Under the pieces are notes generated by a model. The model saw only the letters and a program-made list of their open reading frames with translations, ran no database searches and had not been told where the DNA came from. A DNA stretch of 64,000 nucleotides from NCBI GenBank assembly GCA_017437125.1, contig JAFSBV010000001.1, positions 62,001 to 126,000 on the forward strand, read 5' to 3'. Below are positions 1-64,000 of the stretch, in pieces. A program made the translations under genes and the position numbers. Within the stretch, counting starts at the first letter, position 1; the number at the start of each line of letters is the position of its first letter. The DNA comes from Bacteroidales bacterium (GTDB lineage: Bacteria; Bacteroidota; Bacteroidia; Bacteroidales; UBA932).

Positions 1-1181
1 TGGAGTATTCTCCATATGTGGGCCGTATCGCGGTCGGAAGAGTGACCCGAGGCAGCCTCTCTGCAGGTATGAACATAACCCTCTGCAAGAGATATGACAT
101 ACAGCAGAAGCAGAAGATCAAGGAGCTTATGGTGTTCGACGGGCTTGGAAAGGCCAAGGTCGATGAGGTGAAATGTGGAGATATATGTGCTGTCGTGGGA
201 CTTGAGGGCTTTGAGATCGGTGATACCATCGCTGACTTCGAGAATCCTGAGGCGCTTCCTCCTATCGAGGTCGATGAGCCTACCATGAGTATGCTTTTCT
301 GCATCAACAATTCGCCTTTCTTCGGAAAGGAGGGCAAGTTCGTCACATCAAGGCATCTCAAGGAGCGTCTTGAGAAAGAGCTTGAGAAGAACCTTGCGCT
401 CAGAGTGAAGCCGGGTCCAAATGCCGATTCCTTCATCGTTTATGGTCGTGGCGTGCTTCATCTTTCAGTTCTTATCGAGACCATGAGAAGAGAGGGCTTC
501 GAACTTCAGGTCGGACAGCCTAAGGTGCTCGACAAGGTGATCGGAGGCCAGCGTTGTGAGCCTATAGAGATGCTTACAATCGATCTTCCCGAGGAGTTTG
601 TCGGAAGGGCGATCGAGATGGTGACCCGCAGAAAGGGTGCCCTGATCCAGATGGAAGGCAGGGGAGACAGGACTCATCTGGAGTTCGATATCCCGTCACG
701 CGGACTCATGGGACTCAGAAGCAACCTTCTTACCGCAACACAGGGTGAGGCTGTCGTAGCTCACCGTCTTAAAGGATATGAACCTTATAAGGGAGATATC
801 GAGCGTCGTACGAACGGTTCGCTGGTGTCTCTCGAGACAGGTCTTTCCGTGGCATATTCGATGGACAAGCTTCAGGACAGAGGACGTTTCTTCATCGAGC
901 CGGGAGTCGAGATATATGAAGGCCAGGTGGTCGGAGAGCATACGCGTGACCGCGACCTGAACATCAATATATGCAAGACCAAGAAGCTTACGAACATGCG
1001 CGCATCCGGAAGTGACGACAAGGTAATGCTTCCACCGCCTGTGGTATTCTCTCTTGAGGAAGCTCTTGAGTATATTCAGGAGGATGAACTTGTGGAGGTT
1101 ACACCTAAGTCTATGAGACTCAGGAAGATAATACTTAATGAACTTGAGCGTAAGAGAAAAAGTTCGGATATAAATTGCTAA
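1..1181 (+). CDS. typA: Ribosome-associated GTPase TypA/BipA, 3' part
   Basis: TypA/BipA is a translational GTPase related to EF-G that binds the 70S ribosome and helps assembly and stress growth. The reading frame is already open at the left edge (EYSPYVGRIAVGRV in frame 3), so the gene starts outside the window and only about the last 390 residues are present. The GTPase domain is missing. What remains is the beta-barrel domain II (YVGRIAVGRVTRGSL), the EF-G III-like part (PTMSMLFCINNSPF), the domain V-like part (EPIEMLTIDLPEEFVG, GRGVLHLSVLIETMRREG) and the TypA-specific C-terminal domain (IKGDI-type stretch YEPYKGDIERRTNGSLVS, then RDRDLNINICKTKKLTNMRA). The GTG at 18 is not a real start. 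The gene ends in TAA 12 bases before a promoter for the next unit. Confidence 0.95.
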   Translation, partial: EYSPYVGRIAVGRVTRGSLSAGMNITLCKRYDIQQKQKIKELMVFDGLGKAKVDEVKCGDICAVVGLEGFEIGDTIADFENPEALPPIEVDEPTMSMLFCINNSPFFGKEGKFVTSRHLKERLEKELEKNLALRVKPGPNADSFIVYGRGVLHLSVLIETMRREGFELQVGQPKVLDKVIGGQRCEPIEMLTIDLPEEFVGRAIEMVTRRKGALIQMEGRGDRTHLEFDIPSRGLMGLRSNLLTATQGEAVVAHRLKGYEPYKGDIERRTNGSLVSLETGLSVAYSMDKLQDRGRFFIEPGVEIYEGQVVGEHTRDRDLNINICKTKKLTNMRASGSDDKVMLPPPVVFSLEEALEYIQEDELVEVTPKSMRLRKIILNELERKRKSSDINC

Positions 1182-1205
1182 TAAAAAAAGTTTTTGTTAC
1201 CTTTG
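1174..1205 (+). promoter_or_regulatory. Bacteroidota-type promoter for yceD-rpmF
   Basis: The -33 element ATTG lies at 1174-1177 and the -7 box TACCTTTG at 1198-1205, with 20 bases between, matching the Bacteroidota housekeeping consensus TTTG-N17-23-TAnnTTTG. It overlaps the typA stop codon. Transcription should begin near 1210, giving a leader of about 20 bases before the ATG at 1233. Confidence 0.75.
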
Positions 1206-1232
1206 CGGGCTCAAATCTGTTTATGGGTCAAT

Positions 1233-1760
1233 ATGAACGATAAATTTATCATACCTTTAAATGGATTGGCTGCCGGAGAAAGCAGATTTTCCTGGCATGC
1301 CGGGAAGGAGTTCTTCGAAGCTTTCGGCAATGAGGAAATCCTTGACGCTGACCTTGATGCATCTGTTGTCGTCGAAAAGTCAGGCCGTTATCTTGGAGTC
1401 GATTGCGAGATCGACGGATCGGTTACGGTAGAGTGCGACAGGTGTATGGAGGATCTTCTGATGCCCGTTTCGACAGACGTGCTTCTCAGTGTGAAGTACG
1501 GTGACGAAGAGCCGTCGGAGGATCATCAGGAAGGTGAAAGGGAGATCGTCTTTGTGCCGGAGGGAGATGCTGAGTTTGACATGAGTCAGATAATATATGA
1601 CTATGTCTGTCTCTCGCTTCCGATGCAGCGCCATCATGATGAGGGCGGTTGCAATCCTGAGGCGGTAAGGCATCTTGCTTCGGGTGAGCCCGGTGATAAC
1701 GGTGAAGCGGATCAGGACAGTCCTTTCGCCGCATTGAAGGATTTGATGAAAAACAAATAA
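1233..1760 (+). CDS. YceD/DUF177 family protein
   Basis: A 175-residue member of the DUF177 (YceD) family, which is linked to accumulation of 23S rRNA and is very commonly encoded just upstream of rpmF, as here. The middle holds the family's CxxC-type motif (VECDRCMEDLLMP) and a further cysteine in GGCNPEA. The C-terminal half is acidic (EPSEDHQEGERE), and the end carries DSPFAALKDLMKNK, a typical YceD tail. The open frame extends upstream to a TTG at 1194, but that codon overlaps the promoter; the ATG at 1233 follows the predicted transcription start and begins MNDKFIIPL, so I chose it. The gene is 16 bases from rpmF and almost certainly co-transcribed with it. Confidence 0.85.
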   Translation: MNDKFIIPLNGLAAGESRFSWHAGKEFFEAFGNEEILDADLDASVVVEKSGRYLGVDCEIDGSVTVECDRCMEDLLMPVSTDVLLSVKYGDEEPSEDHQEGEREIVFVPEGDAEFDMSQIIYDYVCLSLPMQRHHDEGGCNPEAVRHLASGEPGDNGEADQDSPFAALKDLMKNK

Positions 1761-1776
1761 TTAAAAATATAGAACA

Positions 1777-1959
1777 ATGGCACATCCAAAACACAAAGTC
1801 TCTAAGCAGAGACGTGACAAGAGAAGAACACATGACGTGGCTGTAGTTCCTACACTCGCTACATGTTCAAACTGCGGTGCTACTATCATGTACCACAGAG
1901 TATGTCCTGAGTGCGGCTATTACAGAGGCCGTCAGATCATTGAGAAGAAGGCTGAATAG
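1777..1959 (+). CDS. rpmF: 50S ribosomal protein L32
   Basis: This is the 60-residue large-subunit protein L32. It begins MAHPKHKVSKQRRDKRR, the highly conserved basic N-terminus, and has a zinc-ribbon formed by two cysteine pairs (CSNCG and CPECG), meaning it is the zinc-binding C+ paralogue type rather than a cysteine-free one. It lies 16 bases downstream of the YceD-like gene, the usual yceD-rpmF arrangement, and 15 bases upstream of a tRNA gene, with which it may share a transcript ending at the hairpin at 2052-2080. Confidence 0.97.
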   Translation: MAHPKHKVSKQRRDKRRTHDVAVVPTLATCSNCGATIMYHRVCPECGYYRGRQIIEKKAE

Positions 1960-1974
1960 TCTTCTTTTTGCTAT

Positions 1975-2046
1975 GGCCCTGTAGTTCAACGGATAGAATG
2001 GAGGTTTCCTAAACCTTAGATAGCAGTTCGATTCTGCTCGGGGCTA
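1975..2046 (+). tRNA. tRNA-Arg (anticodon CCT)
   Basis: A complete cloverleaf can be folded by eye. The acceptor GGCCCTG pairs with CGGGGCT (two G-U wobbles), the D stem is GTTC/GAAT, the anticodon stem GAGGT/ACCTT encloses the loop TTCCTAA with anticodon CCT, and the T arm is AGCAG-TTCGATT-CTGCT. The discriminator base is A and CCA is not encoded. CCT reads the arginine codon AGG, which is used in this genome. Confidence 0.93.
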
Positions 2047-2051
2047 CGAAA

Positions 2052-2080
2052 GTCTGGCTTATTAAAGCCAGGCTTTTTTT
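2052..2080 (+). terminator. Rho-independent terminator after the tRNA
   Basis: A 9-bp stem (GTCTGGCTT with AAGCCAGGC) closes a four-base loop ATTA and is followed by seven T residues. It ends the yceD-rpmF-tRNA unit just upstream of the ridA promoter. Confidence 0.9.
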
Positions 2081-2084
2081 GTGC

Positions 2085-2115
2085 TTGCTAATAAGCGGAT
2101 TAATGATTATCTTTG
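2085..2115 (+). promoter_or_regulatory. Promoter for the ridA operon
   Basis: TTG at 2085-2087 and the -7 box TATCTTTG at 2108-2115, 20 bases apart. The predicted start near 2121 excludes upstream in-frame starts at 2081 and 2117 for ridA. Confidence 0.75.
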
Positions 2116-2140
2116 TATGTTAAACCAAATTATCGAAGAC

Positions 2141-2515
2141 ATGAAAAAGGTAATAGCAACACCAGATGCACCGAAAGCGGTGGGCCCTTATTCTCAGGCA
2201 ATCGAAGTGAACGGAACCCTCTATATTTCAGGACAGATTCCTGTGAATCCTGCAGACGGCAAGGTTCAGGAGGATATCGTGGCAGCCGCTCACCAGTCTC
2301 TCAAGAACATCGGTGCGATCCTTAAGGAAGCCGGAATGGACTACAACAATGTTGTAAAGACAACGGTGCTTCTCGCGGATATCGCTGATTTCAAGGCTGT
2401 CAATGAGGTGTATGCCGAGTATTTCACAGGTGACAAGCCTGCAAGAGCATGTTATCAGGCTGCAGCTCTCCCTCTTGGCGTAAAGGTTGAGATCGAGGCA
2501 ATCGCCGTGAAATAA
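2141..2515 (+). CDS. ridA: Reactive intermediate/imine deaminase RidA
   Basis: RidA (YjgF/YER057c/UK114 family) hydrolyses reactive 2-aminoacrylate and related imines made by PLP enzymes. The 124-residue protein has the family hallmarks: APKAVGPYSQAI near the N-terminus, GQIPVNPADGK, the helix LKNIGAILKEAGMDYNNVVKT, and PARACYQAAALPLGVKVEIE, whose arginine binds the substrate carboxylate. The start MKKVIATPDAPKA at 2141 matches the family length and lies downstream of the predicted transcription start. The stop TAA overlaps the ATG of the next gene by one base, so translation is likely coupled. Confidence 0.95.
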   Translation: MKKVIATPDAPKAVGPYSQAIEVNGTLYISGQIPVNPADGKVQEDIVAAAHQSLKNIGAILKEAGMDYNNVVKTTVLLADIADFKAVNEVYAEYFTGDKPARACYQAAALPLGVKVEIEAIAVK

Positions 2516-4758
2516 TGAGCAGGAAGTCTCTCATTATCTGCCTGGCCGTACTGGCCGTGATGATTCTGGGCGTCGGTGTCGCTGTCGCATTCCTTTATTC
2601 GGGAACAGGCGACGGACAGGCGCACAAAGGAAATGCCGTGCCGGATCAGGAGCGTTATCTGCTCCTGCCGGCCGTTCCTGCTGATGCCGTGGTTGTTGCC
2701 TGCCTGTCGGATGTGAAGGATGCTTCCGGTACCCTTCTCTCGGGATTCTCATTCCCGTCTGCCCTGTCCGACAGTCTTGCAGCAGGGCGTTTCAAGGATG
2801 TGGCTTCCGCTTCCATGACTGTTTCACTGCATTATAACGGAGATCTTCAGGCGCTATATGTCTTCGATGCCGGCAAGGCTTCTTCCGAGCCTTCAGAAGA
2901 TTTCTCAGCCCTTATGGCCTTTGCCGAAGGAAGGGGAATGTATGTGGATTTTGTCGATTGTTCCGTGGCGACAGACGGAAGTCGTGACATTTCGAGGCGT
3001 TCGGTCGTGATCCTCTCGGAGTCCGAGACCTTGGCTAAATCATCAAGACGTCATCTTGAGAAATCAGTTTCAGTAATGGAGGCTGCGGGATTTGCGAAAG
3101 CTTCTTCGGCGGTTACCGGGGCTGATGTCGTGTTCTTTGCGAATTCCCATGCCAAGATGCTCATGAACGGAATATTCACCAGAAGCTATGCCTCTCACCA
3201 TCCGTTTATCGCAAGTCTTGCCCAGTGGACGGTCGTTGACCTTACCAAGGCAGATGGTTCCGGAATATATGCTTCGGCAGCTCCGGTATTCGAAGGTGAC
3301 CCTTCGGAATATATGACGGTGCTGTCAGAATCGGAGCCTGGAACATCAAAGGTGTCGGCCATGCTTCCATCCTATACGGTTTCTGCAGTTTCTCTTCCTA
3401 TGAAGGATGCCGAGTCCTATATCTCTGCATATCAGGCATATATGGATTCCAAGCAGTCCCTTCAGTCGTTGCGCAGAAAGCAGAAGGAACTTGAAACCAG
3501 GACCGGCATAAAGCCTGAGGACTTCGTCAGAAGGCTCGATGTCAAGGAAATGGCGAGGGCGACATTCATGTCAGGTGGCGCTCTTGATACCGTCAATCTC
3601 ATGAAGATCGGCCGTGAAGACACTCTGATATTCGTAGGAACTGAGAACAAATCCTTCAAGGATTACAAGCCGGCCATCCATTCGTGGCCATATGCTTCTT
3701 TCGCATCTTCCGTGTTCGGCAGATTCTTCGACATAAAGGATGAATCCTGCTTTACATATATGGACGGATGGATCATATCCGGAAGTCTCAAGGCCATAGA
3801 GGAATATGTGTCAGGGGTGACATTGGAATATTCTCTTCTTGAATATATGGCCGATGCCGGACAGAAGGATATGCTTTCTTCTTCTCATGCCTCTCTGGTT
3901 GCGTATTATTCGCTGACGGAACATCAGGACGGCCATGCGAAGATATTCGCTCCTGAATTCGCGGAAGCCCTCAAGCCTTTTTATGAGGATTGTGACTATT
4001 GTCCGGCTGTGATGACCCTCTCAAATACCAAGAACGGTCTCAGGGCAGGACTTCAGATGCCGAGACTCACGCTGCTCAAGACAAAAGCCCCTGAACATGA
4101 AAGGGATACCACTGTGGTCATTCCGAAGGGACCGTTCCAGGTCAAGAACTCGGGTACGGGTAAGGACAACCTCTTCTATCAGAACCAGCATGGTTCTCTC
4201 TGTCTTCAGGAAGAAGGTGGCAAGGGACTGTGGGGAGTGCCGTTCAAGGGCAGCCTCTGCGGTACTGCTCATAATGTCGATTATTATGCAAACGGCAAGC
4301 TTCAGATCATTTTCGGATCAGGCAGCAGCATTTATATAATCGACAGGCTCGGTCGTTTTGTCAGCGGTTTCCCTATGGATCTGGGCAAGGAGATACTTCT
4401 CGGACCGGATGTGTATGACTTCAATGGGGCGAAAGCCTACAACATAATGGTCCTTCATAAGGACAATACCATCGAAATGTATAACCTCAAGGGCAGGAAG
4501 CCTTCTTCATGGAAGACAATAACCGCTCCGGAAACCATCAAGGGACTTCCGGAAAGATTAGAGGTCGGAGGAAATACGTTCTGGGTGGTAAGGACATCGG
4601 TCCAGACATTGATATATCCTTTCAGCGGCGGAAGTGCCCTGACCGTATTCAAGGGCGACCAGATGATACGTCCGGACAGTGAAGTCAGGATGGTTGACGG
4701 AACTTCCGTAAGCGTGGAATGCTATGACGGAAAGGAAAGAACCGTCAAGCTCAAATAG
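2515..4758 (+). CDS. Large membrane-anchored protein of unknown function
   Basis: A 747-residue protein with a single N-terminal membrane segment (about residues 6-28, LIICLAVLAVMILGVGVAVA) and a long extracytoplasmic part; no cysteine lipobox is seen. The first two thirds resemble the loosely defined DUF3352-type proteins (VPADAVVVACLSDV, VEEYVSG-like segments), but I cannot confirm this. The last quarter reads like a propeller or repeat domain, with short strands such as GSGSSIYIIDRLGRFVSGFP and HKDNTIEMYNLKGRKP. It overlaps ridA by one base and is 28 bases from an acyl-CoA ligase gene, so it is probably expressed with them. Function not assigned. Confidence 0.8.
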   Translation: MSRKSLIICLAVLAVMILGVGVAVAFLYSGTGDGQAHKGNAVPDQERYLLLPAVPADAVVVACLSDVKDASGTLLSGFSFPSALSDSLAAGRFKDVASASMTVSLHYNGDLQALYVFDAGKASSEPSEDFSALMAFAEGRGMYVDFVDCSVATDGSRDISRRSVVILSESETLAKSSRRHLEKSVSVMEAAGFAKASSAVTGADVVFFANSHAKMLMNGIFTRSYASHHPFIASLAQWTVVDLTKADGSGIYASAAPVFEGDPSEYMTVLSESEPGTSKVSAMLPSYTVSAVSLPMKDAESYISAYQAYMDSKQSLQSLRRKQKELETRTGIKPEDFVRRLDVKEMARATFMSGGALDTVNLMKIGREDTLIFVGTENKSFKDYKPAIHSWPYASFASSVFGRFFDIKDESCFTYMDGWIISGSLKAIEEYVSGVTLEYSLLEYMADAGQKDMLSSSHASLVAYYSLTEHQDGHAKIFAPEFAEALKPFYEDCDYCPAVMTLSNTKNGLRAGLQMPRLTLLKTKAPEHERDTTVVIPKGPFQVKNSGTGKDNLFYQNQHGSLCLQEEGGKGLWGVPFKGSLCGTAHNVDYYANGKLQIIFGSGSSIYIIDRLGRFVSGFPMDLGKEILLGPDVYDFNGAKAYNIMVLHKDNTIEMYNLKGRKPSSWKTITAPETIKGLPERLEVGGNTFWVVRTSVQTLIYPFSGGSALTVFKGDQMIRPDSEVRMVDGTSVSVECYDGKERTVKLK

Positions 4759-4786
4759 ATTGAATTGTACTTTAACTTGAAATATA

Positions 4787-6445
4787 ATGGAATTTACATC
4801 AGTAAACAAAATTTTTGAGGCGGCATTCAGGAAGAATTGGGTGCGTCCTGCGATATCGAACTATCAGGGTGAGACACTCTGCTTCAGGGATGTTGCCAGA
4901 CGTATGGAAAAGCTCCATATCATGTTCGAGGAATGCGGCCTTCAGAAGGGTGACAAGGTGGCATTGTGCTCGAGGAACCAGGCTAACTGGGCTGTCGCTT
5001 TTCTTGCGACCATGACCTACGGTGCGGTTCCTGTACCTCTTCTTCATGAATTCAAGTCGGCTAACATACATCATCTTGTAAATCATTCCGAGGCTAAGAT
5101 CCTCTTCGTGGATGATGTGATCTGGGAAGGACTTTCCGAGTCTGAGATGCCAGATATCCATGCGATCATACAGGTGAATACCTTCAAGATCCTATATGCC
5201 GCAGATCAGAAGATCTATGATGCGAAGGTGCATCTGAACGAGCTTTTCGGTAAGAAATATCCAGAGGCTTTCGAGCCTGACATGCTTGATTATTATGAGG
5301 ATTCGGCCGATGAACTTGCTGTCATAAACTATACATCAGGTACTTCCGGCTTTTCTAAGGGAGTCATGATTCCTTACCGTGCAATCTTCTCTAACATGGA
5401 GTTTGCAAGAAAGGTCCTCCCTCAGCTCAACCATACTTCCAAGGTGGTTTCGATGCTTCCGTGCGCCCATATGTACGGTCTCATGTTCGAGGTTCTCTAT
5501 GAACTTTCTGTCGGATGCCATGTGCATTTCCTCTCAAGGCTTCCGAGCCCTAAGATCATCATGCAGGCCCTTTCCGAGGTGAAGCCAAGCGTCGTGATCG
5601 CAGTGCCTCTCGTGATCGAGAAGATCTATAAGAGCAAGGTCAAGCCGGTACTTGAAAAAGAGGGCATAAGATTCCTCATGAAGCTTCCTGGTCTTGACCA
5701 GATAGTTCTCAACAAGGTGAGGACCGAGCTTGTAAATGCCTTCGGAGCAGAGTTCATAGAGGTCATAGTCGGTGGTGCGGCATTCAACAAGGAGGTCGAG
5801 GCCTTCTTCAAGAGGATGAATTTCCCTATTACTGTCGGATACGGTATGACGGAGTGTGCTCCGATCATCACATATGACGACTGGAAGGAGGAGAAGCTCT
5901 ATTCGTGCGGAAAGATCGTTCCTAATATGGAGATCAGGATCGATTCTGACAATCCTGCAGAAGTTCCTGGCGAGATCCATGTCAAGGGAGCGAATGTGTT
6001 CCTCGGATACTTCAAGAACGAGGAGGCGACAAAAGAGGTGTTCACGGATGACGGATGGTTCCGTACAGGTGACATGGGAGTTATCGACGCTGACGGTTGC
6101 CTCTTCATAAAGGGCCGCAACAAGTGCATGATTCTCGGTCCGAGCGGACAGAATATATATCCGGAGGAGATCGAGACAACGATAAACAGCCAGCCATACG
6201 TCGTGGATTCCCTTGTAATAGAGGATAACGGCGGACTTACAGCCCTTATATATCCTGATTTCCAGCAGGGAATGAAGGACGGCATGAGCCAGGAGGCATT
6301 CGTGAAGTTCATGGAGGATTCGCTTGCCGAACTTAACAAGGAACTTCCGAATTATGCCAAGCTGAAGAAGATCGAAGTGATGTCCGAAGATTTTGAAAGG
6401 ACACCTAAGAAGAGTATCAAGAGATATCTTTATCAGAGAAACTAA
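4787..6445 (+). CDS. Long-chain fatty acid-CoA ligase (AMP-binding enzyme)
   Basis: A 552-residue adenylate-forming enzyme of the acyl-CoA synthetase type, which activates a fatty acid with ATP and transfers it to CoA. The phosphate-binding loop YTSGTSGFSKG is at residues 182-192, the adenine/substrate motif is YGMTECAPIIT, the hinge aspartate region is GWFRTGDMGVID, and the C-terminal motif GPSGQNIYPEEIE precedes the lysine-containing tail RTPKKSIKRYLY. Substrate length cannot be read from the sequence; an acyl-ACP or bile-acid-like carboxylate is also possible. Its TAA overlaps the ATG of the dCMP deaminase by one base. Confidence 0.88.
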   Translation: MEFTSVNKIFEAAFRKNWVRPAISNYQGETLCFRDVARRMEKLHIMFEECGLQKGDKVALCSRNQANWAVAFLATMTYGAVPVPLLHEFKSANIHHLVNHSEAKILFVDDVIWEGLSESEMPDIHAIIQVNTFKILYAADQKIYDAKVHLNELFGKKYPEAFEPDMLDYYEDSADELAVINYTSGTSGFSKGVMIPYRAIFSNMEFARKVLPQLNHTSKVVSMLPCAHMYGLMFEVLYELSVGCHVHFLSRLPSPKIIMQALSEVKPSVVIAVPLVIEKIYKSKVKPVLEKEGIRFLMKLPGLDQIVLNKVRTELVNAFGAEFIEVIVGGAAFNKEVEAFFKRMNFPITVGYGMTECAPIITYDDWKEEKLYSCGKIVPNMEIRIDSDNPAEVPGEIHVKGANVFLGYFKNEEATKEVFTDDGWFRTGDMGVIDADGCLFIKGRNKCMILGPSGQNIYPEEIETTINSQPYVVDSLVIEDNGGLTALIYPDFQQGMKDGMSQEAFVKFMEDSLAELNKELPNYAKLKKIEVMSEDFERTPKKSIKRYLYQRN

Positions 6446-6852
6446 TGGAAAAATTTGACCACAGCTACATCGAGATGGCAGGAGTTTGGGCTAAGAACTC
6501 CTACTGCAAGCGTCGTCAGGTCGGCGCACTTCTCGTCAAGGACAGAATGATCATTTCTGACGGATATAACGGAACCCCGGCGGGTTTTGAAAACATATGC
6601 GAGGATGAGAACGGCATAACAAAGCCGTATGTCCTTCATGCTGAGGCCAATGCGATAACAAAGGTCGCCAAGTCCGGCAACAACAGCAAGGATGCGACCT
6701 TATATGTGACGGCATCCCCATGCCTCGAATGTGCGAAGCTCATCATACAGTCCGGAATCAGGAGGGTCGTATATCGTGATGCATATCGTCTGACAGACGG
6801 AATTGACCTTCTTCGAAGAGCTGGAGTTGAGGTGGAACAAGTTACTGAATAA
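6445..6852 (+). CDS. dCMP deaminase family protein
   Basis: A 135-residue zinc-dependent deaminase of the deoxycytidylate deaminase (ComEB-like) group, expected to convert dCMP to dUMP for thymidylate synthesis. The zinc and catalytic residues are visible: H65-A-E67 in VLHAEANAI, and the pair C93/C96 in SPCLECAKLI. The N-terminal substrate loop YNGTPAGFENICED is also typical. It overlaps its neighbours by one base on each side, so it is inside the ridA-S41 operon. Confidence 0.9.
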   Translation: MEKFDHSYIEMAGVWAKNSYCKRRQVGALLVKDRMIISDGYNGTPAGFENICEDENGITKPYVLHAEANAITKVAKSGNNSKDATLYVTASPCLECAKLIIQSGIRRVVYRDAYRLTDGIDLLRRAGVEVEQVTE

Positions 6853-8441
6853 TGAAACGATTTGACAATAACATCACTGTAGCACTCCTGGGCGTTGTCC
6901 TGGGAGTGCTTGTTACCATGGTTTCCTATAAGGCACTGGAGCCTAAGAGGAAGTTTGACGGAGATTATAACAGATGGCGCAAGCTCAATCTGATACTTCA
7001 GGAGGTCGGAAACAACTATGTCGATACTATTGACATGGAGGCCCTGACCGATGCTGCGGTCGCGGCTGCTCTCGCAGAACTGGATCCTCATTCTGTTTAT
7101 CTCCCACCGGTGGAACTTACGGAGTCGGAAACGGAACTTTCCGGCAATTTCGAGGGAATCGGCATTACATTCAATGTTCCGAATGATACCGCCATAGTCA
7201 TCAGCCCTGTTCAGGGAGGTCCTTCCGAAAAGGCCGGTCTTCTTCAGGGAGACAGGATCGTCAGGGTCAATGAAGTGGATATAGCAGGAGTGAAGATGCC
7301 TCAGGACAGCATGATCAGGCTTATGAAGGGCCCGAAGGGTTCGAAGGTCAAGATCACAGTCAATCGTGACGGGGATCTGATTCCGTTTGACATAGTGAGA
7401 GACAAGATTCCTGTCCATTGCGTGGATGCCGCTTTCATGATAGATGATACAACCGGATATATCAAGTTGTCCAAGTTCACCAGGACTACATACAAGGAGT
7501 TCACAGAAGCTGCGGACAAGCTTCTCGGCATGGGAATGAAACGTCTCATTTTCGATCTTCGTGACAATACAGGCGGCTATTTCGATCAGTCGTGGAAGCT
7601 TGCGAACGAGTTCCTTCAGAGAGGTGATGAAGTCGTTTATATGGAAGGACGACGCAGGCCTCGTCAGGATTTCGATGCCGATGGCAGAGGACGTCTCAAG
7701 GATGTGCAGATATCCGTACTCATCGATGAAGGAACGGCTTCGTCCAGCGAGATCTTCTCCGGAGCCATCCAGGATAATGACAGAGGTGTCATCGTTGGTC
7801 GTCGTTCTTTCGGAAAGGGACTGGTTCAGGAGCCGATAAACTTTACCGACGGATCAGGCATACGTCTTACCGTATCACGTTTCTATACACCTTCCGGCCG
7901 ATGCATCCAGAAGCCGTACGGTGATGATTACAATTATGATATCTATGAACGTTATGCCCATGGTGAGATGACTTCTGCTGACAGTATGAAGGTGGACACC
8001 ACGGCTGTGTTCTATACAGTACGTGGACGCCGCGTATATGGCGGAGGAGGAATCATCCCGGATGTATTCGTACCGTTAGATACTACCAAGGCTACTACAT
8101 TCTATGTGAACTGCAACAGAAAGGCGACCCAGATGCGTTTTGCCCAGGCTATGCTTGACAAGTACCGCGGATCCCTTTCAGGAATCGATGACTTCGGAGA
8201 ACTTGACCGTTTCCTCGATGGAATTGATCTTGGTTCCCAGTTCCTCGGCTATGCAGCCCGTGTTGACGGTCTCAAGCCGAAAGACGGAGAATGGGCGGAA
8301 ACCGAACCATATCTCATTCCTCAGCTCAAGGCTCTTGTCGGCCGTTTCTCAAAGCTCGAGGATGAAGCCTTCTACCGCTTCTACCTCCCGATCGATGACA
8401 CCATCCAGGCTGCCTTGAAGAACCCGAGTGTGGTGCAGTAA
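6852..8441 (+). CDS. S41 family C-terminal processing peptidase
   Basis: A 529-residue CtpA/Prc-type serine protease. It is anchored by an N-terminal membrane segment (about residues 9-27, TVALLGVVLGVLVTMVSYK), followed by the S41 N-terminal helices (DPHSVYLPP), a PDZ domain (about 95-180, with GGPSEKAGLLQGDRIVRVN) and the protease core. The catalytic dyad is Ser297 in GTASSSEIF and Lys322 in SFGKGLVQ, 25 residues apart as in the family. These enzymes trim periplasmic proteins at the C-terminus. It ends the ridA operon; no convincing terminator follows. Confidence 0.93.
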   Translation: MKRFDNNITVALLGVVLGVLVTMVSYKALEPKRKFDGDYNRWRKLNLILQEVGNNYVDTIDMEALTDAAVAAALAELDPHSVYLPPVELTESETELSGNFEGIGITFNVPNDTAIVISPVQGGPSEKAGLLQGDRIVRVNEVDIAGVKMPQDSMIRLMKGPKGSKVKITVNRDGDLIPFDIVRDKIPVHCVDAAFMIDDTTGYIKLSKFTRTTYKEFTEAADKLLGMGMKRLIFDLRDNTGGYFDQSWKLANEFLQRGDEVVYMEGRRRPRQDFDADGRGRLKDVQISVLIDEGTASSSEIFSGAIQDNDRGVIVGRRSFGKGLVQEPINFTDGSGIRLTVSRFYTPSGRCIQKPYGDDYNYDIYERYAHGEMTSADSMKVDTTAVFYTVRGRRVYGGGGIIPDVFVPLDTTKATTFYVNCNRKATQMRFAQAMLDKYRGSLSGIDDFGELDRFLDGIDLGSQFLGYAARVDGLKPKDGEWAETEPYLIPQLKALVGRFSKLEDEAFYRFYLPIDDTIQAALKNPSVVQ

Positions 8442-8645
8442 GCGTTCTTTTCATCCTGAGTTTCTCTTGTCCTCCTGAGCGTAGTGACTTCAGGCTTCCA
8501 TTTCTGTTCTTTCGCTTGGACGGAAAATGATCAAAACTTGTCCGAGGTGTGTAGAAGAAACCTCATAATGGCGTGTTTTGGGTAGAGCTTGGCGGTTTAT
8601 TGCCAGAAATCTGTCCAAGCTGTGATGAAGCAATCAGAGGATGTT
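8442..8645. repeat. Intergenic stretch with degenerate TCATCCTGAG-type repeat
   Basis: The 204 bases between the convergent S41 and tonB-like genes hold no gene. At 8451-8494 there are two weak copies of a CATCCTGAG / CCTCCTGAGCG motif that resemble the clearer intergenic repeats at 35843-35886 and 43176-43201. A loose inverted repeat AGCTTGG/CCAAGCT lies at about 8587-8623. I see nothing else. Confidence 0.35.
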
Positions 8646-9365
8646 TTACTGCGCGACGAATCTGTACAGAATCTCCCCGGTCTGCTTGGCCGGGGCTGTT
8701 GTTGAGGCGGAGAAGCGGGAGAGGCGGGCGGCGCGGACAGCAAAGTTACGGAGACATTGGTCAGTTGAAGATACTGCATCCATGACCTGTGCATTGATGA
8801 CCTGTCCCTGAGGATTGACTGTGATTATGACGGTTACGTCACCTGCTCCGTAACATCTGTAAGCAGGAATCTTCAGATGGCTTGCCTTGCGGCCGTCCAA
8901 AGTGTATGAAACCACTGAAGGACCGCTGTATTCCTTCTTGTTTTCGTCTGAAGCCTTGTTCTGATGCTGCATTTCGACAGTCTCGTCCCTGGCGTCTTCC
9001 TCAATGCCGTCCTTTTGGCCGTTTCTGAGGTCTCTGGCGAGCTTTTCGGCGTCACGGTACAATTGGTCCGCGTCTGTGCCTCTGTCATCTTTAAGCTGTG
9101 ATCCTGCGTCAACAGCGATGTTTCTGATTTCTCCTGCTGTCTGCTGACGAGCCATGGCTATCATGTCTTCAAGCTTCTGGCTGATGTCCTGCTTCATTAC
9201 TTCCTCCTTCTCCCTGCGCTCGATCTCTTCCTGCTTGGAGAAGTCCAGAACGAAGCTTTCTTCTTTGCGGAGCGTCGAATCTATCTGATACAGCAACAAG
9301 ACAATAATCACCGTGAGATGAAATATCACGGTGAGATAAAGTCCTGCTCTGTTTTCCTTGTTCAT
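8646..9365 (-). CDS. TonB-like energy transducer protein
   Basis: A 239-residue protein with a short cytoplasmic N-terminus, one membrane helix (about residues 9-26, LYLTVIFHLTVIIVLLLY), a charged, probably extended or coiled-coil periplasmic spacer, and a C-terminal alpha/beta domain (GDVTVIITVNPQGQVINAQV, then CLRNFAVRAARLSRF and GEILYRFV) with the TonB C-terminal pattern. It would couple ExbB/ExbD energy to an outer-membrane receptor or a surface machine. It lacks the usual proline-rich spacer. It follows udk by 39 bases in the asnS-udk direction; the ExbB/ExbD genes lie 3.5 kb upstream on the same strand. Confidence 0.7.
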   Translation of the reverse strand: MNKENRAGLYLTVIFHLTVIIVLLLYQIDSTLRKEESFVLDFSKQEEIERREKEEVMKQDISQKLEDMIAMARQQTAGEIRNIAVDAGSQLKDDRGTDADQLYRDAEKLARDLRNGQKDGIEEDARDETVEMQHQNKASDENKKEYSGPSVVSYTLDGRKASHLKIPAYRCYGAGDVTVIITVNPQGQVINAQVMDAVSSTDQCLRNFAVRAARLSRFSASTTAPAKQTGEILYRFVAQ

Positions 9366-9404
9366 GATTTCTTACGTAGTTTTGCTCCTCAGAATGACAT
9401 GTGT

Positions 9405-10028
9405 CTATTTCTGTTTACAACTTGCAAGAGATTTTTCGATAGTAGCGGAAATCACATCGATGGCAACCTTGTTGTGACCGCCCTGAGGGATGATGATGTC
9501 AGCATATCTCTTGCTTGGCTCAATGAACTGCAGATACATCGGCTTCACGGTCTGAGAATAGCGCTCAATGACCCACTCCACTGTCTTGCCGCGCTCCACA
9601 ATGTCTCGTGCCATAACTCGCATAAGCCTGTCGTCATCGTCTGCATCGACGAATATCTTGATGTCCATCAGCTTGCGGAGCTTAGGATCCGTGAAGATGA
9701 GGATTCCTTCCACAATGATGACATCAGCAGGCTTCACGGTCACGGTTTCGGTCTTTGAGCGACCGCATGTGATATATGAATATATCGGCTGCTCCACAAC
9801 CTTTCCGTCGCGCAGCTCCTTGAGCTGCGCTCTGAGAAGGTCGAAGTCAATTGAGTCGGGATGGTCGAAGTTATGCACCCTTTTCTGTTCCTCGGTGTAA
9901 TGACTGAGGTCCTTGTAATAAGAGTCCTGAGGTATCACGACAACATTCTCCTGAAGCTGCTCTGTGATGGCCTTGACCACTGTGGTCTTTCCTGATCCGG
10001 ATCCTCCGGCTATTCCGATTATCAACAT
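9405..10028 (-). CDS. udk: Uridine kinase
   Basis: A 207-residue uridine/cytidine kinase that phosphorylates uridine to UMP in pyrimidine salvage. The Walker A motif GIAGGSGSGKTT is at residues 5-16. It also has FDHPDSIDFDLL, the uridine-binding YSYITCGRS region, the Walker B-like DVIIVEGILIF, and the lid RVMARDIVERGKTVEWVIERY. Length and motifs fit the family throughout. It begins one base after the asnS stop codon and is clearly in the asnS operon. Confidence 0.95.
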   Translation of the reverse strand: MLIIGIAGGSGSGKTTVVKAITEQLQENVVVIPQDSYYKDLSHYTEEQKRVHNFDHPDSIDFDLLRAQLKELRDGKVVEQPIYSYITCGRSKTETVTVKPADVIIVEGILIFTDPKLRKLMDIKIFVDADDDDRLMRVMARDIVERGKTVEWVIERYSQTVKPMYLQFIEPSKRYADIIIPQGGHNKVAIDVISATIEKSLASCKQK

Positions 10029-10029
10029 A

Positions 10030-11424
10030 TTAATATTCTGCGTTCTTTGGTGTACGAGGGAAAGGAATCACGTCACGGATGTTGCTCATGCCGGTAACGA
10101 AGAGAAGAAGTCTCTCGAAACCGAGGCCGAAACCGCTGTGAGGGGCCGAACCGAAACGACGTGTGTCGAGGTACCACTCAAGGCCCTTGCGGCTCATTCC
10201 AAGCTCTTCGATACGTGCATCAAGCTTCTGGAGAGAAGATTCACGCTCAGAACCTCCGATGATCTCACCGATCTTAGGGAAGAGAACGTCCATCGCGCGT
10301 ACAGTCTTTCCATCCTCATTCTGCTTCATGTAGAATGCCTTGATGTCCTTCGGATAGTCTGTAAGGATTACAGGCTTCTTGAAATGCTTCTCTACGAGAT
10401 ATCTCTCATGCTCGCTCTGAAGGTCTGTACCCCAACTTACAGGATATTCCCATTCTACACCTGCAGCCTCGAGAATCTTGATACCCTCTGTATATGTCAG
10501 GCGTACGAATTCAGTGTCCGCAACGCTCTCAAGACGCTCGAGAAGCTCGTTGTCATATCTGTCATTGAGGAACTTGATATCATCGTAGCAGTTGTCAAGA
10601 GCATATTTCACGAGATACTTGATGAATTCCTCAGCAAGATCCATGTTATCCTTGATGTCATAGAATGCCATTTCAGGCTCGATCATCCAGAACTCTGCAA
10701 GGTGGCGAGGTGTGTTTGAATTCTCGGCACGGAATGTAGGACCGAATGTATAGATGTCACCGAGAGCCATTGCTCCGAGCTCACCTTCGAGCTGACCGCT
10801 CACTGTAAGGCTGGTCTCCTTTCCGAAGAAATCCTTGGTGTAGTCGATACCGCCCTTCTTGTTGCGTGGAAGGTTCTCCATGTCGAGAGTGGTCACGCGG
10901 AACATCTGGCCTGCACCCTCGCAGTCTGATGCTGTGATGAGCGGAGTATGTACATATACGAAGCCCTTCTCATTGAAGAACTGGTGGATGGCATATGCCA
11001 TCTTGCTTCTTACCCTGTATATGGCTCCGAATGTGTTTGTTCTCGGACGGAGATGCGCAACTGTCCTGAGGAACTCGAATGAAGTGTCCTTCTTCTGAAG
11101 AGGGTAGCGCATAGGGTCGCATTCTCCATAGATCTCGATCTCAGTGGCCTGGATTTCAGTTGCCTGTCCACCACCCATGGATTCCACGAGCATACCTTTC
11201 ACTGCGATGCATGCTCCAGTCGTTACCTTTGCAAGTACAGCCTCGTTCTCAGGTGTCTTATCAACTACTATCTGAATATTATTGATGGTAGAACCGTCAT
11301 TAAGTGCTATGAAAGCCACATTCTTGTTTCCTCTCTTGGTCCTTACCCATCCTTTTGCAAGAACCTCTTTTCCTGCTTCCGATACCAGCAGATCCTTGAT
11401 TTTGGTTCTGATTACAGTTTCCAT
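10030..11424 (-). CDS. asnS: Asparaginyl-tRNA synthetase
   Basis: A 464-residue class II synthetase that charges tRNA-Asn. It has an N-terminal OB-fold anticodon-binding domain (about 1-115, [23 protein letters not shown]), motif 2 ([21 protein letters not shown]) and motif 3 at the end ([16 protein letters not shown] followed by [12 protein letters not shown]). The conserved PRHLAEF segment is typical of AsnRS rather than AspRS. It is the first gene of an operon with udk and a TonB-like gene, and has its own promoter 37 bases upstream. Confidence 0.96.
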
Positions 11425-11460
11425 TATTATCTTGATTATTTACAGAATTTTCAAACCTTG

Positions 11461-11468
11461 CAAAGATA
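11461..11468 (-). promoter_or_regulatory. -7 box for asnS
   Basis: TATCTTTG read on the minus strand, followed by C. It lies 37 bases before the asnS ATG. No clear -33 TTTG is seen at the right distance. Confidence 0.6.
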
Positions 11469-11480
11469 ATCGTTTTAGGC

Positions 11481-12695
11481 CTATTTGCCTAAGATTTTAC
11501 CCTTAATATCTGTATTGTCCATTCTTCCGCTGAACTTCTCAGCGCCTTTACCTATAGAGAATACAGGAACCGGTGTCGCAGTATGTCCTCCGGTGGTCCA
11601 TCCGATAGACGACTTGCGGTTCAGATCGCTGTTTTCCTTCCACCCGAGATTATTCTGCTTACCGTCTTTCTCCCACTGCTCGATAAGTGTTTCCCAGCCG
11701 ATGATTTCAGGGCCGGCACCGAGTGAGAGTCCGCCTGTCTCATGGTCTGCAGTGACAATGATGAGTGTTTCCTTAGGATGCTTCTTGTAGAACTCATAAG
11801 CTACGGCTACAGCCTCATCAAGCTCAAGGACATCCATGACCATAGGCATTGTCTTGTTTGCATGAGCAGTCCAGTCTATGTCACCTCCTTCGCACATGAT
11901 GAAGAACGGTTCCTCATCTGTAAGGTAATCGATACCGAGCTGAAGCATTTCAGCGAGCGTGGCATCTGCAGGAATGTCTCCGGAACTTACATAGTTACCT
12001 GCACTTTCGGCCCTGTTGCTTTCCTGGCAGAATACCACCTTGTCCTTACCCTGTGAATCTTTCTTGAACTCTTCGATTCCATAACATACCTCGTATCCGT
12101 TCTTTTCGAGGTAAACGTCTATAGCTTCCTTCTCTTCACCTTTCTTTCCTCTGAAATCGATGAAGCCTGATCCTGCGAAGAAATCAAAATCCGACTTTAC
12201 GATCTGTGTGCTTATATCATAATAATCGTTTCTGCTGTTGCTGCTTGCATAGAATGCACCAGGAGTCGCATGGTTGATAGGCACGGTACTCATTACACCG
12301 ATCTTGTATCCGTCTTCCCTGAGATCGTATGTCATGCTTTTAACAGGATTTCCTTCTGCATCGACACCAAGTCCTCCGTTATATGTCTTGACACCGCATG
12401 AAATAGCTGTTCCTGCAGCCGAAGAGTCGGTGATGTTCTTGTCTGCAGAATATGAATTTGCTGTTCCATAATATGGGAACTGTGACATTGTAAGCGTTAC
12501 TCCGCCAAGCTTGCCCTGAAGGTATGACAGATATGATTCGGCAGTTGCTACATGGTTGGCACCCATTCCGTCTCCGATGAACAGGAAGATATATTTGGCC
12601 TTTTCATCCTTTTTCTTTGCATCAGATGTGAATGATACTGTGTTGAAAGTCATTGCAATCGTAAGAATTGCGGTAATGATGCTTTGAAGTCTCAT
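11481..12695 (-). CDS. Alkaline phosphatase
   Basis: A 404-residue exported alkaline phosphatase (PhoA superfamily) that would release phosphate from phosphomonoesters in the periplasm. A signal peptide (MRLQSIITAILTIAMTFNT) is followed by the metal-binding YIFLFIGDGMG, the phosphorylation site TDSSAAGTAISCGVK, the metal site GGDIDWTAHAN, the TADHETGG motif and the C-terminal TTGGHTATPVPV histidine motif. The open frame runs upstream to 12779, but that would put a hydrophobic stretch ahead of the signal peptide and lies upstream of the -7 box at 12716-12723, so I chose 12695. Confidence 0.93.
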   Translation of the reverse strand: MRLQSIITAILTIAMTFNTVSFTSDAKKKDEKAKYIFLFIGDGMGANHVATAESYLSYLQGKLGGVTLTMSQFPYYGTANSYSADKNITDSSAAGTAISCGVKTYNGGLGVDAEGNPVKSMTYDLREDGYKIGVMSTVPINHATPGAFYASSNSRNDYYDISTQIVKSDFDFFAGSGFIDFRGKKGEEKEAIDVYLEKNGYEVCYGIEEFKKDSQGKDKVVFCQESNRAESAGNYVSSGDIPADATLAEMLQLGIDYLTDEEPFFIMCEGGDIDWTAHANKTMPMVMDVLELDEAVAVAYEFYKKHPKETLIIVTADHETGGLSLGAGPEIIGWETLIEQWEKDGKQNNLGWKENSDLNRKSSIGWTTGGHTATPVPVFSIGKGAEKFSGRMDNTDIKGKILGK

Positions 12696-12715
12696 AATGT
12701 AATGGTTTAAACATA

Positions 12716-12723
12716 CAAAAATA
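12716..12723 (-). promoter_or_regulatory. -7 box for the alkaline phosphatase gene
   Basis: TATTTTTG on the minus strand, 21 bases before the chosen ATG. It supports 12695 as the start. No good -33 box is visible. Confidence 0.6.
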
Positions 12724-12757
12724 CCATTTTTTCCATTATATTGTTCTTCGAACAAAT

Positions 12758-12790
12758 AAAAAAAGCAGCTCTTGAACAAGAACTGCTTTC
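12758..12790 (-). terminator. Terminator of the exbB-exbD operon
   Basis: On the minus strand AGCAGTTCTTG pairs with CAAGAGCTGCT around a short loop and is followed by seven T residues. It lies 20 bases after the last exbD stop codon. Confidence 0.85.
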
Positions 12791-12809
12791 TTCAATATGT
12801 TAGGACTGA

Positions 12810-13280
12810 TTAGTTATCAGCCGGTTTTCTTGCTGTGTACATGATCTTAAGCGCTGAGCACTTACGAAGCTCCTGCTTAACATCAGTTACAATACCCATA
12901 CGGGTGTTCTCGTCAGCCTTGATTGCAACTGTCATGAATGAACGGTCAGCCTCAGACATCGCATCACGCTCTGCAGCGATGAAGTCACGGATCTCAGTAA
13001 CAGTCTTGAATGAGTCGTTGAGCTGGATACGTGAATCAGTACCGTACTGAGCCTGAAGGTTCCTTGTAGGAGTACCGATGTTGATGTAAGAAGTAAGGTC
13101 TTTTCTTTCAAGCTTTGCAATTTCAGAAGCCTCAGGGAGTCTGAGCTGAACCTTGCTTTCTGTTTCACGCATGGTGGTTGTCACCATGAAGAAGAACAGG
13201 AGCATGAACACGATGTCGGAAAGTGAGCCTGATGGTGGCTGTGGCACTGTCCTTTTCTCTTTCTGTTTGAATCTTGACAT
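12810..13280 (-). CDS. ExbD-like biopolymer transport protein (second copy)
   Basis: A 156-residue ExbD/TolR-type stator protein. It has a short cytoplasmic N-terminus ending in GSLSDIVFMLLFFFMVTTTM, whose aspartate in the membrane helix is the proton-carrying residue of the family, and then a periplasmic domain. It is the last of four co-oriented genes (exbB, membrane protein, exbD, exbD), spaced 15 bases after the first exbD. The arrangement with two unequal ExbD proteins is common in Bacteroidota and probably powers TonB-dependent transport. Confidence 0.9.
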   Translation of the reverse strand: MSRFKQKEKRTVPQPPSGSLSDIVFMLLFFFMVTTTMRETESKVQLRLPEASEIAKLERKDLTSYINIGTPTRNLQAQYGTDSRIQLNDSFKTVTEIRDFIAAERDAMSEADRSFMTVAIKADENTRMGIVTDVKQELRKCSALKIMYTARKPADN

Positions 13281-13295
13281 ATTGTTTATCTCCTA

Positions 13296-13871
13296 TTACT
13301 TTTTAGAAACGTCCTTAGGTTCTGCCTCTGAGATGTTCTGAGGAACAGCCTCTCTTACGATCTTCTGCTCATCTTCGTTACACTTGAGATAAAGCTTTCC
13401 GAAGTTGGCGATTGCAAACTCGTCACGAAGTTCGTTCACAGCCTTTACGAGCTCGTTCTGCACTGCGATGTATGCCTGGTAGCTGGTACCACGGTCATTC
13501 TGGAGTGAGATGACGCCCTTAGAGACCATGCATGGTCCGAATCCTTCGATTTCTTTCTCCTCCTTCTCAGGAAGGTTAGGATCGTTTGCAGGGTTTGAAA
13601 GGAATTCCTTGATCTTGTCCTTGAGTTGGCTGACGTGCATAGGCTCTGTACCAGCGAGAAGTCTGTCGGCTGAGTTAATCTTCACAACGATGATGTTACG
13701 ACGATTAACCTTCTGATCCTCTGCCTTCTGGTTAGGATCCGGCATAGGAGGCAGACGACGCTGGAGTCCCTTGTCCTGATCCATGGTGGTAGTCATCATG
13801 AAGAAACAGAGCAGGAGGAATGCCATGTCCGCCGTTGAACTTGAATTGATTTCTGGTGTTTTTTTACCCAT
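13296..13871 (-). CDS. ExbD-like biopolymer transport protein (first copy)
   Basis: A 191-residue ExbD-type protein, longer than its neighbour. The membrane helix SSTADMAFLLLCFFMMTTTM contains the conserved aspartate. The periplasmic part is extended, with ENPEKEEKEIEGF-like charged segments and a tail of acidic and lysine residues (SEAEPKDVSKK). It starts 9 bases after the preceding membrane-protein gene stop and is expected to form an inner-membrane stator with ExbB and the second ExbD. Confidence 0.9.
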   Translation of the reverse strand: MGKKTPEINSSSTADMAFLLLCFFMMTTTMDQDKGLQRRLPPMPDPNQKAEDQKVNRRNIIVVKINSADRLLAGTEPMHVSQLKDKIKEFLSNPANDPNLPEKEEKEIEGFGPCMVSKGVISLQNDRGTSYQAYIAVQNELVKAVNELRDEFAIANFGKLYLKCNEDEQKIVREAVPQNISEAEPKDVSKK

Positions 13872-13880
13872 GGCGTCTTG

Positions 13881-14312
13881 TTATTTACGAGTTGCACCGA
13901 CAATCCAGCCTACAACGAGTGCGAGGAGTGCTCCACCGAAGAGGAGGTATGTAAGATTGAGAACGGTGTCTACCAATTTAAGTGTGCCGTCAGATACTGG
14001 ATCTCCAAGATATCCTACAGCTGGTGTTCCTGGGGCAAGTACATAAGCTACTGCAACCACAACTGCGATGGCAACAATACCGAGAAGGAGCTTGAGAAGG
14101 CTCTTAGGATTGTTCATACCACCGATCACAACTACACCGAAAAGAACGGCGAGAAGTGCTACAGCTGCAAATGCATACGCGCAGTAAAGAATGTTGTCGA
14201 CAGGAGCATTACCGTTAGATTCAAATCCTACGGCAAATCCGTAGAAGCTGAACACGATACCTACGACGAACAGAACCGCCAGTACCCATTTGATTATCTT
14301 TTCGTATTTCAT
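13881..14312 (-). CDS. Small membrane protein in the exb operon
   Basis: A 143-residue protein with four predicted membrane helices (about residues 8-28, 43-65, 70-93 and 115-138). No family motif is recognised. It sits between exbB and exbD in an operon with 9- and 19-base gaps, a position often occupied by a similar hypothetical protein in Bacteroidales. It may be an accessory of the ExbBD motor, but that is inference from position only. Confidence 0.75.
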   Translation of the reverse strand: MKYEKIIKWVLAVLFVVGIVFSFYGFAVGFESNGNAPVDNILYCAYAFAAVALLAVLFGVVVIGGMNNPKSLLKLLLGIVAIAVVVAVAYVLAPGTPAVGYLGDPVSDGTLKLVDTVLNLTYLLFGGALLALVVGWIVGATRK

Positions 14313-14331
14313 TGTATAGAAAATTCAGTTA

Positions 14332-15117
14332 TTATTTGCCCTGATACTTAACCAAGATGTCCATAAGGCTGATAGAAGCGTCCTCCATGTCAATTGTGAG
14401 GGACTCAACCTGTGAAAGGATATAGTTGTAGAAAATCTGAAGGATAACGGCAACGATCAAACCACCCACAGTAGTGATCAAAGCGACCTTCATACCACCT
14501 GCTACGACTGCTGGAGACATGTCACCTGCAACCATGATGGCGTCGAATGCCTGGATCATACCGATAACTGTTCCCAAGAATCCGAGTGATGGAGCGATAG
14601 CGATGAAGAGAGAGATCCATGAGAGGTTCTGCTCCATCTTGCTGGCCTCAACACCACCGTAAGAAACAACTGACTTCTCAACTTCCTCAAGAGACTGACC
14701 GTCAGCGAGACGGAGCATAGCCTGAGTGAAGATAGAAGCTACAGGACCACGAGTGTTACGGCAAACATCAGTAGCAGCAGCTACACCACCGTTCTTGAGA
14801 GCGTCCTCGATCTTAGCGAGAAGCTTCTTGGTGTTGGTCTTTGAGAAACCGAGGTAAAGGATACGCTCGATACAGAGAGCGAGACCGAGGATAAGGCAGG
14901 CGATAACGAGTGCCATGAAGCCTGCACCACCTTCGATGAACTTAGTCTTGAGAGCCTGGTGCATTGGAACTTCCTCAGGTCCGTCAAGTGTCTCAGCAGC
15001 TGGAGCTGCAGCTTCAGTAGCTGTTGGTTCAGCAGCCTGCTCGTCCTGAGCTACTGCGTTCTGTGCAGAAAAGGCCATAACGCCCATTACTGCCAAAAAC
15101 ATGAAAATTTTTTTCAT
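14332..15117 (-). CDS. exbB: ExbB/MotA/TolQ family proton channel protein
   Basis: A 261-residue ExbB-type protein. Residues 1-23 look like a cleavable signal or first membrane helix (MKKIFMFLAVMGVMAFSAQN), followed by an alanine/glutamate-rich linker (about 25-45). The three ExbB helices follow: GAGFMALVIACLILGLALCI, the helix around ISLFIAIAPSLGFLGTVIGM with the family's GTVIGM signature, and LITTVGGLIVAVILQIFYNY. With the two ExbD proteins downstream it forms the proton-driven motor that energises TonB. The N-terminal extension with its own signal is typical of Bacteroidota ExbB. Confidence 0.93.
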   Translation of the reverse strand: MKKIFMFLAVMGVMAFSAQNAVAQDEQAAEPTATEAAAPAAETLDGPEEVPMHQALKTKFIEGGAGFMALVIACLILGLALCIERILYLGFSKTNTKKLLAKIEDALKNGGVAAATDVCRNTRGPVASIFTQAMLRLADGQSLEEVEKSVVSYGGVEASKMEQNLSWISLFIAIAPSLGFLGTVIGMIQAFDAIMVAGDMSPAVVAGGMKVALITTVGGLIVAVILQIFYNYILSQVESLTIDMEDASISLMDILVKYQGK

Positions 15118-15220
15118 AATTGTTTTTGTGTGTTTGATTAATTTAAAGTTATTGAATTGTTATTAGTTAATAATCTGTGTGTTATGTCCCGGCAGGGTAC
15201 ACCTTGCCTTAAAATGCGGT

Positions 15221-15251
15221 GCAATTTAGCAATTTATTTCCAAACGGCAAT
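15221..15251 (-). promoter_or_regulatory. Possible promoter for the exb operon
   Basis: On the minus strand ATTG (15248-15251) and TAAATTGC (15221-15228) are 19 bases apart. The -7 box departs from TAnnTTTG, so this is tentative. The leader would be about 95 bases, AT-rich and without an obvious structure. Confidence 0.35.
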
Positions 15252-15253
15252 AA

Positions 15254-16309
15254 TTATTTTGATATTTCTCCCCTTAAATCACATTCAAGTCTTGATTTTA
15301 CCTCGGAATTGCTGCTGCAGAGTCCCATGAGATGAAAGAGTTTTCCCAATGCGCTTTCGGTCGTGCTGTCATATCCGTTGGTGACTCCGGCCTCCTTCAG
15401 ACATTTTCCTGTGGCATATATGTCCATGTTGACGCTTCCTGCCATGCATTGGGTCACATTAAGGAGTATCTTCCCCATACCGGAGGCCTCTTTCACGATG
15501 GAAAGGAACCATTCCTTCGAAGGGGCGTTTCCCGCTCCATATGTCTCGATTATCACGGCACGTGTGTCCTCTCCGCACAGGATTGTATGTACGATCTGAG
15601 GGGTGATTCCGGGGTGCATCTTCAGAATAGAGACGCGTGTGTCAAGATTCTTGTGGAATATCGGTCTCACTCCCCATGAAACAGGCTTTCTTATCAGTGC
15701 TTCGTTATATCTGATGCTGATACCGGCTTCGGCGAGAGGCGGGAAATTAGGGGAGCGGAATGCCCTGAAATGGTCTGAATTTATCTTCGTCGCCCTGTTT
15801 CCCCTCATAAGGATATTGTCGAAGTAAATGCATACCTCTGGGACAATGGCGTGGCCTTCGCTGTCCTTGGCTGCGGCGATTTCTACGGCGGAGATGAGGT
15901 TTTCCTTACCGTCGGTCCTCGGCGTTCCGATCGGCAGCTGGCTTCCTGTGAATATGACAGGTTTTGTGAGACCCTCTATCATGAAACTCAATGCAGAGGC
16001 CGAATAGCCCATGGTGTCTGTACCGTGGAGAACGACGAAGCCGTCATAATCGTCATATCTTTCTTCAATGAGCTCGGTAAGGGCAAGCCACATTGACGGT
16101 TCCACGTCTGAAGAGTCTATCAGAGGGTCGAAGGTGTATGAGTCTATCCTGTATGCGAATTTTCCCAGCTCCGGAACCTCTTCAAGGATCTGGCTGAAAT
16201 TAAACGGTCTGAGGGCCTGAATGCTCGGGTCCTCCTTCATACCTATTGTTCCTCCTGTATATATGAGGAGGATGGCGGATTTCGCCCCTGTCGTGTGGGT
16301 TGGCTTCAT
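15254..16309 (-). CDS. ansA: Type I (cytoplasmic) L-asparaginase
   Basis: A 351-residue asparaginase that hydrolyses asparagine to aspartate and ammonia. Both threonine motifs are present: YTGGTIGM (residues 17-24) and VVLHGTDTMGYSASALSF. There is no signal peptide, so it is the type I form. Its ATG overlaps the tatD stop codon (ATGA), so the two are translated as a pair. Confidence 0.94.
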   Translation of the reverse strand: MKPTHTTGAKSAILLIYTGGTIGMKEDPSIQALRPFNFSQILEEVPELGKFAYRIDSYTFDPLIDSSDVEPSMWLALTELIEERYDDYDGFVVLHGTDTMGYSASALSFMIEGLTKPVIFTGSQLPIGTPRTDGKENLISAVEIAAAKDSEGHAIVPEVCIYFDNILMRGNRATKINSDHFRAFRSPNFPPLAEAGISIRYNEALIRKPVSWGVRPIFHKNLDTRVSILKMHPGITPQIVHTILCGEDTRAVIIETYGAGNAPSKEWFLSIVKEASGMGKILLNVTQCMAGSVNMDIYATGKCLKEAGVTNGYDSTTESALGKLFHLMGLCSSNSEVKSRLECDLRGEISK

Positions 16310-17073
16310 ATTCCGAACAGTTTTACTGCATTTTCTGTGGTGACTTCTCCGATTTCCTCGATTTCCCTTCCTGTCAGCTCCGCCAGTCTTCCGGCGATGA
16401 AAGGGATATAGCTGCTTTCGTTCCTTTTCCCTCTGTGCGGGGCAGGAGTGAGATATGGAGAATCCGTTTCAAGAAGAATCCTGTCAAGAGGGATCTGCCT
16501 CACTGTTTCCGCTATGGAGGCCTTCTTATATGTGAGGACGCCTCCTATGCCTATATACCAGTCGCCGAGTCTCTGCAGCTCCCTGAATGTCTCCACGCTT
16601 CCGCTGTAGGCGTGGAAGACACCTCTGAGAGAGAGGTGAGAGCATTCTTTCAGCACATTCATTATCAGTTCGGTGGATTCTCTCGAATGGATGATCACGG
16701 GAAGACCGAGCCTGTCAGCCAGTTCGAGCTGTATTCTCAAGGCTTCCTGCTGTTCCTTTATGAACTCTCTGGACCAGTAGCAGTCCATTCCTATTTCTCC
16801 GATGGCCCATATTCTGCGGGAAAGATATTTCTCAAGCATGGACATTTCTTCCTGCCAGCCTGCCCCTATCGATGTGGGATGGAGTCCGAGGCAAGGGAAC
16901 AAGACGCCCTCATGTCTGTCGGCGAGGGCAAACATGGCATCCCTGGACATGGAATCTATGTCCGGCAAGACTATTCTTCTGACGTCAGCTTCTATTGCCC
17001 TTTCGACGGCGGAATCTTCCTCGTCAGCGAATGCCTCATCATAGAGATGAGAATGAGTATCAATGAATTCCAT
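16306..17073 (-). CDS. tatD: TatD family metal-dependent hydrolase
   Basis: A 255-residue TIM-barrel hydrolase of the TatD family; members are 3'-5' DNases or D-aminoacyl-tRNA deacylase-like enzymes. The N-terminal metal motif is THSH (His7 and His9), then EIGMDCYWS, VIIHSRES, GVFHAYSG and the C-terminal LLETDSPYLTPAPHRGKRNE. The gene overlaps ansA by four bases and lies 36 bases downstream of dprA in the same direction. Confidence 0.94.
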   Translation of the reverse strand: MEFIDTHSHLYDEAFADEEDSAVERAIEADVRRIVLPDIDSMSRDAMFALADRHEGVLFPCLGLHPTSIGAGWQEEMSMLEKYLSRRIWAIGEIGMDCYWSREFIKEQQEALRIQLELADRLGLPVIIHSRESTELIMNVLKECSHLSLRGVFHAYSGSVETFRELQRLGDWYIGIGGVLTYKKASIAETVRQIPLDRILLETDSPYLTPAPHRGKRNESSYIPFIAGRLAELTGREIEEIGEVTTENAVKLFGI

Positions 17074-17109
17074 TGCGGATGTTATGAGTATTCCGCAAAT
17101 TTAATCAAA

Positions 17110-18279
17110 TTATCGGAATTTTCCGATTTCAATGCAGCATCTTTGGAGAATGTCGATGTTTATGAATCCATCGGTTTCAAGAAGTCCGGCAATATGAAGG
17201 ACCGTACCTGGATCATAACCGGTCGCGGAAGTTATTTCATCAAGACTGATCCCTCTTTCTTCCTTTATGATACGTATGATTCTGCACAACCTGTCCACGG
17301 TCTCAGAAGATCGGGACTCATTGTATGCATTCCTTATGACGTCTTCATAAGAAATCTTGTGCTTCCTGCATGTCCGGTCCAGCCTCAGACTTTCCAGAAG
17401 AGTGTCTGTCGATGTTATCGGTTCTGCTATCTTGTTTCTGATAAGCAGGTTGCATCCTTGGGAACATGGGTCGTCAACTCTTCCCGGAAGGGCATAGACT
17501 TCCCGGCTGTAGGAAAAAGCCAGCTTTGAAGTCGTCATTCCTCCGCCCCGTATCCGGGATTCTATAAGTATGGAGGCTTCGCTCAGACCCGCGATTATCC
17601 GGTTTCTTCTGAGAAAGTGTATCGAGAGAGGGGCTGTTCCCGGGGGATAGTCAGTGACCAATGCACATCCCGGTGTATTTAGAATCCTGTCGGCAAATTC
17701 AGAGTGACGGTAAGGATAGACGGCTTCCGGACCTGTGGCCATGACCGCTATTGTCGGCAGACCGTTGTCCAGAGCAGTCCGGTGCGCGCAGATATCCGTG
17801 CCTAAGGCCAGTCCGCTTACGATTACAGGCTTCTCCTGAGCTCCGGCCAGACCCGATACTATCCTCGTGCACCATTCCTTTCCATATGGAGTGATGTCCC
17901 GGGTACCTATCACTGCGATTCTTCTTTGCGGCTTCCACAATTCTCCCATGGGTGTCCTGCTCCTTACATAAAGACCTATGGGAGCGTCCTCACATTCGTG
18001 GAGAAGGTCAGGATAATCGTCTTCATTCCATCCTACGAATCTTATGTCCATGTCTTCGAGTCTGGACAGTTCTTCCGCTGCCTTCTCCACGGCAGCGGGA
18101 TTGAGCTGCCCTTTCATTCCCGTGTAAGGGCCAAGCAGGATATCCAGGTCTCTGTCCTTGAGCCTGAATGCCTCGGCTGCGCTTCCGAGGTGGGATATAA
18201 GTGCCAGTCCTATCTTCGGTTTGAATCCGAATATGCGGTTCAGAGCGCAATGGCATGATTTCTCTTCAATATCTTTCAT
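17110..18279 (-). CDS. dprA: DNA processing protein DprA
   Basis: A 389-residue DprA/Smf protein, which loads RecA on incoming single-stranded DNA during natural transformation. The Rossmann core is clear: VIVSGLALGTDICAHRTAL, TIAVMATGPEAVYP, FLRRNRIIAGLSEASILIES and SYSREVYALPGRVDDP with CNLLIRNKIA. An N-terminal helix-hairpin-helix-like region and a C-terminal winged-helix domain (about 325-385) complete the usual architecture. The gene lies between a hairpin and tatD. Confidence 0.95.
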   Translation of the reverse strand: MKDIEEKSCHCALNRIFGFKPKIGLALISHLGSAAEAFRLKDRDLDILLGPYTGMKGQLNPAAVEKAAEELSRLEDMDIRFVGWNEDDYPDLLHECEDAPIGLYVRSRTPMGELWKPQRRIAVIGTRDITPYGKEWCTRIVSGLAGAQEKPVIVSGLALGTDICAHRTALDNGLPTIAVMATGPEAVYPYRHSEFADRILNTPGCALVTDYPPGTAPLSIHFLRRNRIIAGLSEASILIESRIRGGGMTTSKLAFSYSREVYALPGRVDDPCSQGCNLLIRNKIAEPITSTDTLLESLRLDRTCRKHKISYEDVIRNAYNESRSSETVDRLCRIIRIIKEERGISLDEITSATGYDPGTVLHIAGLLETDGFINIDILQRCCIEIGKFR

Positions 18280-18290
18280 GCCTCAAAGTA

Positions 18291-18337
18291 AAGGCAAAAT
18301 CGGCTTCCCAGACTGTCTGAGAAGCCGATTTTGCCTT
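18291..18337 (-). terminator. Perfect 17-bp hairpin downstream of queA
   Basis: AAGGCAAAATCGGCTTC (18291-18307) and its exact complement (18321-18337) enclose a 13-base loop. Only minus-strand genes flank it, so it should stop queA transcription before dprA. The stronger T tract (18336-18341) actually faces the plus strand, so it would also block antisense transcription leaving dprA. Confidence 0.8.
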
Positions 18338-18394
18338 TTTTATAATAAGATTTTTCTTTTTCTTTAAAGAATTTCTTTTTTTTAAAGAAATGCA

Positions 18395-19444
18395 TCAGAT
18401 GATGAGGAGAGCGTCGCCGTAAGGACCGAACATATAGTCACCCTCAAGAGCCTCCTTGTATGCCTTCATCACATTTTCGTAGCCTCCGAATGCAGCTACC
18501 GACATGAGCATTGTCGAGCCCGGACGATGGAAGTTAGATACGATGGCATTAGGAATCGCGAATCTGTAAGGCGGGAATATGAACTTGTTGGTCCATCCGT
18601 CATATGCGTTGACCTCATCGTTTGTCGTAACATAAGTCTCGAGACCTCTGATTACGGTGATTCCCACTGCGAGCACCTTGTGACCCGATTTCTTCGTCCT
18701 GTTGATCAGGGCAGCGGCCTCCTCGGTGATGATGAGTCTTTCCGAATCCATCTTGTGCTTCGAGAGATCCTCTACGTCAACTTCCCTGAAATGTCCGATT
18801 CCCATATGAAGGGTGATGAACGCCTTGTTGATGTCCTTGAGAATCATTCTGTTGAAAAGCTCGCGGCTGAAGTGGAGTCCTGCAGCCGGTGCGGAAACGG
18901 CTCCTTCGTTCTTTGCGAAGATGGTCTGGAAGTTCTCCTCGTCCTCTGGAGTGACCGTTTTCTTCACCCAGTCCGGAACCGGAGTCTGTCCGAGACCGAA
19001 AAGCGTTTCCTTGAATTCCTCATAACTGCCGTCATAAAGGAAGCGGAGAGTACGTCCTCTGGATGTCGTATTGTCGATGACCTCGGCTACGAGACTTTCG
19101 TCATCTCCGAAATAGAGCTTGTTGCCGATCCTTATCTTTCTGGCAGGATCAACGATCACGTCCCAAAGCCTCTGCTCGCGGTTGAGCTCTCTAAGAAGGA
19201 ACACTTCAATGTCCGCTCCGGTCTTTTCCTTGTTTCCATAAAGTCTTGCAGGGAATACCTTGGTGTCATTGAGCACGAAAGTGTCATCCTTTCCGAAATA
19301 ATCGATGATGTCCTTGAAGAGCTTGTGCTCGATTTCACCTGTCTGCTTGTGTAAAACCATGAGCTTTGCTTCGTCACGCCATCTCGGCGGCTCCTGGGCG
19401 ATCTTCTCAGCCGGAAGATTGAACTGGAATTGTGAAAGTTTCAT
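18395..19444 (-). CDS. queA: tRNA preQ1(34) S-adenosylmethionine ribosyltransferase-isomerase
   Basis: A 349-residue QueA, which transfers and isomerises the ribosyl part of SAM onto preQ1-modified tRNA to make epoxyqueuosine. It begins [19 protein letters not shown], the family N-terminus, and carries [40 protein letters not shown] and [17 protein letters not shown]. The length matches the family. It is monocistronic, with an AT-rich spacer and then a perfect hairpin downstream. Confidence 0.96.
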
Positions 19445-19540
19445 AATCTATATTGTCGCAAAAATCATTAACTGCAAAATCATTTTATTATACGGATTTT
19501 TGCCGGTTTTGTTTCACATTGTAATCAAAAAACGTGAAAA

Positions 19541-20152
19541 TCATATCTTTGCTTCACGAAACACCTCTATTATAGACGGATATGTGTCAAGAAGGAAGGC
19601 CGGGAGACTGGATTTCGCCACCCATGCAGCCTTCGATATGTCCTCTTCTCTCTGCGGGGTTAGATCGACAGGGTCGGTGTAGAGCATGTCGTACCACCAT
19701 GTGTGCTTGAGATGCCATATGCCGTCGCGTCTGTAACAATGGTCGGTCACGCAGATGAGATCCCTCAGTTCGAGTTCGTCTATTCCTGTCTCCTCCTGAA
19801 CTTCCCTCAAGGCTGTGACACTGATTTCTTCCCCGGGATCCTGATGGCCTTTGGGAAGATCCCATAGCCCGTTGCGGCTGATCAGCAGATAGTCGCCACG
19901 CCGGTTGGATACGAGCCCTCCGCCTGCATTCACTTCCTTGAATTCCCTGCATATGTCTGTATATGTCTGTCCGATATCAGAGGTCGGTATGCAGACCCTG
20001 GTGAGGGTGGGCGAGACTTCCACCATACTGACAAGGTTGTGTATGTCAATGCTTTCCCCAAGCTTGAACTGTATCGCATTGGGGTCTGAAAGTGCCTGAT
20101 CTTCAGGACCGCATATTATTATGCAGCGTTTTTCGAAATAAATCCTGTGCAT
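19541..20152 (-). CDS. Nudix hydrolase
   Basis: A 203-residue Nudix protein. The Nudix box spans residues 102-124 (GHQDPGEE then REVQEETGI), matching GX5EX7REUXEEXGU. The N-terminal 70 residues form a separate, unassigned region, and the C-terminus contains HLKHTWWYDML, resembling the NUDIX/ADP-ribose or diphosphoinositol-type group. The substrate cannot be decided. It is transcribed divergently from pyrE across a 150-base gap. Confidence 0.88.
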   Translation of the reverse strand: MHRIYFEKRCIIICGPEDQALSDPNAIQFKLGESIDIHNLVSMVEVSPTLTRVCIPTSDIGQTYTDICREFKEVNAGGGLVSNRRGDYLLISRNGLWDLPKGHQDPGEEISVTALREVQEETGIDELELRDLICVTDHCYRRDGIWHLKHTWWYDMLYTDPVDLTPQREEDISKAAWVAKSSLPAFLLDTYPSIIEVFREAKI

Positions 20153-20218
20153 CTGTCGGGAATTTCCGCAAAGATATAAAATTCTTCTCCTTTTTTACCG
20201 ATTGTCAATCGTTTTGGT

Positions 20219-20226
20219 TATATTTG
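20219..20226 (+). promoter_or_regulatory. -7 box for pyrE
   Basis: TATATTTG followed by C, 78 bases before the pyrE ATG. The predicted transcript starts near 20232, leaving a leader of about 70 bases that contains a hairpin and a short open frame. Confidence 0.65.
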
Positions 20227-20240
20227 CACGTTACACTGTT

Positions 20241-20300
20241 CAGCATATGATTTGCATATGCTGGCGGATGACCGGAATCAAGATAATCATTAAACAATAA
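20241..20300 (+). promoter_or_regulatory. Hairpin and 17-codon leader frame before pyrE
   Basis: CAGCATATG and CATATGCTG (20241-20263) form a 9-bp hairpin with a five-base loop. An ATG inside it (20247) opens a 17-codon frame (MICICWRMTGIKIIIKQ) whose TAA at 20298-20300 ends three bases before the pyrE ATG. No Shine-Dalgarno is obvious. It could be a translated leader controlling pyrE, or coincidence. Confidence 0.3.
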
Positions 20301-20303
20301 AAT

Positions 20304-20942
20304 ATGGAAACAGTAGAGAAAGCTGTAGCCAAGTCCCTTTTGGACATCAAGGCTGTATTGTTGAGCCCTGAAAAACCTTTTACATGGGCTTCTGGATGGC
20401 TGTCACCTATATATTGTGACAACAGAAGGATTCTTTCATATCCTCAGATCCGTGAAAACGTGTGCAGATGGATGGCTGACATCATAGAAAAGCAGTATCC
20501 TGACGTAGAGGTGATAGCTGGTGTCGCAACCGGTGCGATAGCTCATGGATATCTCGTGGCTCACCTCCTTGGAAAGCCTTTCTGCTATGTAAGACCTAAG
20601 CCGAAGGATCATGGAACAGGTTCCCAGATCGAGGGAATCCTTGAAAGAGGTTCAAAGGTCGTGATTGTAGAGGATCTTATCTCGACAGGTATGAGCAGTC
20701 TTGCGGCTAAGAATGCTCTTGTAAATGCCGGCGCTGATGTGATGGGCATGGTAGCGATATTCTCATATAACTTCAATCATGCGCGCAAGGCGTTCGAGGA
20801 TGCGAATGTCGAGCTTACGACACTTTCTAACTATGATACCCTTATCGAGGTTGCGCATGAGACAGGTTATGTGAAGGAGTCTGACATCGAGGTCCTCAAA
20901 CAGTGGAGATTCTCTCCTTCAACCTGGGGAAAGAACGCATAG
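20304..20942 (+). CDS. pyrE: Orotate phosphoribosyltransferase
   Basis: A 212-residue PyrE, which joins orotate to PRPP to give OMP in pyrimidine synthesis. The PRPP-binding motif VVIVEDLISTGMSS and the preceding CYVRPKPKDHGTG loop are diagnostic, and the N-terminal FTWASGWLSPIYCDNR is the orotate-binding part. It is first in a run of five plus-strand genes, with a two-base gap to the SRPBCC gene. Confidence 0.96.
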   Translation: METVEKAVAKSLLDIKAVLLSPEKPFTWASGWLSPIYCDNRRILSYPQIRENVCRWMADIIEKQYPDVEVIAGVATGAIAHGYLVAHLLGKPFCYVRPKPKDHGTGSQIEGILERGSKVVIVEDLISTGMSSLAAKNALVNAGADVMGMVAIFSYNFNHARKAFEDANVELTTLSNYDTLIEVAHETGYVKESDIEVLKQWRFSPSTWGKNA

Positions 20943-20944
20943 AC

Positions 20945-21415
20945 ATGGCGGAGTTCAGAAGTAAGAAGGCCGTTGTTTCTAAGGCCCCATATGAGTTGTA
21001 CATGGCTTTTGTTGACATGCGCAATTTCGTTCAGTTCCTTCCTGAGGACAAGAAGGCAGATGTTACAGCTGACTATGACAGTATCCATGCTGTCGTACAG
21101 GGTTTCAACATAGGTGTACGCGTGAGGGAAAGGATTCCTTATTCGAGGATCGAGTTCGTCGATGACGGTGCTCCGTTCAACTTTTTCCTGACCCTTCATT
21201 TCGATGCCGCTTCTGATCCGTACAAGACGGATTTCCAGATTGTGGTCGATGCCGATCTGAACTTCATGATGAAGACATTGCTCGGATGCAAGATCAAGGA
21301 TGCCCTTGACAAGATTGTGGATTCTCTCGTTGCGATGTCCGAAGGCAGGATGCCGGAAGGAATTGATCCTTCAATGTACCCTGAGGGTTTTGACCCTTCC
21401 AAGTTCAGATCCTGA
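20945..21415 (+). CDS. SRPBCC (START-like) domain protein
   Basis: A 156-residue small protein with the pattern of a helix-grip SRPBCC fold: AEFRSKKAVVSKAPYELYMAFVDMRNFVQF at the start and a final long helix (KIKDALDKIVDSLVAMSEG). A glycine/proline tail follows (PEGIDPSMYPEGFDPSKF). An upstream in-frame ATG at 20903 lies inside pyrE; I chose 20945, two bases after the pyrE stop. The ligand is unknown; such proteins often follow pyrE in Bacteroidales, which suggests co-regulation rather than a shared pathway. Confidence 0.8.
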   Translation: MAEFRSKKAVVSKAPYELYMAFVDMRNFVQFLPEDKKADVTADYDSIHAVVQGFNIGVRVRERIPYSRIEFVDDGAPFNFFLTLHFDAASDPYKTDFQIVVDADLNFMMKTLLGCKIKDALDKIVDSLVAMSEGRMPEGIDPSMYPEGFDPSKFRS

Positions 21416-21417
21416 TC

Positions 21418-22794
21418 ATGATAAAGGAATCATTTGGAAAATATCTCGAAGAGGCGATAGGGAGCGACAATGCCCTTGTCGCTTTTTCTGCTTTTGACAG
21501 CCCGGCTTCGGTGGCCGTAAGAAGGAATCCGTTCAAGAACGGAAGATGCCCGGAAGGCCGTCCTGTCCCATGGTGCGGACATGGCAGACTGCTGGACAGC
21601 AGACCTGTATTTACATTGGATCCCCATTTCCATGCCGGTTCATATTATGTGCAGGACTCTTCATCCATGTTTGTCGGATATGCATTCCGTGAGCTTCTAT
21701 CAGGGCTTCAGATACCTTCCGGACGTCCGGTCAGGGTTCTCGACCTCTGTGCGGCTCCTGGAGGTAAGACAACGGACATCGCCGCATCTCTCCGTGAGGC
21801 TTTCGGCAGCAGCTTCATCCTTGTCTCAAATGAAGTCATGAAGGCAAGGGCCGGCGTGCTGGCGGAGAATGTTGCGCTCTGGGGTGATCCGAATGTGGTG
21901 GTCACATGCGATGATCCTCGTGCATTTTCTTCGCTTTCCGGATATTTCGATATCATCGTAGCAGATGTCCCGTGCTCCGGAGAAGGCATGTTCAGAAAGG
22001 ATGAGGAGGCTCAGAAGCAGTGGTCGGAGGATAATGTAGCCCTATGTGAGGCCCGTCAGAGGAGGATTGTGGCTGATGTATGGCCGGCACTGGCGGAAGG
22101 AGGCCTTTTCATATATTCCACATGTACCTTCAACCGATATGAGAATGACGGCAATGTGGAATGGATAGCAGAAGAGATGGGAGCGGATCCCGTTTTTGAT
22201 TACAGGGATCTGGAAACTGGTGATAAGGTCATAAGGACTCTGCATGGATATAGTCTTGTGCCCGGTCATGTGGAAGGGGAGGGACAGTATTGCAGTGCTC
22301 TCCGCAAGACCTCTGCCGTTTCCTTTGCAGATGTGAAGATACGCGGCGGGAAAAGTTCGAGGGTGAAGGAACAGCCTGTACCTGAGGCGGTTGCCGACCT
22401 TCTTTCAGAGGATGTTTCGTTGAGGATGAAAGGAGATACAGTGACAGCTGTTCCTCGACAGCTGGCTGAAGATGTGATGTTTCTCGAACAGCATCTTCAT
22501 GTGATAGCTGCCGGTTGTGCAGTGGGGGTGCTCAAGGGAAAGACCCTTGTGCCGGATGCCGATCTCGCTCTGTCAATCATCTTCAATGATGAGGCGTTTC
22601 CGTATGCGGAGGTTGACCGTAAGACGGCTCTGGAGTTCCTCCACAGGGATGCTGTCATGCTGAAGGATTCTCCGAAAGGTTATGTGATCATAAGATATGA
22701 AGGGGTGCCGCTGGGATTCGTCAAGAATCTGGGCAACCGTTGCAATAACCTTCATCCTCAGAGCAGGAGGATAAGGATGGACATTAACAGATGA
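21418..22794 (+). CDS. RsmF-like rRNA (cytosine-C5) methyltransferase
   Basis: A 458-residue SAM-dependent RNA m5C methyltransferase of the RsmB/RsmF family. The SAM-binding motif is LDLCAAPGGKTTDIA, the two catalytic cysteines lie in DVPCSGEGMFRKDEE and YSTCTFNRYEND, and the C-terminal part (about 370-455) matches the RsmF-type extension (FPYAEVDRKTALEFL and PLGFVKNLGNRCNNLHP). The likely target is 16S rRNA, position not determinable here. Its last codons overlap the next ATG (ATGA). Confidence 0.92.
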   Translation: MIKESFGKYLEEAIGSDNALVAFSAFDSPASVAVRRNPFKNGRCPEGRPVPWCGHGRLLDSRPVFTLDPHFHAGSYYVQDSSSMFVGYAFRELLSGLQIPSGRPVRVLDLCAAPGGKTTDIAASLREAFGSSFILVSNEVMKARAGVLAENVALWGDPNVVVTCDDPRAFSSLSGYFDIIVADVPCSGEGMFRKDEEAQKQWSEDNVALCEARQRRIVADVWPALAEGGLFIYSTCTFNRYENDGNVEWIAEEMGADPVFDYRDLETGDKVIRTLHGYSLVPGHVEGEGQYCSALRKTSAVSFADVKIRGGKSSRVKEQPVPEAVADLLSEDVSLRMKGDTVTAVPRQLAEDVMFLEQHLHVIAAGCAVGVLKGKTLVPDADLALSIIFNDEAFPYAEVDRKTALEFLHRDAVMLKDSPKGYVIIRYEGVPLGFVKNLGNRCNNLHPQSRRIRMDINR

Positions 22795-23723
22795 ATCATA
22801 TGAAAAGAATATTGATTGTTTTGGCTGCGGCTTTCCTCGGTACTGTTGCGGCATGGGCTCAGACGGAGTCAGAGAGGTATGAGCAGAGATATGAAATGCT
22901 TGTTTCCAAGATGGGAGCGGCCGGCGTAGGAGTGGAGACAGTCCTGAACAACTGGGAGAAGGTGGATTCCCTCAATCCCAAGATGCTTCTCGGAAAGTTC
23001 AGCTATTATTTCACAAAGGCCCAGACGCCTCAGGTGGTGATGAAGGATGCCAGGAAATATCTTGGCATGGAGCCGATCTTGACTCTGAAGGACAGTCTCG
23101 GCAACGATGTTTATTATTTTCAGGAGAATGTATTTGACGACGAGCTTTATGCTCAGGCGGTGAAGGCTGCCGACAAGGCGGTCGGAGCATGGCCTGAGAG
23201 ACTGGATTTCCGTTTCATGAAGGCGAATGCCTATATAGCTTATGAAAAGGAAAGTCCGGACATGGCTTTGGCTTATCTGCAGAACCTCGTGAACGAATAT
23301 GCATCAGGAAAGACAGAATGGGAGTTCGAAGGAGCTGAGATTGATGACGATTTCTTTGAAGAAGCGATGCAGGAATATTGCTTCAGCTTCTACAGCATCG
23401 GCAGCACTGCTTCCTATGAGGCTTTTCTTAAACTTTCGCAGCAGCTTAACGGACTCTATCCGGACAATATGGGCTTCCTGAACAACATCGGCTCATATCA
23501 TCTTCTCAAACATGACTACAAGACGGCTCTCAAGCATTACGACAAGGTTCTCAAGAAGCATCCGGATGACTACACGGCTATGCAGAACGGACTACTTGCG
23601 GCAAGGCGGCTGAAGAATCTCAAGCTGGAGAAGAAATATCTCGGTCTTATTGTAAAGCATGGTCCGGAGAAGGACAGGAAACTTGCAGAGGGCAGACTCG
23701 AGGCGTTGAATCTCAAGAAATAG
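22791..23723 (+). CDS. Exported tetratricopeptide repeat protein
   Basis: A 310-residue protein with a signal peptide (MKRILIVLAAAFLGTVAAWAQ, cleaved about residue 24) and helical repeats. A clear TPR pair is at about 225-285 (NNIGSYHLLKHDYKTALKHYDKVLKKHPDDYTA). A second ATG nine bases downstream gives an equally good signal peptide. It overlaps the methyltransferase by four bases and is one base from the FtsX-like permease gene. Partner proteins cannot be predicted. Confidence 0.85.
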   Translation: MNHMKRILIVLAAAFLGTVAAWAQTESERYEQRYEMLVSKMGAAGVGVETVLNNWEKVDSLNPKMLLGKFSYYFTKAQTPQVVMKDARKYLGMEPILTLKDSLGNDVYYFQENVFDDELYAQAVKAADKAVGAWPERLDFRFMKANAYIAYEKESPDMALAYLQNLVNEYASGKTEWEFEGAEIDDDFFEEAMQEYCFSFYSIGSTASYEAFLKLSQQLNGLYPDNMGFLNNIGSYHLLKHDYKTALKHYDKVLKKHPDDYTAMQNGLLAARRLKNLKLEKKYLGLIVKHGPEKDRKLAEGRLEALNLKK

Positions 23724-23724
23724 A

Positions 23725-24912
23725 ATGGATGCATCTTTCTTCATAGCGGGCAGGCTGCGCTTCAAGGGCAGGATCGCGATGGTATCTATCGCGATAAGCT
23801 ATCTTGTCATCATCATCGCGGTATCTGTTTCCTCTGGTTTCCGTCAGGAAATACGCTCCGGACTCTCGAAGCTTTCCGGAGATGTCCAGCTCATGCCTCC
23901 GACCATGAACGTGCTTGATGCCGGGCATCCGATTGATGAAGATGCTTCCTATATGCCGTATATCCGTGAGATGGATGATGTTGATGCCGTTCTTCCCGTC
24001 GTCTATCGTGCTGGAATAGTCAAGAACGGTGAGGATATACATGGAATAATCATAAAGGGTGTTCCTCGTGATGCAGGATTCATTTCAGATGCCTTTCCTG
24101 CAGATTCTGTCAGGCTTCCGGTATCGATCCCTTCACGTCTGGCGGAAATCTCCGGTCTGGAACCAGGTGACAGGATGCTTACATATTTTGTCGGTGAAGA
24201 TATCAAGGCACGTCAGTTCAATGTCGTTTCCGTCCATGAGGCGATGGTCGAGACAGACGACAGGCTTGTGGTCTATGCCGATATGGAGGATATGCAGAGA
24301 ATAAACGGATGGAATCCCGGACAAGTATCTTCCATTGAGATATTGCTTAAGGACAATGATGAGGAAGATATAGTCAGGAATGCAGAAGAAGCCGGCACTC
24401 TTGTCAATGCATATTCATCTGATGACGATCCGTCAGTCATCGCCGTCTCGTCGGTATCGAGCTATCCCCAGCTCTTCGACTGGCTTGACCTCATCGACTT
24501 CAATGTTCTCTTCATTCTCGTACTGATGACCATTGTCGCAGGATTCAACATGATTTCAGGACTTCTGATCATGCTTTTCGAGAACATATCCACAATCGGG
24601 CTTCTCAAATCCCTGGGAATGACAGACAAGGCTATCTCCAAGGTTTTTCTGTCAAGCTCCGCCGTACTGGTTCTCAAGGGAATGGCCGCTGGAAACATCC
24701 TGGCCCTTGTATTCTGCTTTATACAGAATACGACACATGTCCTCAGGCTTGATCCTGAGAACTATTTCGTGTCGTATGTACCTGTGAATCCGGATCTTGC
24801 GACGATACTTGCCTCGGATGTGGCATCATTCGTCATCATCATGCTCCTTCTGCTGATCCCGTGCCTGTTCATATCGAAGGTGGATCCTGCAGAGACTGTG
24901 AGAGTCAAGTGA
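23725..24912 (+). CDS. FtsX/LolC-type ABC transporter permease
   Basis: A 395-residue permease with the MacB/LolC plan: one N-terminal membrane helix (about 18-36, VSIAISYLVIIIAVSVSSG), a large periplasmic domain (about 40-255), then three helices (about 260-285, 308-335 and 352-388). LolC/E-type proteins extract lipoproteins from the inner membrane, plausible in a lipoprotein-rich organism, but no ATPase gene is adjacent, so this is not proven. Its stop codon directly abuts that of the convergent lytic transglycosylase. Confidence 0.88.
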   Translation: MDASFFIAGRLRFKGRIAMVSIAISYLVIIIAVSVSSGFRQEIRSGLSKLSGDVQLMPPTMNVLDAGHPIDEDASYMPYIREMDDVDAVLPVVYRAGIVKNGEDIHGIIIKGVPRDAGFISDAFPADSVRLPVSIPSRLAEISGLEPGDRMLTYFVGEDIKARQFNVVSVHEAMVETDDRLVVYADMEDMQRINGWNPGQVSSIEILLKDNDEEDIVRNAEEAGTLVNAYSSDDDPSVIAVSSVSSYPQLFDWLDLIDFNVLFILVLMTIVAGFNMISGLLIMLFENISTIGLLKSLGMTDKAISKVFLSSSAVLVLKGMAAGNILALVFCFIQNTTHVLRLDPENYFVSYVPVNPDLATILASDVASFVIIMLLLLIPCLFISKVDPAETVRVK

Positions 24913-25983
24913 TTACGCTTCCGGGCAGATCGTGCAGAATGCATTGTAGAGAGACAGTACGCTGTCTATGTATGCGATTGTCTCATATCCGTTGAATTTT
25001 CCGAGCTTTACGGATTCTTCGTTGAGGATGGAATCATCCCTCATGAGCGGGATAAGGCTTACAACGTCTTCCCAGCAGTTGCTGTCCATCTGACGTGATG
25101 CTGCGAAGTTCCTGCAGTCAGCGATTCTTCCTTCTCCGGCATTATATGCCGCCAATGTGAACTTCACAAGTTCATCGGGATCCATATTGCACTTCTCATA
25201 AAGTTTCTGGAGCCTTTTGAGGTGGCTTGTACCGGCCTTGATGTTCTTTTCAGGATCAAGGAGGTCATCGATCTCATAGTATCTTGCCGTCTGTGGCATT
25301 ACCTGCATGAGACCCATCGCTCCGCGGTGTGAACGGGAATTTATGGAGAACTTCGACTCCTGATAGATCACTGCCGCAAGCATCCTCCAGTCCCATCCGA
25401 GTTCCCTGGCATATTCACGGATGAGGTCGTCATACGGACTGATCGTTCTGGTCCTTATGCCTCTTTCCGCCTTCTTGTAAGGATTGAATGTACCGTTGTA
25501 CTCCTTCTTGGCGCTACGGTAGTATTCGTGGGAAGTGATATGGCTTATCCAGGAATTGACCTGTCTGAGCTGTCCTTCTTCCTTGACTGCCCATATGGTG
25601 CAGTCATCAATGTTCCTTGAGAGATTGAGACCGTTTTCGTCGTGGGCTTCGTCGTCATGCATTATGACGATATCAACCTTGCCCTGTCTGAGCGAGTCAA
25701 GCCAATTCTCTTTTCTTGATGCGGCTACGATAGTAACGTCACATCTGTTGTCTTCGGCAAACCTGTTGATCAGCTGATAGTTGAATCCGGTCTCGAGACC
25801 GTGGCTGCCATACATATCGTCGCACAGATCAATCGCGCAGACGATTTCAGTTCCTGCAAATACATCTGTCGAACTTGCTCCGCTGAGTGTCCTACCTCTT
25901 TCAAGGAGTGGAGTCATGCAGATCATGATCATGCAGATGACTGCGTTTCTAACTCTTCTTTTTCTTTTTTCAGTAAACTTCAT
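24913..25983 (-). CDS. MltF-like membrane-bound lytic transglycosylase
   Basis: A 356-residue exported murein hydrolase. An N-terminal membrane or signal segment (about 11-27) is followed by a periplasmic solute-binding-like domain (about 45-140) and an SLT domain (about 183-330). The catalytic glutamate is Glu209 in IYQESKFS, followed by GAMGLMQVMPQTA and FTLAAYNAGEGRI. The arrangement equals E. coli MltF. It follows the porin gene by 18 bases on the minus strand. Confidence 0.92.
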   Translation of the reverse strand: MKFTEKRKRRVRNAVICMIMICMTPLLERGRTLSGASSTDVFAGTEIVCAIDLCDDMYGSHGLETGFNYQLINRFAEDNRCDVTIVAASRKENWLDSLRQGKVDIVIMHDDEAHDENGLNLSRNIDDCTIWAVKEEGQLRQVNSWISHITSHEYYRSAKKEYNGTFNPYKKAERGIRTRTISPYDDLIREYARELGWDWRMLAAVIYQESKFSINSRSHRGAMGLMQVMPQTARYYEIDDLLDPEKNIKAGTSHLKRLQKLYEKCNMDPDELVKFTLAAYNAGEGRIADCRNFAASRQMDSNCWEDVVSLIPLMRDDSILNEESVKLGKFNGYETIAYIDSVLSLYNAFCTICPEA

Positions 25984-26001
25984 TATACACTACTTTCTGT
26001 G

Positions 26002-28767
26002 CTACCTCCTTTGGGAACCTCCCGCCCCCGCTGGCTGGCCGGAGCCTGCCCTGTTGCCGCCTCCCGCGGCCTGAGCTCCGCTTGCACCGGTTGAATTCTT
26101 ACCCGGCAGAACGTGGAACGGCCATGTGATTCCGATCTTGAATGTTCTCTGAGGGGCTATATATCCCGCTGCAGTGAAATAATCGGCTGATTCATTAGGC
26201 CAGCCCATATTCATGTTTATGGCTTTAAGGAAGACACTTACCCTCTTCCACTGTATGTTGACGAAAAGATCAACATATGGGCAGTTGCCGAACTCTTCCT
26301 TGTTCTGGTTGTGGAACACTCCAAGTACCGGGTTGTATGCGGGCGCATACCATTTTGTCGTGAATGTTCCGTTGGCTCCTATCTGCATCCTCATCGCATT
26401 CTTTACTACATCGAACTCAAAGTAATATCTGAGATTCAATGCGAGCAGAGGAAGCGGCATCACCTCGCGGTCCGAGGACAGCTGAAGGAGAACCTGATTG
26501 TCCAGATGGAATTTCCACAGCTGGAAATCCTTTCTGACTGATGCTGTCATGACGCTCATCGGCTTGGTGTTCTGGCGTGCTACGCCGAGAGTGTCGTAAT
26601 ATATGTTGTTGTTCAGCAAGGCATAACCGAAAGATGCGTCAAGCTTCCATCTTGGAACGTTGAGCGATGCTTCCGCCTTTGTGGTCGATATCTTGCCGAA
26701 ATCGTTGTCCCATCTGTAATGGTTAGTGAATAGATGCTGCTGGTAATAGTCCGGTTCCTTGAGGCTGGTTTCGAAATGAGCCTTCAGTTCAATCGGACTG
26801 TTCCTGTCTTTCCTGAACGGGTAGGCCTTGAAGACCATGTTGGCATTGATCAGGAAGTCGTTGATCTCATATCCCAGGAAGTTGTACTTTCCGAATGCAT
26901 CCCATTCCATGTATTTCCTGTACTGTCCCTGTGCTCCGGCGTAGAGATAGGCGGAATTCTGGATGACGTTCGTGCTTCCCTGGATATAGTCTGTCGGTCT
27001 GAAGCTGTAATAATTCGCCAGCTTGTCACCGATTCCCACGTCGAGCTTGGAGACTATGCTCTCGCTCTTCCACGGCTGAAGCCTTATGAAGAACCTGTTC
27101 TCGAACCTCATGACCCTTAGGGAGTCCATGCTGGTGGTCGGATTTATATAGAATCTGTCACCATAGAACTGTCTGCCGAGGTCGTCGGATATGGCATCCT
27201 GATATGTCTTGCGGAACACTGAGTATTCACTGCTGTGTCCGATGAACGCTGTGGTTATGTCCTTGCTCATCGCAAGAGAATCGAGCCCGAGGGAATCGGC
27301 CTTGGCCTGTTCGAGAACTTTCCTTGCCTCCTCTTCGGTCTTGAATGCCATTATTGCAACGGAATCTCCGCTGGCCATGATGCTGTCCCTGAGTGCGTTA
27401 CGCTTCTTTTCTTCCTTTTTGGCCTCACGGTACTCCTTGTCCAGGAAAGTGAAAGGAATCCTGTAGGTCTGATCTAAGAAAAGCGTGTTCCTCTTGAGAC
27501 GGTTGCTTGCATCGCGCAGATAGATCTCAATTTCCCTGGAGTCAACCGTGGTATCCCTGATCCATTTCGTATCAACGACACCTCCGTTCTCGCTTCTTTC
27601 GATCCTGTCGTAAATATATCCGGTATGCATGAGATACCTGTCTCCGAGGTAATTTGCAGCTGCGACAACCGTTCTGTTGTCGGTATCCTCCCTCCTCAGC
27701 ATACCGTTGCTTCCGAAACGATGGTATTCAAGCATGAAATTAAGCTTCGGAGTTATGTTCTGGGTGGTGCGGATCCTGATGTTGGACTCTTCCTTCTCCT
27801 TGTTGGCGAACAATGTTCCCCAGTATGCAAGCTCCGTATAAGGAGTCTTGGTGTTGAACTGAGGAAGGTTCTCCGGAGTATAGGTATAGAGCTGGTAAGG
27901 GGTGAAGAAGATCGCATTGTCAACCTCCTGCCTCTTGAAATAGTCGAAAAGCTGGACAGGGGAACCCGGAACACCAAGCCATGTCGCATTCACATCCTCC
28001 TTGTAGAACGGATAATCATGGAAGTTCCTGTTGAATGACGAATCCGGCGACTGGTCTCTCAAGCCCTCGAGATCGTGGAAATAACGCTCATGCTTCCATG
28101 TGATGATCCTCTTGTAGAGCATCGAGTCAGGAAGAGCATATGTCGTAAGGATACGCGGAGTGGCGCTTAACACACTGTCCTTGTAGGTCTTTATGCTGTC
28201 CTTGATCTCAAGCTTTCTGTTTGCCTTGGCGATCAGTTCAGGAAGCTTAAGGTCTGCCTCGTATTTCTTGCGCTCGCGCCTTGTCAGCGATGCATACCAT
28301 GCTGCGAATTCCGCTTCAGCGATTTCGGTGGAATCCTTTATATAAAGAGAGTCAAACTTGTGAAGCTCCAGTGTGTCGCCGATGGTTATGAGCGAATCAC
28401 GGACCTGGGCTCTTGTAAGAGAGTCCTTTACAGCTATGTAATATTTGTAGAAGAATGGATCGGTCTCCTTTAGCGAGTCCGGGATTCTGATGGTGTCCCT
28501 TGCTTCGAGAACGAGAGTGTCCACAGCCATTGTGTCAACGAGGACACTGTCGGTCAAGGTACTGTCTGTTATGATGCTGTCAGGAGTGTGAAGAGTGTCT
28601 ATGACCGGAGTGACGGCATCCGTAGTGTCGTCCAGACTGTTGAGTACGAGCGTATCTGCAAGTCCGAAGATTCTTGCAGCCCTGTGTGCGTCGATGCCGA
28701 ATGACTGTACGGCAGCAATCATCACAAGTAGGGCAGGTACCCATATTTTCGCCATAAAATTCTTCAT
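26002..28767 (-). CDS. Putative outer-membrane porin with Gly/Ala-rich tail
   Basis: A 921-residue member of the Bacteroidota putative porin group (PF14121-like). A signal peptide (residues 5-23, MAKIWVPALLVMIAAVQS) is followed by an acidic Asp/Thr/Ser-rich N-terminal region (about 38-100), a charged helical stretch (100-240) and a large barrel domain. The barrel ends at about 890 with FKIGITWPFHVLPG, but about 30 further residues rich in Gly, Ala and Ser (GASGAQAAGGGNRAGSGQPA) follow, unlike a normal barrel terminus. The second ATG, 12 bases downstream, may be the true start because the promoter -7 box is only 11 bases from the first. Confidence 0.85.
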   Translation of the reverse strand: MKNFMAKIWVPALLVMIAAVQSFGIDAHRAARIFGLADTLVLNSLDDTTDAVTPVIDTLHTPDSIITDSTLTDSVLVDTMAVDTLVLEARDTIRIPDSLKETDPFFYKYYIAVKDSLTRAQVRDSLITIGDTLELHKFDSLYIKDSTEIAEAEFAAWYASLTRRERKKYEADLKLPELIAKANRKLEIKDSIKTYKDSVLSATPRILTTYALPDSMLYKRIITWKHERYFHDLEGLRDQSPDSSFNRNFHDYPFYKEDVNATWLGVPGSPVQLFDYFKRQEVDNAIFFTPYQLYTYTPENLPQFNTKTPYTELAYWGTLFANKEKEESNIRIRTTQNITPKLNFMLEYHRFGSNGMLRREDTDNRTVVAAANYLGDRYLMHTGYIYDRIERSENGGVVDTKWIRDTTVDSREIEIYLRDASNRLKRNTLFLDQTYRIPFTFLDKEYREAKKEEKKRNALRDSIMASGDSVAIMAFKTEEEARKVLEQAKADSLGLDSLAMSKDITTAFIGHSSEYSVFRKTYQDAISDDLGRQFYGDRFYINPTTSMDSLRVMRFENRFFIRLQPWKSESIVSKLDVGIGDKLANYYSFRPTDYIQGSTNVIQNSAYLYAGAQGQYRKYMEWDAFGKYNFLGYEINDFLINANMVFKAYPFRKDRNSPIELKAHFETSLKEPDYYQQHLFTNHYRWDNDFGKISTTKAEASLNVPRWKLDASFGYALLNNNIYYDTLGVARQNTKPMSVMTASVRKDFQLWKFHLDNQVLLQLSSDREVMPLPLLALNLRYYFEFDVVKNAMRMQIGANGTFTTKWYAPAYNPVLGVFHNQNKEEFGNCPYVDLFVNIQWKRVSVFLKAINMNMGWPNESADYFTAAGYIAPQRTFKIGITWPFHVLPGKNSTGASGAQAAGGGNRAGSGQPAGAGGSQRR

Positions 28768-28777
28768 AACAAGACGG

Positions 28778-28808
28778 CAAAGGTACGAATAATTATTGAT
28801 TATTCAAT
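28778..28808 (-). promoter_or_regulatory. Promoter for the porin gene
   Basis: On the minus strand ATTG (28805-28808) and TACCTTTG (28778-28785) are 19 bases apart, a full match. It overlaps the pncA stop codon, so porin expression can be independent of the NAD genes. The start site would leave only about 5 bases before the first ATG or 17 before the second. Confidence 0.75.
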
Positions 28809-29387
28809 ACTTATGCCTTCCGAAGCCATTTCCTCAAGTGCCTTGAGGTGACCCTCATAGTCAACATATGCGATGCAGTCTTTAAGAAGATGTACCTTGT
28901 ATCCGGCCTTGAGAAGGTCGGTGCAGGTGTTGCGTACGCAATATTCAGTAGCTATTCCGCATACATATACGTCAGTGGTGTCAAGCAGCTCCAGAACTTC
29001 TCCAAGGGACTGCTCCGCATAGTTCACGCCCTCGAATCCCGAATACTGTTCTGTCGTCCTGTCGCATCCCTTGTCAAATGTCAGCTCTTCGGAAACATAT
29101 GGAACGAGATCGCTGTGTATCTCACCTCCGTGAGTGCCTGCCACGCAATGAGGAGGCCATATCCCTCCGAACTCCTTGAATGAAGAATGATCGGCAGGAT
29201 GATGGTCGCGGATGAAGAGGATCGGGAAGGTATCCAGTATCTCATGTTCCTCGCCTCCCTGACCTTTTGTCTGCGAATCGATGTATTTCAGAGTCTGCGC
29301 TACGGCGTTCTCCGCATTCTGACATGCCAGACTTCCGTCGATGAAGTCATAGAGCATATCGACTACTACCAATGCGTTGTTTCTCAT
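28800..29387 (-). CDS. pncA: Nicotinamidase (isochorismatase family)
   Basis: A 195-residue hydrolase that converts nicotinamide to nicotinate. It carries the catalytic aspartate in VVVDMLYDFIDGS, the metal/lysine segment (ELTFDKGCDRT) and the nucleophile cysteine in VCGIATEYCVRNT. The gene overlaps pncB by four bases (ATGA); together they form the nicotinamide salvage pathway to NAD (Preiss-Handler route). Confidence 0.92.
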   Translation of the reverse strand: MRNNALVVVDMLYDFIDGSLACQNAENAVAQTLKYIDSQTKGQGGEEHEILDTFPILFIRDHHPADHSSFKEFGGIWPPHCVAGTHGGEIHSDLVPYVSEELTFDKGCDRTTEQYSGFEGVNYAEQSLGEVLELLDTTDVYVCGIATEYCVRNTCTDLLKAGYKVHLLKDCIAYVDYEGHLKALEEMASEGISIE

Positions 29388-30868
29388 AATTTGAATTCTT
29401 TAATCTCCTTGACCAGTCGGTTGATGATTCCCATCTTGAGGTTATAGAGGTCGTCAGATATGTCAACCTTATAATAATGCGGATTGATGAGACGGCGCTC
29501 GCTCGGACTGAAATGCATGAGCGTCTCGTTATAGTACTGCTTCTTCTCCATGAGGGTATGCCTTGGAGCGCATCTCTTTCCGTTTTCAATCACCTTGTGC
29601 TGCATGGTGAAGGCTGTGTATTCGCCTGCCGCAAAGGTCTTGCTCTTGTAGCGGTCATATTCGTCACATACGGTGAACTCCTCACCGGCCTCGATCTTCC
29701 TGCTTAGCTCGTCGCCCCTGAGACAGGTCACATCAACCTTGAATATCCTGCCCTTAGACGGATCGTCGATCATTATCCTGTATGTGATCTGATGACCTGG
29801 GTTGATGAGCTTGATCTTGTCCTCGGAACGTTTCAGGACAGCTTCCCCGTCTATCTGGACAAGCTTGTAAACATTGCCGAAGCATGGAGCTGCCTTGCTC
29901 GTCGCGATCGCATCTCCTACTCCGTATGAATCTATGCAGGCTCCCTGTCTTTCAAGATCGGTAATGAGATATTCGTCCAATGAATTGGTCGCGAATATCT
30001 TGCACTGGGTGAGACCGTGCTCGTCAAGAATGCGTCTGCATTCCGTCGAGAGATATGCGAGGTCACCGCTGTCGAGTCTCACACCATATCCCGGAGCATA
30101 TCCGTCTCCTATGCCGTTGTCCTTGTATGCCTTGATTGCATTGAGTACTCCGCACTTGAGAGTGTCGTATGTGTCGATAAGGAGTATGATGGTCTCGTTC
30201 CTATGTGTCTTGATATATGTGTCGAATGCCTTGTATTCGCCTGCAACGCTGCTTCCGAATGATGTCACGAAGCTGTGTGCCATGGTACCTGTCGATCCGT
30301 AATCGAACATTACTCCTGCAAGAATGTTGGATGTGCTTGCGCATCCTGCGATGATTGCGGCCTTGGCACCATATGTCGCAGCCCATGGACCGTGTGCCCT
30401 TCTTGAACCGAATTCGCTTACAGGGCGGTTTGTGGCCCTGCAAACGCGTGACGCCTTCGTCGCAACGGCCATCTGGTGGTTCATGATGCAAAGCATCGGT
30501 GTCTCGAGCACCTGAGCCTCGATGAGCGGGCCTTCGACTATGATGATCGGCTGATTCGGAAAAACGATTTCGCCTTCACGCATGGCATAGACGTTTCCTG
30601 TGAACTTCATGGCAGAGAGGTAGCCTCTGAATTCCGCATATTCCTCTCCTGGAAGGAACTTTTCAAAGAACGACGGATCCATGTTGCCGAGGTTCTCTAC
30701 CATCTCGATTACTTCATCTGTGCCGCTGACTACAGCCCAGTTGTTGTTCTCCGGTGCCTTTCTGTAGAAAAGATTGAAAACGGCAGCCTGATCCTTCATC
30801 CCGCTGTCGAAAAAGGATTTTCCCATGGTATATTGGTACTTGTCCGAACAATATGCGTGGTTTAGCAT
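29384..30868 (-). CDS. pncB: Nicotinate phosphoribosyltransferase
   Basis: A 494-residue NAPRTase making nicotinate mononucleotide from nicotinate and PRPP. Diagnostic segments include YQYTMGKSFFDSGMKDQAA, EFGSRRAHGPWAA, STSNILAGVMFDYGSTGTMAHSF and the PRPP-site YGVRLDSGDLAYLS. The C-terminal extension is typical of the longer Bacteroidota form. It starts an operon with pncA and has its own -7 box. Confidence 0.94.
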   Translation of the reverse strand: MLNHAYCSDKYQYTMGKSFFDSGMKDQAAVFNLFYRKAPENNNWAVVSGTDEVIEMVENLGNMDPSFFEKFLPGEEYAEFRGYLSAMKFTGNVYAMREGEIVFPNQPIIIVEGPLIEAQVLETPMLCIMNHQMAVATKASRVCRATNRPVSEFGSRRAHGPWAATYGAKAAIIAGCASTSNILAGVMFDYGSTGTMAHSFVTSFGSSVAGEYKAFDTYIKTHRNETIILLIDTYDTLKCGVLNAIKAYKDNGIGDGYAPGYGVRLDSGDLAYLSTECRRILDEHGLTQCKIFATNSLDEYLITDLERQGACIDSYGVGDAIATSKAAPCFGNVYKLVQIDGEAVLKRSEDKIKLINPGHQITYRIMIDDPSKGRIFKVDVTCLRGDELSRKIEAGEEFTVCDEYDRYKSKTFAAGEYTAFTMQHKVIENGKRCAPRHTLMEKKQYYNETLMHFSPSERRLINPHYYKVDISDDLYNLKMGIINRLVKEIKEFKL

Positions 30869-30891
30869 GGCGAAAGTATGTTTAAATCATA

Positions 30892-30899
30892 CAAATGTA
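30892..30899 (-). promoter_or_regulatory. -7 box for pncB
   Basis: TACATTTG on the minus strand, 23 bases before the pncB ATG. It faces away from the promoter of the kinase-RapZ gene, only 33 bases away. Confidence 0.6.
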
Positions 30900-30905
30900 A
30901 TCTTT

Positions 30906-30939
30906 TTTGTGCTAACTATCCTCGAAATTCGTATTTTTG
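30906..30939 (+). promoter_or_regulatory. Promoter for the kinase-RapZ fusion gene
   Basis: TTTG (30906-30909) and TATTTTTG (30932-30939), 22 bases apart. The ATG follows 22 bases after the -7 box. Confidence 0.7.
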
Positions 30940-30960
30940 TTGACATAATTATCCTTAAAG

Positions 30961-32400
30961 ATGAAGGATTTATACAGATTGTTTGAAGATTTCTCCGGTT
31001 CTGAGCCGGAAACCATAGTACAGTTCTCCGGATCTGGCAGCAACCGAAGGTATTGCAGGCTTGCTGCCGGGGGACGTACGTATATCGGCGTAGCCGGTAC
31101 TGATGCGAAGGAGAATGAGGCTTTCATTACCCTGGACAGGCATTTCCGCTCAAAAGGGATATCTGTCCCGGAGGTTCTTGCCGTCAGCCCTGACGGTATG
31201 TGTTATGTTCAGGAGGACCTTGGAGATGAACTTCTTGCAGACAGAGTCGCTGCCGCGCATAAGAACGGCGGCATTGAAGAGGGAGGCGACCTCGCAGAAC
31301 TTCTCTGCAGGACGATGTCCATGCTTCCGAAGATCCAGTTTGAAGGAGCCAAGGGCCTGGATTTCTCGGTGTGCTATCCTCAGCCGTCATTCGACAGAAG
31401 GATGATAATGTTCGATCTCAATTACTTCAAGTACTGTTTTCTGAAGCCTTCGGGAACAGAGTTCAATGAAGTCCTGCTTCAGGATGATTTCGAACGCTTT
31501 GCCGATGATCTCATGAAGGATGACAGTCATACCTTTCTTTACCGTGACTTCAATGCACGAAATGTAATGTTAAGGGATGGGTGTCCGTATTTTATTGATT
31601 TTCAGGGAGGAAGGCGGGGACCTATATACTATGATGTAGCTTCGTTCGTATGGCAGGCGAGAGCCAGATATCCGCAGTGGCTCAAGAAAAGGATGGTTGA
31701 CAGCTATATTCAGGCATTGTCTGAATATATGGATATCGACCGTGAAGCCTTTTTCTCGAGCCTGCGTCTCTTCAGGCTTTTCCGCTCGCTACAGGTGCTT
31801 GGCGCATATGGCTTCAGAGGTCTTGTGGAGAACAAGGCACAGTTTGTCACATGCATTCCTCAGGCAGTTTCTGACCTTAGGGAACTTCTTGCGGAACTTC
31901 CTTCAGATTACCCGTATCTTCATGAGGTGCTCCTGCACATGACATTGCTGCCTCGGTTTGCACCGGATGCTGCAGACGGCCGTCTGGAGGTCAAGGTATA
32001 TAGCTTTTCCTACAAGAAGGGCATTCCTCAGGATATGTCGGGAAATGGCGGAGGATATGTTTTTGACTGCCGTTCGATCCATAATCCTGGGCGATATGAG
32101 CCTTATAAGAAGCATACCGGCAGGGATGAGGCTGTCATCCGTTTCCTTGAAGATGACGGTGAGATACTTGGATTTCTGGATCATGTCTATGGGGTGATCG
32201 ACCCGCATGTAGAGACATATTCACGTCGCGGATTCACTCATCTGATGGTGAGTTTCGGATGTACAGGCGGCCAGCATCGTTCGGTCTATTGCGCCGAGCA
32301 TCTTGCCCGCCATCTTGCAGGAAAATATCCCGATATACGTGTCAGACTCTGCCATCGTGAGCAGGGGATTATAGAAGATGTGAGCAACGTAAGTTGTTGA
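30961..32400 (+). CDS. Sugar/aminoglycoside-type kinase fused to RapZ C-terminal domain
   Basis: A 479-residue two-part protein. Residues 1-320 are an aminoglycoside-phosphotransferase fold kinase: ATP-site region EDLGDELL, catalytic loop YRDFNARN (Asp196, Asn201) and metal loop FIDFQGG (Asp213), resembling AmgK, which phosphorylates MurNAc/GlcNAc at C1. Residues 342-470 are the RapZ C-terminal domain (VFDCRSIHNPGRYEPY, then SFGCTGGQHRSVY at 431-443), which in E. coli binds glucosamine-6-phosphate and the RNase E adapter targets. The N-terminal P-loop domain of full RapZ is absent. The neighbour is a MurU-like nucleotidyltransferase, which fits a cell-wall sugar recycling role. Confidence 0.85.
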   Translation: MKDLYRLFEDFSGSEPETIVQFSGSGSNRRYCRLAAGGRTYIGVAGTDAKENEAFITLDRHFRSKGISVPEVLAVSPDGMCYVQEDLGDELLADRVAAAHKNGGIEEGGDLAELLCRTMSMLPKIQFEGAKGLDFSVCYPQPSFDRRMIMFDLNYFKYCFLKPSGTEFNEVLLQDDFERFADDLMKDDSHTFLYRDFNARNVMLRDGCPYFIDFQGGRRGPIYYDVASFVWQARARYPQWLKKRMVDSYIQALSEYMDIDREAFFSSLRLFRLFRSLQVLGAYGFRGLVENKAQFVTCIPQAVSDLRELLAELPSDYPYLHEVLLHMTLLPRFAPDAADGRLEVKVYSFSYKKGIPQDMSGNGGGYVFDCRSIHNPGRYEPYKKHTGRDEAVIRFLEDDGEILGFLDHVYGVIDPHVETYSRRGFTHLMVSFGCTGGQHRSVYCAEHLARHLAGKYPDIRVRLCHREQGIIEDVSNVSC

Positions 32401-32419
32401 TAAATAGATGCTTGCTCGA

Positions 32420-32449
32420 AAACCCTGCATGGCGTTGACGGCAGGGTTT
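32420..32449 (+). terminator. Hairpin after the kinase-RapZ gene
   Basis: AAACCCTGC and GCAGGGTTT form a 9-bp stem with a 12-base loop, followed by a short T/G run (TTTGTGTG). It may be a weak terminator or attenuator between the fusion gene and the nucleotidyltransferase. Confidence 0.5.
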
Positions 32450-32489
32450 GTGTGTAATGTGTTGAAAGACAGTTAATTGGATTGCACTT

Positions 32490-33260
32490 ATGAAATCAAT
32501 GATCTTTGCTGCCGGTCTCGGTACCCGTCTGAAACCGATTACCGATACGCTTCCGAAGGCGCTGGTGCCTGTCGGAGGCAAGCCTCTGATCGAACATGTG
32601 GCCCGTAAGCTCAAGGCTTCGGGAATCGAGGAGGCTGTGGTAAACGTGCATCATTTCGCAGAAAAGGTCGAGACTTGGATAGGGGAACAGGATATAATGA
32701 AGATGGAGGTGAGCGATGAGAGAGGGATGCTCCTTGAGACTGGCGGTGCGGTGCTTCATGCGCGCAGGTATCTGGAAGGCTGCGGTCAGTTCCTCATCCA
32801 TAATGTTGATATCATATCTGATCTGGATATCCGGTGGTTCGAATCGCAGGCATGTGATGGGGCATTGGCAACATTGCTGGTAAGCGAAAGGAAAACAAGC
32901 AGATACCTTCTCTTCGCCCCTGACACGATGCGTCTGGTCGGATGGACGAATGTCGCGACCGGCGAAGTAAGGTCTCCATATCCTGATATAGATCCGTCAT
33001 CATGCCGTATGCTTGCCTTTTCCGGAATACATATGATGTCTGACAAGGTTTTTGATGTATTGGATTCATATGCCCGCGAAAAAGACCTGGATATGGAAAA
33101 TCCGCGCTTCCCGATAATGGATTTCTACCTTTCGGTCTGCGCGGAATATGAGATTTACGGAGTGGAGGCTGAAGATCTGCATCTGGTTGATGTGGGAAAG
33201 CTTGATTCCCTGGAAATGGCGGAAAATGCGATCTCCCGATTATGTCCGATAATTAATTAA
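32490..33260 (+). CDS. MurU-like nucleotidyltransferase
   Basis: A 256-residue sugar-1-phosphate nucleotidyltransferase. The N-terminus MIFAAGLGTRLKPITDTLPK is the pyrophosphorylase signature, followed by GGKPLIEHVARKL, TGGAVLHA and a short C-terminus without a left-handed helix. Length and motifs match MurU (MurNAc-1-phosphate uridylyltransferase), and the upstream AmgK-like kinase supports this; a GDP-mannose or dTDP-glucose enzyme is less likely because of the short size. It is 89 bases after the kinase gene and 13 bases before yccF. Confidence 0.82.
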   Translation: MKSMIFAAGLGTRLKPITDTLPKALVPVGGKPLIEHVARKLKASGIEEAVVNVHHFAEKVETWIGEQDIMKMEVSDERGMLLETGGAVLHARRYLEGCGQFLIHNVDIISDLDIRWFESQACDGALATLLVSERKTSRYLLFAPDTMRLVGWTNVATGEVRSPYPDIDPSSCRMLAFSGIHMMSDKVFDVLDSYAREKDLDMENPRFPIMDFYLSVCAEYEIYGVEAEDLHLVDVGKLDSLEMAENAISRLCPIIN

Positions 33261-33273
33261 AGACTATTATACT

Positions 33274-33642
33274 ATGAATTTTTTAGGAAACATCTTATGG
33301 TTCGTGCTTGGCGGCTTCCTCGTCAGCCTGTATTACTTTATTGTGGGAGTCCTCTTCTGCATAACCATTATAGGCATTCCGTTCGGTCTCCAGCTCATCA
33401 AGCTGGCAGGCTTCGCCCTATGGCCGTTCGGTCACGACATACAGTCTGACACAAACGACGGAGGCTGCCTGTCAATCGTGATGAACGTAATATGGATACT
33501 TGTAGGAGGCGTTGAGATAGCCATGATCCATCTGACGTTCGGAGCATTCCTCTGCATCACGATAGTAGGCATACCTTTCGGCCTCCAGCATTTCAAGATG
33601 GCCCTTCTGGCCTTGATCCCTTTCGGAAAGAAGATAAGTTAG
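33274..33642 (+). CDS. YccF domain membrane protein
   Basis: A 122-residue inner-membrane protein with two repeats of the YccF domain (each with ITIIGIPFGLQ or ITIVGIPFGLQ, at about 29 and 94). Hydrophobic stretches lie at about 6-34 and 68-95. Function is unknown across the family. Its stop codon TAG overlaps the stop of the convergent CPBP gene (sequence TTAG shared). Confidence 0.9.
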   Translation: MNFLGNILWFVLGGFLVSLYYFIVGVLFCITIIGIPFGLQLIKLAGFALWPFGHDIQSDTNDGGCLSIVMNVIWILVGGVEIAMIHLTFGAFLCITIVGIPFGLQHFKMALLALIPFGKKIS

Positions 33643-34547
33643 ATGATGCTCAGGGCATCGACCTTGTCACAGCCGCCCATCTTCTCATCCTTCACCGGTA
33701 TTCCGCGGAGGATGACGATGGCGCTTGCGATCATGAGGATACATGCTATGAATATGAATGCATAAGCCCATGGACTCAGCACATCCATGAATGACTCGGC
33801 TTCTTCAAGACCAGGTACACGGCTCATCAGCACTGAGAACGTGTTGTTGACGCAGTGCATCAGCATGGTAAGCTTGAGGGAACCGGTCCTGTAATATACA
33901 TAGCCGAAGAGGGCTCCGAGCAGGAATGCCGGAATCGCCTGCCATGGATTCATGTGCAGTACGGCAAAGAATACGGCAGAGGTGATGATGGCTCCTGTTG
34001 GATTCATGTGCTTCATCAATCCTCTGAGTACCAGGCCTCTGCATAGCCATTCCTCGAAAAGAGGAGCGAATACCGACACGGAAAGGAGTGATGCCCAGAG
34101 AGGTCCCTTGGTCAGCATCTCGAGAGCGGCCTCCAGATGTTCAGGCATGTCAGGAAGGAGGGCTGTCACAGGTTCGGCCACGAAAGCGGTCGCCAAGGTC
34201 ATTATCGATACTATCAGTGCCATCATGGCTCCGCCTCTGATTCCGAAATTGTTGCTGTCCAGAGCATATCCGGTGTCAAAGACCTCGTTCCTTCTGCTCT
34301 GCACAGAGGCGTAGAGAAGAGGCGGGATGAATGAAATCGGATAAGAAATCAGCATGCTGTATGCCATGACTGTGTCTGATCCTCCCATCGCAAGCATGAA
34401 TACGCTGCTAACGAGGCTTCCGAGAAGCGATCCCAGAATGAAAAGGACGAAAAGAAGGATCATGCCGCCGAATCCCGGCAGATAATGCGAATAATTAGAG
34501 AAGAGGTCGTATGAACCTCTTCCCTTATGTCTTCTGAAAAATGCCAT
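33639..34547 (-). CDS. CPBP family intramembrane glutamic endopeptidase
   Basis: A 302-residue membrane protease of the CPBP (CAAX protease/bacteriocin-processing) family. The motif EEWLCR (165-170), the second motif in FAVLHMNPWQAIPAFLLGALFG and a following histidine/asparagine region (MLMHCVNNTFS) are the active-site signatures. Seven to eight hydrophobic helices are visible. The frame is open further upstream, but MAFFRRHKGRGSYDLF at 34547, five bases after the stop of the nucleotidyltransferase, is the likely start. Confidence 0.88.
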   Translation of the reverse strand: MAFFRRHKGRGSYDLFSNYSHYLPGFGGMILLFVLFILGSLLGSLVSSVFMLAMGGSDTVMAYSMLISYPISFIPPLLYASVQSRRNEVFDTGYALDSNNFGIRGGAMMALIVSIMTLATAFVAEPVTALLPDMPEHLEAALEMLTKGPLWASLLSVSVFAPLFEEWLCRGLVLRGLMKHMNPTGAIITSAVFFAVLHMNPWQAIPAFLLGALFGYVYYRTGSLKLTMLMHCVNNTFSVLMSRVPGLEEAESFMDVLSPWAYAFIFIACILMIASAIVILRGIPVKDEKMGGCDKVDALSII

Positions 34548-34551
34548 TGTC

Positions 34552-35487
34552 TTATTTATTGTAAAGTGGTGTAGGATAAACTCCCTGGTCGGCGAATTCC
34601 TGGAACTTTGCCACAACTCCCGGACGGTCTTCCTTGAATGTCACTCCGAACCAGCGTGACGGTGTCGAGAGGACTTCAGTCCTTCCTGTTCCGTCCTTGA
34701 TCATGCAGTCGATTGCATATGGAATATAATACTCGGCCTTGAGCTCGTTGATGTTCTTCTCGAGGAAGCTCTCGAAGATGGCTGCGCTCTTTTCAAAATA
34801 GTCCGGTGTGAATCCCCACATGTTCATAGAGCAGAGAGCCTTGCCGTCCACCTCTACCTTCTCGCCTGTGAGACTGTTCTCTCCATAGACCTTTCCGTCC
34901 GCCTCTCTTGCGATCTTGTGATGTTCTACGACATTTGTGAGCACTCCTTCCGCATCGGTAGAGCAGATGCCTCTTGAAACTCCGCCGGATTCCGAAAGCG
35001 TGTTTTCAAGCTGGAAACCTACGAGGCAATACTCTCCGGTCTTGCCCTCATGTGCCCTGAGCCAGTCACCGAGAATGCGGAATGAATCCTTTCCATAGTA
35101 GTCGTCACCGTTGATGACTGCGAAAGGCTCTTTTACTACTCCTGCACCCATGAGAACCGCATGTGCTGTGCCCCAAGGCTTTTCTCTTTCCGGATTGAGG
35201 GTGAACCTTTCAGGAATCTTCGTGAGCTCCTGAGTCACGAACTGGAATTCGAGAGGCTCGCCGTCAACGCACTTCACGTTGCTGTATTTTTCCTTTACAA
35301 CCTGTTCCATCTGATCCTTGAAATACTCGCGGACGATGTAAACGACCTTGCCGAATCCGGCCTGTACGGCATCATAAATGGAATAGTCGATGATTGTCTC
35401 GCCGTTCGGACCGAGTCCGTCCATCTGCTTGAGTCCGCCGTATCGGCTGCCCATTCCGGCAGCAAGAACAAGTAAAGTTGGTTTCAT
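34552..35487 (-). CDS. Sugar nucleotidyltransferase
   Basis: A 311-residue nucleotidyltransferase. The signature LVLAAGMGSRYGGLKQMDGL replaces the typical GxGTR motif, a form common in a Bacteroidota subgroup of uncertain substrate. Other segments are NGETIIDYSIYDAVQAGFGKVVYIV and FAVINGDDYYGKDSFRIL, where the DD pair would bind metal. The substrate could be a hexose-1-phosphate, but this cannot be settled by sequence. Five bases separate it from the CPBP gene, with which it is probably co-transcribed. Confidence 0.85.
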   Translation of the reverse strand: MKPTLLVLAAGMGSRYGGLKQMDGLGPNGETIIDYSIYDAVQAGFGKVVYIVREYFKDQMEQVVKEKYSNVKCVDGEPLEFQFVTQELTKIPERFTLNPEREKPWGTAHAVLMGAGVVKEPFAVINGDDYYGKDSFRILGDWLRAHEGKTGEYCLVGFQLENTLSESGGVSRGICSTDAEGVLTNVVEHHKIAREADGKVYGENSLTGEKVEVDGKALCSMNMWGFTPDYFEKSAAIFESFLEKNINELKAEYYIPYAIDCMIKDGTGRTEVLSTPSRWFGVTFKEDRPGVVAKFQEFADQGVYPTPLYNK

Positions 35488-35512
35488 GTTTTCAATATTT
35501 ATAAATTTTCAT

Positions 35513-35530
35513 CAAAAATAATTATTTTTG
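35513..35530. promoter_or_regulatory. Symmetric divergent promoter (perfect 18-bp palindrome)
   Basis: CAAAAATAATTATTTTTG is its own complement, and each half is a consensus -7 box: TATTTTTG on the minus strand at 35513-35520 for the nucleotidyltransferase and TATTTTTG on the plus strand at 35523-35530 for the FtsB-like gene. No -33 box is seen on either side at the usual distance. Confidence 0.65.
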
Positions 35531-35537
35531 TCGAGAT

Positions 35538-35840
35538 ATGGGAAAGATAAAGGACATTTTTACTGGCGAACATAACAAGTTCGCATGGTTCGTGGTAATC
35601 AGTACCGCGGTTTTTCTGCTTTTGTGGCTCGTAGGACCGGGAAATACCATCGTTCACTGGATAAAGACCAGCAATGAGATCTCGCGTCAGGAAAAGCAGA
35701 TGGAATACTACCGTCAGGAGATCGAGAGGATGAATCAGAATATAGAAGCTCTCGAGACTGACCGTGATTCATTAGAAAAATTCGCCAGAGAACGCTTCAA
35801 GTTTGCGGCCCCTGGCGAAGATGTATATGTTATAGAATAG
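35538..35840 (+). CDS. FtsB/DivIC-like septum formation initiator protein
   Basis: A 100-residue bitopic protein. A membrane helix (about 18-34, AWFVVISTAVFLLLWLV) is followed by a heptad coiled coil (about 45-80, EISRQEKQMEYYRQEIERM) and a short tail (FAAPGEDVYVIE). This is the FtsB/DivIC plan, which links FtsL and FtsQ in the divisome. The ATG is only seven bases after the -7 box G, so the transcript is nearly leaderless. Confidence 0.85.
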   Translation: MGKIKDIFTGEHNKFAWFVVISTAVFLLLWLVGPGNTIVHWIKTSNEISRQEKQMEYYRQEIERMNQNIEALETDRDSLEKFARERFKFAAPGEDVYVIE

Positions 35841-35842
35841 AT

Positions 35843-35886
35843 CCCTCGACAAGCTCGGGATGACAGTGTTAAGCTCGGGATGACAG
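35843..35886 (+). repeat. Intergenic repeat, two copies (GCTCGGGATGACAG)
   Basis: CCCTCGACAAGCTCGGGATGACAG (24 bases, part shown; 35843-35866) is followed by a 16-base copy of AAGCTCGGGATGACAG at 35871-35886, a 20-base spacing. It fills the gap before the convergent purB stop. It is related by sequence to 43176-43201. Confidence 0.7.
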
Positions 35887-35888
35887 TA

Positions 35889-37229
35889 TCAGAATCCCGT
35901 ATATGTCCAAGGAGAGATGGCCCTGAGTTCCTCCTTGACTGATTCCGATACGTCGAGAGTCTCGATGAAATCGGCGATCACCTCATGATTGATGCCCGCA
36001 CCGGTACGTGTAAGCGCCTTGAGCGTCTCGTATGGGTTCGGGTAGTTTTCTCTGCGGAGGATTGTCTGTACGGCCTCTGCAACGACAGCCCAGTTCCTTT
36101 CCAGATCAGCCTTTATGGCAGCCTCGTTGAGGATGAGCTTGCCGAGACCTTTCTTCAGCGAGTTGAGGGATATCATCGAATGTGCAAGCGGCATACCGAT
36201 GTTCCTGAGCACTGTTGAATCCGTGAGGTCGCGCTGGAGACGCGAGATAGGAAGCTTCATCGAAAGATGGGTGTAAAGGGCATCTGCGACTCCGAAGTTG
36301 CCTTCCGCATTCTCGAAATCGATCGGATTGACCTTGTGAGGCATGGCAGACGAACCGACTTCTCCAGCCTTCACCTTCTGACGGAAATATTCCATTGAGA
36401 TATATGTCCATATGTCGCGTGCGAAGTCGATGAGTATCGTGTTGATGCGGCGGAGGCAGTCGAACAGTGACGCGAGGTTGTCATAATGCTCGATCTGTGT
36501 GGTAGGGAAAGATCTCTTGAGGCCGAGTGAAGCAACGAAGTCATTGCCGAAGCCGATCCAGTCTATTCCCGGGTATGCCACCTTGTGCGCATTCATGTTG
36601 CCGGTCGCACCACCGAACTTGGCCGGGTATGTAAGAAGCTCATACTGGCGGATCTGCTCTTCAAGACGTACTGCGAATACGTTGAACTCCTTGCCTACGC
36701 GAGTAGGGGATGCCGGCTGGCCGTGTGTCTTGGCAAGCATAGGGATATCCTTCCACTCTTCTGCCATTCCTTTGATGAGGCCGAGAACTTCCTTGAGAAG
36801 AGGCATGAAGCTGTTGTCTATCGCTTCCTTGAACGAAAGAGGAACCGATGTGTTGTTGATATCCTGTGAAGTCAGACCGAAATGGACGAACTCGCCCCAT
36901 CTGATAATATCCATTTCCTTGAAACGGTCCTTGATGTAATATTCCACAGCCTTGACGTCATGATTCGTCACCTTCTCGATTTCCTTGACCTTTGCGGCAT
37001 CTTCCGGAGTCATGTTCCTGTATATGTCCCTGAGAGCCTCGAATTTCGAGCAGTCGAAGTCTGCAAGCTGAGGAAGAGGAATCTGACAGAGGGCGATGAA
37101 ATACTCTATTTCGACACGGACGCGGTATCTGATGAGCGCATATTCGCTGAAATAATCTCTAAGTGGTTCAGTCTGACGCGCATAGCGTCCGTCAACAGGC
37201 GATACAGCCAGTAGTGAATGATTCTCCAT
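35889..37229 (-). CDS. purB: Adenylosuccinate lyase
   Basis: A 446-residue PurB, which cleaves SAICAR and adenylosuccinate in purine synthesis. The signature GSSAMPHKVNPIDFENAEGN contains the active-site serine loop. KTHGQPASPTRVGKE and the N-terminal LLAVSPVDGRYARQT are also typical. The frame is open upstream to 37274, but the ATG at 37229 follows the -7 box at 37255-37262. The gene is alone, with the repeat at its 3' end. Confidence 0.95.
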   Translation of the reverse strand: MENHSLLAVSPVDGRYARQTEPLRDYFSEYALIRYRVRVEIEYFIALCQIPLPQLADFDCSKFEALRDIYRNMTPEDAAKVKEIEKVTNHDVKAVEYYIKDRFKEMDIIRWGEFVHFGLTSQDINNTSVPLSFKEAIDNSFMPLLKEVLGLIKGMAEEWKDIPMLAKTHGQPASPTRVGKEFNVFAVRLEEQIRQYELLTYPAKFGGATGNMNAHKVAYPGIDWIGFGNDFVASLGLKRSFPTTQIEHYDNLASLFDCLRRINTILIDFARDIWTYISMEYFRQKVKAGEVGSSAMPHKVNPIDFENAEGNFGVADALYTHLSMKLPISRLQRDLTDSTVLRNIGMPLAHSMISLNSLKKGLGKLILNEAAIKADLERNWAVVAEAVQTILRRENYPNPYETLKALTRTGAGINHEVIADFIETLDVSESVKEELRAISPWTYTGF

Positions 37230-37254
37230 TTCGTTATTTATGTTTGTTGTGGCG

Positions 37255-37262
37255 CAAAGATA
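37255..37262 (-). promoter_or_regulatory. -7 box for purB
   Basis: TATCTTTG on the minus strand, 25 bases before the purB ATG. No PurR-like operator recognised. Confidence 0.6.
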
Positions 37263-37301
37263 CAAAAAAATCACGTATGGGAGGAACTTGGTGACAGATT
37301 G

Positions 37302-37332
37302 ATTGTAAAATGCTAAAAATAGTTTATCTTTG
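37302..37332 (+). promoter_or_regulatory. Promoter for the 37.4-41.2 kb lipoprotein pair
   Basis: ATTG (37302-37305) and TATCTTTG (37325-37332), 19 bases apart, a full match to the Bacteroidota promoter. The leader is about 45 bases, AT-rich. Confidence 0.75.
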
Positions 37333-37384
37333 CACCGATTGTATCAAATCGATAACAGATTATTAACAATTCAATATCTTTTTA

Positions 37385-40018
37385 ATGAAAAACTTATTTC
37401 TCAAATCATCCCTTCTCTGCCTTATGGCAGCGTTGATTTTCGGATGTAAGGAGCCTGTCGGTCCGGTTGACGGTCCTGCAGGTGATTTTGCACTTGAACT
37501 TAAGACGGTTGAAGCCGACTTCATTGAGGTTGAGGTTACTGCTCCGTCAGAGGTCGAGATGGCTTATGTTATCGGAACAGAGCCTCAGGCAATCAGTCCT
37601 GCTGTACTTTTCGTTACAGGAACCACACTCAAGGTGACTCCTGGTCAGGTTCTCAAGATTTCAGAGGGTATAGCTCAGAAGACAACTTATTACATGTATG
37701 CAGCAGCCAAACTTGACGCTCAGAATTATTCCGAAGTGCTCAAGCTTGAATTCACTACCAAAGAGTATGAATTCAAGGAGATGCTTACAGTCGTGGAGAC
37801 ATACCTTGACGGATATAAGGTGCATATCACAATTCCTCAGGAAACAAAGGACAGAGGAAATGTGATCCGTTACGGTTCTACCAGCCTTGCATGGTACAAC
37901 CTTCTCAAGAACTCCAAAGGTGGTGACGCCGTTGACCTCAACGCGGTGGTGGCAAACGGTAACCCATACGGCAATTATGTGAAGAATGACTCGACTATCG
38001 TGATGAACGATATGAATGTCGTTCTTATGGACGACAAGGGTAATCCGATCCTTGATTCTGACGGTCAGATGATAGATGTGCATGATCCTATATCACCTGG
38101 TGAGCCTACTATCTTCCTTGCCGGTGAGTGTCGTTGGGGAAGTCCGGATGAGTTCGCTGAAATCATGGGCTTCAATCTCCCTGAAAGAGATTCATACTCT
38201 ATTCCTCTCTATGACTGGAATTCAGGTTGGACAGGAGCGTTCCAGAAGAAGACGTTCTTCGCAAAGGAGCCTACTCTCTGTGATGCAACTGTAGAGGTGG
38301 AGATTCCTGAGGATGAAATCACTGTGACTGACGCGATGATTTATTTCAACATGGAGGAAGGCGTTTCAAGATACTTCTACATGGTTCTTGACAATTCAAC
38401 ATATAACCAGATTCTTGATACATATCTTGATAAGAACGAAGACTGGTTCCAGTGGTTCCTTACTTCATACATCGCATTCTATGAGTGGGGCGTGTTCCCT
38501 GAAACAGAAAGCACATATACCAATGCTGCGGCTAAGTTCGTAGAGCCGCTTACAGGTGGTGACACATATCACGTTCTCTGTACTGTAATGGGCGATGATT
38601 CCGGTTCAACTCAGAGATTCATCCATAAGACATTCACAGCAAAGGAGAAAACCAAGCGTGCACCGGTAATTGAAGTTGAAGCTGTCGAGAACGGTGATCC
38701 ATACGTGGCAACATTCAATATCAAAGCTCCGAACAAGGATGTCGTTGGCGCATATTGGGCATGCAATTATGCTCGTGAGTTCGAACTTATGTTCAATGCC
38801 GGCTACTCTTACGAGAACCTTCTCAGTGGCAATTATTCATTCTCTTCTGAAGAGCTTGCCGAGGTAAATTCTGATGCCGGACTTACTGTAAGTTATCCTA
38901 CGCTTGACGGTGAGGTTACAAGAATGGCTGTTTACGGATGCAATGACGAATATACATTCAACAACATCGACAGCAGCAATGAAGGAGCAGGCTGGGCTGA
39001 TTATCATGCTCCTATGGCTGAAAAGGTCGCTGCAATCAGTTCTCCTCTCTATGAGGCTCTTGCCGGTGACTGGACTGCTACAGCTACAATAGTAGTGAAG
39101 GAACAGCTCGAAGACGGATCGGTAGTTTCCCGTAATATCGACTATAGCTCTAAAGTGAATATCTCGGCTTCCGCTCCGGCTCTTCCTGACAAGGTTGACG
39201 AGAGCGTATATGCTCTTTACAAGGGTAGCAGCAGGGATGACGTTGACAGCATGTTCGAGGAACTCGGGGATCTTTCAGATCAGTTCACAGAATACAGACT
39301 TGAGGGACAGAACAGGCTTCTCTGCAACGGATTCATCGACTTCGACTACTATAAGGATCCTGAGAAAGGAGAGATCGGCAGAATGGACTACAGGACTCCA
39401 TACGACCTCTTCCAGGCTACCAACTACAGTTCTGTTGATGTCCCTCAGCTCATTTATGACTTCGGTCCGAAGTGGTTCCTTGAGGTTCAGGCTGACGGAA
39501 GTGTGATCGTTCCTTTCAACTCTACATACATGCCTCCTATGCATAACTGGCCGGGATATCCGTTCTATGTGTGCGGTCTTGCCGGTGAATATGCTTTCCT
39601 CGATGCAAATGAAGAGACTCCAGGATTCCCTGTTGAGGTTGCTTCAGATTATAGCAAAATCACCATCAAGCCGATAGTTGCCGGTGGTCAGAACTGCTAT
39701 ATGAATGCAGTAGGTATGTCTCAGGGTGGTCTTGAAATCATCGCTACAGTGATTTCAGAAATCGTGCTTACAAAGGGATGGGCTGAAACACGCTCCGATG
39801 CAACCAGAGCTTTCTCTGCTTCTCCTTCAAAGGTTAATGCTGTTTCCATTGACGGATCTGCTGCCGATCTTCCTATGAAGCGTATTTATAAGTCGATGAC
39901 CAAGCTTGAACCAGCTCCTGTACGTCAGTACGAGGAGGACAAGACTCCAAACGTCGTGACTATGGATATGGTCAATGAGACATCTGCAAAGATCCTTAAA
40001 CACTTCGGAATAGAATAA
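37385..40018 (+). CDS. 877-residue surface lipoprotein of unknown function
   Basis: A lipoprotein with a lipobox ending at Cys21 (ALIFGC) and acidic or polar residues after it (KEPVGPVDGPAGD), suggesting export to the cell surface. Repeated beta-sandwich-like segments follow: about 33-125 (AVLKLEFTTKEYE-type boundary), 128-300, 420-520 (RAPVIEVEAVENGDPYVATF) and a C-terminal part with LAGDWTATATIVVKEQ that resembles Bacteroides calycin- or lipocalin-like modules. No catalytic motif is found. It overlaps the next gene by one base (TAATG), so the two are a translational pair. Confidence 0.8.
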   Translation: MKNLFLKSSLLCLMAALIFGCKEPVGPVDGPAGDFALELKTVEADFIEVEVTAPSEVEMAYVIGTEPQAISPAVLFVTGTTLKVTPGQVLKISEGIAQKTTYYMYAAAKLDAQNYSEVLKLEFTTKEYEFKEMLTVVETYLDGYKVHITIPQETKDRGNVIRYGSTSLAWYNLLKNSKGGDAVDLNAVVANGNPYGNYVKNDSTIVMNDMNVVLMDDKGNPILDSDGQMIDVHDPISPGEPTIFLAGECRWGSPDEFAEIMGFNLPERDSYSIPLYDWNSGWTGAFQKKTFFAKEPTLCDATVEVEIPEDEITVTDAMIYFNMEEGVSRYFYMVLDNSTYNQILDTYLDKNEDWFQWFLTSYIAFYEWGVFPETESTYTNAAAKFVEPLTGGDTYHVLCTVMGDDSGSTQRFIHKTFTAKEKTKRAPVIEVEAVENGDPYVATFNIKAPNKDVVGAYWACNYAREFELMFNAGYSYENLLSGNYSFSSEELAEVNSDAGLTVSYPTLDGEVTRMAVYGCNDEYTFNNIDSSNEGAGWADYHAPMAEKVAAISSPLYEALAGDWTATATIVVKEQLEDGSVVSRNIDYSSKVNISASAPALPDKVDESVYALYKGSSRDDVDSMFEELGDLSDQFTEYRLEGQNRLLCNGFIDFDYYKDPEKGEIGRMDYRTPYDLFQATNYSSVDVPQLIYDFGPKWFLEVQADGSVIVPFNSTYMPPMHNWPGYPFYVCGLAGEYAFLDANEETPGFPVEVASDYSKITIKPIVAGGQNCYMNAVGMSQGGLEIIATVISEIVLTKGWAETRSDATRAFSASPSKVNAVSIDGSAADLPMKRIYKSMTKLEPAPVRQYEEDKTPNVVTMDMVNETSAKILKHFGIE

Positions 40019-41244
40019 TGAAGAACTTTTTCAAATATGCATCACTGCTCGCGGCAGCAGTGATGCTTTTCTCTTGTCACGGATATTATGATCCGAATGA
40101 TCCGAATAACGGAGGTGGCGATCGTCCCGGTCCCGGCCCTGTCGGAGACGTGGTTCTGAAGATCACCAGTGACAGGAATCTCATTCAGACTTTCGGTGGT
40201 GACTATGCTGCACTGACTGTAACTCTTGGAAACGAGGTCGTGACAGATGGAGTCACATTCTTTGACGGTTCAAATAAGATCATAGATATTCCGGATTTCC
40301 GCTTTTATGCTGACAAACCGGGAGAATATGAGATATGGGCCAACTACGGAACATATAATTCGGAAAAGATTGCCATCAAGGCTGTCTCTATCAAGATTCC
40401 TCAGACTCCGGTCGATCCGAAGCCTGAAAGTACTGATTTCAAGGTAAGGACTCTGGTTACAGAGTTCACTACTACAGGATGCAGCTGGTGTCCAAGCATG
40501 AAGTCTGTTCTTCATGGTGCATTGGAAAATGCTTCAACAGCAGATGACGTGGTGATGACTGCTTGTCACTCCAGCCTTGTTGGTGGGGTGAAGGATCCTT
40601 CGTTCATCAGGACAGGTTATGAGGATTTCAGCGGTGCTACCGGACTTCCATTCGTGTTCTGTGACATGTATTATGGATTCGGATATTACAACGGTCTTGC
40701 GGCAACGGATCTTGTTTCGCTTTTTGATGAGCTCTGTGCTTCAAAGGAGGATTCAGCTGCTGGAATTGCCGTGACATCTTCTTTAGTCGGCAATGAAATT
40801 GTTGCAAAGGTAACTGTCAAGGCGGCCGAGACCGGAACATACCGTGTAGGTGCATTCCTTCTGGAGGACGGAATCTATGGTAAGCAGACCAGTGCGACAG
40901 CCGACTGGATGCATAATCATGACAATGTCATCAGGTATATTGACTCCAGATATTTCAGCAATACGGGAAAGGAGCAGTTTTATGGCCATTCTGTAGGACT
41001 TGTTGAAGAAGGCAGGACTGCAGATTACGTGTTTGCATGGCTTCTTGACGACATCTGGGAAGAAGGAGCCCTTAACGGTGAATTGTATGGAGGTTATTAT
41101 TGGGATGAGTTCAATAAAGAGAATCTGCACCTTGCTGTCTTTGTTTCGACTGTTGGTACAGATGAAAAGGGCAATCAGTATTATTATGTAAACAATGTGA
41201 TTGATTGTCCAGTGAACGGAGATACTCCATACGAGTACAGATAA
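40018..41244 (+). CDS. Omp28-like lipoprotein with thioredoxin fold (CSWC)
   Basis: A 408-residue lipoprotein. The lipobox ends at Cys20 (VMLFSC), followed by HGYYDPNDPNNGGGDRPGPG, a Gly/Pro linker. An Ig-like module spans about 45-130, and a thioredoxin-like domain carries Cys155-S-W-Cys158 (TTTGCSWCPSMK). The C-terminus has the Omp28-family pattern NNVIDCPVNGDTPYEYR. Omp28-type proteins in Porphyromonas are surface adhesin/receptors. It is the second gene of a pair and has an in-frame terminator in the convergent gene. Confidence 0.8.
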   Translation: MKNFFKYASLLAAAVMLFSCHGYYDPNDPNNGGGDRPGPGPVGDVVLKITSDRNLIQTFGGDYAALTVTLGNEVVTDGVTFFDGSNKIIDIPDFRFYADKPGEYEIWANYGTYNSEKIAIKAVSIKIPQTPVDPKPESTDFKVRTLVTEFTTTGCSWCPSMKSVLHGALENASTADDVVMTACHSSLVGGVKDPSFIRTGYEDFSGATGLPFVFCDMYYGFGYYNGLAATDLVSLFDELCASKEDSAAGIAVTSSLVGNEIVAKVTVKAAETGTYRVGAFLLEDGIYGKQTSATADWMHNHDNVIRYIDSRYFSNTGKEQFYGHSVGLVEEGRTADYVFAWLLDDIWEEGALNGELYGGYYWDEFNKENLHLAVFVSTVGTDEKGNQYYYVNNVIDCPVNGDTPYEYR

Positions 41245-41245
41245 T

Positions 41246-42448
41246 CTAAAGCAGAAGCATTACTGCGAAAACGTATAGAAGGAAGCCTTGGAAACCGAGG
41301 CTTCCTTTTGTGTCTTTGTCAATGCTTTCCTCGATTCCGTTTCCTGCGGCAACTTCCTCAAGCCTGCTGCTGTCCGGAAGGGCCCTGAATGCCCATTTCC
41401 TGATAAGAGTGCCGTCGTTGAAGTATGTGGCTCCACCGTTTGACCTGTTCATGGTGATCAAGGTCTTGCGGTCTGAATGATACAAGCATCTTCCGAGTGC
41501 TGATGCCGCATCTTCAGGAAGTCCTTCCATGATGCTCTCCATTTCTCCGGCTGATGATGCTGTAAGGAGGATTGGGGTGAATCCGGCTTTTCCGGCTTCT
41601 GTGATGAATCGTGCTGTCCTGATCCATTTTCCCTTCCTCATGTCCGGATCATATACTGAGATCACCATGACCTTGCCTTCACTTGCCCTGGCGTCGGCAT
41701 ATTCTCCGTCAGAGTCTGTGAATGAAAGGGTTACAGGAGCCTTGTACCCTTCCTTGACAACTGTTTCTGTTGAAACGAATGTCCATGTGCTGTCCGGCAG
41801 ATGGGTAAGGTCGAACGATTCCCTGACACCGTCCTTCTCATATATGAACCTGGCTTCGTACATGTCGTCAGCAGAACTGTGGGCGGATGCGAGTTCAGTG
41901 CCTGGCTTGTAATCCGTGAAGTCAACCATCGGGATATAGGCCCATGAATAGAACATGAATGCTGTTACTGACATGGTCACGATGCTGAACGATACGAATT
42001 TTCTGCGTAAAGGGCGCCCGAGGCCACGTAGCGGAATGAATGCGGCTGCAAGGAGTGCGCAGAGGACGAGATTCTTGATGAAAGTCTGCATGTGGGTCAG
42101 ATGGATCGCTTCGCCGAAGCATCCGCAGTCCATTTCGGGATTGAAGATGACAAGTGCCAAGGTCAGCAGGGTGAAGAATCCCTGAAACGCCATAGCTGCG
42201 ATCGCTGTCTGTCTTCTCCATACTCCGGTGATAAGAGCCGTTCCGATGATGGTCTCGGCGAATGCGAATGCCGTTCCTGCTGTCTTGGATATTGGCGAGA
42301 GGAATCCAAGATGCATGAAACTGAAATATTCATCCATTACGAGACCCGCACCTACCGGATCCAGAAGTTTCACAATTCCGGAAAAGAAGAACACGAACCC
42401 TGTGAGGAAACCGCAGAAGCGTCTGAAACGTTCGACTATGTATTTCAT
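41246..42448 (-). CDS. MauE/DoxX-type redox-associated membrane protein
   Basis: A 400-residue protein whose N-terminal half (about 10-140) is a four-helix MauE/DoxX domain, with the motif EMDCGCFGEAIHL that suggests quinone or thiol redox chemistry. The C-terminal half (about 175-370) is soluble and of unknown fold, followed by a possible final helix (GFLLYVFAVMLLL). Similar Bacteroides proteins are annotated only as DoxX family. Its last codons contain the terminator of the opposite gene. It lies two bases after tmk. Confidence 0.78.
   Translation of the reverse strand: MKYIVERFRRFCGFLTGFVFFFSGIVKLLDPVGAGLVMDEYFSFMHLGFLSPISKTAGTAFAFAETIIGTALITGVWRRQTAIAAMAFQGFFTLLTLALVIFNPEMDCGCFGEAIHLTHMQTFIKNLVLCALLAAAFIPLRGLGRPLRRKFVSFSIVTMSVTAFMFYSWAYIPMVDFTDYKPGTELASAHSSADDMYEARFIYEKDGVRESFDLTHLPDSTWTFVSTETVVKEGYKAPVTLSFTDSDGEYADARASEGKVMVISVYDPDMRKGKWIRTARFITEAGKAGFTPILLTASSAGEMESIMEGLPEDAASALGRCLYHSDRKTLITMNRSNGGATYFNDGTLIRKWAFRALPDSSRLEEVAAGNGIEESIDKDTKGSLGFQGFLLYVFAVMLLL
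41281..41309 (+). terminator. Terminator for the Omp28-like pair, inside the opposite gene
   Basis: GGAAGCCTTGG and CCGAGGCTTCC form an 11-bp stem around AAA, followed by TTTT. It stops the plus-strand transcript from 40018-41244 but lies within the last codons of the minus-strand MauE/DoxX gene. Confidence 0.8.
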
Positions 42449-42450
42449 CT

Positions 42451-43134
42451 CTATCTCTTGATTGCATTGTCAACCACTTCCTTCACTTTGGCAAAGATTG
42501 CGCCCGGCGGCAGCATCTGGCCGTTTTCGTCGGCGCAGTCTATCCTGATGAATCTGGAATCCAGCCTGCATTGCCTGCGATAGATGTCGCGGACCCTTTT
42601 CTGAAATTCGATGTCAGCCTCATGGATATCCTGTGCGCCGTTCAGGTACTCGCGGTCTTCGCCTCCCCTCTGGCTGCTAAGCTTGGACTCGACGAATCCG
42701 ATCGGGACATCGAGGAATATGTTGAGGTCGGGACGAGGAAGATCGAAGTTTCCGTATTCTGTGTTGAATATCCACTCTCTGAGGCCTTCTGCCTCCTCCT
42801 GATCCGAAAGCTTGGCACACTGATATGCTATGTTGGAATATACATATCTGTCCAGAAGGACGCATCTGCCGGCAGCAAGATGCCTCGTCATTTCCGGAGC
42901 GGCTCCGTGACGGTCCTCTGCAAAAAGAAGGGCTACGAGCTGCGGATGTACAGATTCATTGTCTCCGAAATCGCCACGGAGGAATCTGCTTATCAGATTC
43001 CCGTAAACCGGCGCGTCATATCTCGGGAAATGAATGTATTCGAGACTTCCGTATATGCCCTCAAGGTATTCTCTGAGCTTCTTTACCTGTGTCGATTTGC
43101 CTGCTCCGTCCAGGCCTTCCAATACTACCAGCAT
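42451..43134 (-). CDS. tmk: Thymidylate kinase
   Basis: A 227-residue dTMP kinase that makes dTDP. The P-loop GLDGAGKSTQVKKL is at residues 8-21, with DRYVYSNIAYQCAKL and a lid-like stretch. It is about 20 residues longer than E. coli Tmk. A -7 box is 25 bases upstream. It overlaps no gene and is two bases upstream of the MauE/DoxX gene. Confidence 0.93.
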   Translation of the reverse strand: MLVVLEGLDGAGKSTQVKKLREYLEGIYGSLEYIHFPRYDAPVYGNLISRFLRGDFGDNESVHPQLVALLFAEDRHGAAPEMTRHLAAGRCVLLDRYVYSNIAYQCAKLSDQEEAEGLREWIFNTEYGNFDLPRPDLNIFLDVPIGFVESKLSSQRGGEDREYLNGAQDIHEADIEFQKRVRDIYRRQCRLDSRFIRIDCADENGQMLPPGAIFAKVKEVVDNAIKR

Positions 43135-43158
43135 GTCATGTCCTTTATGGTTATCTTA

Positions 43159-43166
43159 CAAAGATA
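43159..43166 (-). promoter_or_regulatory. -7 box for tmk
   Basis: TATCTTTG on the minus strand, 24 bases before the tmk ATG and in the same 90-base gap as the folP promoter. Confidence 0.6.
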
Positions 43167-43175
43167 AATAAAAAC

Positions 43176-43201
43176 CTGTCATTCCGAGCGGAGTCGAGAA
43201 A
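43176..43201 (-). repeat. Intergenic repeat (TCGACTCCGCTCGGAATGACAG-type)
   Basis: Read on the minus strand this stretch matches the repeat at 35843-35866 (CTCGAC then GCTCGG then ATGACAG), in the opposite orientation. It lies between the tmk and folP promoters. Confidence 0.6.
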
Positions 43202-43209
43202 TCTTTTTC

Positions 43210-43217
43210 TAATTTTG
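43210..43217 (+). promoter_or_regulatory. -7 box for folP
   Basis: TAATTTTG, only eight bases before the ATG at 43226; a nearly leaderless arrangement. No -33 TTTG is visible. Confidence 0.5.
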
Positions 43218-43225
43218 TGCTGAAT

Positions 43226-44029
43226 ATGGACAAGAACAGACATATAGACATAATGGGCATCGTCAATCTGACGGATGACTCCTTTTATTCGGGCAACCGC
43301 TGCATTGAAATCGATGCTGCCGTCGATATGGCCGGAAGGCATGTCGAAGGTGGTGCAACCATCATCGATGTCGGCGCCTGCTCGTCAAGGCCGGGGTCGC
43401 TCCCGGTTGGTCCTGAGGAGGAATGGAAAAGGCTTGAACCTGCCCTGAAGGCTATCAGAGAGGCTTTTCCGTCCGTGGAGATATCGGTGGATACTTATTG
43501 GTCCGGAGTAGTTGAAAAGGTAAATGACCTGATCGGAAGATTCATTGTGAATGATATCTCTGCCGGAGAGGATGATCCGATGATGTTGCCTGTTGCCGGC
43601 CGGCTCGGACTCCCGTATGTAGCCATGCATAAGAGAGGTGATCCTCTGCGGATGCAGTCGATGACCGGATATCATGATGTGGTGGCAGAAGTCGAAAGCT
43701 ATTTTGTGGATTTTGCGGAAAAGGCGGACAGATGGGGCATACGTGAATGGATCCTTGATCCGGGCTTCGGCTTTGCCAAGACTGTGGATCAAAATTATGA
43801 GCTTCTGCGTGGTCTTGAGAGATTCCGAACCGTTGGCGGTGACAGGAAAGTTCTTGTAGGGGTGTCGCGTAAAAGTATGATATACAAGCCTTTGGGGATC
43901 GCTCCCGAGGACTCTCTTGCAGCAACTCAGGTTGTCCATCTGGAGGCTTTGAGAAACGGTGCCGATATTCTTCGCGTACATGATTCTGCAGAGGCAGCAC
44001 AAACGGTTTCGCTATATCGTCTTCTCTGA
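43226..44029 (+). CDS. folP: Dihydropteroate synthase
   Basis: A 267-residue DHPS, the sulfonamide target in folate synthesis. It has MGIVNLTDDSFYSGNR, the pterin loop TIIDVGACSSRPGS, PSVEISVDTYW, VNDISAG and WILDPGFGFAKT, with the C-terminal KVLVGVSRKSMIY and RVHDSAEA. The start is set at MDKNRHIDIMG; the open frame runs nine bases further to a GTG that overlaps the -7 box. It is monocistronic; the next promoter is 40 bases downstream. Confidence 0.95.
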   Translation: MDKNRHIDIMGIVNLTDDSFYSGNRCIEIDAAVDMAGRHVEGGATIIDVGACSSRPGSLPVGPEEEWKRLEPALKAIREAFPSVEISVDTYWSGVVEKVNDLIGRFIVNDISAGEDDPMMLPVAGRLGLPYVAMHKRGDPLRMQSMTGYHDVVAEVESYFVDFAEKADRWGIREWILDPGFGFAKTVDQNYELLRGLERFRTVGGDRKVLVGVSRKSMIYKPLGIAPEDSLAATQVVHLEALRNGADILRVHDSAEAAQTVSLYRLL

Positions 44030-44067
44030 TGAACGGGGCATGGTAAAGGGCGTTCGAGGAAAAAAAG

Positions 44068-44098
44068 TTGATAATCAGAATTTTATTATGTATTTTTG
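44068..44098 (+). promoter_or_regulatory. Promoter of the 16.5 kb envelope gene block
   Basis: TTG (44068-44070) and TATTTTTG (44091-44098), 20 bases apart, followed by C. The leader to the TlpA-like ATG is about 60 bases. It contains a stem CGTGCGT (44109-44115) with ACGCGCG (44124-44130) and a loop of eight bases. No other -7 box is seen between the genes of the block. Confidence 0.7.
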
Positions 44099-44166
44099 CT
44101 CGATTTAACGTGCGTGCGCCTGTACGCGCGTAAGGAGAACAGGATATTTATTTAATTTTTGATTAT

Positions 44167-44652
44167 ATGAGAACATTTCTTCTGAGCATTGCGCTCTTCA
44201 TCTCTGCAGTATGTGCTGCACAGGTTCCTTCAGTTACAGTAGAGAATGCCAAAGGCGAGGCTTTTGACACAAAGACTCTTCTGGAAGAGGGAACCCCGAT
44301 GATAATTTCCTTCTGGTCAACTTCATGCAAGCCATGTATCCGTGAGCTTGATGCTGTCTATGACGCACTCCCTGACTGGCTCGAGGAGGCGGACTTCCGT
44401 GTAGTGGCAGTCTCTACAGATGACAGCCGTCTTCTTGCAAAGGCCAAGTCATTTGCACAGGGCCGTGGCTGGGGTGAAGATTTCCAGCTTCTCTTCGACA
44501 AGAACCAGGACTTCATGAGAGCCATGAACGTTTCTGTCGTTCCTCATGTGTTTGTGGTTGACGGAAAGGGCAAGGTCGTGTATTCTCACACTTCTTATGT
44601 TCCTGGAAACGAGATCGAACTTTTCGAAGCTATCAAGAAGTGCTCTAAATAA
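44167..44652 (+). CDS. TlpA/ResA-like thioredoxin
   Basis: A 161-residue exported thioredoxin-fold protein. A signal peptide (about 1-18, MRTFLLSIALFISAVCAAQ) precedes a TlpA-type domain: FWSTSCKPCIREL holds the CxxC pair Cys54/Cys57, with the cis-proline region VSVVPHVFVVDG. It would reduce or isomerise disulfides in the periplasm. It is the first gene of the envelope block, 28 bases before the first barrel gene, so it may serve the cysteine-containing lipoproteins downstream. Confidence 0.88.
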   Translation: MRTFLLSIALFISAVCAAQVPSVTVENAKGEAFDTKTLLEEGTPMIISFWSTSCKPCIRELDAVYDALPDWLEEADFRVVAVSTDDSRLLAKAKSFAQGRGWGEDFQLLFDKNQDFMRAMNVSVVPHVFVVDGKGKVVYSHTSYVPGNEIELFEAIKKCSK

Positions 44653-44680
44653 CCCTGAACAGCTAAACTGACTTGATAAG

Positions 44681-46255
44681 ATGAAAAGATTCATTCTTGT
44701 GATCAGCCTTGTCTCGGCTTCTCTTGCCCTTGCCGCTCAGGAAAACGGTTATGTGACCGGAAGCTTTGAGACCAACAATCACCTTTATGTTGACGATCAG
44801 GTAAATGATTTCGTTTCTGACGAAGACAGGATCGGTTCCAACAACTACCTCAAGGTTGACTATTACAACGGAAACTTCTCGGCCGGTATGCAGCTCGAGT
44901 CATATCTTCCTGCACAGATCGGATTCCCTGAGGAACTTTCGAAATATGCTCTCAGCAATCTGTATGTCAACTGGAAGGACGATGCATTTCAGGTTACTGC
45001 CGGAACATTCTATGACCAGTTCGGAAGCGGACTTCTTTTCCGCAGTTGGGAGGACCGTCTTCTTGGTCTGAACAATGCACTTATGGGTGCCCGTTTCGCA
45101 TATAACTGGGAGGATAAGGTGGCTTTCAAGGCCATCTGGGGCATGCCTCGTCTCGGAATGGAGTTCACTGACACACAGGTGCGTGGTGCTGACCTCAGCA
45201 TTTCTCTTTCAAACATCATCGGACTTGATGATATCCTTCTTTCTGTGGAAGGCTCGCTTTTGAATAAATATGCGAAAATCGGTATTGATGCCGAGGAGGC
45301 CGGTGGAAAGCCGAATTCTTTGGGATTCTCAGGACGACTGAACTTCGACTGGAACGGATTCTTTGCAAAGGGAGAATATGTGGATCTCGGCAAGAAGCTC
45401 GTGGCGCTTGAGACCAAGCATGGAAACGCTCAGCTCCTTGAACTCGGTTATAACGGAAGGGGACTGGGTGTCACCATGACCGGACGACGTCTTGAGTGGA
45501 TGGGGCAGAACATCCTTGCCAACTCCACTTCTTCAGCAAACCTGATGTCGTATGTGCCTGCGATGAGCACGCAATACACTTACATGCTCACCACCCTTCA
45601 TCCATATAATCCTCAGGTAGGAGACGCTTCGACCATGGCATTCAACAGCGGTGAGATCGGAGGACAGATCGATGCGTTCTACAATTTCCGTCGCGGTACT
45701 GCAATCGGAGGAAAGAGGGGTATGAAGGTTCACGCGAACTTCTCGACATATTATACCCTTGCTCAGGAGGGCACTGCACAGGCCGGAAACCTTCTTTTCA
45801 GAGACTTCAGCTTCGATGTCGAGAGACAGTGGACAAAGGAGTTCAAGATGGTTCTCCTCTATTCGCTTCAGGAGTATAATCCGGGATACGGACAGTACAA
45901 GACCACATGGCTGTCGAACATCTTTGTGGCAGACCTTCTCTACAAGTGGACATCACAGCTGTCAACACGTCTCGAGCTTCAGTATCTCAAGACATATGAG
46001 GACAAGAAGGACTGGATGGCTGCACTCCTTGAGGTCAATTTCGCACCTCATTGGAGCGTGTGGGGAAGCGATATGTACAACCATGGCATGACCAAGAAGC
46101 ATTACTATAACTTCGGAGTCAGTTATGCCAAGGGACGTACCCGCGTCGCTCTCGGTTACGGACGCTACAAGGACGGCTTTATCTGCTCGGGAGGTGTATG
46201 CCGCTCGATTCCTCAATATACCGGAGCGAACTTTACTGTAACTACTTCATTCTAA
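44681..46255 (+). CDS. DUF6029-like outer-membrane barrel protein (copy 1)
   Basis: A 524-residue protein with a signal peptide (about 1-19) and a beta-barrel-like sequence ending in phenylalanine (NFTVTTSF). Conserved stretches such as ENGYVTGSFETNNHLY, GTFYDQFGSGLLFRSWEDR, AIWGMPRLGMEFT and the end VCRSIPQYTGANFTVTTSF identify the Bacteroidota family annotated DUF6029. It is paralogous to 49250-50902. A role as an outer-membrane pore or assembly partner is inferred, not known. Confidence 0.8.
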   Translation: MKRFILVISLVSASLALAAQENGYVTGSFETNNHLYVDDQVNDFVSDEDRIGSNNYLKVDYYNGNFSAGMQLESYLPAQIGFPEELSKYALSNLYVNWKDDAFQVTAGTFYDQFGSGLLFRSWEDRLLGLNNALMGARFAYNWEDKVAFKAIWGMPRLGMEFTDTQVRGADLSISLSNIIGLDDILLSVEGSLLNKYAKIGIDAEEAGGKPNSLGFSGRLNFDWNGFFAKGEYVDLGKKLVALETKHGNAQLLELGYNGRGLGVTMTGRRLEWMGQNILANSTSSANLMSYVPAMSTQYTYMLTTLHPYNPQVGDASTMAFNSGEIGGQIDAFYNFRRGTAIGGKRGMKVHANFSTYYTLAQEGTAQAGNLLFRDFSFDVERQWTKEFKMVLLYSLQEYNPGYGQYKTTWLSNIFVADLLYKWTSQLSTRLELQYLKTYEDKKDWMAALLEVNFAPHWSVWGSDMYNHGMTKKHYYNFGVSYAKGRTRVALGYGRYKDGFICSGGVCRSIPQYTGANFTVTTSF

Positions 46256-46279
46256 GAATATCAAACCACAGAACAACTG

Positions 46280-49189
46280 ATGAAAAATTTAATGACATTG
46301 ACAAGATCTCTTCGCAGAGCTGCTATGTGCGCAGTGCTGGCATTGCCATTGGCTACAGCATGTACAACCATCGAGGAGTATGATGATTCCGAGATCAAGG
46401 AACAGATTGACCTCATCATCAACAAGATCTATGAACTTGAGCAGAAGATGAATTCAGAGATCCAGGCTCTCAAGGATATGCTTGCAGGCAAGATAATGAT
46501 CACATCTGTGTCAACGGATGCCTCCACCGGCATTACGACAGTATCATTATCAAACGGCTCTTCTCTTTCACTTCTTCCTGAAAAGGATCTCAAGTCATTC
46601 GTTACATATATCACGCTGAGTGACGGTATTGACTATTGGGCATATATAGATGAGGACGGAAAGAAGCAGCTTTTCCTCGATGAGAAGGGCATGGCTATTC
46701 CTGTCGTATCTGATGTTCCGGAGGTCGTTGTCAAGGACGAACAGACATGGCTCGTGATCGGCGGTGTAGAGTATCCGCTTTCAGGAAACTCTGTTTTCTC
46801 TGATTATGAACTGATAAAGGATGAACTTACAGGTGAGGTTTACGCTGTTACATTCACATTCGGCGATGATATGTCTTTCACGGTATCCGTAGAGGGCGCA
46901 AGCGGATTCTTCTTTGTGAAGCCTTCAGGCTGGTCAACAGTGGCAATTTCCGATTACTATGTTGAGAATGGTCTGACAGAGAGAGTCCAGATAGACGCAA
47001 GAGGCGTTGTTGACTATGTTCTTCAGATTCCTGACGGATGGCGTGTCAAGGAGTACGAAGACATCTATATGGGTGCAAAGTATTTCGATATCACTGCACC
47101 TTCTGAGGATCTTGTAAGGAGTGGAGTAGCAGCGGCTGACGGCGATCTCAAAGTTGTGGCTGTGCTCGAGGGCGGAAAGGCAACTGTCGCAAAACTTTAT
47201 CTTTCAACTGAGCCTTTCAAGGAATTCCAGGTTTCCATGGGCAAGGTAAATGTGAAAATGTACAACGGTCTTCAGAAATTTGTTTATGGTGTGACCGATG
47301 CATTGTGGTTCAAGGAGTCAACAGCCTTTGAAACGGCCCAGACTCTTCTGGAGGCCTATGAGTATCCTCTCGGTTACGGTGTAAGTGATTTTGATCTTGA
47401 AGATGCTGATGCTGAGGAGATTGCCGGTCAGGCTCTTACTCCGGGACGCAGATACATACTCTGGGCTATCCCTGCTCAGTATTTTGCTGATTCAGATGAT
47501 GCGGGATATTATCTCAAGGAAGGTACGATGGTAAAACAGGAATTCCGTCATTCTTCAGTCAGGTTCGAAGTCGGCAATGAAAGCATAAAGGATGCTCATC
47601 TCAGCATGGAACTCAAGGGTGTAGGATCTTATTATGCGTCAGTTCTCCCTAAGGCTGATTTCATGATCGAGGATATCGTTTATAATCTTAACAATCCTGG
47701 TTACTACACATCAAGGACTACTCCTATGACATATGAAGGTTCTGTGTTTGAATTCGCAGGAATGGAGGCTGAACAGGCTACGGACTATGTGGCATGGTTC
47801 GCTGTTGCCAATGACGGCTGGATTTATTCCGAGAGCGATGTCATCGTTTGCGAGTTCGCTACACTTGACCTTGTTTCCGGCAGTTCGGTTAAGCTTTCTG
47901 CAGGAGAGCCTGAAGTGTCGCCTACGGAAATCGAGATAGAAGTAAAGGCTTCCGGTGCAGAAAAGATATATTATACATATATGCCGGTTTCTGATTTAAG
48001 AAACTTCTCATCCGATGACGACAAGGCTGCTTATCTTTTCGGAAACGGTAAATCTGTTGAAGGTGAGTCTGTTGCTGCAAAGGCATCTGATGTCATTGAA
48101 GTGAAGCCTGGAACCGACTATGCATTCATGGCTGTAGCTACGGACCCGGAAGGCAAATACAGCGAGGTACTTACTTTGGAGTGCAAGACCGCACCGATTC
48201 AGTATAACGACATCAAGGTATCTCTCGTTCTCGAAAAGAATGATCCGGGTAATGTCGTTGTTTCAGTTGCAGCAGAAGGAGCTGTCGATTATCTGTACTG
48301 GATAGGAAGGGTTGCAGACAATGTATGGAAGAGTCCGAGCTATCTTGGAGGAAGCGCAGCCAAGGCTCAGCAGTATATGTATGCAAATGCAAGTCATGAA
48401 AGGTTTGCGAATGTGAAGGCTGCATATCCTGTGGTTGACGGAAAGATAACGATGACTGATCTGACTCCAAATACCAATTATGTCATTGTGGCTATGGCAA
48501 AGGATAAGGACGGCCTTTATTCGGAAGCTGCAGAACTCAGGTTCACACCGAGATCTGTTGCAATAGGAAATGTGGTTCTTTCTTCTGATCCTGAATGGAA
48601 GGCTGCCGAGCCGGATATTGAATGGATTCCGGAAGCATTCGAGCCGACACAGGGCATGATGTCTGGTCAGTATTCTTTCTATGTGACTATTCCTGAAGGA
48701 TTCACCGGCTATGTGCTCGGAGGAACCGATGACTATCTTACCGAAGGTGATAAGACTCTTGTGCTGTCTGCCGAAGATAAGATCCTGAAGATAATCGAGT
48801 ATGTTGACAGGCCAAGGGATTCCGACAGACTTTATGATGAGAATGCATGGATTACCGAGGGATATCCTCATGGCTATGAACTTTTCCATCATGAACATGG
48901 AAATCCGCTTTTCGGCAATGTCGTCATCTGGGCAAGTGAAGAGTTCCATGACAAGGTATGTGATTGCAAGGGATCTCTCAAGACAGAACTGATAAGGGAT
49001 GGCGAGTCATTCCCTATCACTCAGGTCCGTCATATCAATGACGGAAAGCCTGTAGAAGTCCGTCAGCCTCAGGCTATGGGAAGCAAGACCGAGGTTATCG
49101 ACAAGGTGTTTGTCGTATGTCAGGATCTTGACGGAAACTGCTACGAGCCATTTGAAATCGATGTACCTGTAGAACTGTTCAACCAATAA
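46280..49189 (+). CDS. PL29-N/DUF4988-like surface lipoprotein (969 residues)
   Basis: A lipoprotein with lipobox Cys28 (LALPLATAC) followed by TTIEEYDDSE, an acidic segment expected of surface-exported lipoproteins. Residues 35-70 form a coiled coil (EQIDLIINKIYELEQKM), then the PL29 N-terminal/DUF4988-type domain (WAYIDEDGKKQLFLD, EQTWLVIGG) and several Fn3/Ig-like segments. No lyase active site is visible. The same architecture appears in 56349-58877. A 12-bp hairpin follows. Confidence 0.78.
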   Translation: MKNLMTLTRSLRRAAMCAVLALPLATACTTIEEYDDSEIKEQIDLIINKIYELEQKMNSEIQALKDMLAGKIMITSVSTDASTGITTVSLSNGSSLSLLPEKDLKSFVTYITLSDGIDYWAYIDEDGKKQLFLDEKGMAIPVVSDVPEVVVKDEQTWLVIGGVEYPLSGNSVFSDYELIKDELTGEVYAVTFTFGDDMSFTVSVEGASGFFFVKPSGWSTVAISDYYVENGLTERVQIDARGVVDYVLQIPDGWRVKEYEDIYMGAKYFDITAPSEDLVRSGVAAADGDLKVVAVLEGGKATVAKLYLSTEPFKEFQVSMGKVNVKMYNGLQKFVYGVTDALWFKESTAFETAQTLLEAYEYPLGYGVSDFDLEDADAEEIAGQALTPGRRYILWAIPAQYFADSDDAGYYLKEGTMVKQEFRHSSVRFEVGNESIKDAHLSMELKGVGSYYASVLPKADFMIEDIVYNLNNPGYYTSRTTPMTYEGSVFEFAGMEAEQATDYVAWFAVANDGWIYSESDVIVCEFATLDLVSGSSVKLSAGEPEVSPTEIEIEVKASGAEKIYYTYMPVSDLRNFSSDDDKAAYLFGNGKSVEGESVAAKASDVIEVKPGTDYAFMAVATDPEGKYSEVLTLECKTAPIQYNDIKVSLVLEKNDPGNVVVSVAAEGAVDYLYWIGRVADNVWKSPSYLGGSAAKAQQYMYANASHERFANVKAAYPVVDGKITMTDLTPNTNYVIVAMAKDKDGLYSEAAELRFTPRSVAIGNVVLSSDPEWKAAEPDIEWIPEAFEPTQGMMSGQYSFYVTIPEGFTGYVLGGTDDYLTEGDKTLVLSAEDKILKIIEYVDRPRDSDRLYDENAWITEGYPHGYELFHHEHGNPLFGNVVIWASEEFHDKVCDCKGSLKTELIRDGESFPITQVRHINDGKPVEVRQPQAMGSKTEVIDKVFVVCQDLDGNCYEPFEIDVPVELFNQ

Positions 49190-49201
49190 TATCCGGAAGT
49201 T

Positions 49202-49237
49202 CAAATAAGGCCGACTCTGATTGACCGGCCTTATTTG
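49202..49237 (+). terminator. Intra-block hairpin (attenuator or partial terminator)
   Basis: CAAATAAGGCCG (49202-49213) and CGGCCTTATTTG (49226-49237) pair perfectly over 12 bp around a 12-base loop. A weak T run follows (ACTTT). It is between the first lipoprotein gene and the second barrel gene, with no new -7 box after it, so it may lower downstream expression or stabilise the upstream message. Confidence 0.6.
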
Positions 49238-49249
49238 ACTTTATGACGA

Positions 49250-50902
49250 ATGATGAAAGATAAGATGAAAGTGTCCTGTGCGATTGCCATCACGATGGCG
49301 GCTCTCTTTGCCGGAACGGATCTTTCTGCTGAAGAGAGCGATTACGGCAAGGATCGCTCGTCCGGTTATCTTACCGGAAGTTTTGAGACAAGCACCAGCC
49401 TTTACAATGAGGATGACAAGACTTCGGCTGTTGTTCCTGACGGTCATTTCGGTTCCAACAATTATCTGAAGCTTGATTACTATAAGGGCAGCTTCTCGGC
49501 GGGAGTGCAGATGGAGGCTTATTCGCCTGTACTTGTCGGATATCCTTCCGACCTGAAAGGTGCAGCCCTTACGAATTATTTCGCAAGATGGAATGATGAC
49601 CGTTTTTCGATTACTGCCGGAACGTTCTATGATCAGTTCGGAAGCGGACTTCTTTTCCGTAGTTGGGAAGACAGGGCGCTGGGACTTAACAATGCCTTGC
49701 TTGGTGCCCGTCTTACGTATTCATTCAATGACATCGTATCTGTAAAGGCCATCTGGGGTATGCCGCGTTTCGGCATGAAGTTCAGCGAAACCCAGGTCAA
49801 GGGTGCGGACGTGAGCTTTGCATTGTCGAATCTTGCAGGATGGCAGAATATCTATTGGGCTCTGGAAGCTTCCGTGATGGACAGATATGAGGCTCTTGAT
49901 GACCAGAGAAGGCTTGACGGATGCAGTCCGAATACGACAGGATGGTCGGCGAGGACAAACTTTGAGCATAAGGGCTTCTTCCTTAAGGCGGAATATGTGG
50001 ATGCCGGTCAGAAGTACTATTACAACACTTCTTATTCGGGAGAAGGACAGATGTATCACCGCAAGCGTGGAAACGCCCAGCTCATCGAAACGGGATATAA
50101 TGGAAACGGTCTTGGTGTGAATGTGGCTCTCCGTCGTCTCGAATGGATGGATTCAAAGGTCGTTACAGGATCCAATTCCACTGTCAACATGCTGAACTAT
50201 GTCCCGGCTATGTGTACGCAATATACATATATGCTTACTACCCTTCATCCATACGGAGCAAGGACAGGAGAGATTTCATCGAGGTTCACGAACAGCGGAG
50301 AAATCGGAGGCCAGATTGACGTGTTCTATAATTTCAGACGCGGTACGAAGATCGGTGGAAAGCGCGGAATGAAGGTTCATGCCAATTTCTCGACATATCA
50401 TACTATAGCGCAGGAAGGTACGTTCAAGGCCGGAAACATGCTTTTCCGTGATCTCAGCGTTGATGTGGAGAGGCAGTGGTCAAGGAAATTCAAGTCAACT
50501 GTACTCTGGTCTATGCAGGAGTATAGTCCGAAATATGGAGCAAACAAGACCACCTGGCTTTCCAACATATTTGTGGCGGATCTTCTTTACAAGTTCAACA
50601 GCTCTTTCTCCACACGACTCGAGCTTCAGTATCTCACTACTCAGGAGGACAACAAGGACTGGATGGCAGCCCTTGTAGAAGTCAGTTTTGCACCGAACTG
50701 GAGCATCTATGCCAGCGATATGTATAATCACGGCATGACAAAGGTTCATTATTACAACGGAGGCGTAAGCTACACGAAGTCAAGAACCAGGGTTGCATTG
50801 AGTTACGGCCGCTTCAGGGAAGGACTTCTATGTTCAGGCGGCGTATGCCGTCAGATACCTGCATATACCGGTGCAAATCTTTCAGTAACAATGTCATTCT
50901 AA
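49250..50902 (+). CDS. DUF6029-like outer-membrane barrel protein (copy 2)
   Basis: A 550-residue paralogue of the protein at 44681-46255. Shared blocks include GYLTGSFETSTSLY, GTFYDQFGSGLLFRSWEDR, KAIWGMPRFGMKFSETQ and the C-terminal VCRQIPAYTGANLSVTMSF, with the terminal aromatic residue of an outer-membrane barrel. A signal peptide covers about 1-26. The two copies differ enough to have separated early and are not a recent duplication. An ATG three bases into the gene (MK versus MMK) is an alternative start. Confidence 0.8.
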   Translation: MMKDKMKVSCAIAITMAALFAGTDLSAEESDYGKDRSSGYLTGSFETSTSLYNEDDKTSAVVPDGHFGSNNYLKLDYYKGSFSAGVQMEAYSPVLVGYPSDLKGAALTNYFARWNDDRFSITAGTFYDQFGSGLLFRSWEDRALGLNNALLGARLTYSFNDIVSVKAIWGMPRFGMKFSETQVKGADVSFALSNLAGWQNIYWALEASVMDRYEALDDQRRLDGCSPNTTGWSARTNFEHKGFFLKAEYVDAGQKYYYNTSYSGEGQMYHRKRGNAQLIETGYNGNGLGVNVALRRLEWMDSKVVTGSNSTVNMLNYVPAMCTQYTYMLTTLHPYGARTGEISSRFTNSGEIGGQIDVFYNFRRGTKIGGKRGMKVHANFSTYHTIAQEGTFKAGNMLFRDLSVDVERQWSRKFKSTVLWSMQEYSPKYGANKTTWLSNIFVADLLYKFNSSFSTRLELQYLTTQEDNKDWMAALVEVSFAPNWSIYASDMYNHGMTKVHYYNGGVSYTKSRTRVALSYGRFREGLLCSGGVCRQIPAYTGANLSVTMSF

Positions 50903-50912
50903 ACAAATAACG

Positions 50913-51998
50913 ATGAATATATATAGATTATTGATTCCTTTTCTGGCGATTGCCGCGGCTGCCTCATGTTCAGGTCAGATAGATCCGGATGATGAGAAGC
51001 CGGAAGGCCCTGTCACCCCTTTCACCCTTACAGTTGACAAGACAACGATCGAATCGGATGGCAAGGATCAGGCTATTCTGACGATCAAGGATGCCGAAGG
51101 AATTGTGCTCACTGATGCAGAACATATAAGAAATACATCTTTCTGCATCAATGAGACAGGTGAGTGGCTTTCAGGTATGGTGCTCGACAGACCGAATGTA
51201 TTTACATCCATTACAGATGGAACTTTTACCATCAGTGCCATGTATGACGGTGAAATGTGTGAGAACGAGGTGAAGGTGACTTCCCGTAACCGTTCCGTTT
51301 ATGAGAAGTTCCATAAGAATGTCGCGATTTACCGCTTTACAGCGACGTGGTGCGGCTATTGTCCTGATATGACAGAGGCACTTTCCAAGGTCGGTGATTA
51401 TACGAAGGATCACAGCATCGTCATGGAAATGCATTACAATGACGAGTTTTCTTTAGAAGCTCTTGCGAACTATGCGGGAGATGTTTATAAATTCAGCGGT
51501 TTTCCTTATTGCCGCTATTCTCTTGATACAGAATCTGGTAACAGGACAAGAAACGATATCGAGTCTTTTGTGAAGGAACAGATGGTCAATCACCCTGCAA
51601 GAACCGGCATAAAGGCATCGACATCTGTATCAGGAAATACCATGAAGGTCGAGGCCGAGGTTTCGGCAAGTGCGTCAGGGAAGTATGACCTGGCGATGGC
51701 AATACTCAAGGACAAGTGTATCCCATCTTCACCTGAGGCATATGAGGAAATATATAATGATGTCATCATCTCCATATCAGGCAATTATTTCGCCATGTCA
51801 TCAGATGCGTCTTTCAGCCTTGAAGCAGACGGGAAGAAGTCCTTTACGAGGGAGTGGACAAATGATATCCTGACTACAGACGATGCCAAGGACTGCAGGG
51901 TGGTTCTCTTTACGCTCGTGTCTGACGGCGGAAAGGTAATTATTGACAATGCTGTTGAAATGCCTGTTGGCGGAGGCGTGGATTACAGGTATAATTGA
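50913..51998 (+). CDS. Omp28-like thioredoxin-fold lipoprotein A (CGYC)
   Basis: A 361-residue lipoprotein. The lipobox ends at Cys19 (AAAASC), followed by SGQIDPDDEKPEG. An Ig-like module (about 33-125) precedes a thioredoxin-like domain with Cys147-G-Y-Cys150 in FTATWCGYCPDMTEAL. The C-terminus VIIDNAVEMPVGGGVDYRYN matches the Omp28 family tail. It is first in a tandem of three and begins 10 bases after the barrel gene. Confidence 0.82.
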   Translation: MNIYRLLIPFLAIAAAASCSGQIDPDDEKPEGPVTPFTLTVDKTTIESDGKDQAILTIKDAEGIVLTDAEHIRNTSFCINETGEWLSGMVLDRPNVFTSITDGTFTISAMYDGEMCENEVKVTSRNRSVYEKFHKNVAIYRFTATWCGYCPDMTEALSKVGDYTKDHSIVMEMHYNDEFSLEALANYAGDVYKFSGFPYCRYSLDTESGNRTRNDIESFVKEQMVNHPARTGIKASTSVSGNTMKVEAEVSASASGKYDLAMAILKDKCIPSSPEAYEEIYNDVIISISGNYFAMSSDASFSLEADGKKSFTREWTNDILTTDDAKDCRVVLFTLVSDGGKVIIDNAVEMPVGGGVDYRYN

Positions 51999-52006
51999 TC
52001 GGAATC

Positions 52007-53146
52007 ATGAAATCTATCGTAAAATTTCTTCTCCCGGTGTTGATGCTTCTTCCGTTTTATGCATGTTCCGGAAATCTTGATGATGAGGGGGATGCTGCTG
52101 AATACGGAGTACCGGAAGGAGTACTGAGAATATTTGCAGACAAGACCGAGATCGCTGCAGACGGAGTCGAGAAGGTCACCTTTACCGTTGTATATGGATC
52201 TTCTGACGTATCCGATATGTCCGGTATGGTCATAAGTCATGAAAGGGGTGGTGTCGTGACAGAGCTTCCTGAAGGAAAGCATGAGTTCACATCGACAGCT
52301 CCCGGCGAGTATGTCTTTACCGCGACATATGACTATGGCGGAAAGAAGCATACCGACAACTCCGTGAAGGTCACTGTCAGGTCTTCCGGAAACCAGATGT
52401 CTTCCGGCTACAGACAGAAGATGATTGCAATGCAGTTCACTTCGGTGGGTTGCGTCAACTGTCCTATCCTTGCAGAGGCATTGAAGAATGTACAGAAGAA
52501 CTATCCTGACATGATCATTCCTGTTGCCTTCCACCTTGACTATGATGTGGAGGATCCGATGACCCTTTCCATGAACAGCAGGTTCTATTCGAGGCTTTCG
52601 GACAAGGATGACCATTCGCTGGGACTCCCGATGTTCGCCTTCAATTTCAGAAAGAGTTCCCAGCCGATCATAAACGAATACGCCAAGATCGTATCTGAAA
52701 TGGAACTTCAGGCAGAACTTTATCCTCCGGTATGCGGCGTGGCTGTAGAGACATCATATGACGAGGGTTCAGGCAAGGTGCAGATCGATGCAAAGTTCAG
52801 ATCTGATGTCGCAATGGATGCAAGGTACCATATCTTCCTCCTCGAAGACGGATATGAATATTATCAGGCCGGATTCGATGGTGATGAATACGTCCATGAC
52901 AATGTCCTCAGATACATATCGTCGGATAATGTACTGGGATCGAAGATCGAGCAGGGAAAGGTTCTCGAGCCAGGTCGTGAATATGTCGTGAGCAAGTCTG
53001 TGACGCTGGACGGCTCATGGAATGCCTCGAAAATGAGGGTTGTGGTGGCGATGCTCTGTTCTTATGACGGAGGCGAGACTTACTGCAGCAACAATGCCAA
53101 TGAATGTTCAATAGGAGAATCAGCAGATTATTCATATGAAGATTAA
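52007..53146 (+). CDS. Omp28-like thioredoxin-fold lipoprotein B (CVNC)
   Basis: A 379-residue paralogue. Lipobox Cys20 (LLPFYAC), then SGNLDDEGDAAE. Ig-like module (about 40-125) and thioredoxin-like domain with Cys149-V-N-Cys152 in FTSVGCVNCPILAEAL, lacking the usual tryptophan before the first cysteine. The C-terminus is ADYSYED after CSNNANECSIG. An in-frame TTG at 51995 overlaps the previous stop, but the ATG at 52007 gives a perfect signal peptide. It overlaps gene C by 11 bases. Confidence 0.82.
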   Translation: MKSIVKFLLPVLMLLPFYACSGNLDDEGDAAEYGVPEGVLRIFADKTEIAADGVEKVTFTVVYGSSDVSDMSGMVISHERGGVVTELPEGKHEFTSTAPGEYVFTATYDYGGKKHTDNSVKVTVRSSGNQMSSGYRQKMIAMQFTSVGCVNCPILAEALKNVQKNYPDMIIPVAFHLDYDVEDPMTLSMNSRFYSRLSDKDDHSLGLPMFAFNFRKSSQPIINEYAKIVSEMELQAELYPPVCGVAVETSYDEGSGKVQIDAKFRSDVAMDARYHIFLLEDGYEYYQAGFDGDEYVHDNVLRYISSDNVLGSKIEQGKVLEPGREYVVSKSVTLDGSWNASKMRVVVAMLCSYDGGETYCSNNANECSIGESADYSYED

Positions 53147-54167
53147 AAGATTTATATACGGCATATGCTCATGCCTCGTGTTGGCATCGCTGTTTGCCGG
53201 CTGTTCCGGAAATATCGATGTCAATGAGGAAAAGGAAACCCTTTACCTGTCTGCGGATGTCGAGGAGATAATTGCGGACGGAAAGACTGCCGTGACATTT
53301 ACAGTGCTGTACGGAACAGAAGATGTCACATCTCAGGCGTCTGTAAAATGTGTTTCGGGAAATGCGGAGGTCTCAGGCAATTCCTTTGTCGCCGATGCGA
53401 TAGGCACATATGTTTTCCGTGCCTTTTACGATGACGTGGTGTCGGAGGATGTCGAGGTCGTTGCGAAATCACGTTTCCAAAGACGTGTATGCGTAATGGA
53501 ATTCACCGGCACATGGTGTGCCCAATGTCCTGCCGGAGCCACTACGCTTAACTTCCTGATCAGCAGGACATACAAGGATCAGGCATTCGCTCTGGCTTTT
53601 CATAATGACGATCCTTTCGCCCTGCCGGTGGAGACCGAGCTTCATACCATGTTCGGCTGCGGATCATATCCTGCATATGTTACAGATATGCGTGATGCCG
53701 GACTTCTGAATGACGGAGGATGCAGCGAATCCATCGAGAAGTCTCTCTATGAATCAGAGACCCATTGTTCCGTTTCTGTGTCATGTTCTTATGACAGATC
53801 TTCCGGAAAAGTCAATGTGACTTCCGGAATCTTCTCCGAAAAGGATGCTTCCTACAGGCTTGCAGCCTATGTGATCGAGGACAAGGTGAAGGGAGAACAG
53901 GCTCAGGCAGACGGCACTGTTGACAAGGACTATGTCCATCGTCATGTCGTACGTCAGATGCTTTCTGCAAGTGTGAAGGGAGACGATATGGGCAGGATTG
54001 CCGCCGGAACTGAAAAGACATCATCATATTCGTTTGCTGCTGACAAAGGATGGAATATGGATAACGTGTCTGTCGCTGTCCTTGCTGTCGATGAGGAGGG
54101 CCATGTGAACAATATGGCCATATGCTCTGCCGACGGAGGAAAAATGGAATACGGATATATAAAATAA
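53136..54167 (+). CDS. Omp28-like thioredoxin-fold lipoprotein C (CAQC)
   Basis: A 343-residue paralogue. Lipobox Cys23 (ASLFAGC), then SGNIDVNEEKE. Ig-like module (about 32-115) and thioredoxin-like domain with Cys128-A-Q-Cys131 in FTGTWCAQCPAGATTL, the most thioredoxin-like of the group. It ends MAICSADGGKMEYGYIK. The 11-base overlap with gene B indicates translational coupling; gene D follows after six bases. Confidence 0.82.
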   Translation: MKIKRFIYGICSCLVLASLFAGCSGNIDVNEEKETLYLSADVEEIIADGKTAVTFTVLYGTEDVTSQASVKCVSGNAEVSGNSFVADAIGTYVFRAFYDDVVSEDVEVVAKSRFQRRVCVMEFTGTWCAQCPAGATTLNFLISRTYKDQAFALAFHNDDPFALPVETELHTMFGCGSYPAYVTDMRDAGLLNDGGCSESIEKSLYESETHCSVSVSCSYDRSSGKVNVTSGIFSEKDASYRLAAYVIEDKVKGEQAQADGTVDKDYVHRHVVRQMLSASVKGDDMGRIAAGTEKTSSYSFAADKGWNMDNVSVAVLAVDEEGHVNNMAICSADGGKMEYGYIK

Positions 54168-54173
54168 ATACAT

Positions 54174-56333
54174 ATGAAAAGATTATTTCAATTTGCATTG
54201 ATGCTGGTTGCAGCGGTGATTTTCAGCTGGTCCTGCGAAAGAAAGGGACCGGATCCTGAAAAGGAACCCGAGGAGAGCGAGTTTTACGAATTCCCTCTGA
54301 ATGTTTCTGAAACATTCTTTGAGGCATCTGCCAACGGCGTTTCAGTTCAGGTGACGGAGGTGGCTGAAGATAATGTCGTATTTGATCTGATTCCGGGTGA
54401 GGGAGTGAAGTCATACCGCCTTCTCCTTTATCCTAAGGCCCTGCTGTACAACTATCTTCTCAATGAAGGATGTGTCGAGGCTTCGCAGGAGGTCTGCGAG
54501 GACGTTCTGATAAAGTTCCTGTCTGACGGCTCTTCGGCTCCTTATGTGTTCAATTCCGACACTGATGATTTCGCATCCAAGGAATTCGACTGGATCAATA
54601 CGGAATATGCATCAGGTTCACTTGTGCCTGACTGCGACTATTATATCGTGGTGCTCGGATGCTATGATGATGAAGGAACGAATCCGGCATCTCTCAGCAT
54701 ATGCAGCTTCACGACTTCCGCGAAGGAGCTTGTCGGAGATCCTGCCATAGCTATCGAGGCCGAGGTGGGATACAGGGCTTTCATCGTAAGATATCACCCT
54801 AACGAGGACTGCAGCCAGTTCGTTCATTGGATCTGGACTACAGAGGAGATGGGTGGATATATCGATCTTTTCGGAGACAGGATGATGCGTGACTTCTGCC
54901 GTACCATAGCGGTGACTTATGATGCACGTGCAGAAGAGAATCTTGCCATAAAGAGGACATTCGACATTTCCGATGATGTGGTAAGGGAGAATACTGCAAT
55001 TGCTGTCGCGCTGGACGTAAACGGTACTCCGTCAGCTGAGATCGTCAGAAAGGACTTCACTCTTCTTGAGGTTCCGGAAGGGGAATTCACTCCTGAGGCA
55101 TCGATTTCTGCAGGTTCGCGTATAAGCGCTACATTGGCATATTTTGACGTGACCATGGAGAAGAGCTGCATGTCATGCTTCTACAGGATATATACTGCAG
55201 AGGAGATCGAGCAGATCAAGTCCATGTCCGAGGAGGAGAAATATGAAGTCGCTTTGAGCATCGCAAACGAGGGATGGGGAGTGCAGAACTTCAGGTTCTC
55301 ATTCAATACGGATCTCGGAACCCTTACAGGAGATTCATATTCGACTTCCGACGAGCATGTGGCCGAGCTGAAACCGGATTCGGAATATGCCCTTGCATAT
55401 GTGGCAAAGAACTATTTCGGTGAACTTTCTGAGCTCTGCTTCACGGATACTTTCAGGACCAAGCCGCTTGTACGCGACACTCCGGAGGCTTGCGAGGCTG
55501 ATGTCACCCTTACATTCACAGACATTTCACGCTGGGGATTCAAGTATAATTTCGATTATAACTATGACAAGACTGCATGTTACAGGTTCCAGCTTGTCTG
55601 GCCTTACGTGGAAGATGATCCTACGACAGATGCTGATGACGATCAGGTTCGTCCTCCTCACTATCTTGATGATGCAGATGATCGTGACAAATGGATGGAA
55701 TTCTTCTTCGACACATTCGTTGAAAGCCCGGCTGTCGGCCCTGTACCTGTAGTGAACATGTGGGAGGCCGAGAAGTCAGGTCATGACGAACTTCATATGT
55801 ACGGATACGAGTCCGGAGTGACATATGTCTTTGCATACTGTGCCGAGGATATCAACGGAGTTGTCGGCCCTGTGAAGTTCGTGCATGTGACAACAAGCGA
55901 GCCGAATCCGGGTCCGAACCCTCAGGTAGCAATCGAGGATCTCAGGTATGATGACGAGACCGGAGCTATTGTGGGAAGAATCGTCGCTAATGAGGATTCG
56001 AAGTCCTTCTCATATTTTACGGTGACATCATCAAGCGCGGACCTGTATTCAAACTGCGCCTTGAGCGATCTTGTCAATTCAAGCAGGCGTGACTATTCCG
56101 CATATATCACTTCATGGGAAAAGAACCTCATTGAATATGGACTTCAGTCATATTCGGAGTCGGTCAACATTTCTGCTGCAACCGAAAAGAATTCATCCGT
56201 TCCAGTGCTCATAGCAGCCATTTCGGTGGGAGAAGAAGACGGTGTGGATGTTTACAGCCCGTTGGCAAGCAAGATATATTATCAGGGAGAATTCTGGGAT
56301 CTTTCAGACTTCAGGACACCTCCGACCGAGTAA
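54174..56333 (+). CDS. Repeat-type surface lipoprotein (719 residues)
   Basis: A lipoprotein with lipobox Cys21 (FSWSC) followed by ERKGPDPEKEPEESE, strongly acidic and surface-export-like. Fn3/Ig-like segments can be seen at about 30-185, 190-300 (IAIEAEVGYRAFIVRYHP), 305-430 and 585-710. An Asp-rich insertion (DDDQVRPPHYLDDADDRDK) at about 485-505 could bind a divalent metal. No enzyme motif recognised. It lies six bases after the third Omp28-like gene. Confidence 0.75.
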   Translation: MKRLFQFALMLVAAVIFSWSCERKGPDPEKEPEESEFYEFPLNVSETFFEASANGVSVQVTEVAEDNVVFDLIPGEGVKSYRLLLYPKALLYNYLLNEGCVEASQEVCEDVLIKFLSDGSSAPYVFNSDTDDFASKEFDWINTEYASGSLVPDCDYYIVVLGCYDDEGTNPASLSICSFTTSAKELVGDPAIAIEAEVGYRAFIVRYHPNEDCSQFVHWIWTTEEMGGYIDLFGDRMMRDFCRTIAVTYDARAEENLAIKRTFDISDDVVRENTAIAVALDVNGTPSAEIVRKDFTLLEVPEGEFTPEASISAGSRISATLAYFDVTMEKSCMSCFYRIYTAEEIEQIKSMSEEEKYEVALSIANEGWGVQNFRFSFNTDLGTLTGDSYSTSDEHVAELKPDSEYALAYVAKNYFGELSELCFTDTFRTKPLVRDTPEACEADVTLTFTDISRWGFKYNFDYNYDKTACYRFQLVWPYVEDDPTTDADDDQVRPPHYLDDADDRDKWMEFFFDTFVESPAVGPVPVVNMWEAEKSGHDELHMYGYESGVTYVFAYCAEDINGVVGPVKFVHVTTSEPNPGPNPQVAIEDLRYDDETGAIVGRIVANEDSKSFSYFTVTSSSADLYSNCALSDLVNSSRRDYSAYITSWEKNLIEYGLQSYSESVNISAATEKNSSVPVLIAAISVGEEDGVDVYSPLASKIYYQGEFWDLSDFRTPPTE

Positions 56334-56348
56334 TTTAATCTTATTGAT

Positions 56349-58877
56349 ATGAAGACTTTATATAATATCATGATGAAGGCAGTGATATCTGCAGTATGCA
56401 TCTTCACTGCCGTTTCATGCGATTCTTATGATGATTCTGAGATCTGGGACGCTCTGAATGAACTCAAGGAAAAGGTGGAGGCTCTTGAAGCCAAGGTCGC
56501 TGACAATGTTTCGGCAATTCAGTCCATGGTGACTCTTGAGAGCATCAAGGCATTTGAATTCGATGCCGAAGCTGGTAAGGTTACCCTTACCCTCCTTGAC
56601 GGAAAGACTGTAGTGATAGACCTGAATGTCACCGGATATCCTCTCATTACTGTCGTAAAGGAGGATGACGGCAATTATTACTGGGCATTATGCAAGGACG
56701 GCAGCACTGAGCTCCTTATGATAGACGGAGCCAAGGTTCCGGTATCAGTTACCCCTGATCTGAAGATTTCCTCTGAAGGTGAGTGGATGATTTCCGCTGA
56801 CGGAGGAAAGACCTGGGTGGCGACAGGAATATTCCAGAAGACCTCGGAAGAGGGCGGGGAATCAGCTGTATTCTTTACTGATGTCAGGATTGACGGAGAT
56901 ATGCTCGTGCTTACTCTTGCAGACGGAACTGTCGTGAAGGTTGCCGTGGCAGGTGAGGCAGGCTTTGCAGTGACTCCTGATTCTCTCTGGTTCTCGAGGA
57001 CTTCTATGGTCAGGACTGCCGCAGTCGAGATGAACAATGTCAAGTCATATACCATCACCGAAAAACCTGAAGGATGGAAAGCATCGATGGATGAGTCATA
57101 TCTCAGCGTGACATCACCGGAGGACTTCAATGTTTCTGCCGTATCAGGTACTGTAAAGATACTTGCCTTGTTCGAAGGTGGAGCACAGCCTGAAATCATT
57201 TCGGTTGCAGTGGCATATGAACCGTCGATCAGTCTCTCGAAGAACAATGATGAGATTGTCGTGACAATGTCGGAGCATACAGGTGATGACTTCTCGGGAT
57301 ATCTCCTTTATGCATGGAAGGAGTCGGAATTTACCACTGATGTAGCAGTTCAGTGGCTCAATACCGAAGGATATAAGGATACCCCTCGTGCCGGTTCCGC
57401 ATCATACAGGATCTCCGAACTTGCGGACATCGATGAGAATGAAAAATATATTGTCTTTGCTGTTCCATATCTTCCTTCTGCACAGGTGGCACAGGGTGAT
57501 ATGGCATATGAGGCAAGCGACCTTCAGACCATCGTATATGGCAGCAAGTCCATGACCTGGTCATTGTCCGACATAAGATATGACTATGCTCATCTGAATG
57601 CGGAATTCTTCGATGTAAAGGAATATTACGGCGGATTCTTCGAGGCAGGTGCATGGAATGCATATGGAAGGGACAATGTCCTGGAATCACTTTCATATGA
57701 CGCTCTGCTCTCATGCAAGACACTCAGCTATGACGGCCCTGCAAGCGCTTTCCCTTATGGTGAAGAAGAATCGGATCTCATGCCTGCAACCGAGTACCTC
57801 GTATGGATGCTTCCTGTTTCGGACAAGAAGAAGTATTCGGCAGAAGATTTCGTGACAATGCCTTTCACGACTCCTGCACTTGCGAAGGATTCATCCATCC
57901 CTGCACCGAAGGCAAATGTAACAGATGTAACCGTCTCTGGCTTTACTGCTGAAGTTACCCCTGCGGCAGGTGCATACAAGACATATTCTGCTGTTTTCCG
58001 TTCTTCTCTTATTCCTGACAACGAGCTCGAGCTTGTTACCAATATAATCAGAAAGAACGATTATTCGAAAGGAAACGAGATCAATACGGTCACTACCGGA
58101 AGCTTTGATTCAAAGTCTGAAGTGTGCCTGCTCTCGGTGTCTGTTACAGAAGACGGTCATTACGGAAAGGTTCTCAATAAAACAGTCAAGATCAAGGAAC
58201 TCGAATATTCCAAGGATCTCTCGGTTACTGTGACTGACATCGCACATGGACTTGGTGATGTGACTCTGACTCTGGAGTTCACTGGAAATCCTGTATCGAT
58301 CACATATTTCGCCGAGACCTTCACGTACTATACCGATGATGCTCTTCAGGAACTTCTTGCCCTCGGACAGTTCGGCAATGCATCTAAGGTGGCGATTTCA
58401 AAGCTCGAAGGAGGCAAACTCAATATATCGGGTCTTACTGTAGGTTCTCTATATACATTCTATGCAGTGGTTTCTGATGCAGATGCAGTATCTTCATACC
58501 TTTACAAGTATGAGTTCACTCCAAGGGTGGAGGTTGACTATATCCTCGACTCATCTGCTGGCTATGAATACGGAATGCCGTCATTGAGCGGCTCATGGAG
58601 CGGTAAGAACACATATCTGATGAATGTGGAAAAGCCGTCCGAGTGCGTCAGATACTGGCTTTTCAAGGGTGATTCGGAATATTTTACAGGTGATCCGTGG
58701 ACTGATTCGGACAAGATAATCACACGTCAGTATTCGGAAGTCACTGTCCATGAGAAATCAGAATCAGGTCTTACATATACCCATATGCATAAGGCTTCAC
58801 GTATATATATGGTATGGCTTGATGATAAGGGCGGTTACCATGCCATTTACGAATATGATCCTGAAATGCCTCAATAG
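56349..58877 (+). CDS. PL29-N/DUF4988-like surface lipoprotein (842 residues)
   Basis: A lipoprotein with lipobox Cys24 (FTAVSC) and DSYDDSEIWDAL after it. Residues 30-57 are a coiled coil (ALNELKEKVEALEAKVADN), then the PL29 N-terminal/DUF4988-type domain (about 60-200; GYPLITVVKEDDGNYYWAL) and a BACON-like segment (GFAVTPDSLWFSRTSM), with Fn3-like modules beyond 290. It has the same layout as 46280-49189. It is 15 bases after the preceding gene and 12 before the protease. Confidence 0.78.
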   Translation: MKTLYNIMMKAVISAVCIFTAVSCDSYDDSEIWDALNELKEKVEALEAKVADNVSAIQSMVTLESIKAFEFDAEAGKVTLTLLDGKTVVIDLNVTGYPLITVVKEDDGNYYWALCKDGSTELLMIDGAKVPVSVTPDLKISSEGEWMISADGGKTWVATGIFQKTSEEGGESAVFFTDVRIDGDMLVLTLADGTVVKVAVAGEAGFAVTPDSLWFSRTSMVRTAAVEMNNVKSYTITEKPEGWKASMDESYLSVTSPEDFNVSAVSGTVKILALFEGGAQPEIISVAVAYEPSISLSKNNDEIVVTMSEHTGDDFSGYLLYAWKESEFTTDVAVQWLNTEGYKDTPRAGSASYRISELADIDENEKYIVFAVPYLPSAQVAQGDMAYEASDLQTIVYGSKSMTWSLSDIRYDYAHLNAEFFDVKEYYGGFFEAGAWNAYGRDNVLESLSYDALLSCKTLSYDGPASAFPYGEEESDLMPATEYLVWMLPVSDKKKYSAEDFVTMPFTTPALAKDSSIPAPKANVTDVTVSGFTAEVTPAAGAYKTYSAVFRSSLIPDNELELVTNIIRKNDYSKGNEINTVTTGSFDSKSEVCLLSVSVTEDGHYGKVLNKTVKIKELEYSKDLSVTVTDIAHGLGDVTLTLEFTGNPVSITYFAETFTYYTDDALQELLALGQFGNASKVAISKLEGGKLNISGLTVGSLYTFYAVVSDADAVSSYLYKYEFTPRVEVDYILDSSAGYEYGMPSLSGSWSGKNTYLMNVEKPSECVRYWLFKGDSEYFTGDPWTDSDKIITRQYSEVTVHEKSESGLTYTHMHKASRIYMVWLDDKGGYHAIYEYDPEMPQ

Positions 58878-58889
58878 TATATTTTTCAG

Positions 58890-60689
58890 ATGAAAAGGAT
58901 CATTCTGTTTATATCGATGCTTCTCTTCCTTGGCGTATCGTGTGTCAGGGAAGAGGGCAGTACTTCTACAGGTCTGGACTCCATAGAGAATCCACGTGCC
59001 GACAAACTCGTTTCCAAATATGGAGAAACGGTTTCAGTTACATTTCAGGCCGACGGAGCATGGACCGCTGCCTTGGAACTAAAGACAGGAGAAGGCTGGG
59101 CCGAGATCTCCCAGATAAAGGGTAACGAGGCTGCAGGCAAAGGAACTGTCAGGATCAACTTCTCTGCAAACGAAGGAGATGAGCGCAGTGCTGAACTCTA
59201 TGTGTCAGTAGAGGACAGGGAGCCGGAGCTTGCCGCTGTCTTTACTCAGGCAGCCGGCGAGAGCATATCCGGACTTTCCGCATACCTTAATGATTATATG
59301 CATAAGCGTCTGCTTGAGGAATATCTCTGGGCGGACGAGTATGCCGGTCTCGATGTCGATATGAAGGCATCATATGATCAGTTCCTTCCTGTTAACCTCG
59401 GCAGAATGAGGACCAACAACGAGGATGGCGGATATTTCAGGGACAATACTGCAAATCCCGGTCAGCGTTACATATATTCTCAGATATCTGAAGTTACTTC
59501 AACCAAGACATATGTCGCTACCAGATCAGGAAGCCTGCCTTCGGCATATGGGCTCGGAATAGCCTCTTTCTATGCTTCTCTCATGGAACAGGGAAAGGAT
59601 GCAATCATGCTTACGGTAAGCTATGTATATCCGGATTCTCCTGCTGCCGAGGCCGGCCTGAGAAGGGGAGACTGCATTTTCAATGTCAATGGCATAAGGC
59701 TTACGCAGAGCAATTATGAAACTGTCGCTTCAGAACTGACGGATCGTCCTGAGGGCTCATATGATATAGGATTCTTAAGGTTTGATCCTGATGAAGCTCA
59801 GGGAAAGTACGTGCTCAACGAATACTCCGTTTCTGTCGCTCCAGGCACATTCGGCTACAATCCGGTGATATATTCGGATGTCATGTCTGTTGGTGGCGTG
59901 AAGATAGGATATATGGTTCTCGAAAGCTTTGATTCTTCGACTCAGCCGGCTCTGGAAAAGGTTCTCGGCGAATTCATCGAGGCCGGAATAGACGAACTCA
60001 TTCTGGATCTGAGGTTCAATACAGGTGGCGAAGTCCAGCAGAGCAGGTATCTTGCAAGCTCGATTGCAGGACGAGGCTTTGATGATATGACCTTCTGTGA
60101 CCTTCAGTTCAATGACGGAAGTCTTGAAACATGGAAATTCCGCAGCGGCCCGAATGAGGTTGACAAGCTCGGTGTCGCTCCTGAAATACCAGGACTCGAC
60201 CGTCTGTGGGTGATAATGTCTGAAAGGACAGCCTCGGCCTCGGAGCTGATAATCAACGGTCTTGAAGGCGTAGGATTCAGCACGGTTCTGATCGGAAGCC
60301 GGTCTGAAGGAAAGAATGTAGGTATGGTTGTAAGTCAGACCGTTTATGAGGGACGTCGTTTTGAATTCGCCCCTGTAACATATAGGGCGCTGAATGCCGA
60401 GGGTGAGTCCGGACCTCATGACGGCTTCACTCCTCACGAAGGATTCGAGATGAACAATCAGAATACCAGCACATCAGATGACCTGGACAACATGTTCCCG
60501 TATTCATTCGGAGATTGGGGCAATATCGATTTCAATATCGCTCTTCAGTATGCGTGTGCCGGAATCTACGGCTCCGTGTCATCGTCTGTCAGATCATACC
60601 CTTCTCCGTTCATTCATGTTGCACCATTACCTGAAAAGGAACGTCCTTTGGGACGCTTCGGCAATGCTGTGTATTTGAGAGAATTGTAG
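58890..60689 (+). CDS. BACON-PDZ-S41 lipoprotein protease
   Basis: A 599-residue lipoprotein (Cys18, FLGVSC) with a BACON-type beta-sandwich (about 33-128, VSVTFQADGAWTAAL and ERSAELYVS), then an S41 N-terminal part, a PDZ domain (about 220-300, SPAAEAGLRRGDCIFNVNG) and an S41 protease core (LILDLRFNTGGEVQQS). Catalytic residues are Ser449 in RTASASELI and Lys475 in SEGKNVG, 26 apart. Unlike the 6852 protease it is tethered by lipid and probably faces outward. It ends the envelope block, followed by a long inverted repeat. Confidence 0.88.
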   Translation: MKRIILFISMLLFLGVSCVREEGSTSTGLDSIENPRADKLVSKYGETVSVTFQADGAWTAALELKTGEGWAEISQIKGNEAAGKGTVRINFSANEGDERSAELYVSVEDREPELAAVFTQAAGESISGLSAYLNDYMHKRLLEEYLWADEYAGLDVDMKASYDQFLPVNLGRMRTNNEDGGYFRDNTANPGQRYIYSQISEVTSTKTYVATRSGSLPSAYGLGIASFYASLMEQGKDAIMLTVSYVYPDSPAAEAGLRRGDCIFNVNGIRLTQSNYETVASELTDRPEGSYDIGFLRFDPDEAQGKYVLNEYSVSVAPGTFGYNPVIYSDVMSVGGVKIGYMVLESFDSSTQPALEKVLGEFIEAGIDELILDLRFNTGGEVQQSRYLASSIAGRGFDDMTFCDLQFNDGSLETWKFRSGPNEVDKLGVAPEIPGLDRLWVIMSERTASASELIINGLEGVGFSTVLIGSRSEGKNVGMVVSQTVYEGRRFEFAPVTYRALNAEGESGPHDGFTPHEGFEMNNQNTSTSDDLDNMFPYSFGDWGNIDFNIALQYACAGIYGSVSSSVRSYPSPFIHVAPLPEKERPLGRFGNAVYLREL

Positions 60690-60701
60690 GATTTCCTATT
60701 T

Positions 60702-60775
60702 AAGACAGCTCCGCCCGCTATCACAAATGCATTTCCCTTCTTTTCTGCATTTGCGATAGCGGGCGGGGCTGTCTT
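60702..60775. repeat. 30-bp imperfect inverted repeat between convergent genes
   Basis: The arms 60702-60731 and 60746-60775 (AAGACAGCTCCGCCCGC... and its complement) match at 28 of 30 positions, around a 14-base loop. It lies between the protease stop and the infB stop and probably acts as a bidirectional terminator, although no T tract follows either arm. Confidence 0.75.
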
Positions 60776-60786
60776 GATAGAGTATG

Positions 60787-63642
60787 CTAGAGTGTCCTCT
60801 TTATCTCTTCGATTGTGTAAGCCTCGACTACATCGCCGATCTTTATGTCATTGTAGCCCTGGATGTTGAGACCGCAGTCCTGTCCCATAGCCACTTCCTT
60901 GACATCGTCCTTGAATCTCTTGAGAGAACCGAGCTCACCGGTATAGATCACGATACCGTCACGGATCACGCGCACCTTTGCAGTTCTCTGAAGCTTGCCC
61001 TCACGTACGATACATCCGGCAATCGTTCCGACCTTGGAGATCTTGAATGTCTCCTGAACCTCAGCTGTAGCAGTGACAACCTCTTTCTGCTCAGGCTCGA
61101 GCATACCTTCGATACCGCTCTTGAGTTCGTTGATACAGTCGTAGATGACAGAGTAGAGACGGATCTCGATCTCCTCCTTCTCCGCGAGCTTTCTCGCTGA
61201 AGGCATAGGACGAACCTGGAAACCGATGATGATCGCGTCTGATGCAGCTGCAAGCAGGATATCCGACTCTGAAATCGCACCCACAGCCTTGTGGATCACA
61301 TTCACACGTACCTCCTCTGTAGAGAGCTTGATGATAGAGTCTGAAAGGGCCTCGATCGATCCGTCCACGTCTCCCTTGACGATGACATTGAGCTCCTTGA
61401 AGTTTCCGATAGCGATTCGGCGTCCGATCTCCTCAAGAGTCATATGCTTCTGGGTCTTGATACCCTGGATACGGATGAGCTGCTCACGCTTGTTGGCGAT
61501 ATCCTTGGCTTCCTTCTCGTCTGTCATGATATTGAATGTCTCACCCGCAGTAGGAGCGCCGTTGAGACCGAGTACCGATACAGGTGTCGATGGACCGGCC
61601 TCCTCAACCTTCTGTCCTCTCTCGTTGAACATAGCCTTTACACGTCCTGTGTAGCAGCCGGAAAGCATTACGTCACCGACCCTCATTGTACCGTTCTGTA
61701 CGAGAATGGTAGCGAGATAACCGCGTCCCTTGTCAAGTGATGACTCGATGACTGCACCGGAAGCTCTTCTGTTAGGGTTAGCCTTGAGCTCGAGCATCTC
61801 AGCTTCAAGGAGAACCTTCTCGAGAAGAAGATCCACATTGATACCCTTCTTTGCCGAAATCTCCTGGCACTGATACTTTCCTCCCCAATCCTCTACGAGG
61901 ATGTTCATGTTTGAAAGCTGCTCGCGGATCTTGTCCGGATTTGCACCCGGCTTGTCGATCTTGTTGATCGCAAAGATCATAGGTACTCCTGCAGCCTGTG
62001 CATGGTTGATGGCCTCCACTGTCTGAGGCATTATGCAGTCGTCCGCCGCAATGATGATGATGGCCACGTCGGTCATCTTGGCACCACGGGCACGCATCGC
62101 CGTAAACGCCTCGTGACCAGGGGTGTCGAGGAATGTGATCCTCTGTCCGTCAGGAAGCTTCACGTTATATGCACCGATGTGCTGTGTGATACCTCCGGCC
62201 TCACCTGCGATCACGTTAGCCTTACGGATATAGTCGAGAAGGGAAGTCTTACCGTGGTCAACGTGTCCCATGACAGTGATTACCGGTGGACGTGGAAGAA
62301 GATCTTCTGCAGTGTCTTCTGCCTCTCCCTGAGCGATGGCGTCAGTAAGGTTCGCAGTCACGAACTCCACTTCATATCCGAATTCCTCGGCAACAAGAAC
62401 GAGAGTCTCGGCATCAAGACGCTGGTTGATGGATACCATCATTCCGAGGCTCATGCAGGCTCCGATTACCTTTGTCACAGGAGTGTTGTTCATAAGGGTC
62501 GCGAGGTCGTTTACTGTAACGAACTCGGTCACCTTGAGAACCTTCTGCTCGAGCTCCTGCATCTCCATCTCCTCCTGCATCCTCTGTGATGCAAGCTCCC
62601 TCTTCTCCTTTCTGTGCTTTGCTCCGAAGTTACCCTTCTTGTTCTCGTTCATGCGGGCGTATGTCTCTTTGATCTGCTTCTGGATCTCCTTCTGCATCTC
62701 CTCCTGCTCAGCTTCGGTCATAGGCTTGAACTTGTCACCGCCACGGTCGCGACGGTTCTTCTTGCCGTTCTTGCCCTGCTGCTGGTCATTAGGACGCTGC
62801 TGCTTCTGGCCATTGTTCTGCTGCTGACCCTGACCGCCCTTGTTCTTGTCTTTCTTTACCTTGTTGTCAGCATCGACCTTTGTCACGTCAACCTTCTGGC
62901 TGCCACCTTCCTTGCCTATTCTTTCCCTCTTCTTCTTTTTCTTCTTCTTGTCGAACTGAGAGAGGTCGATCTTGTCAACTACCTTAGGTCCTGCAAGACG
63001 CTCCACCTCGATCTTCACTTCACGTGGCTGAGGTTTCTCTTCAGGTACCGGGGTCTCTTCAACCACAGGTTTCTCCTCGACAGGAGCCGGAGCTTCCGGC
63101 TGAACCGGCTCTACTGGCTGTTCCGCTGGGGTTGGGGCGGTTTCTGCCACTGGCTCTGGTTCTTCTGCCGGCTTTTCCTCCTTGACAGGAGCCTTCTTCT
63201 TGTCGAACTGGGAAAGGTCGATCTTGTCAACAATCTTGAGGCCTCCTTCCTGCTGTGCCGCAGGTTTGGTCTCCTCCTTCACCTCTACAGGCTCAGGAAC
63301 CGCCGGAGAAACCTCCTCAGGCTGTGCTTTAGGAAGCTCTGCAGCAAGAACATTGCTCTTGATCACAACCTCTCTTTCAGGCACATCCTCTTCTTCCTGA
63401 CTCGGCTTCTTCTTCGATCCCATCTCAATGATCTCCTTGAGCTTGATCGTCACTTTCTCCGAGTCTTTCTTAAGTTTAAGGTCTTCACCGAACTTCGCCT
63501 CGATAGCCGGAAGATATTCGTCCGAAACCTTTGCGTTCGGATTCATCTCCACATTGGCTCCTTTCTCGTTAAGAAAGTCAACGAGTCTGGCAAGTCCGAT
63601 GCTGAATTGCTTTGTAAGTTTACTTAATCTGATTTCTGCCAT
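60787..63642 (-). CDS. infB: Translation initiation factor IF-2
   Basis: A 951-residue IF-2, which delivers initiator tRNA. The N-terminal IF2N domain ([20 protein letters not shown]) is followed by a long low-complexity Pro/Glu/Lys region (about 75-340), the GTPase domain ([24 protein letters not shown]), domains II/III and the C-terminal fMet-tRNA-binding part. Upstream is nusA on the same strand, 22 bases away, the usual nusA-infB order. Confidence 0.97.
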
Positions 63643-63664
63643 TATATTACCCCTTTATTGATTT

Positions 63665-64000
63665 CTACTCTTCGTCTTCAAATTCTGCACGGAGGATATC
63701 CATGATCTCCTCTACAGTCTCGTCCTCAAGATCAGCCCTCTTCGCGATGTCTGATGCAGAAAGAGCAAGCACGCTCTTGGCTGTATCGCATCCGATGCTC
63801 TGGAGCTTCTCGATGATCCATCCTTCGATGACATCATCGAACTCGCTGAGGAGAACATCCTCTTCATCATCCTCGAAGTTGTCCTGAGGAAGCTCTCTCC
63901 ACACCTCGATCTCCTTTCCTACGAGCATACCTGCAAGCCTGATGTTGCATCCGCCCTTACCGATACCCTTCTTGACCTCGTCAGGAAGCATATATACCTT
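63665..64000 (-). CDS. nusA: Transcription termination/antitermination protein NusA, 3' part
   Basis: Only the C-terminal ~110 residues are in the window; the frame continues past the right edge. The KH domain motif GIGKGGCNIRLAGMLVGKEIEVW and the acidic tail (EDDEEDVLLSEFDDV, ending EFEDEE) are typical of NusA. It binds RNA polymerase and controls pausing, and precedes infB in the same operon. Confidence 0.93.
   Translation of the reverse strand, partial: KVYMLPDEVKKGIGKGGCNIRLAGMLVGKEIEVWRELPQDNFEDDEEDVLLSEFDDVIEGWIIEKLQSIGCDTAKSVLALSASDIAKRADLEDETVEEIMDILRAEFEDEE

Follow-up and report, generated by a model that had tools for sequence, protein, structure and literature searches.

An uncharacterised TlpA–DUF6029–Omp28 module in Bacteroidales, its expanded copy in a UBA932 genome, and its possible role as a thiol-disulfide relay to the cell surface

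Related systems

To our knowledge, the known relays formed by DsbD and TlpA (DsbE) end in the periplasm. The locus described here resembles them by the family match of its TlpA protein and by a DsbD that adjoins related loci in some lineages. Further out, HBP35 of P. gingivalis is a cell-surface protein that reduces insulin via its own CxxC motif (PMC2907840). HBP35 and Omp28 (PDB 5y1a and 2r2c) combine thioredoxin and Omp28-type parts like the lipoproteins of the present locus, but they have been studied singly, and the accessible text of PMC2907840 does not give a physiological electron donor. The pneumococcal CcdA–Etrx–SpMsrAB2 system also links a membrane protein (CcdA) to surface thioredoxin-fold lipoproteins, but it belongs to a Gram-positive organism that has no outer membrane, comprises no barrel, and has a methionine sulfoxide reductase as redox partner (PMC3914529, accessible text). 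MtrCAB is similar in concept, in that a barrel connects a redox protein on its inner side with another at the surface, but the analogy is one of function only; it employs multiheme cytochromes (PMC7198977, accessible text), whereas the CxxCH heme motif expected of such a porin-cytochrome system is absent from all ten proteins of the block.

Kinship with the trypsin-recruiting locus 00502–00509 of P. clara, where an Omp28-related surface protein binds a host protease, was considered and rejected, because the Omp28-related protein has another architecture; 00502 is predicted to contain WD40 and Ig-like domains, and the main text of PMC9477747 never uses the word “thioredoxin”. The nearest literature appears to be a preprint on surface thioredoxins of Muribaculaceae, one of them HBP35-like, that are linked to high-fat diet; it suggests a role in iron uptake and, in its accessible text, names neither DUF6029 nor TlpA (PMC13404670). 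No description of a TlpA–DUF6029–Omp28 module was found in the literature searched, which mostly excludes subscription papers and mentions DUF6029 in a single paper, and a search by P. gingivalis locus tags found no functional data on a DUF6029 gene in the text accessible to it. The “antigen PG91” was dropped as a candidate in view of an article title.

Gene content of the block

The window, a stretch of 64,000 nucleotides from a Bacteroidales bacterium assigned to UBA932 (GCA_017437125.1, contig JAFSBV010000001.1), contains an expanded copy of this uncharacterised and unnamed module. According to the ORF calls, ten genes of the same direction span positions 44167–60689, separated by 28, 24, 60, 10, 8, −11, 6, 15, and 12 bases, which confirms an earlier note on this DNA that had described a co-oriented block with gaps of at most 28 bases and a single exception, the gap of 60.

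44167..44652, + strand: TlpA-type thioredoxin-fold protein (PF00578, 63 bits, cut-off 26)
44326–44337, + strand: CKPC of TlpA, residues 54–57 (sequence)
44681..46255, + strand: DUF6029 outer-membrane barrel, copy a (PF19494, 564.6 bits)
46184–46201, + strand: CSGGVC of copy a, residues 502–507, with the only two cysteines of this copy
46280..49189, + strand: PLN1, lipoprotein with DUF4988 at the N-terminus and an FN3-like C-terminal region (Pfam, model)
49250..50902, + strand: DUF6029 barrel, copy b, 63% identical to copy a
50831–50848, + strand: CSGGVC of copy b, residues 528–533 (sequence)
50913..51998, + strand: Omp28a lipoprotein, CGYC thioredoxin motif at 51351–51362
52007..53146, + strand: Omp28b lipoprotein, CVNC at 52451–52462
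53136..54167, + strand: Omp28c lipoprotein, CAQC at 53517–53528
54174..56333, + strand: lip8, large lipoprotein with an FN3-like region, full-length only alongside the expanded block
56349..58877, + strand: PLN2, lipoprotein headed by DUF4988 (Pfam)
58890..60689, + strand: S41 protease lipoprotein with PDZ and BACON-like domains (PF03572, 59.4 bits, cut-off 24)

Inspection by eye recovered the seven lipoproteins with acidic residues after the lipobox cysteine that had been reported before (PLN1, Omp28a, Omp28b, Omp28c, lip8, PLN2, and the S41 protein), and plain signal peptides in TlpA and both DUF6029 barrels. The earlier count of four proteins with a CxxC motif holds for TlpA and the three Omp28s, but lip8 also carries one (CMSC, residues 332–335). 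The reported absence of SusC and SusD stands, as neither was matched by Pfam in the ten block proteins, which sets the block apart from a polysaccharide utilisation locus of that type, and Pfam found no Por_Secre_tail (type IX cargo) among these ten proteins of the window.

The label “PL29-N”, formerly given to the large lipoproteins, has to be replaced: the domain is DUF4988 of Pfam, and PLN1 and PLN2 match the hyaluronate lyase BT_3328 (PL29) at the N-terminus only, where they score 41.2 and 87 bits (cut-off 1100). The S41 protein remains below the cut-off of NF058627 (187.1 versus 455), and the score of its BACON-like domain is marginally below threshold (24.2 versus 25 bits); judged by motif, Ser451 and Lys475 presumably form the catalytic dyad. 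None of the seven Pfam-scanned neighbours of short or variant loci contained an S41 protease, and the gene looks accessory to the module; the S41 profile used on relatives was built from one sequence. Full-length lip8 is present in 6 of 61 relatives, all six with an expanded locus, and among 198 genomes of the order it occurs in the genome of the window only. A named gut isolate, B. propionicigenes NSJ-90 (L038), is among the carriers of the block.

Omp28-type proteins and their location

The three Omp28s exceed the cut-off of PF11551 (36.2, 62.1, and 95.4 bits versus 34.9) and stay below that of the Omp28 lipoprotein family NF033782 (14.5, 45.8, and 78.7 bits versus 150). The model of Omp28c (pLDDT 89.9) consists of Ig-like, thioredoxin-type, and beta-sandwich parts, of which the thioredoxin-type part has the CxxC motif (residues 128–131) after a strand (118–124) and leading into a helix (131–145), the first of the fold. 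Profile searches against the PDB retrieved HBP35 of P. gingivalis (5y1a, E 2e-16), Omp28 (2r2c, E 6e-5), and thioredoxins. Foldseek with the whole model yielded low TM-scores and no thioredoxin among the best 50 matches listed; the assignment of a thioredoxin domain is based on the secondary structure of the model, the conserved residues, and the profile matches. A CxxC motif is present in all linked Omp28s (122/122) and all linked TlpAs (131/131; the first CxxC is unusual in three of them), and in some relatives (L060, L061) two or three Omp28 units are fused in one protein.

Several loci encode a further, long Omp28-type protein. All 11 long proteins that were scanned have a type IX sorting tail above the cut-off; ten of their genes are located directly upstream of TlpA, the other (L133) one gene further up. 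Besides these 11, long Omp28-type genes lie near TlpA in L064, L108, and L133 (448 aa), and a long Omp28-type protein encoded downstream in L076 has no such tail at the threshold used. The sorting tails place these Omp28-type CxxC proteins linked to TlpA outside the cell.

The DUF6029 barrels and their cysteine pair

PF19494 covers both barrels at full length (positions 1–538 and 9–538 of 538), with scores of 564.6 and 598.4 bits that far exceed the cut-off of 27. Each barrel has the motif CSGGVC near its C-terminus, a cysteine pair absent from the earlier reading of the sequence. A C-x-x-G-x-C motif is present within the last 60 residues of all 145 distinct DUF6029s longer than 400 aa, divergent ones included; in the alignment of the first 53, its cysteines are the only ones conserved throughout, and 93 of the 145 have no further cysteine after residue 35.

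The C-terminus of outer-membrane barrels is usually periplasmic. Mainly for this reason, the CxxGxC pair is predicted to reside in the last extracellular loop; the structure model, built from an alignment of 11 close sequences, is too weak in this region (pLDDT 57 overall, below 50 in the cysteine hairpin at residues 523–537). Foldseek searches with the model returned generic barrels (LptD, OprC, ushers, TonB receptors), the profile search against the PDB gave OmpA fragments as best match (E 0.025), and Pfam detected no TonB-dependent plug. In view of the weak model and the generic matches, the fold is given here as “barrel” only.

A conserved module

The genes are not scattered among genomes in the manner that the earlier note had named as evidence against the block: twelve named loci keep the order TlpA, DUF6029, Omp28a, b, c, lip8, and large lipoprotein, as far as their contigs extend. 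In 99 loci of Bacteroidales (a count that drops L062, which overlaps L061), the gene immediately upstream of DUF6029 encodes TlpA in 86 and the gene immediately downstream encodes Omp28 in 89, leaving 13 and 10 exceptions, respectively; 79 loci have both. Among divergent DUF6029s across the phylum, TlpA is encoded at most two genes away on either strand in 18 of 20 loci, and Omp28 at most two genes downstream in 10 of 20 only. These loci are a hand-picked subset of the DUF6029 matches, loci at contig ends were retained, and genes were called by longest-ORF picking, which can drop a gene that lies under a longer antisense ORF. DUF6029 was detected in 165 of 295 sampled genomes of Bacteroidales and in 69 of 247 genomes of the phylum-level sample (67 above the cut-off).

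The earlier note had treated the ten genes as a single novelty. On the present evidence they fall into two parts, a redox core that occurs widely and a lineage-specific expansion at the surface. The additions of the window comprise the second barrel, three Omp28s, PLN1, lip8, PLN2, and the S41 protease. The earlier description of a surface assembly with thiol-redox chemistry that fits no named locus type known to us is supported.

In three families of Bacteroidales, DsbD is encoded directly beside the module or a few genes away (L051, L064, L068, L076, L129). The order TlpA, DUF6029, Omp28, DsbD occurs in four genomes of one family (L051, L140–L142), and TlpA, DUF6029, DsbD in a divergent locus (L173). 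The adjacency is rare and uneven, with 4 of 39 loci in the first set versus 1 of 60 in the next (L080–L139). The later set was picked by DUF6029 alone, although L051, L064, L068, and L076 had by then drawn attention to DsbD. Its single case does not exceed what chance would give (0.26 expected, P 0.23), so the pooled value (P 0.0001, or 0.005 at a higher DsbD density) is driven by the set that had raised the idea. L140–L144 were picked because DsbD was nearby or in the family, and L140–L152 were excluded from the estimate. DsbD_N is nearly universal (249 of 295 genomes); the genome of the window has one DsbD_TM gene and one DsbD_N match, and DsbD does not adjoin the block.

Possible function

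The TlpA–DUF6029–Omp28 core may well act as a thiol-disulfide relay for the external side of the outer membrane, a reading whose probability we place just short of even. We infer this function, together with the direction of electron flow, the barrel as path, the surface location of the Omp28s in the window, and the substrate, from features observed directly: gene linkage, invariant cysteines, domain identities, linked type IX tails, and, in some lineages, adjacent DsbD genes. Cytoplasmic thioredoxin would reduce DsbD, the inner-membrane donor of reducing power, which would pass electrons to TlpA in the periplasm. TlpA would work at the DUF6029 barrel or inside it, and the CxxGxC pair in the predicted last extracellular loop of this barrel could hand the electrons on to the thioredoxin domain of surface Omp28 lipoproteins or, alternatively, to type IX-secreted Omp28/HBP35-like proteins. 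Surface Omp28s might then reduce or reshuffle the disulfides of surface or captured proteins, and the expanded block would hold proteins stabilised by disulfides, reduce them so that they open, and cleave them. In its full form, where DUF6029 is a thiol-active barrel that conducts electrons from TlpA to extracellular cysteines and recharges surface thioredoxins, and some gut lineages add adhesin-like lipoproteins and a protease that open disulfide-bonded proteins, the proposal is tentative.

The CxxGxC pair could also be a static structural disulfide. Periplasmic Dsb proteins set disulfides in LptD, and TlpA, perhaps with Omp28, might likewise be devoted to setting one structural disulfide, by oxidation, isomerisation, or reduction, in a barrel whose transport is unrelated to thiols. 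A single conserved pair with a spacing typical of a hairpin-stapling disulfide is consistent with this explanation, as is the rarity of DsbD neighbours, and a thiol-disulfide protein encoded next to its own substrate would produce the same linkage. That 89 of 99 loci encode a second thioredoxin-type protein with a lipobox immediately downstream, however, is not readily explained in this way, nor are the linked Omp28 proteins with type IX tails; we consider such a role rather unlikely. The earlier idea that the redox and protease parts of a surface assembly mature its own lipoproteins agrees with the shared direction of the S41, redox, and lipoprotein genes, but the redox core is present without lip8 across the order and the phylum; its main role is therefore not the maturation of the block lipoproteins, and we regard the idea as quite improbable.

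Other explanations concern transport. The cysteines of Omp28 and the barrel loop might bind heme or a thiophilic metal such as copper and pass it inward, where TlpA would accept it in the periplasm. Hemin is bound by HBP35, the nearest relative with a solved structure, which also sustains growth without hemin (PMC2907840, accessible text), and the copper barrel OprC is among the top Foldseek matches of DUF6029. Nevertheless, the OprC matches reach TM-scores near 0.4 with a model of low confidence, LptD ranks equally, and the lack of both a TonB-dependent plug in the barrels and CxxCH in the ten proteins speaks against metal capture, leaving it improbable. A Wzi-like export barrel for polysaccharide secretion, a role raised in PMC9603273, would accord with the HHpred similarity to DUF6029 that the accessible text of that study reports for many of its 28 Wzi-barrel matches near OPX genes. 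Although OPX is present in 30 of 36 DUF6029 genomes, it lies within a few kb of DUF6029 in only one (G056); the proposed linkage was rejected because it proved rare by coordinates, and the usual partners of DUF6029 are thioredoxin-type proteins, so that a secretion porin seems very improbable.

If the relay exists, it would be a thiol-based counterpart of cytochrome conduits, spread through the Bacteroidota, in which reducing power crosses the outer membrane without cytochromes, and would bear on how gut bacteria handle disulfide-rich host proteins. The literature searched names no donor for active surface thioredoxins such as HBP35; the module offers candidates with exact cysteines.

Transcription signals

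Three sequence elements flank or interrupt the block.

44068..44098, + strand: candidate promoter TTG-N20-TATTTTTG, the sole match of the pattern on the + strand of the block
49196..49242, + strand: stem-loop inside the only long (60-base) gap (−23.2 kcal/mol, z −5.2)
60700..60777, strand not assigned: large hairpin 3' of the S41 gene (about −60 kcal/mol, z −10.7)

Promoters of the Bacteroidota type follow the consensus TTG-N20-TAnnTTTG. The candidate at 44068 fits this pattern and is the one match behind the “one clear promoter” of the earlier note, but with 0.51 matches expected in shuffled sequences, it is suggestive rather than strong. Scans for sigma-70 promoters and terminators gave no excess over shuffles. 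The stem-loop in the 60-base gap is possibly an attenuator or processing site. The large hairpin is likely a terminator between the S41 gene and a convergent gene beyond it that encodes 951 aa.

Composition of the ten-gene block

The ten-gene block expands on a smaller module, in which the gene of a periplasmic thioredoxin-like protein (TlpA) is followed by those of an outer-membrane barrel (DUF6029) and a lipoprotein with a thioredoxin domain (Omp28). Gene coordinates and a motif check bore out what an earlier note had read: how the ten genes are ordered and spaced, their lipoprotein signals, and their CxxC motifs. According to Pfam, the block encodes a TlpA-like protein, DUF6029, a DUF4988 lipoprotein (PLN1), a second DUF6029 (copies a and b share 63% identity), three Omp28s (a to c), a lipoprotein without match (lip8), another DUF4988 lipoprotein (PLN2), and an S41 protease with a PDZ domain, whose catalytic dyad looks intact. 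A Bacteroidota-type promoter match is located 5' of the block.

Features of the window
37385-41244, co-oriented with the block: 877-aa protein (no Pfam match), then 408-aa Omp28 lipoprotein (CSWCP)
44167-60689: ten co-oriented genes of the block
44323-44337: SCKPC motif of TlpA
49196-49242: stable stem-loop in the 60 bases that separate PLN1 from the second barrel
60700-60777: very long, very stable, nearly perfect hairpin, 3' of the S41 gene and before a convergent gene

The stem-loop is a possible attenuator or mRNA processing site. Most TlpAs linked to DUF6029 carry WCKPC (88 of 131, against 13 with SCKPC), and the SCKPC of the window may shift the redox potential.

Distribution of the three-gene core

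Outside the group with the expanded block, the module is reduced to three genes. Of 295 Bacteroidales genomes, 165 (from 109 of 177 genera) carry DUF6029, mostly as a single copy among the matches listed for them. Phylum-wide sampling found it in 69 of 247 genomes, 67 of them above the cut-off, and a scan of the window's genus in 10 of 37, many of the 37 being incomplete. Among 99 DUF6029 genes (loci L040-L139; L062 excluded for overlap), the immediate 5' neighbor on the same strand is TlpA in 86 cases, the immediate 3' neighbor is Omp28 in 89, and both flank the gene in 79. There is no TlpA within two genes upstream in L044, L045, L060, L061, L068, L069, L070, L072, L073, L077, L083, and L099, and no same-strand Omp28 within two genes downstream in L042, L065, L070, L075, L083, L099, L105, L109, L123, and L129. 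The DUF6029 of L061 is a second copy, located behind PLN1, and the start of L060 adjoins a contig end.

In L044 and L072, which belong to one family, a 142-aa gene occupies the TlpA position. It is preceded by a 717- or 727-aa gene, whose product in L044 is M6 peptidase-like; three Omp28s (504-583 aa) come next in L044, a second tripling. Small proteins of 226-249 aa, in which two cysteines lie close together (CxGTNC in two cases), are encoded 3' of the trio in L041, L046, L052, L059, and L076; that of L041 has a type IX tail according to Pfam. They are possible substrates or partners.

Cysteines of the barrel and its neighbors

The decisive feature of the module is a cysteine pair in the DUF6029 barrel. 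Exactly two cysteine columns are invariant in an alignment of 53 proteins (53 of 53), forming CxxGxC immediately ahead of the last strand, and this motif lies within the last 60 residues of all 145 distinct DUF6029s, each over 400 aa, a set that takes in 20 divergent proteins whose E-values reach about 2e-11. In copy a, the two cysteines of this motif are the only ones. The AlphaFold model, which is poor (pLDDT 57; cysteine hairpin <50), has a small hairpin at CxxGxC between two strands and short turns on the opposite side. Because the C terminus of outer-membrane barrels is usually periplasmic, the modeled position of the hairpin would place CxxGxC in an extracellular loop.

The barrel is flanked by thioredoxin-type proteins. 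Judging from their sequences, the linked TlpAs (CxxC in 131 of 131, strict lipobox in 2) look soluble and periplasmic, and the linked Omp28s (CxxC in 122 of 122, loose lipobox in 108) look like lipoproteins. Three features never vary in 20 aligned Omp28s of expanded blocks: the CxxC, the lipid cysteine, and a proline that would fit a cis-proline loop. The confident model of Omp28c (pLDDT 89.9) combines a thioredoxin-type fold with a beta domain at the N terminus and with a beta sandwich. The Omp28 profile matches HBP35 (5y1a) and Omp28 (2r2c) of P. gingivalis; for HBP35, the available text of PMC2907840 reports a measured, CxxC-dependent insulin reductase activity. At ten loci, a longer CxxC-bearing Omp28-type protein with a type IX sorting tail above the Pfam cut-off is encoded immediately 5' of TlpA, and in L133 a tailed long protein lies one gene further 5'; that of L105 has no match to Pfam's Omp28 itself. 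The sorting tails mark these long proteins as extracellular.

Linkage to DsbD

A candidate electron source, the inner-membrane protein DsbD, is linked to the module in some lineages. Among loci L040-L139, DsbD genes were found in L051, L064, L068, L076, and L129, that is, in 4 of the initial 39 loci, which drew attention to the linkage, and in 1 of the 60 later ones. For the pooled loci, 0.47 would be expected at one DsbD per 3.5 Mb (P 0.0001), and P is 0.005 at two per 3 Mb; the later 60 alone show no above-chance excess (1 vs 0.26 expected, P 0.23). Despite this chance-level count, the arrangements are telling: DsbD follows the trio in L051 and L140-L142, four genomes from a single family, follows the trio, a small protein, and a long Omp28-like protein in another family (L076, L143, L144), and follows TlpA and DUF6029 in the divergent L173. 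DsbD was identified by Pfam in L051 and by a four-sequence profile in all others. The gene of L068 is on the opposite strand, and in L069 the likeness is confined to a 142-aa ORF resembling the N-terminal part. The genome of the window has one DsbD_TM gene, on a different contig from the block.

Possible function

The core may be a thiol relay serving the external surface of the outer membrane, a reading to which we assign slightly less than an even chance. Passage of the electrons through the DUF6029 barrel is somewhat less probable than the relay itself. The chief competing reading is that TlpA does no more than set a structural disulfide of the barrel. On the strength of HHpred similarity, the available text of PMC9603273 raises a polysaccharide role for DUF6029; of 36 genomes, one was found to have an OPX gene close to DUF6029. 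For the expanded block, the simplest joint function would be to capture disulfide-rich proteins, reduce them, and cleave them.

The component families are already known; we found no description of the whole assembly in the literature searched. The closest functioning analogue is the pneumococcal CcdA-Etrx-MsrAB2 pathway (available text of PMC3914529), where there is no outer membrane to be crossed; MtrCAB crosses one by means of hemes (available text of PMC7198977).

The expanded block in related genomes

A genome scan with DUF6029a as query yielded 12 loci, from 11 Bacteroidales MAGs and one isolate, Bacteroides propionicigenes. Nine of the MAGs matched at 78-83% identity, eight of these being from deer or water buffalo. 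All 12 loci retain TlpA, DUF6029, and Omp28a in this order, followed, to the contig limits, by Omp28b, Omp28c, lip8, and a large lipoprotein. An S41 gene comes next in L037 and L038 (the isolate), and likewise in L060, L061, and L071, three further loci from the window's genus. Relative to the core, the expansion brings in FN3-like and DUF4988 lipoproteins as well as a protease. Two DUF6029 copies with PLN1-type genes in between occur in the window and in the related genome G021 (L061/L062); another relative, G032, may also have two, the second at a contig end. Omp28 units are fused in a single reading frame in G021 (three units, L061:10849-13395) and G032 (two, L060:10668-12263).

Full-length lip8 turned up in 6 of 61 relatives, all six with the expanded locus; among 198 genomes of the order, the only full-length match is that of the window's own genome, with short, weak matches in ten others. 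By hhalign, lip8 resembles PLN (probability 96.6%, 248 columns) and PLN the other lineage's large lipoprotein (100%). Eight of the 12 loci carry, 5' of the block, a pair similar to that of the 877-aa protein and Omp28. In L068 and L069, the gene immediately 5' of DUF6029 encodes a relative of the larger member of this pair.
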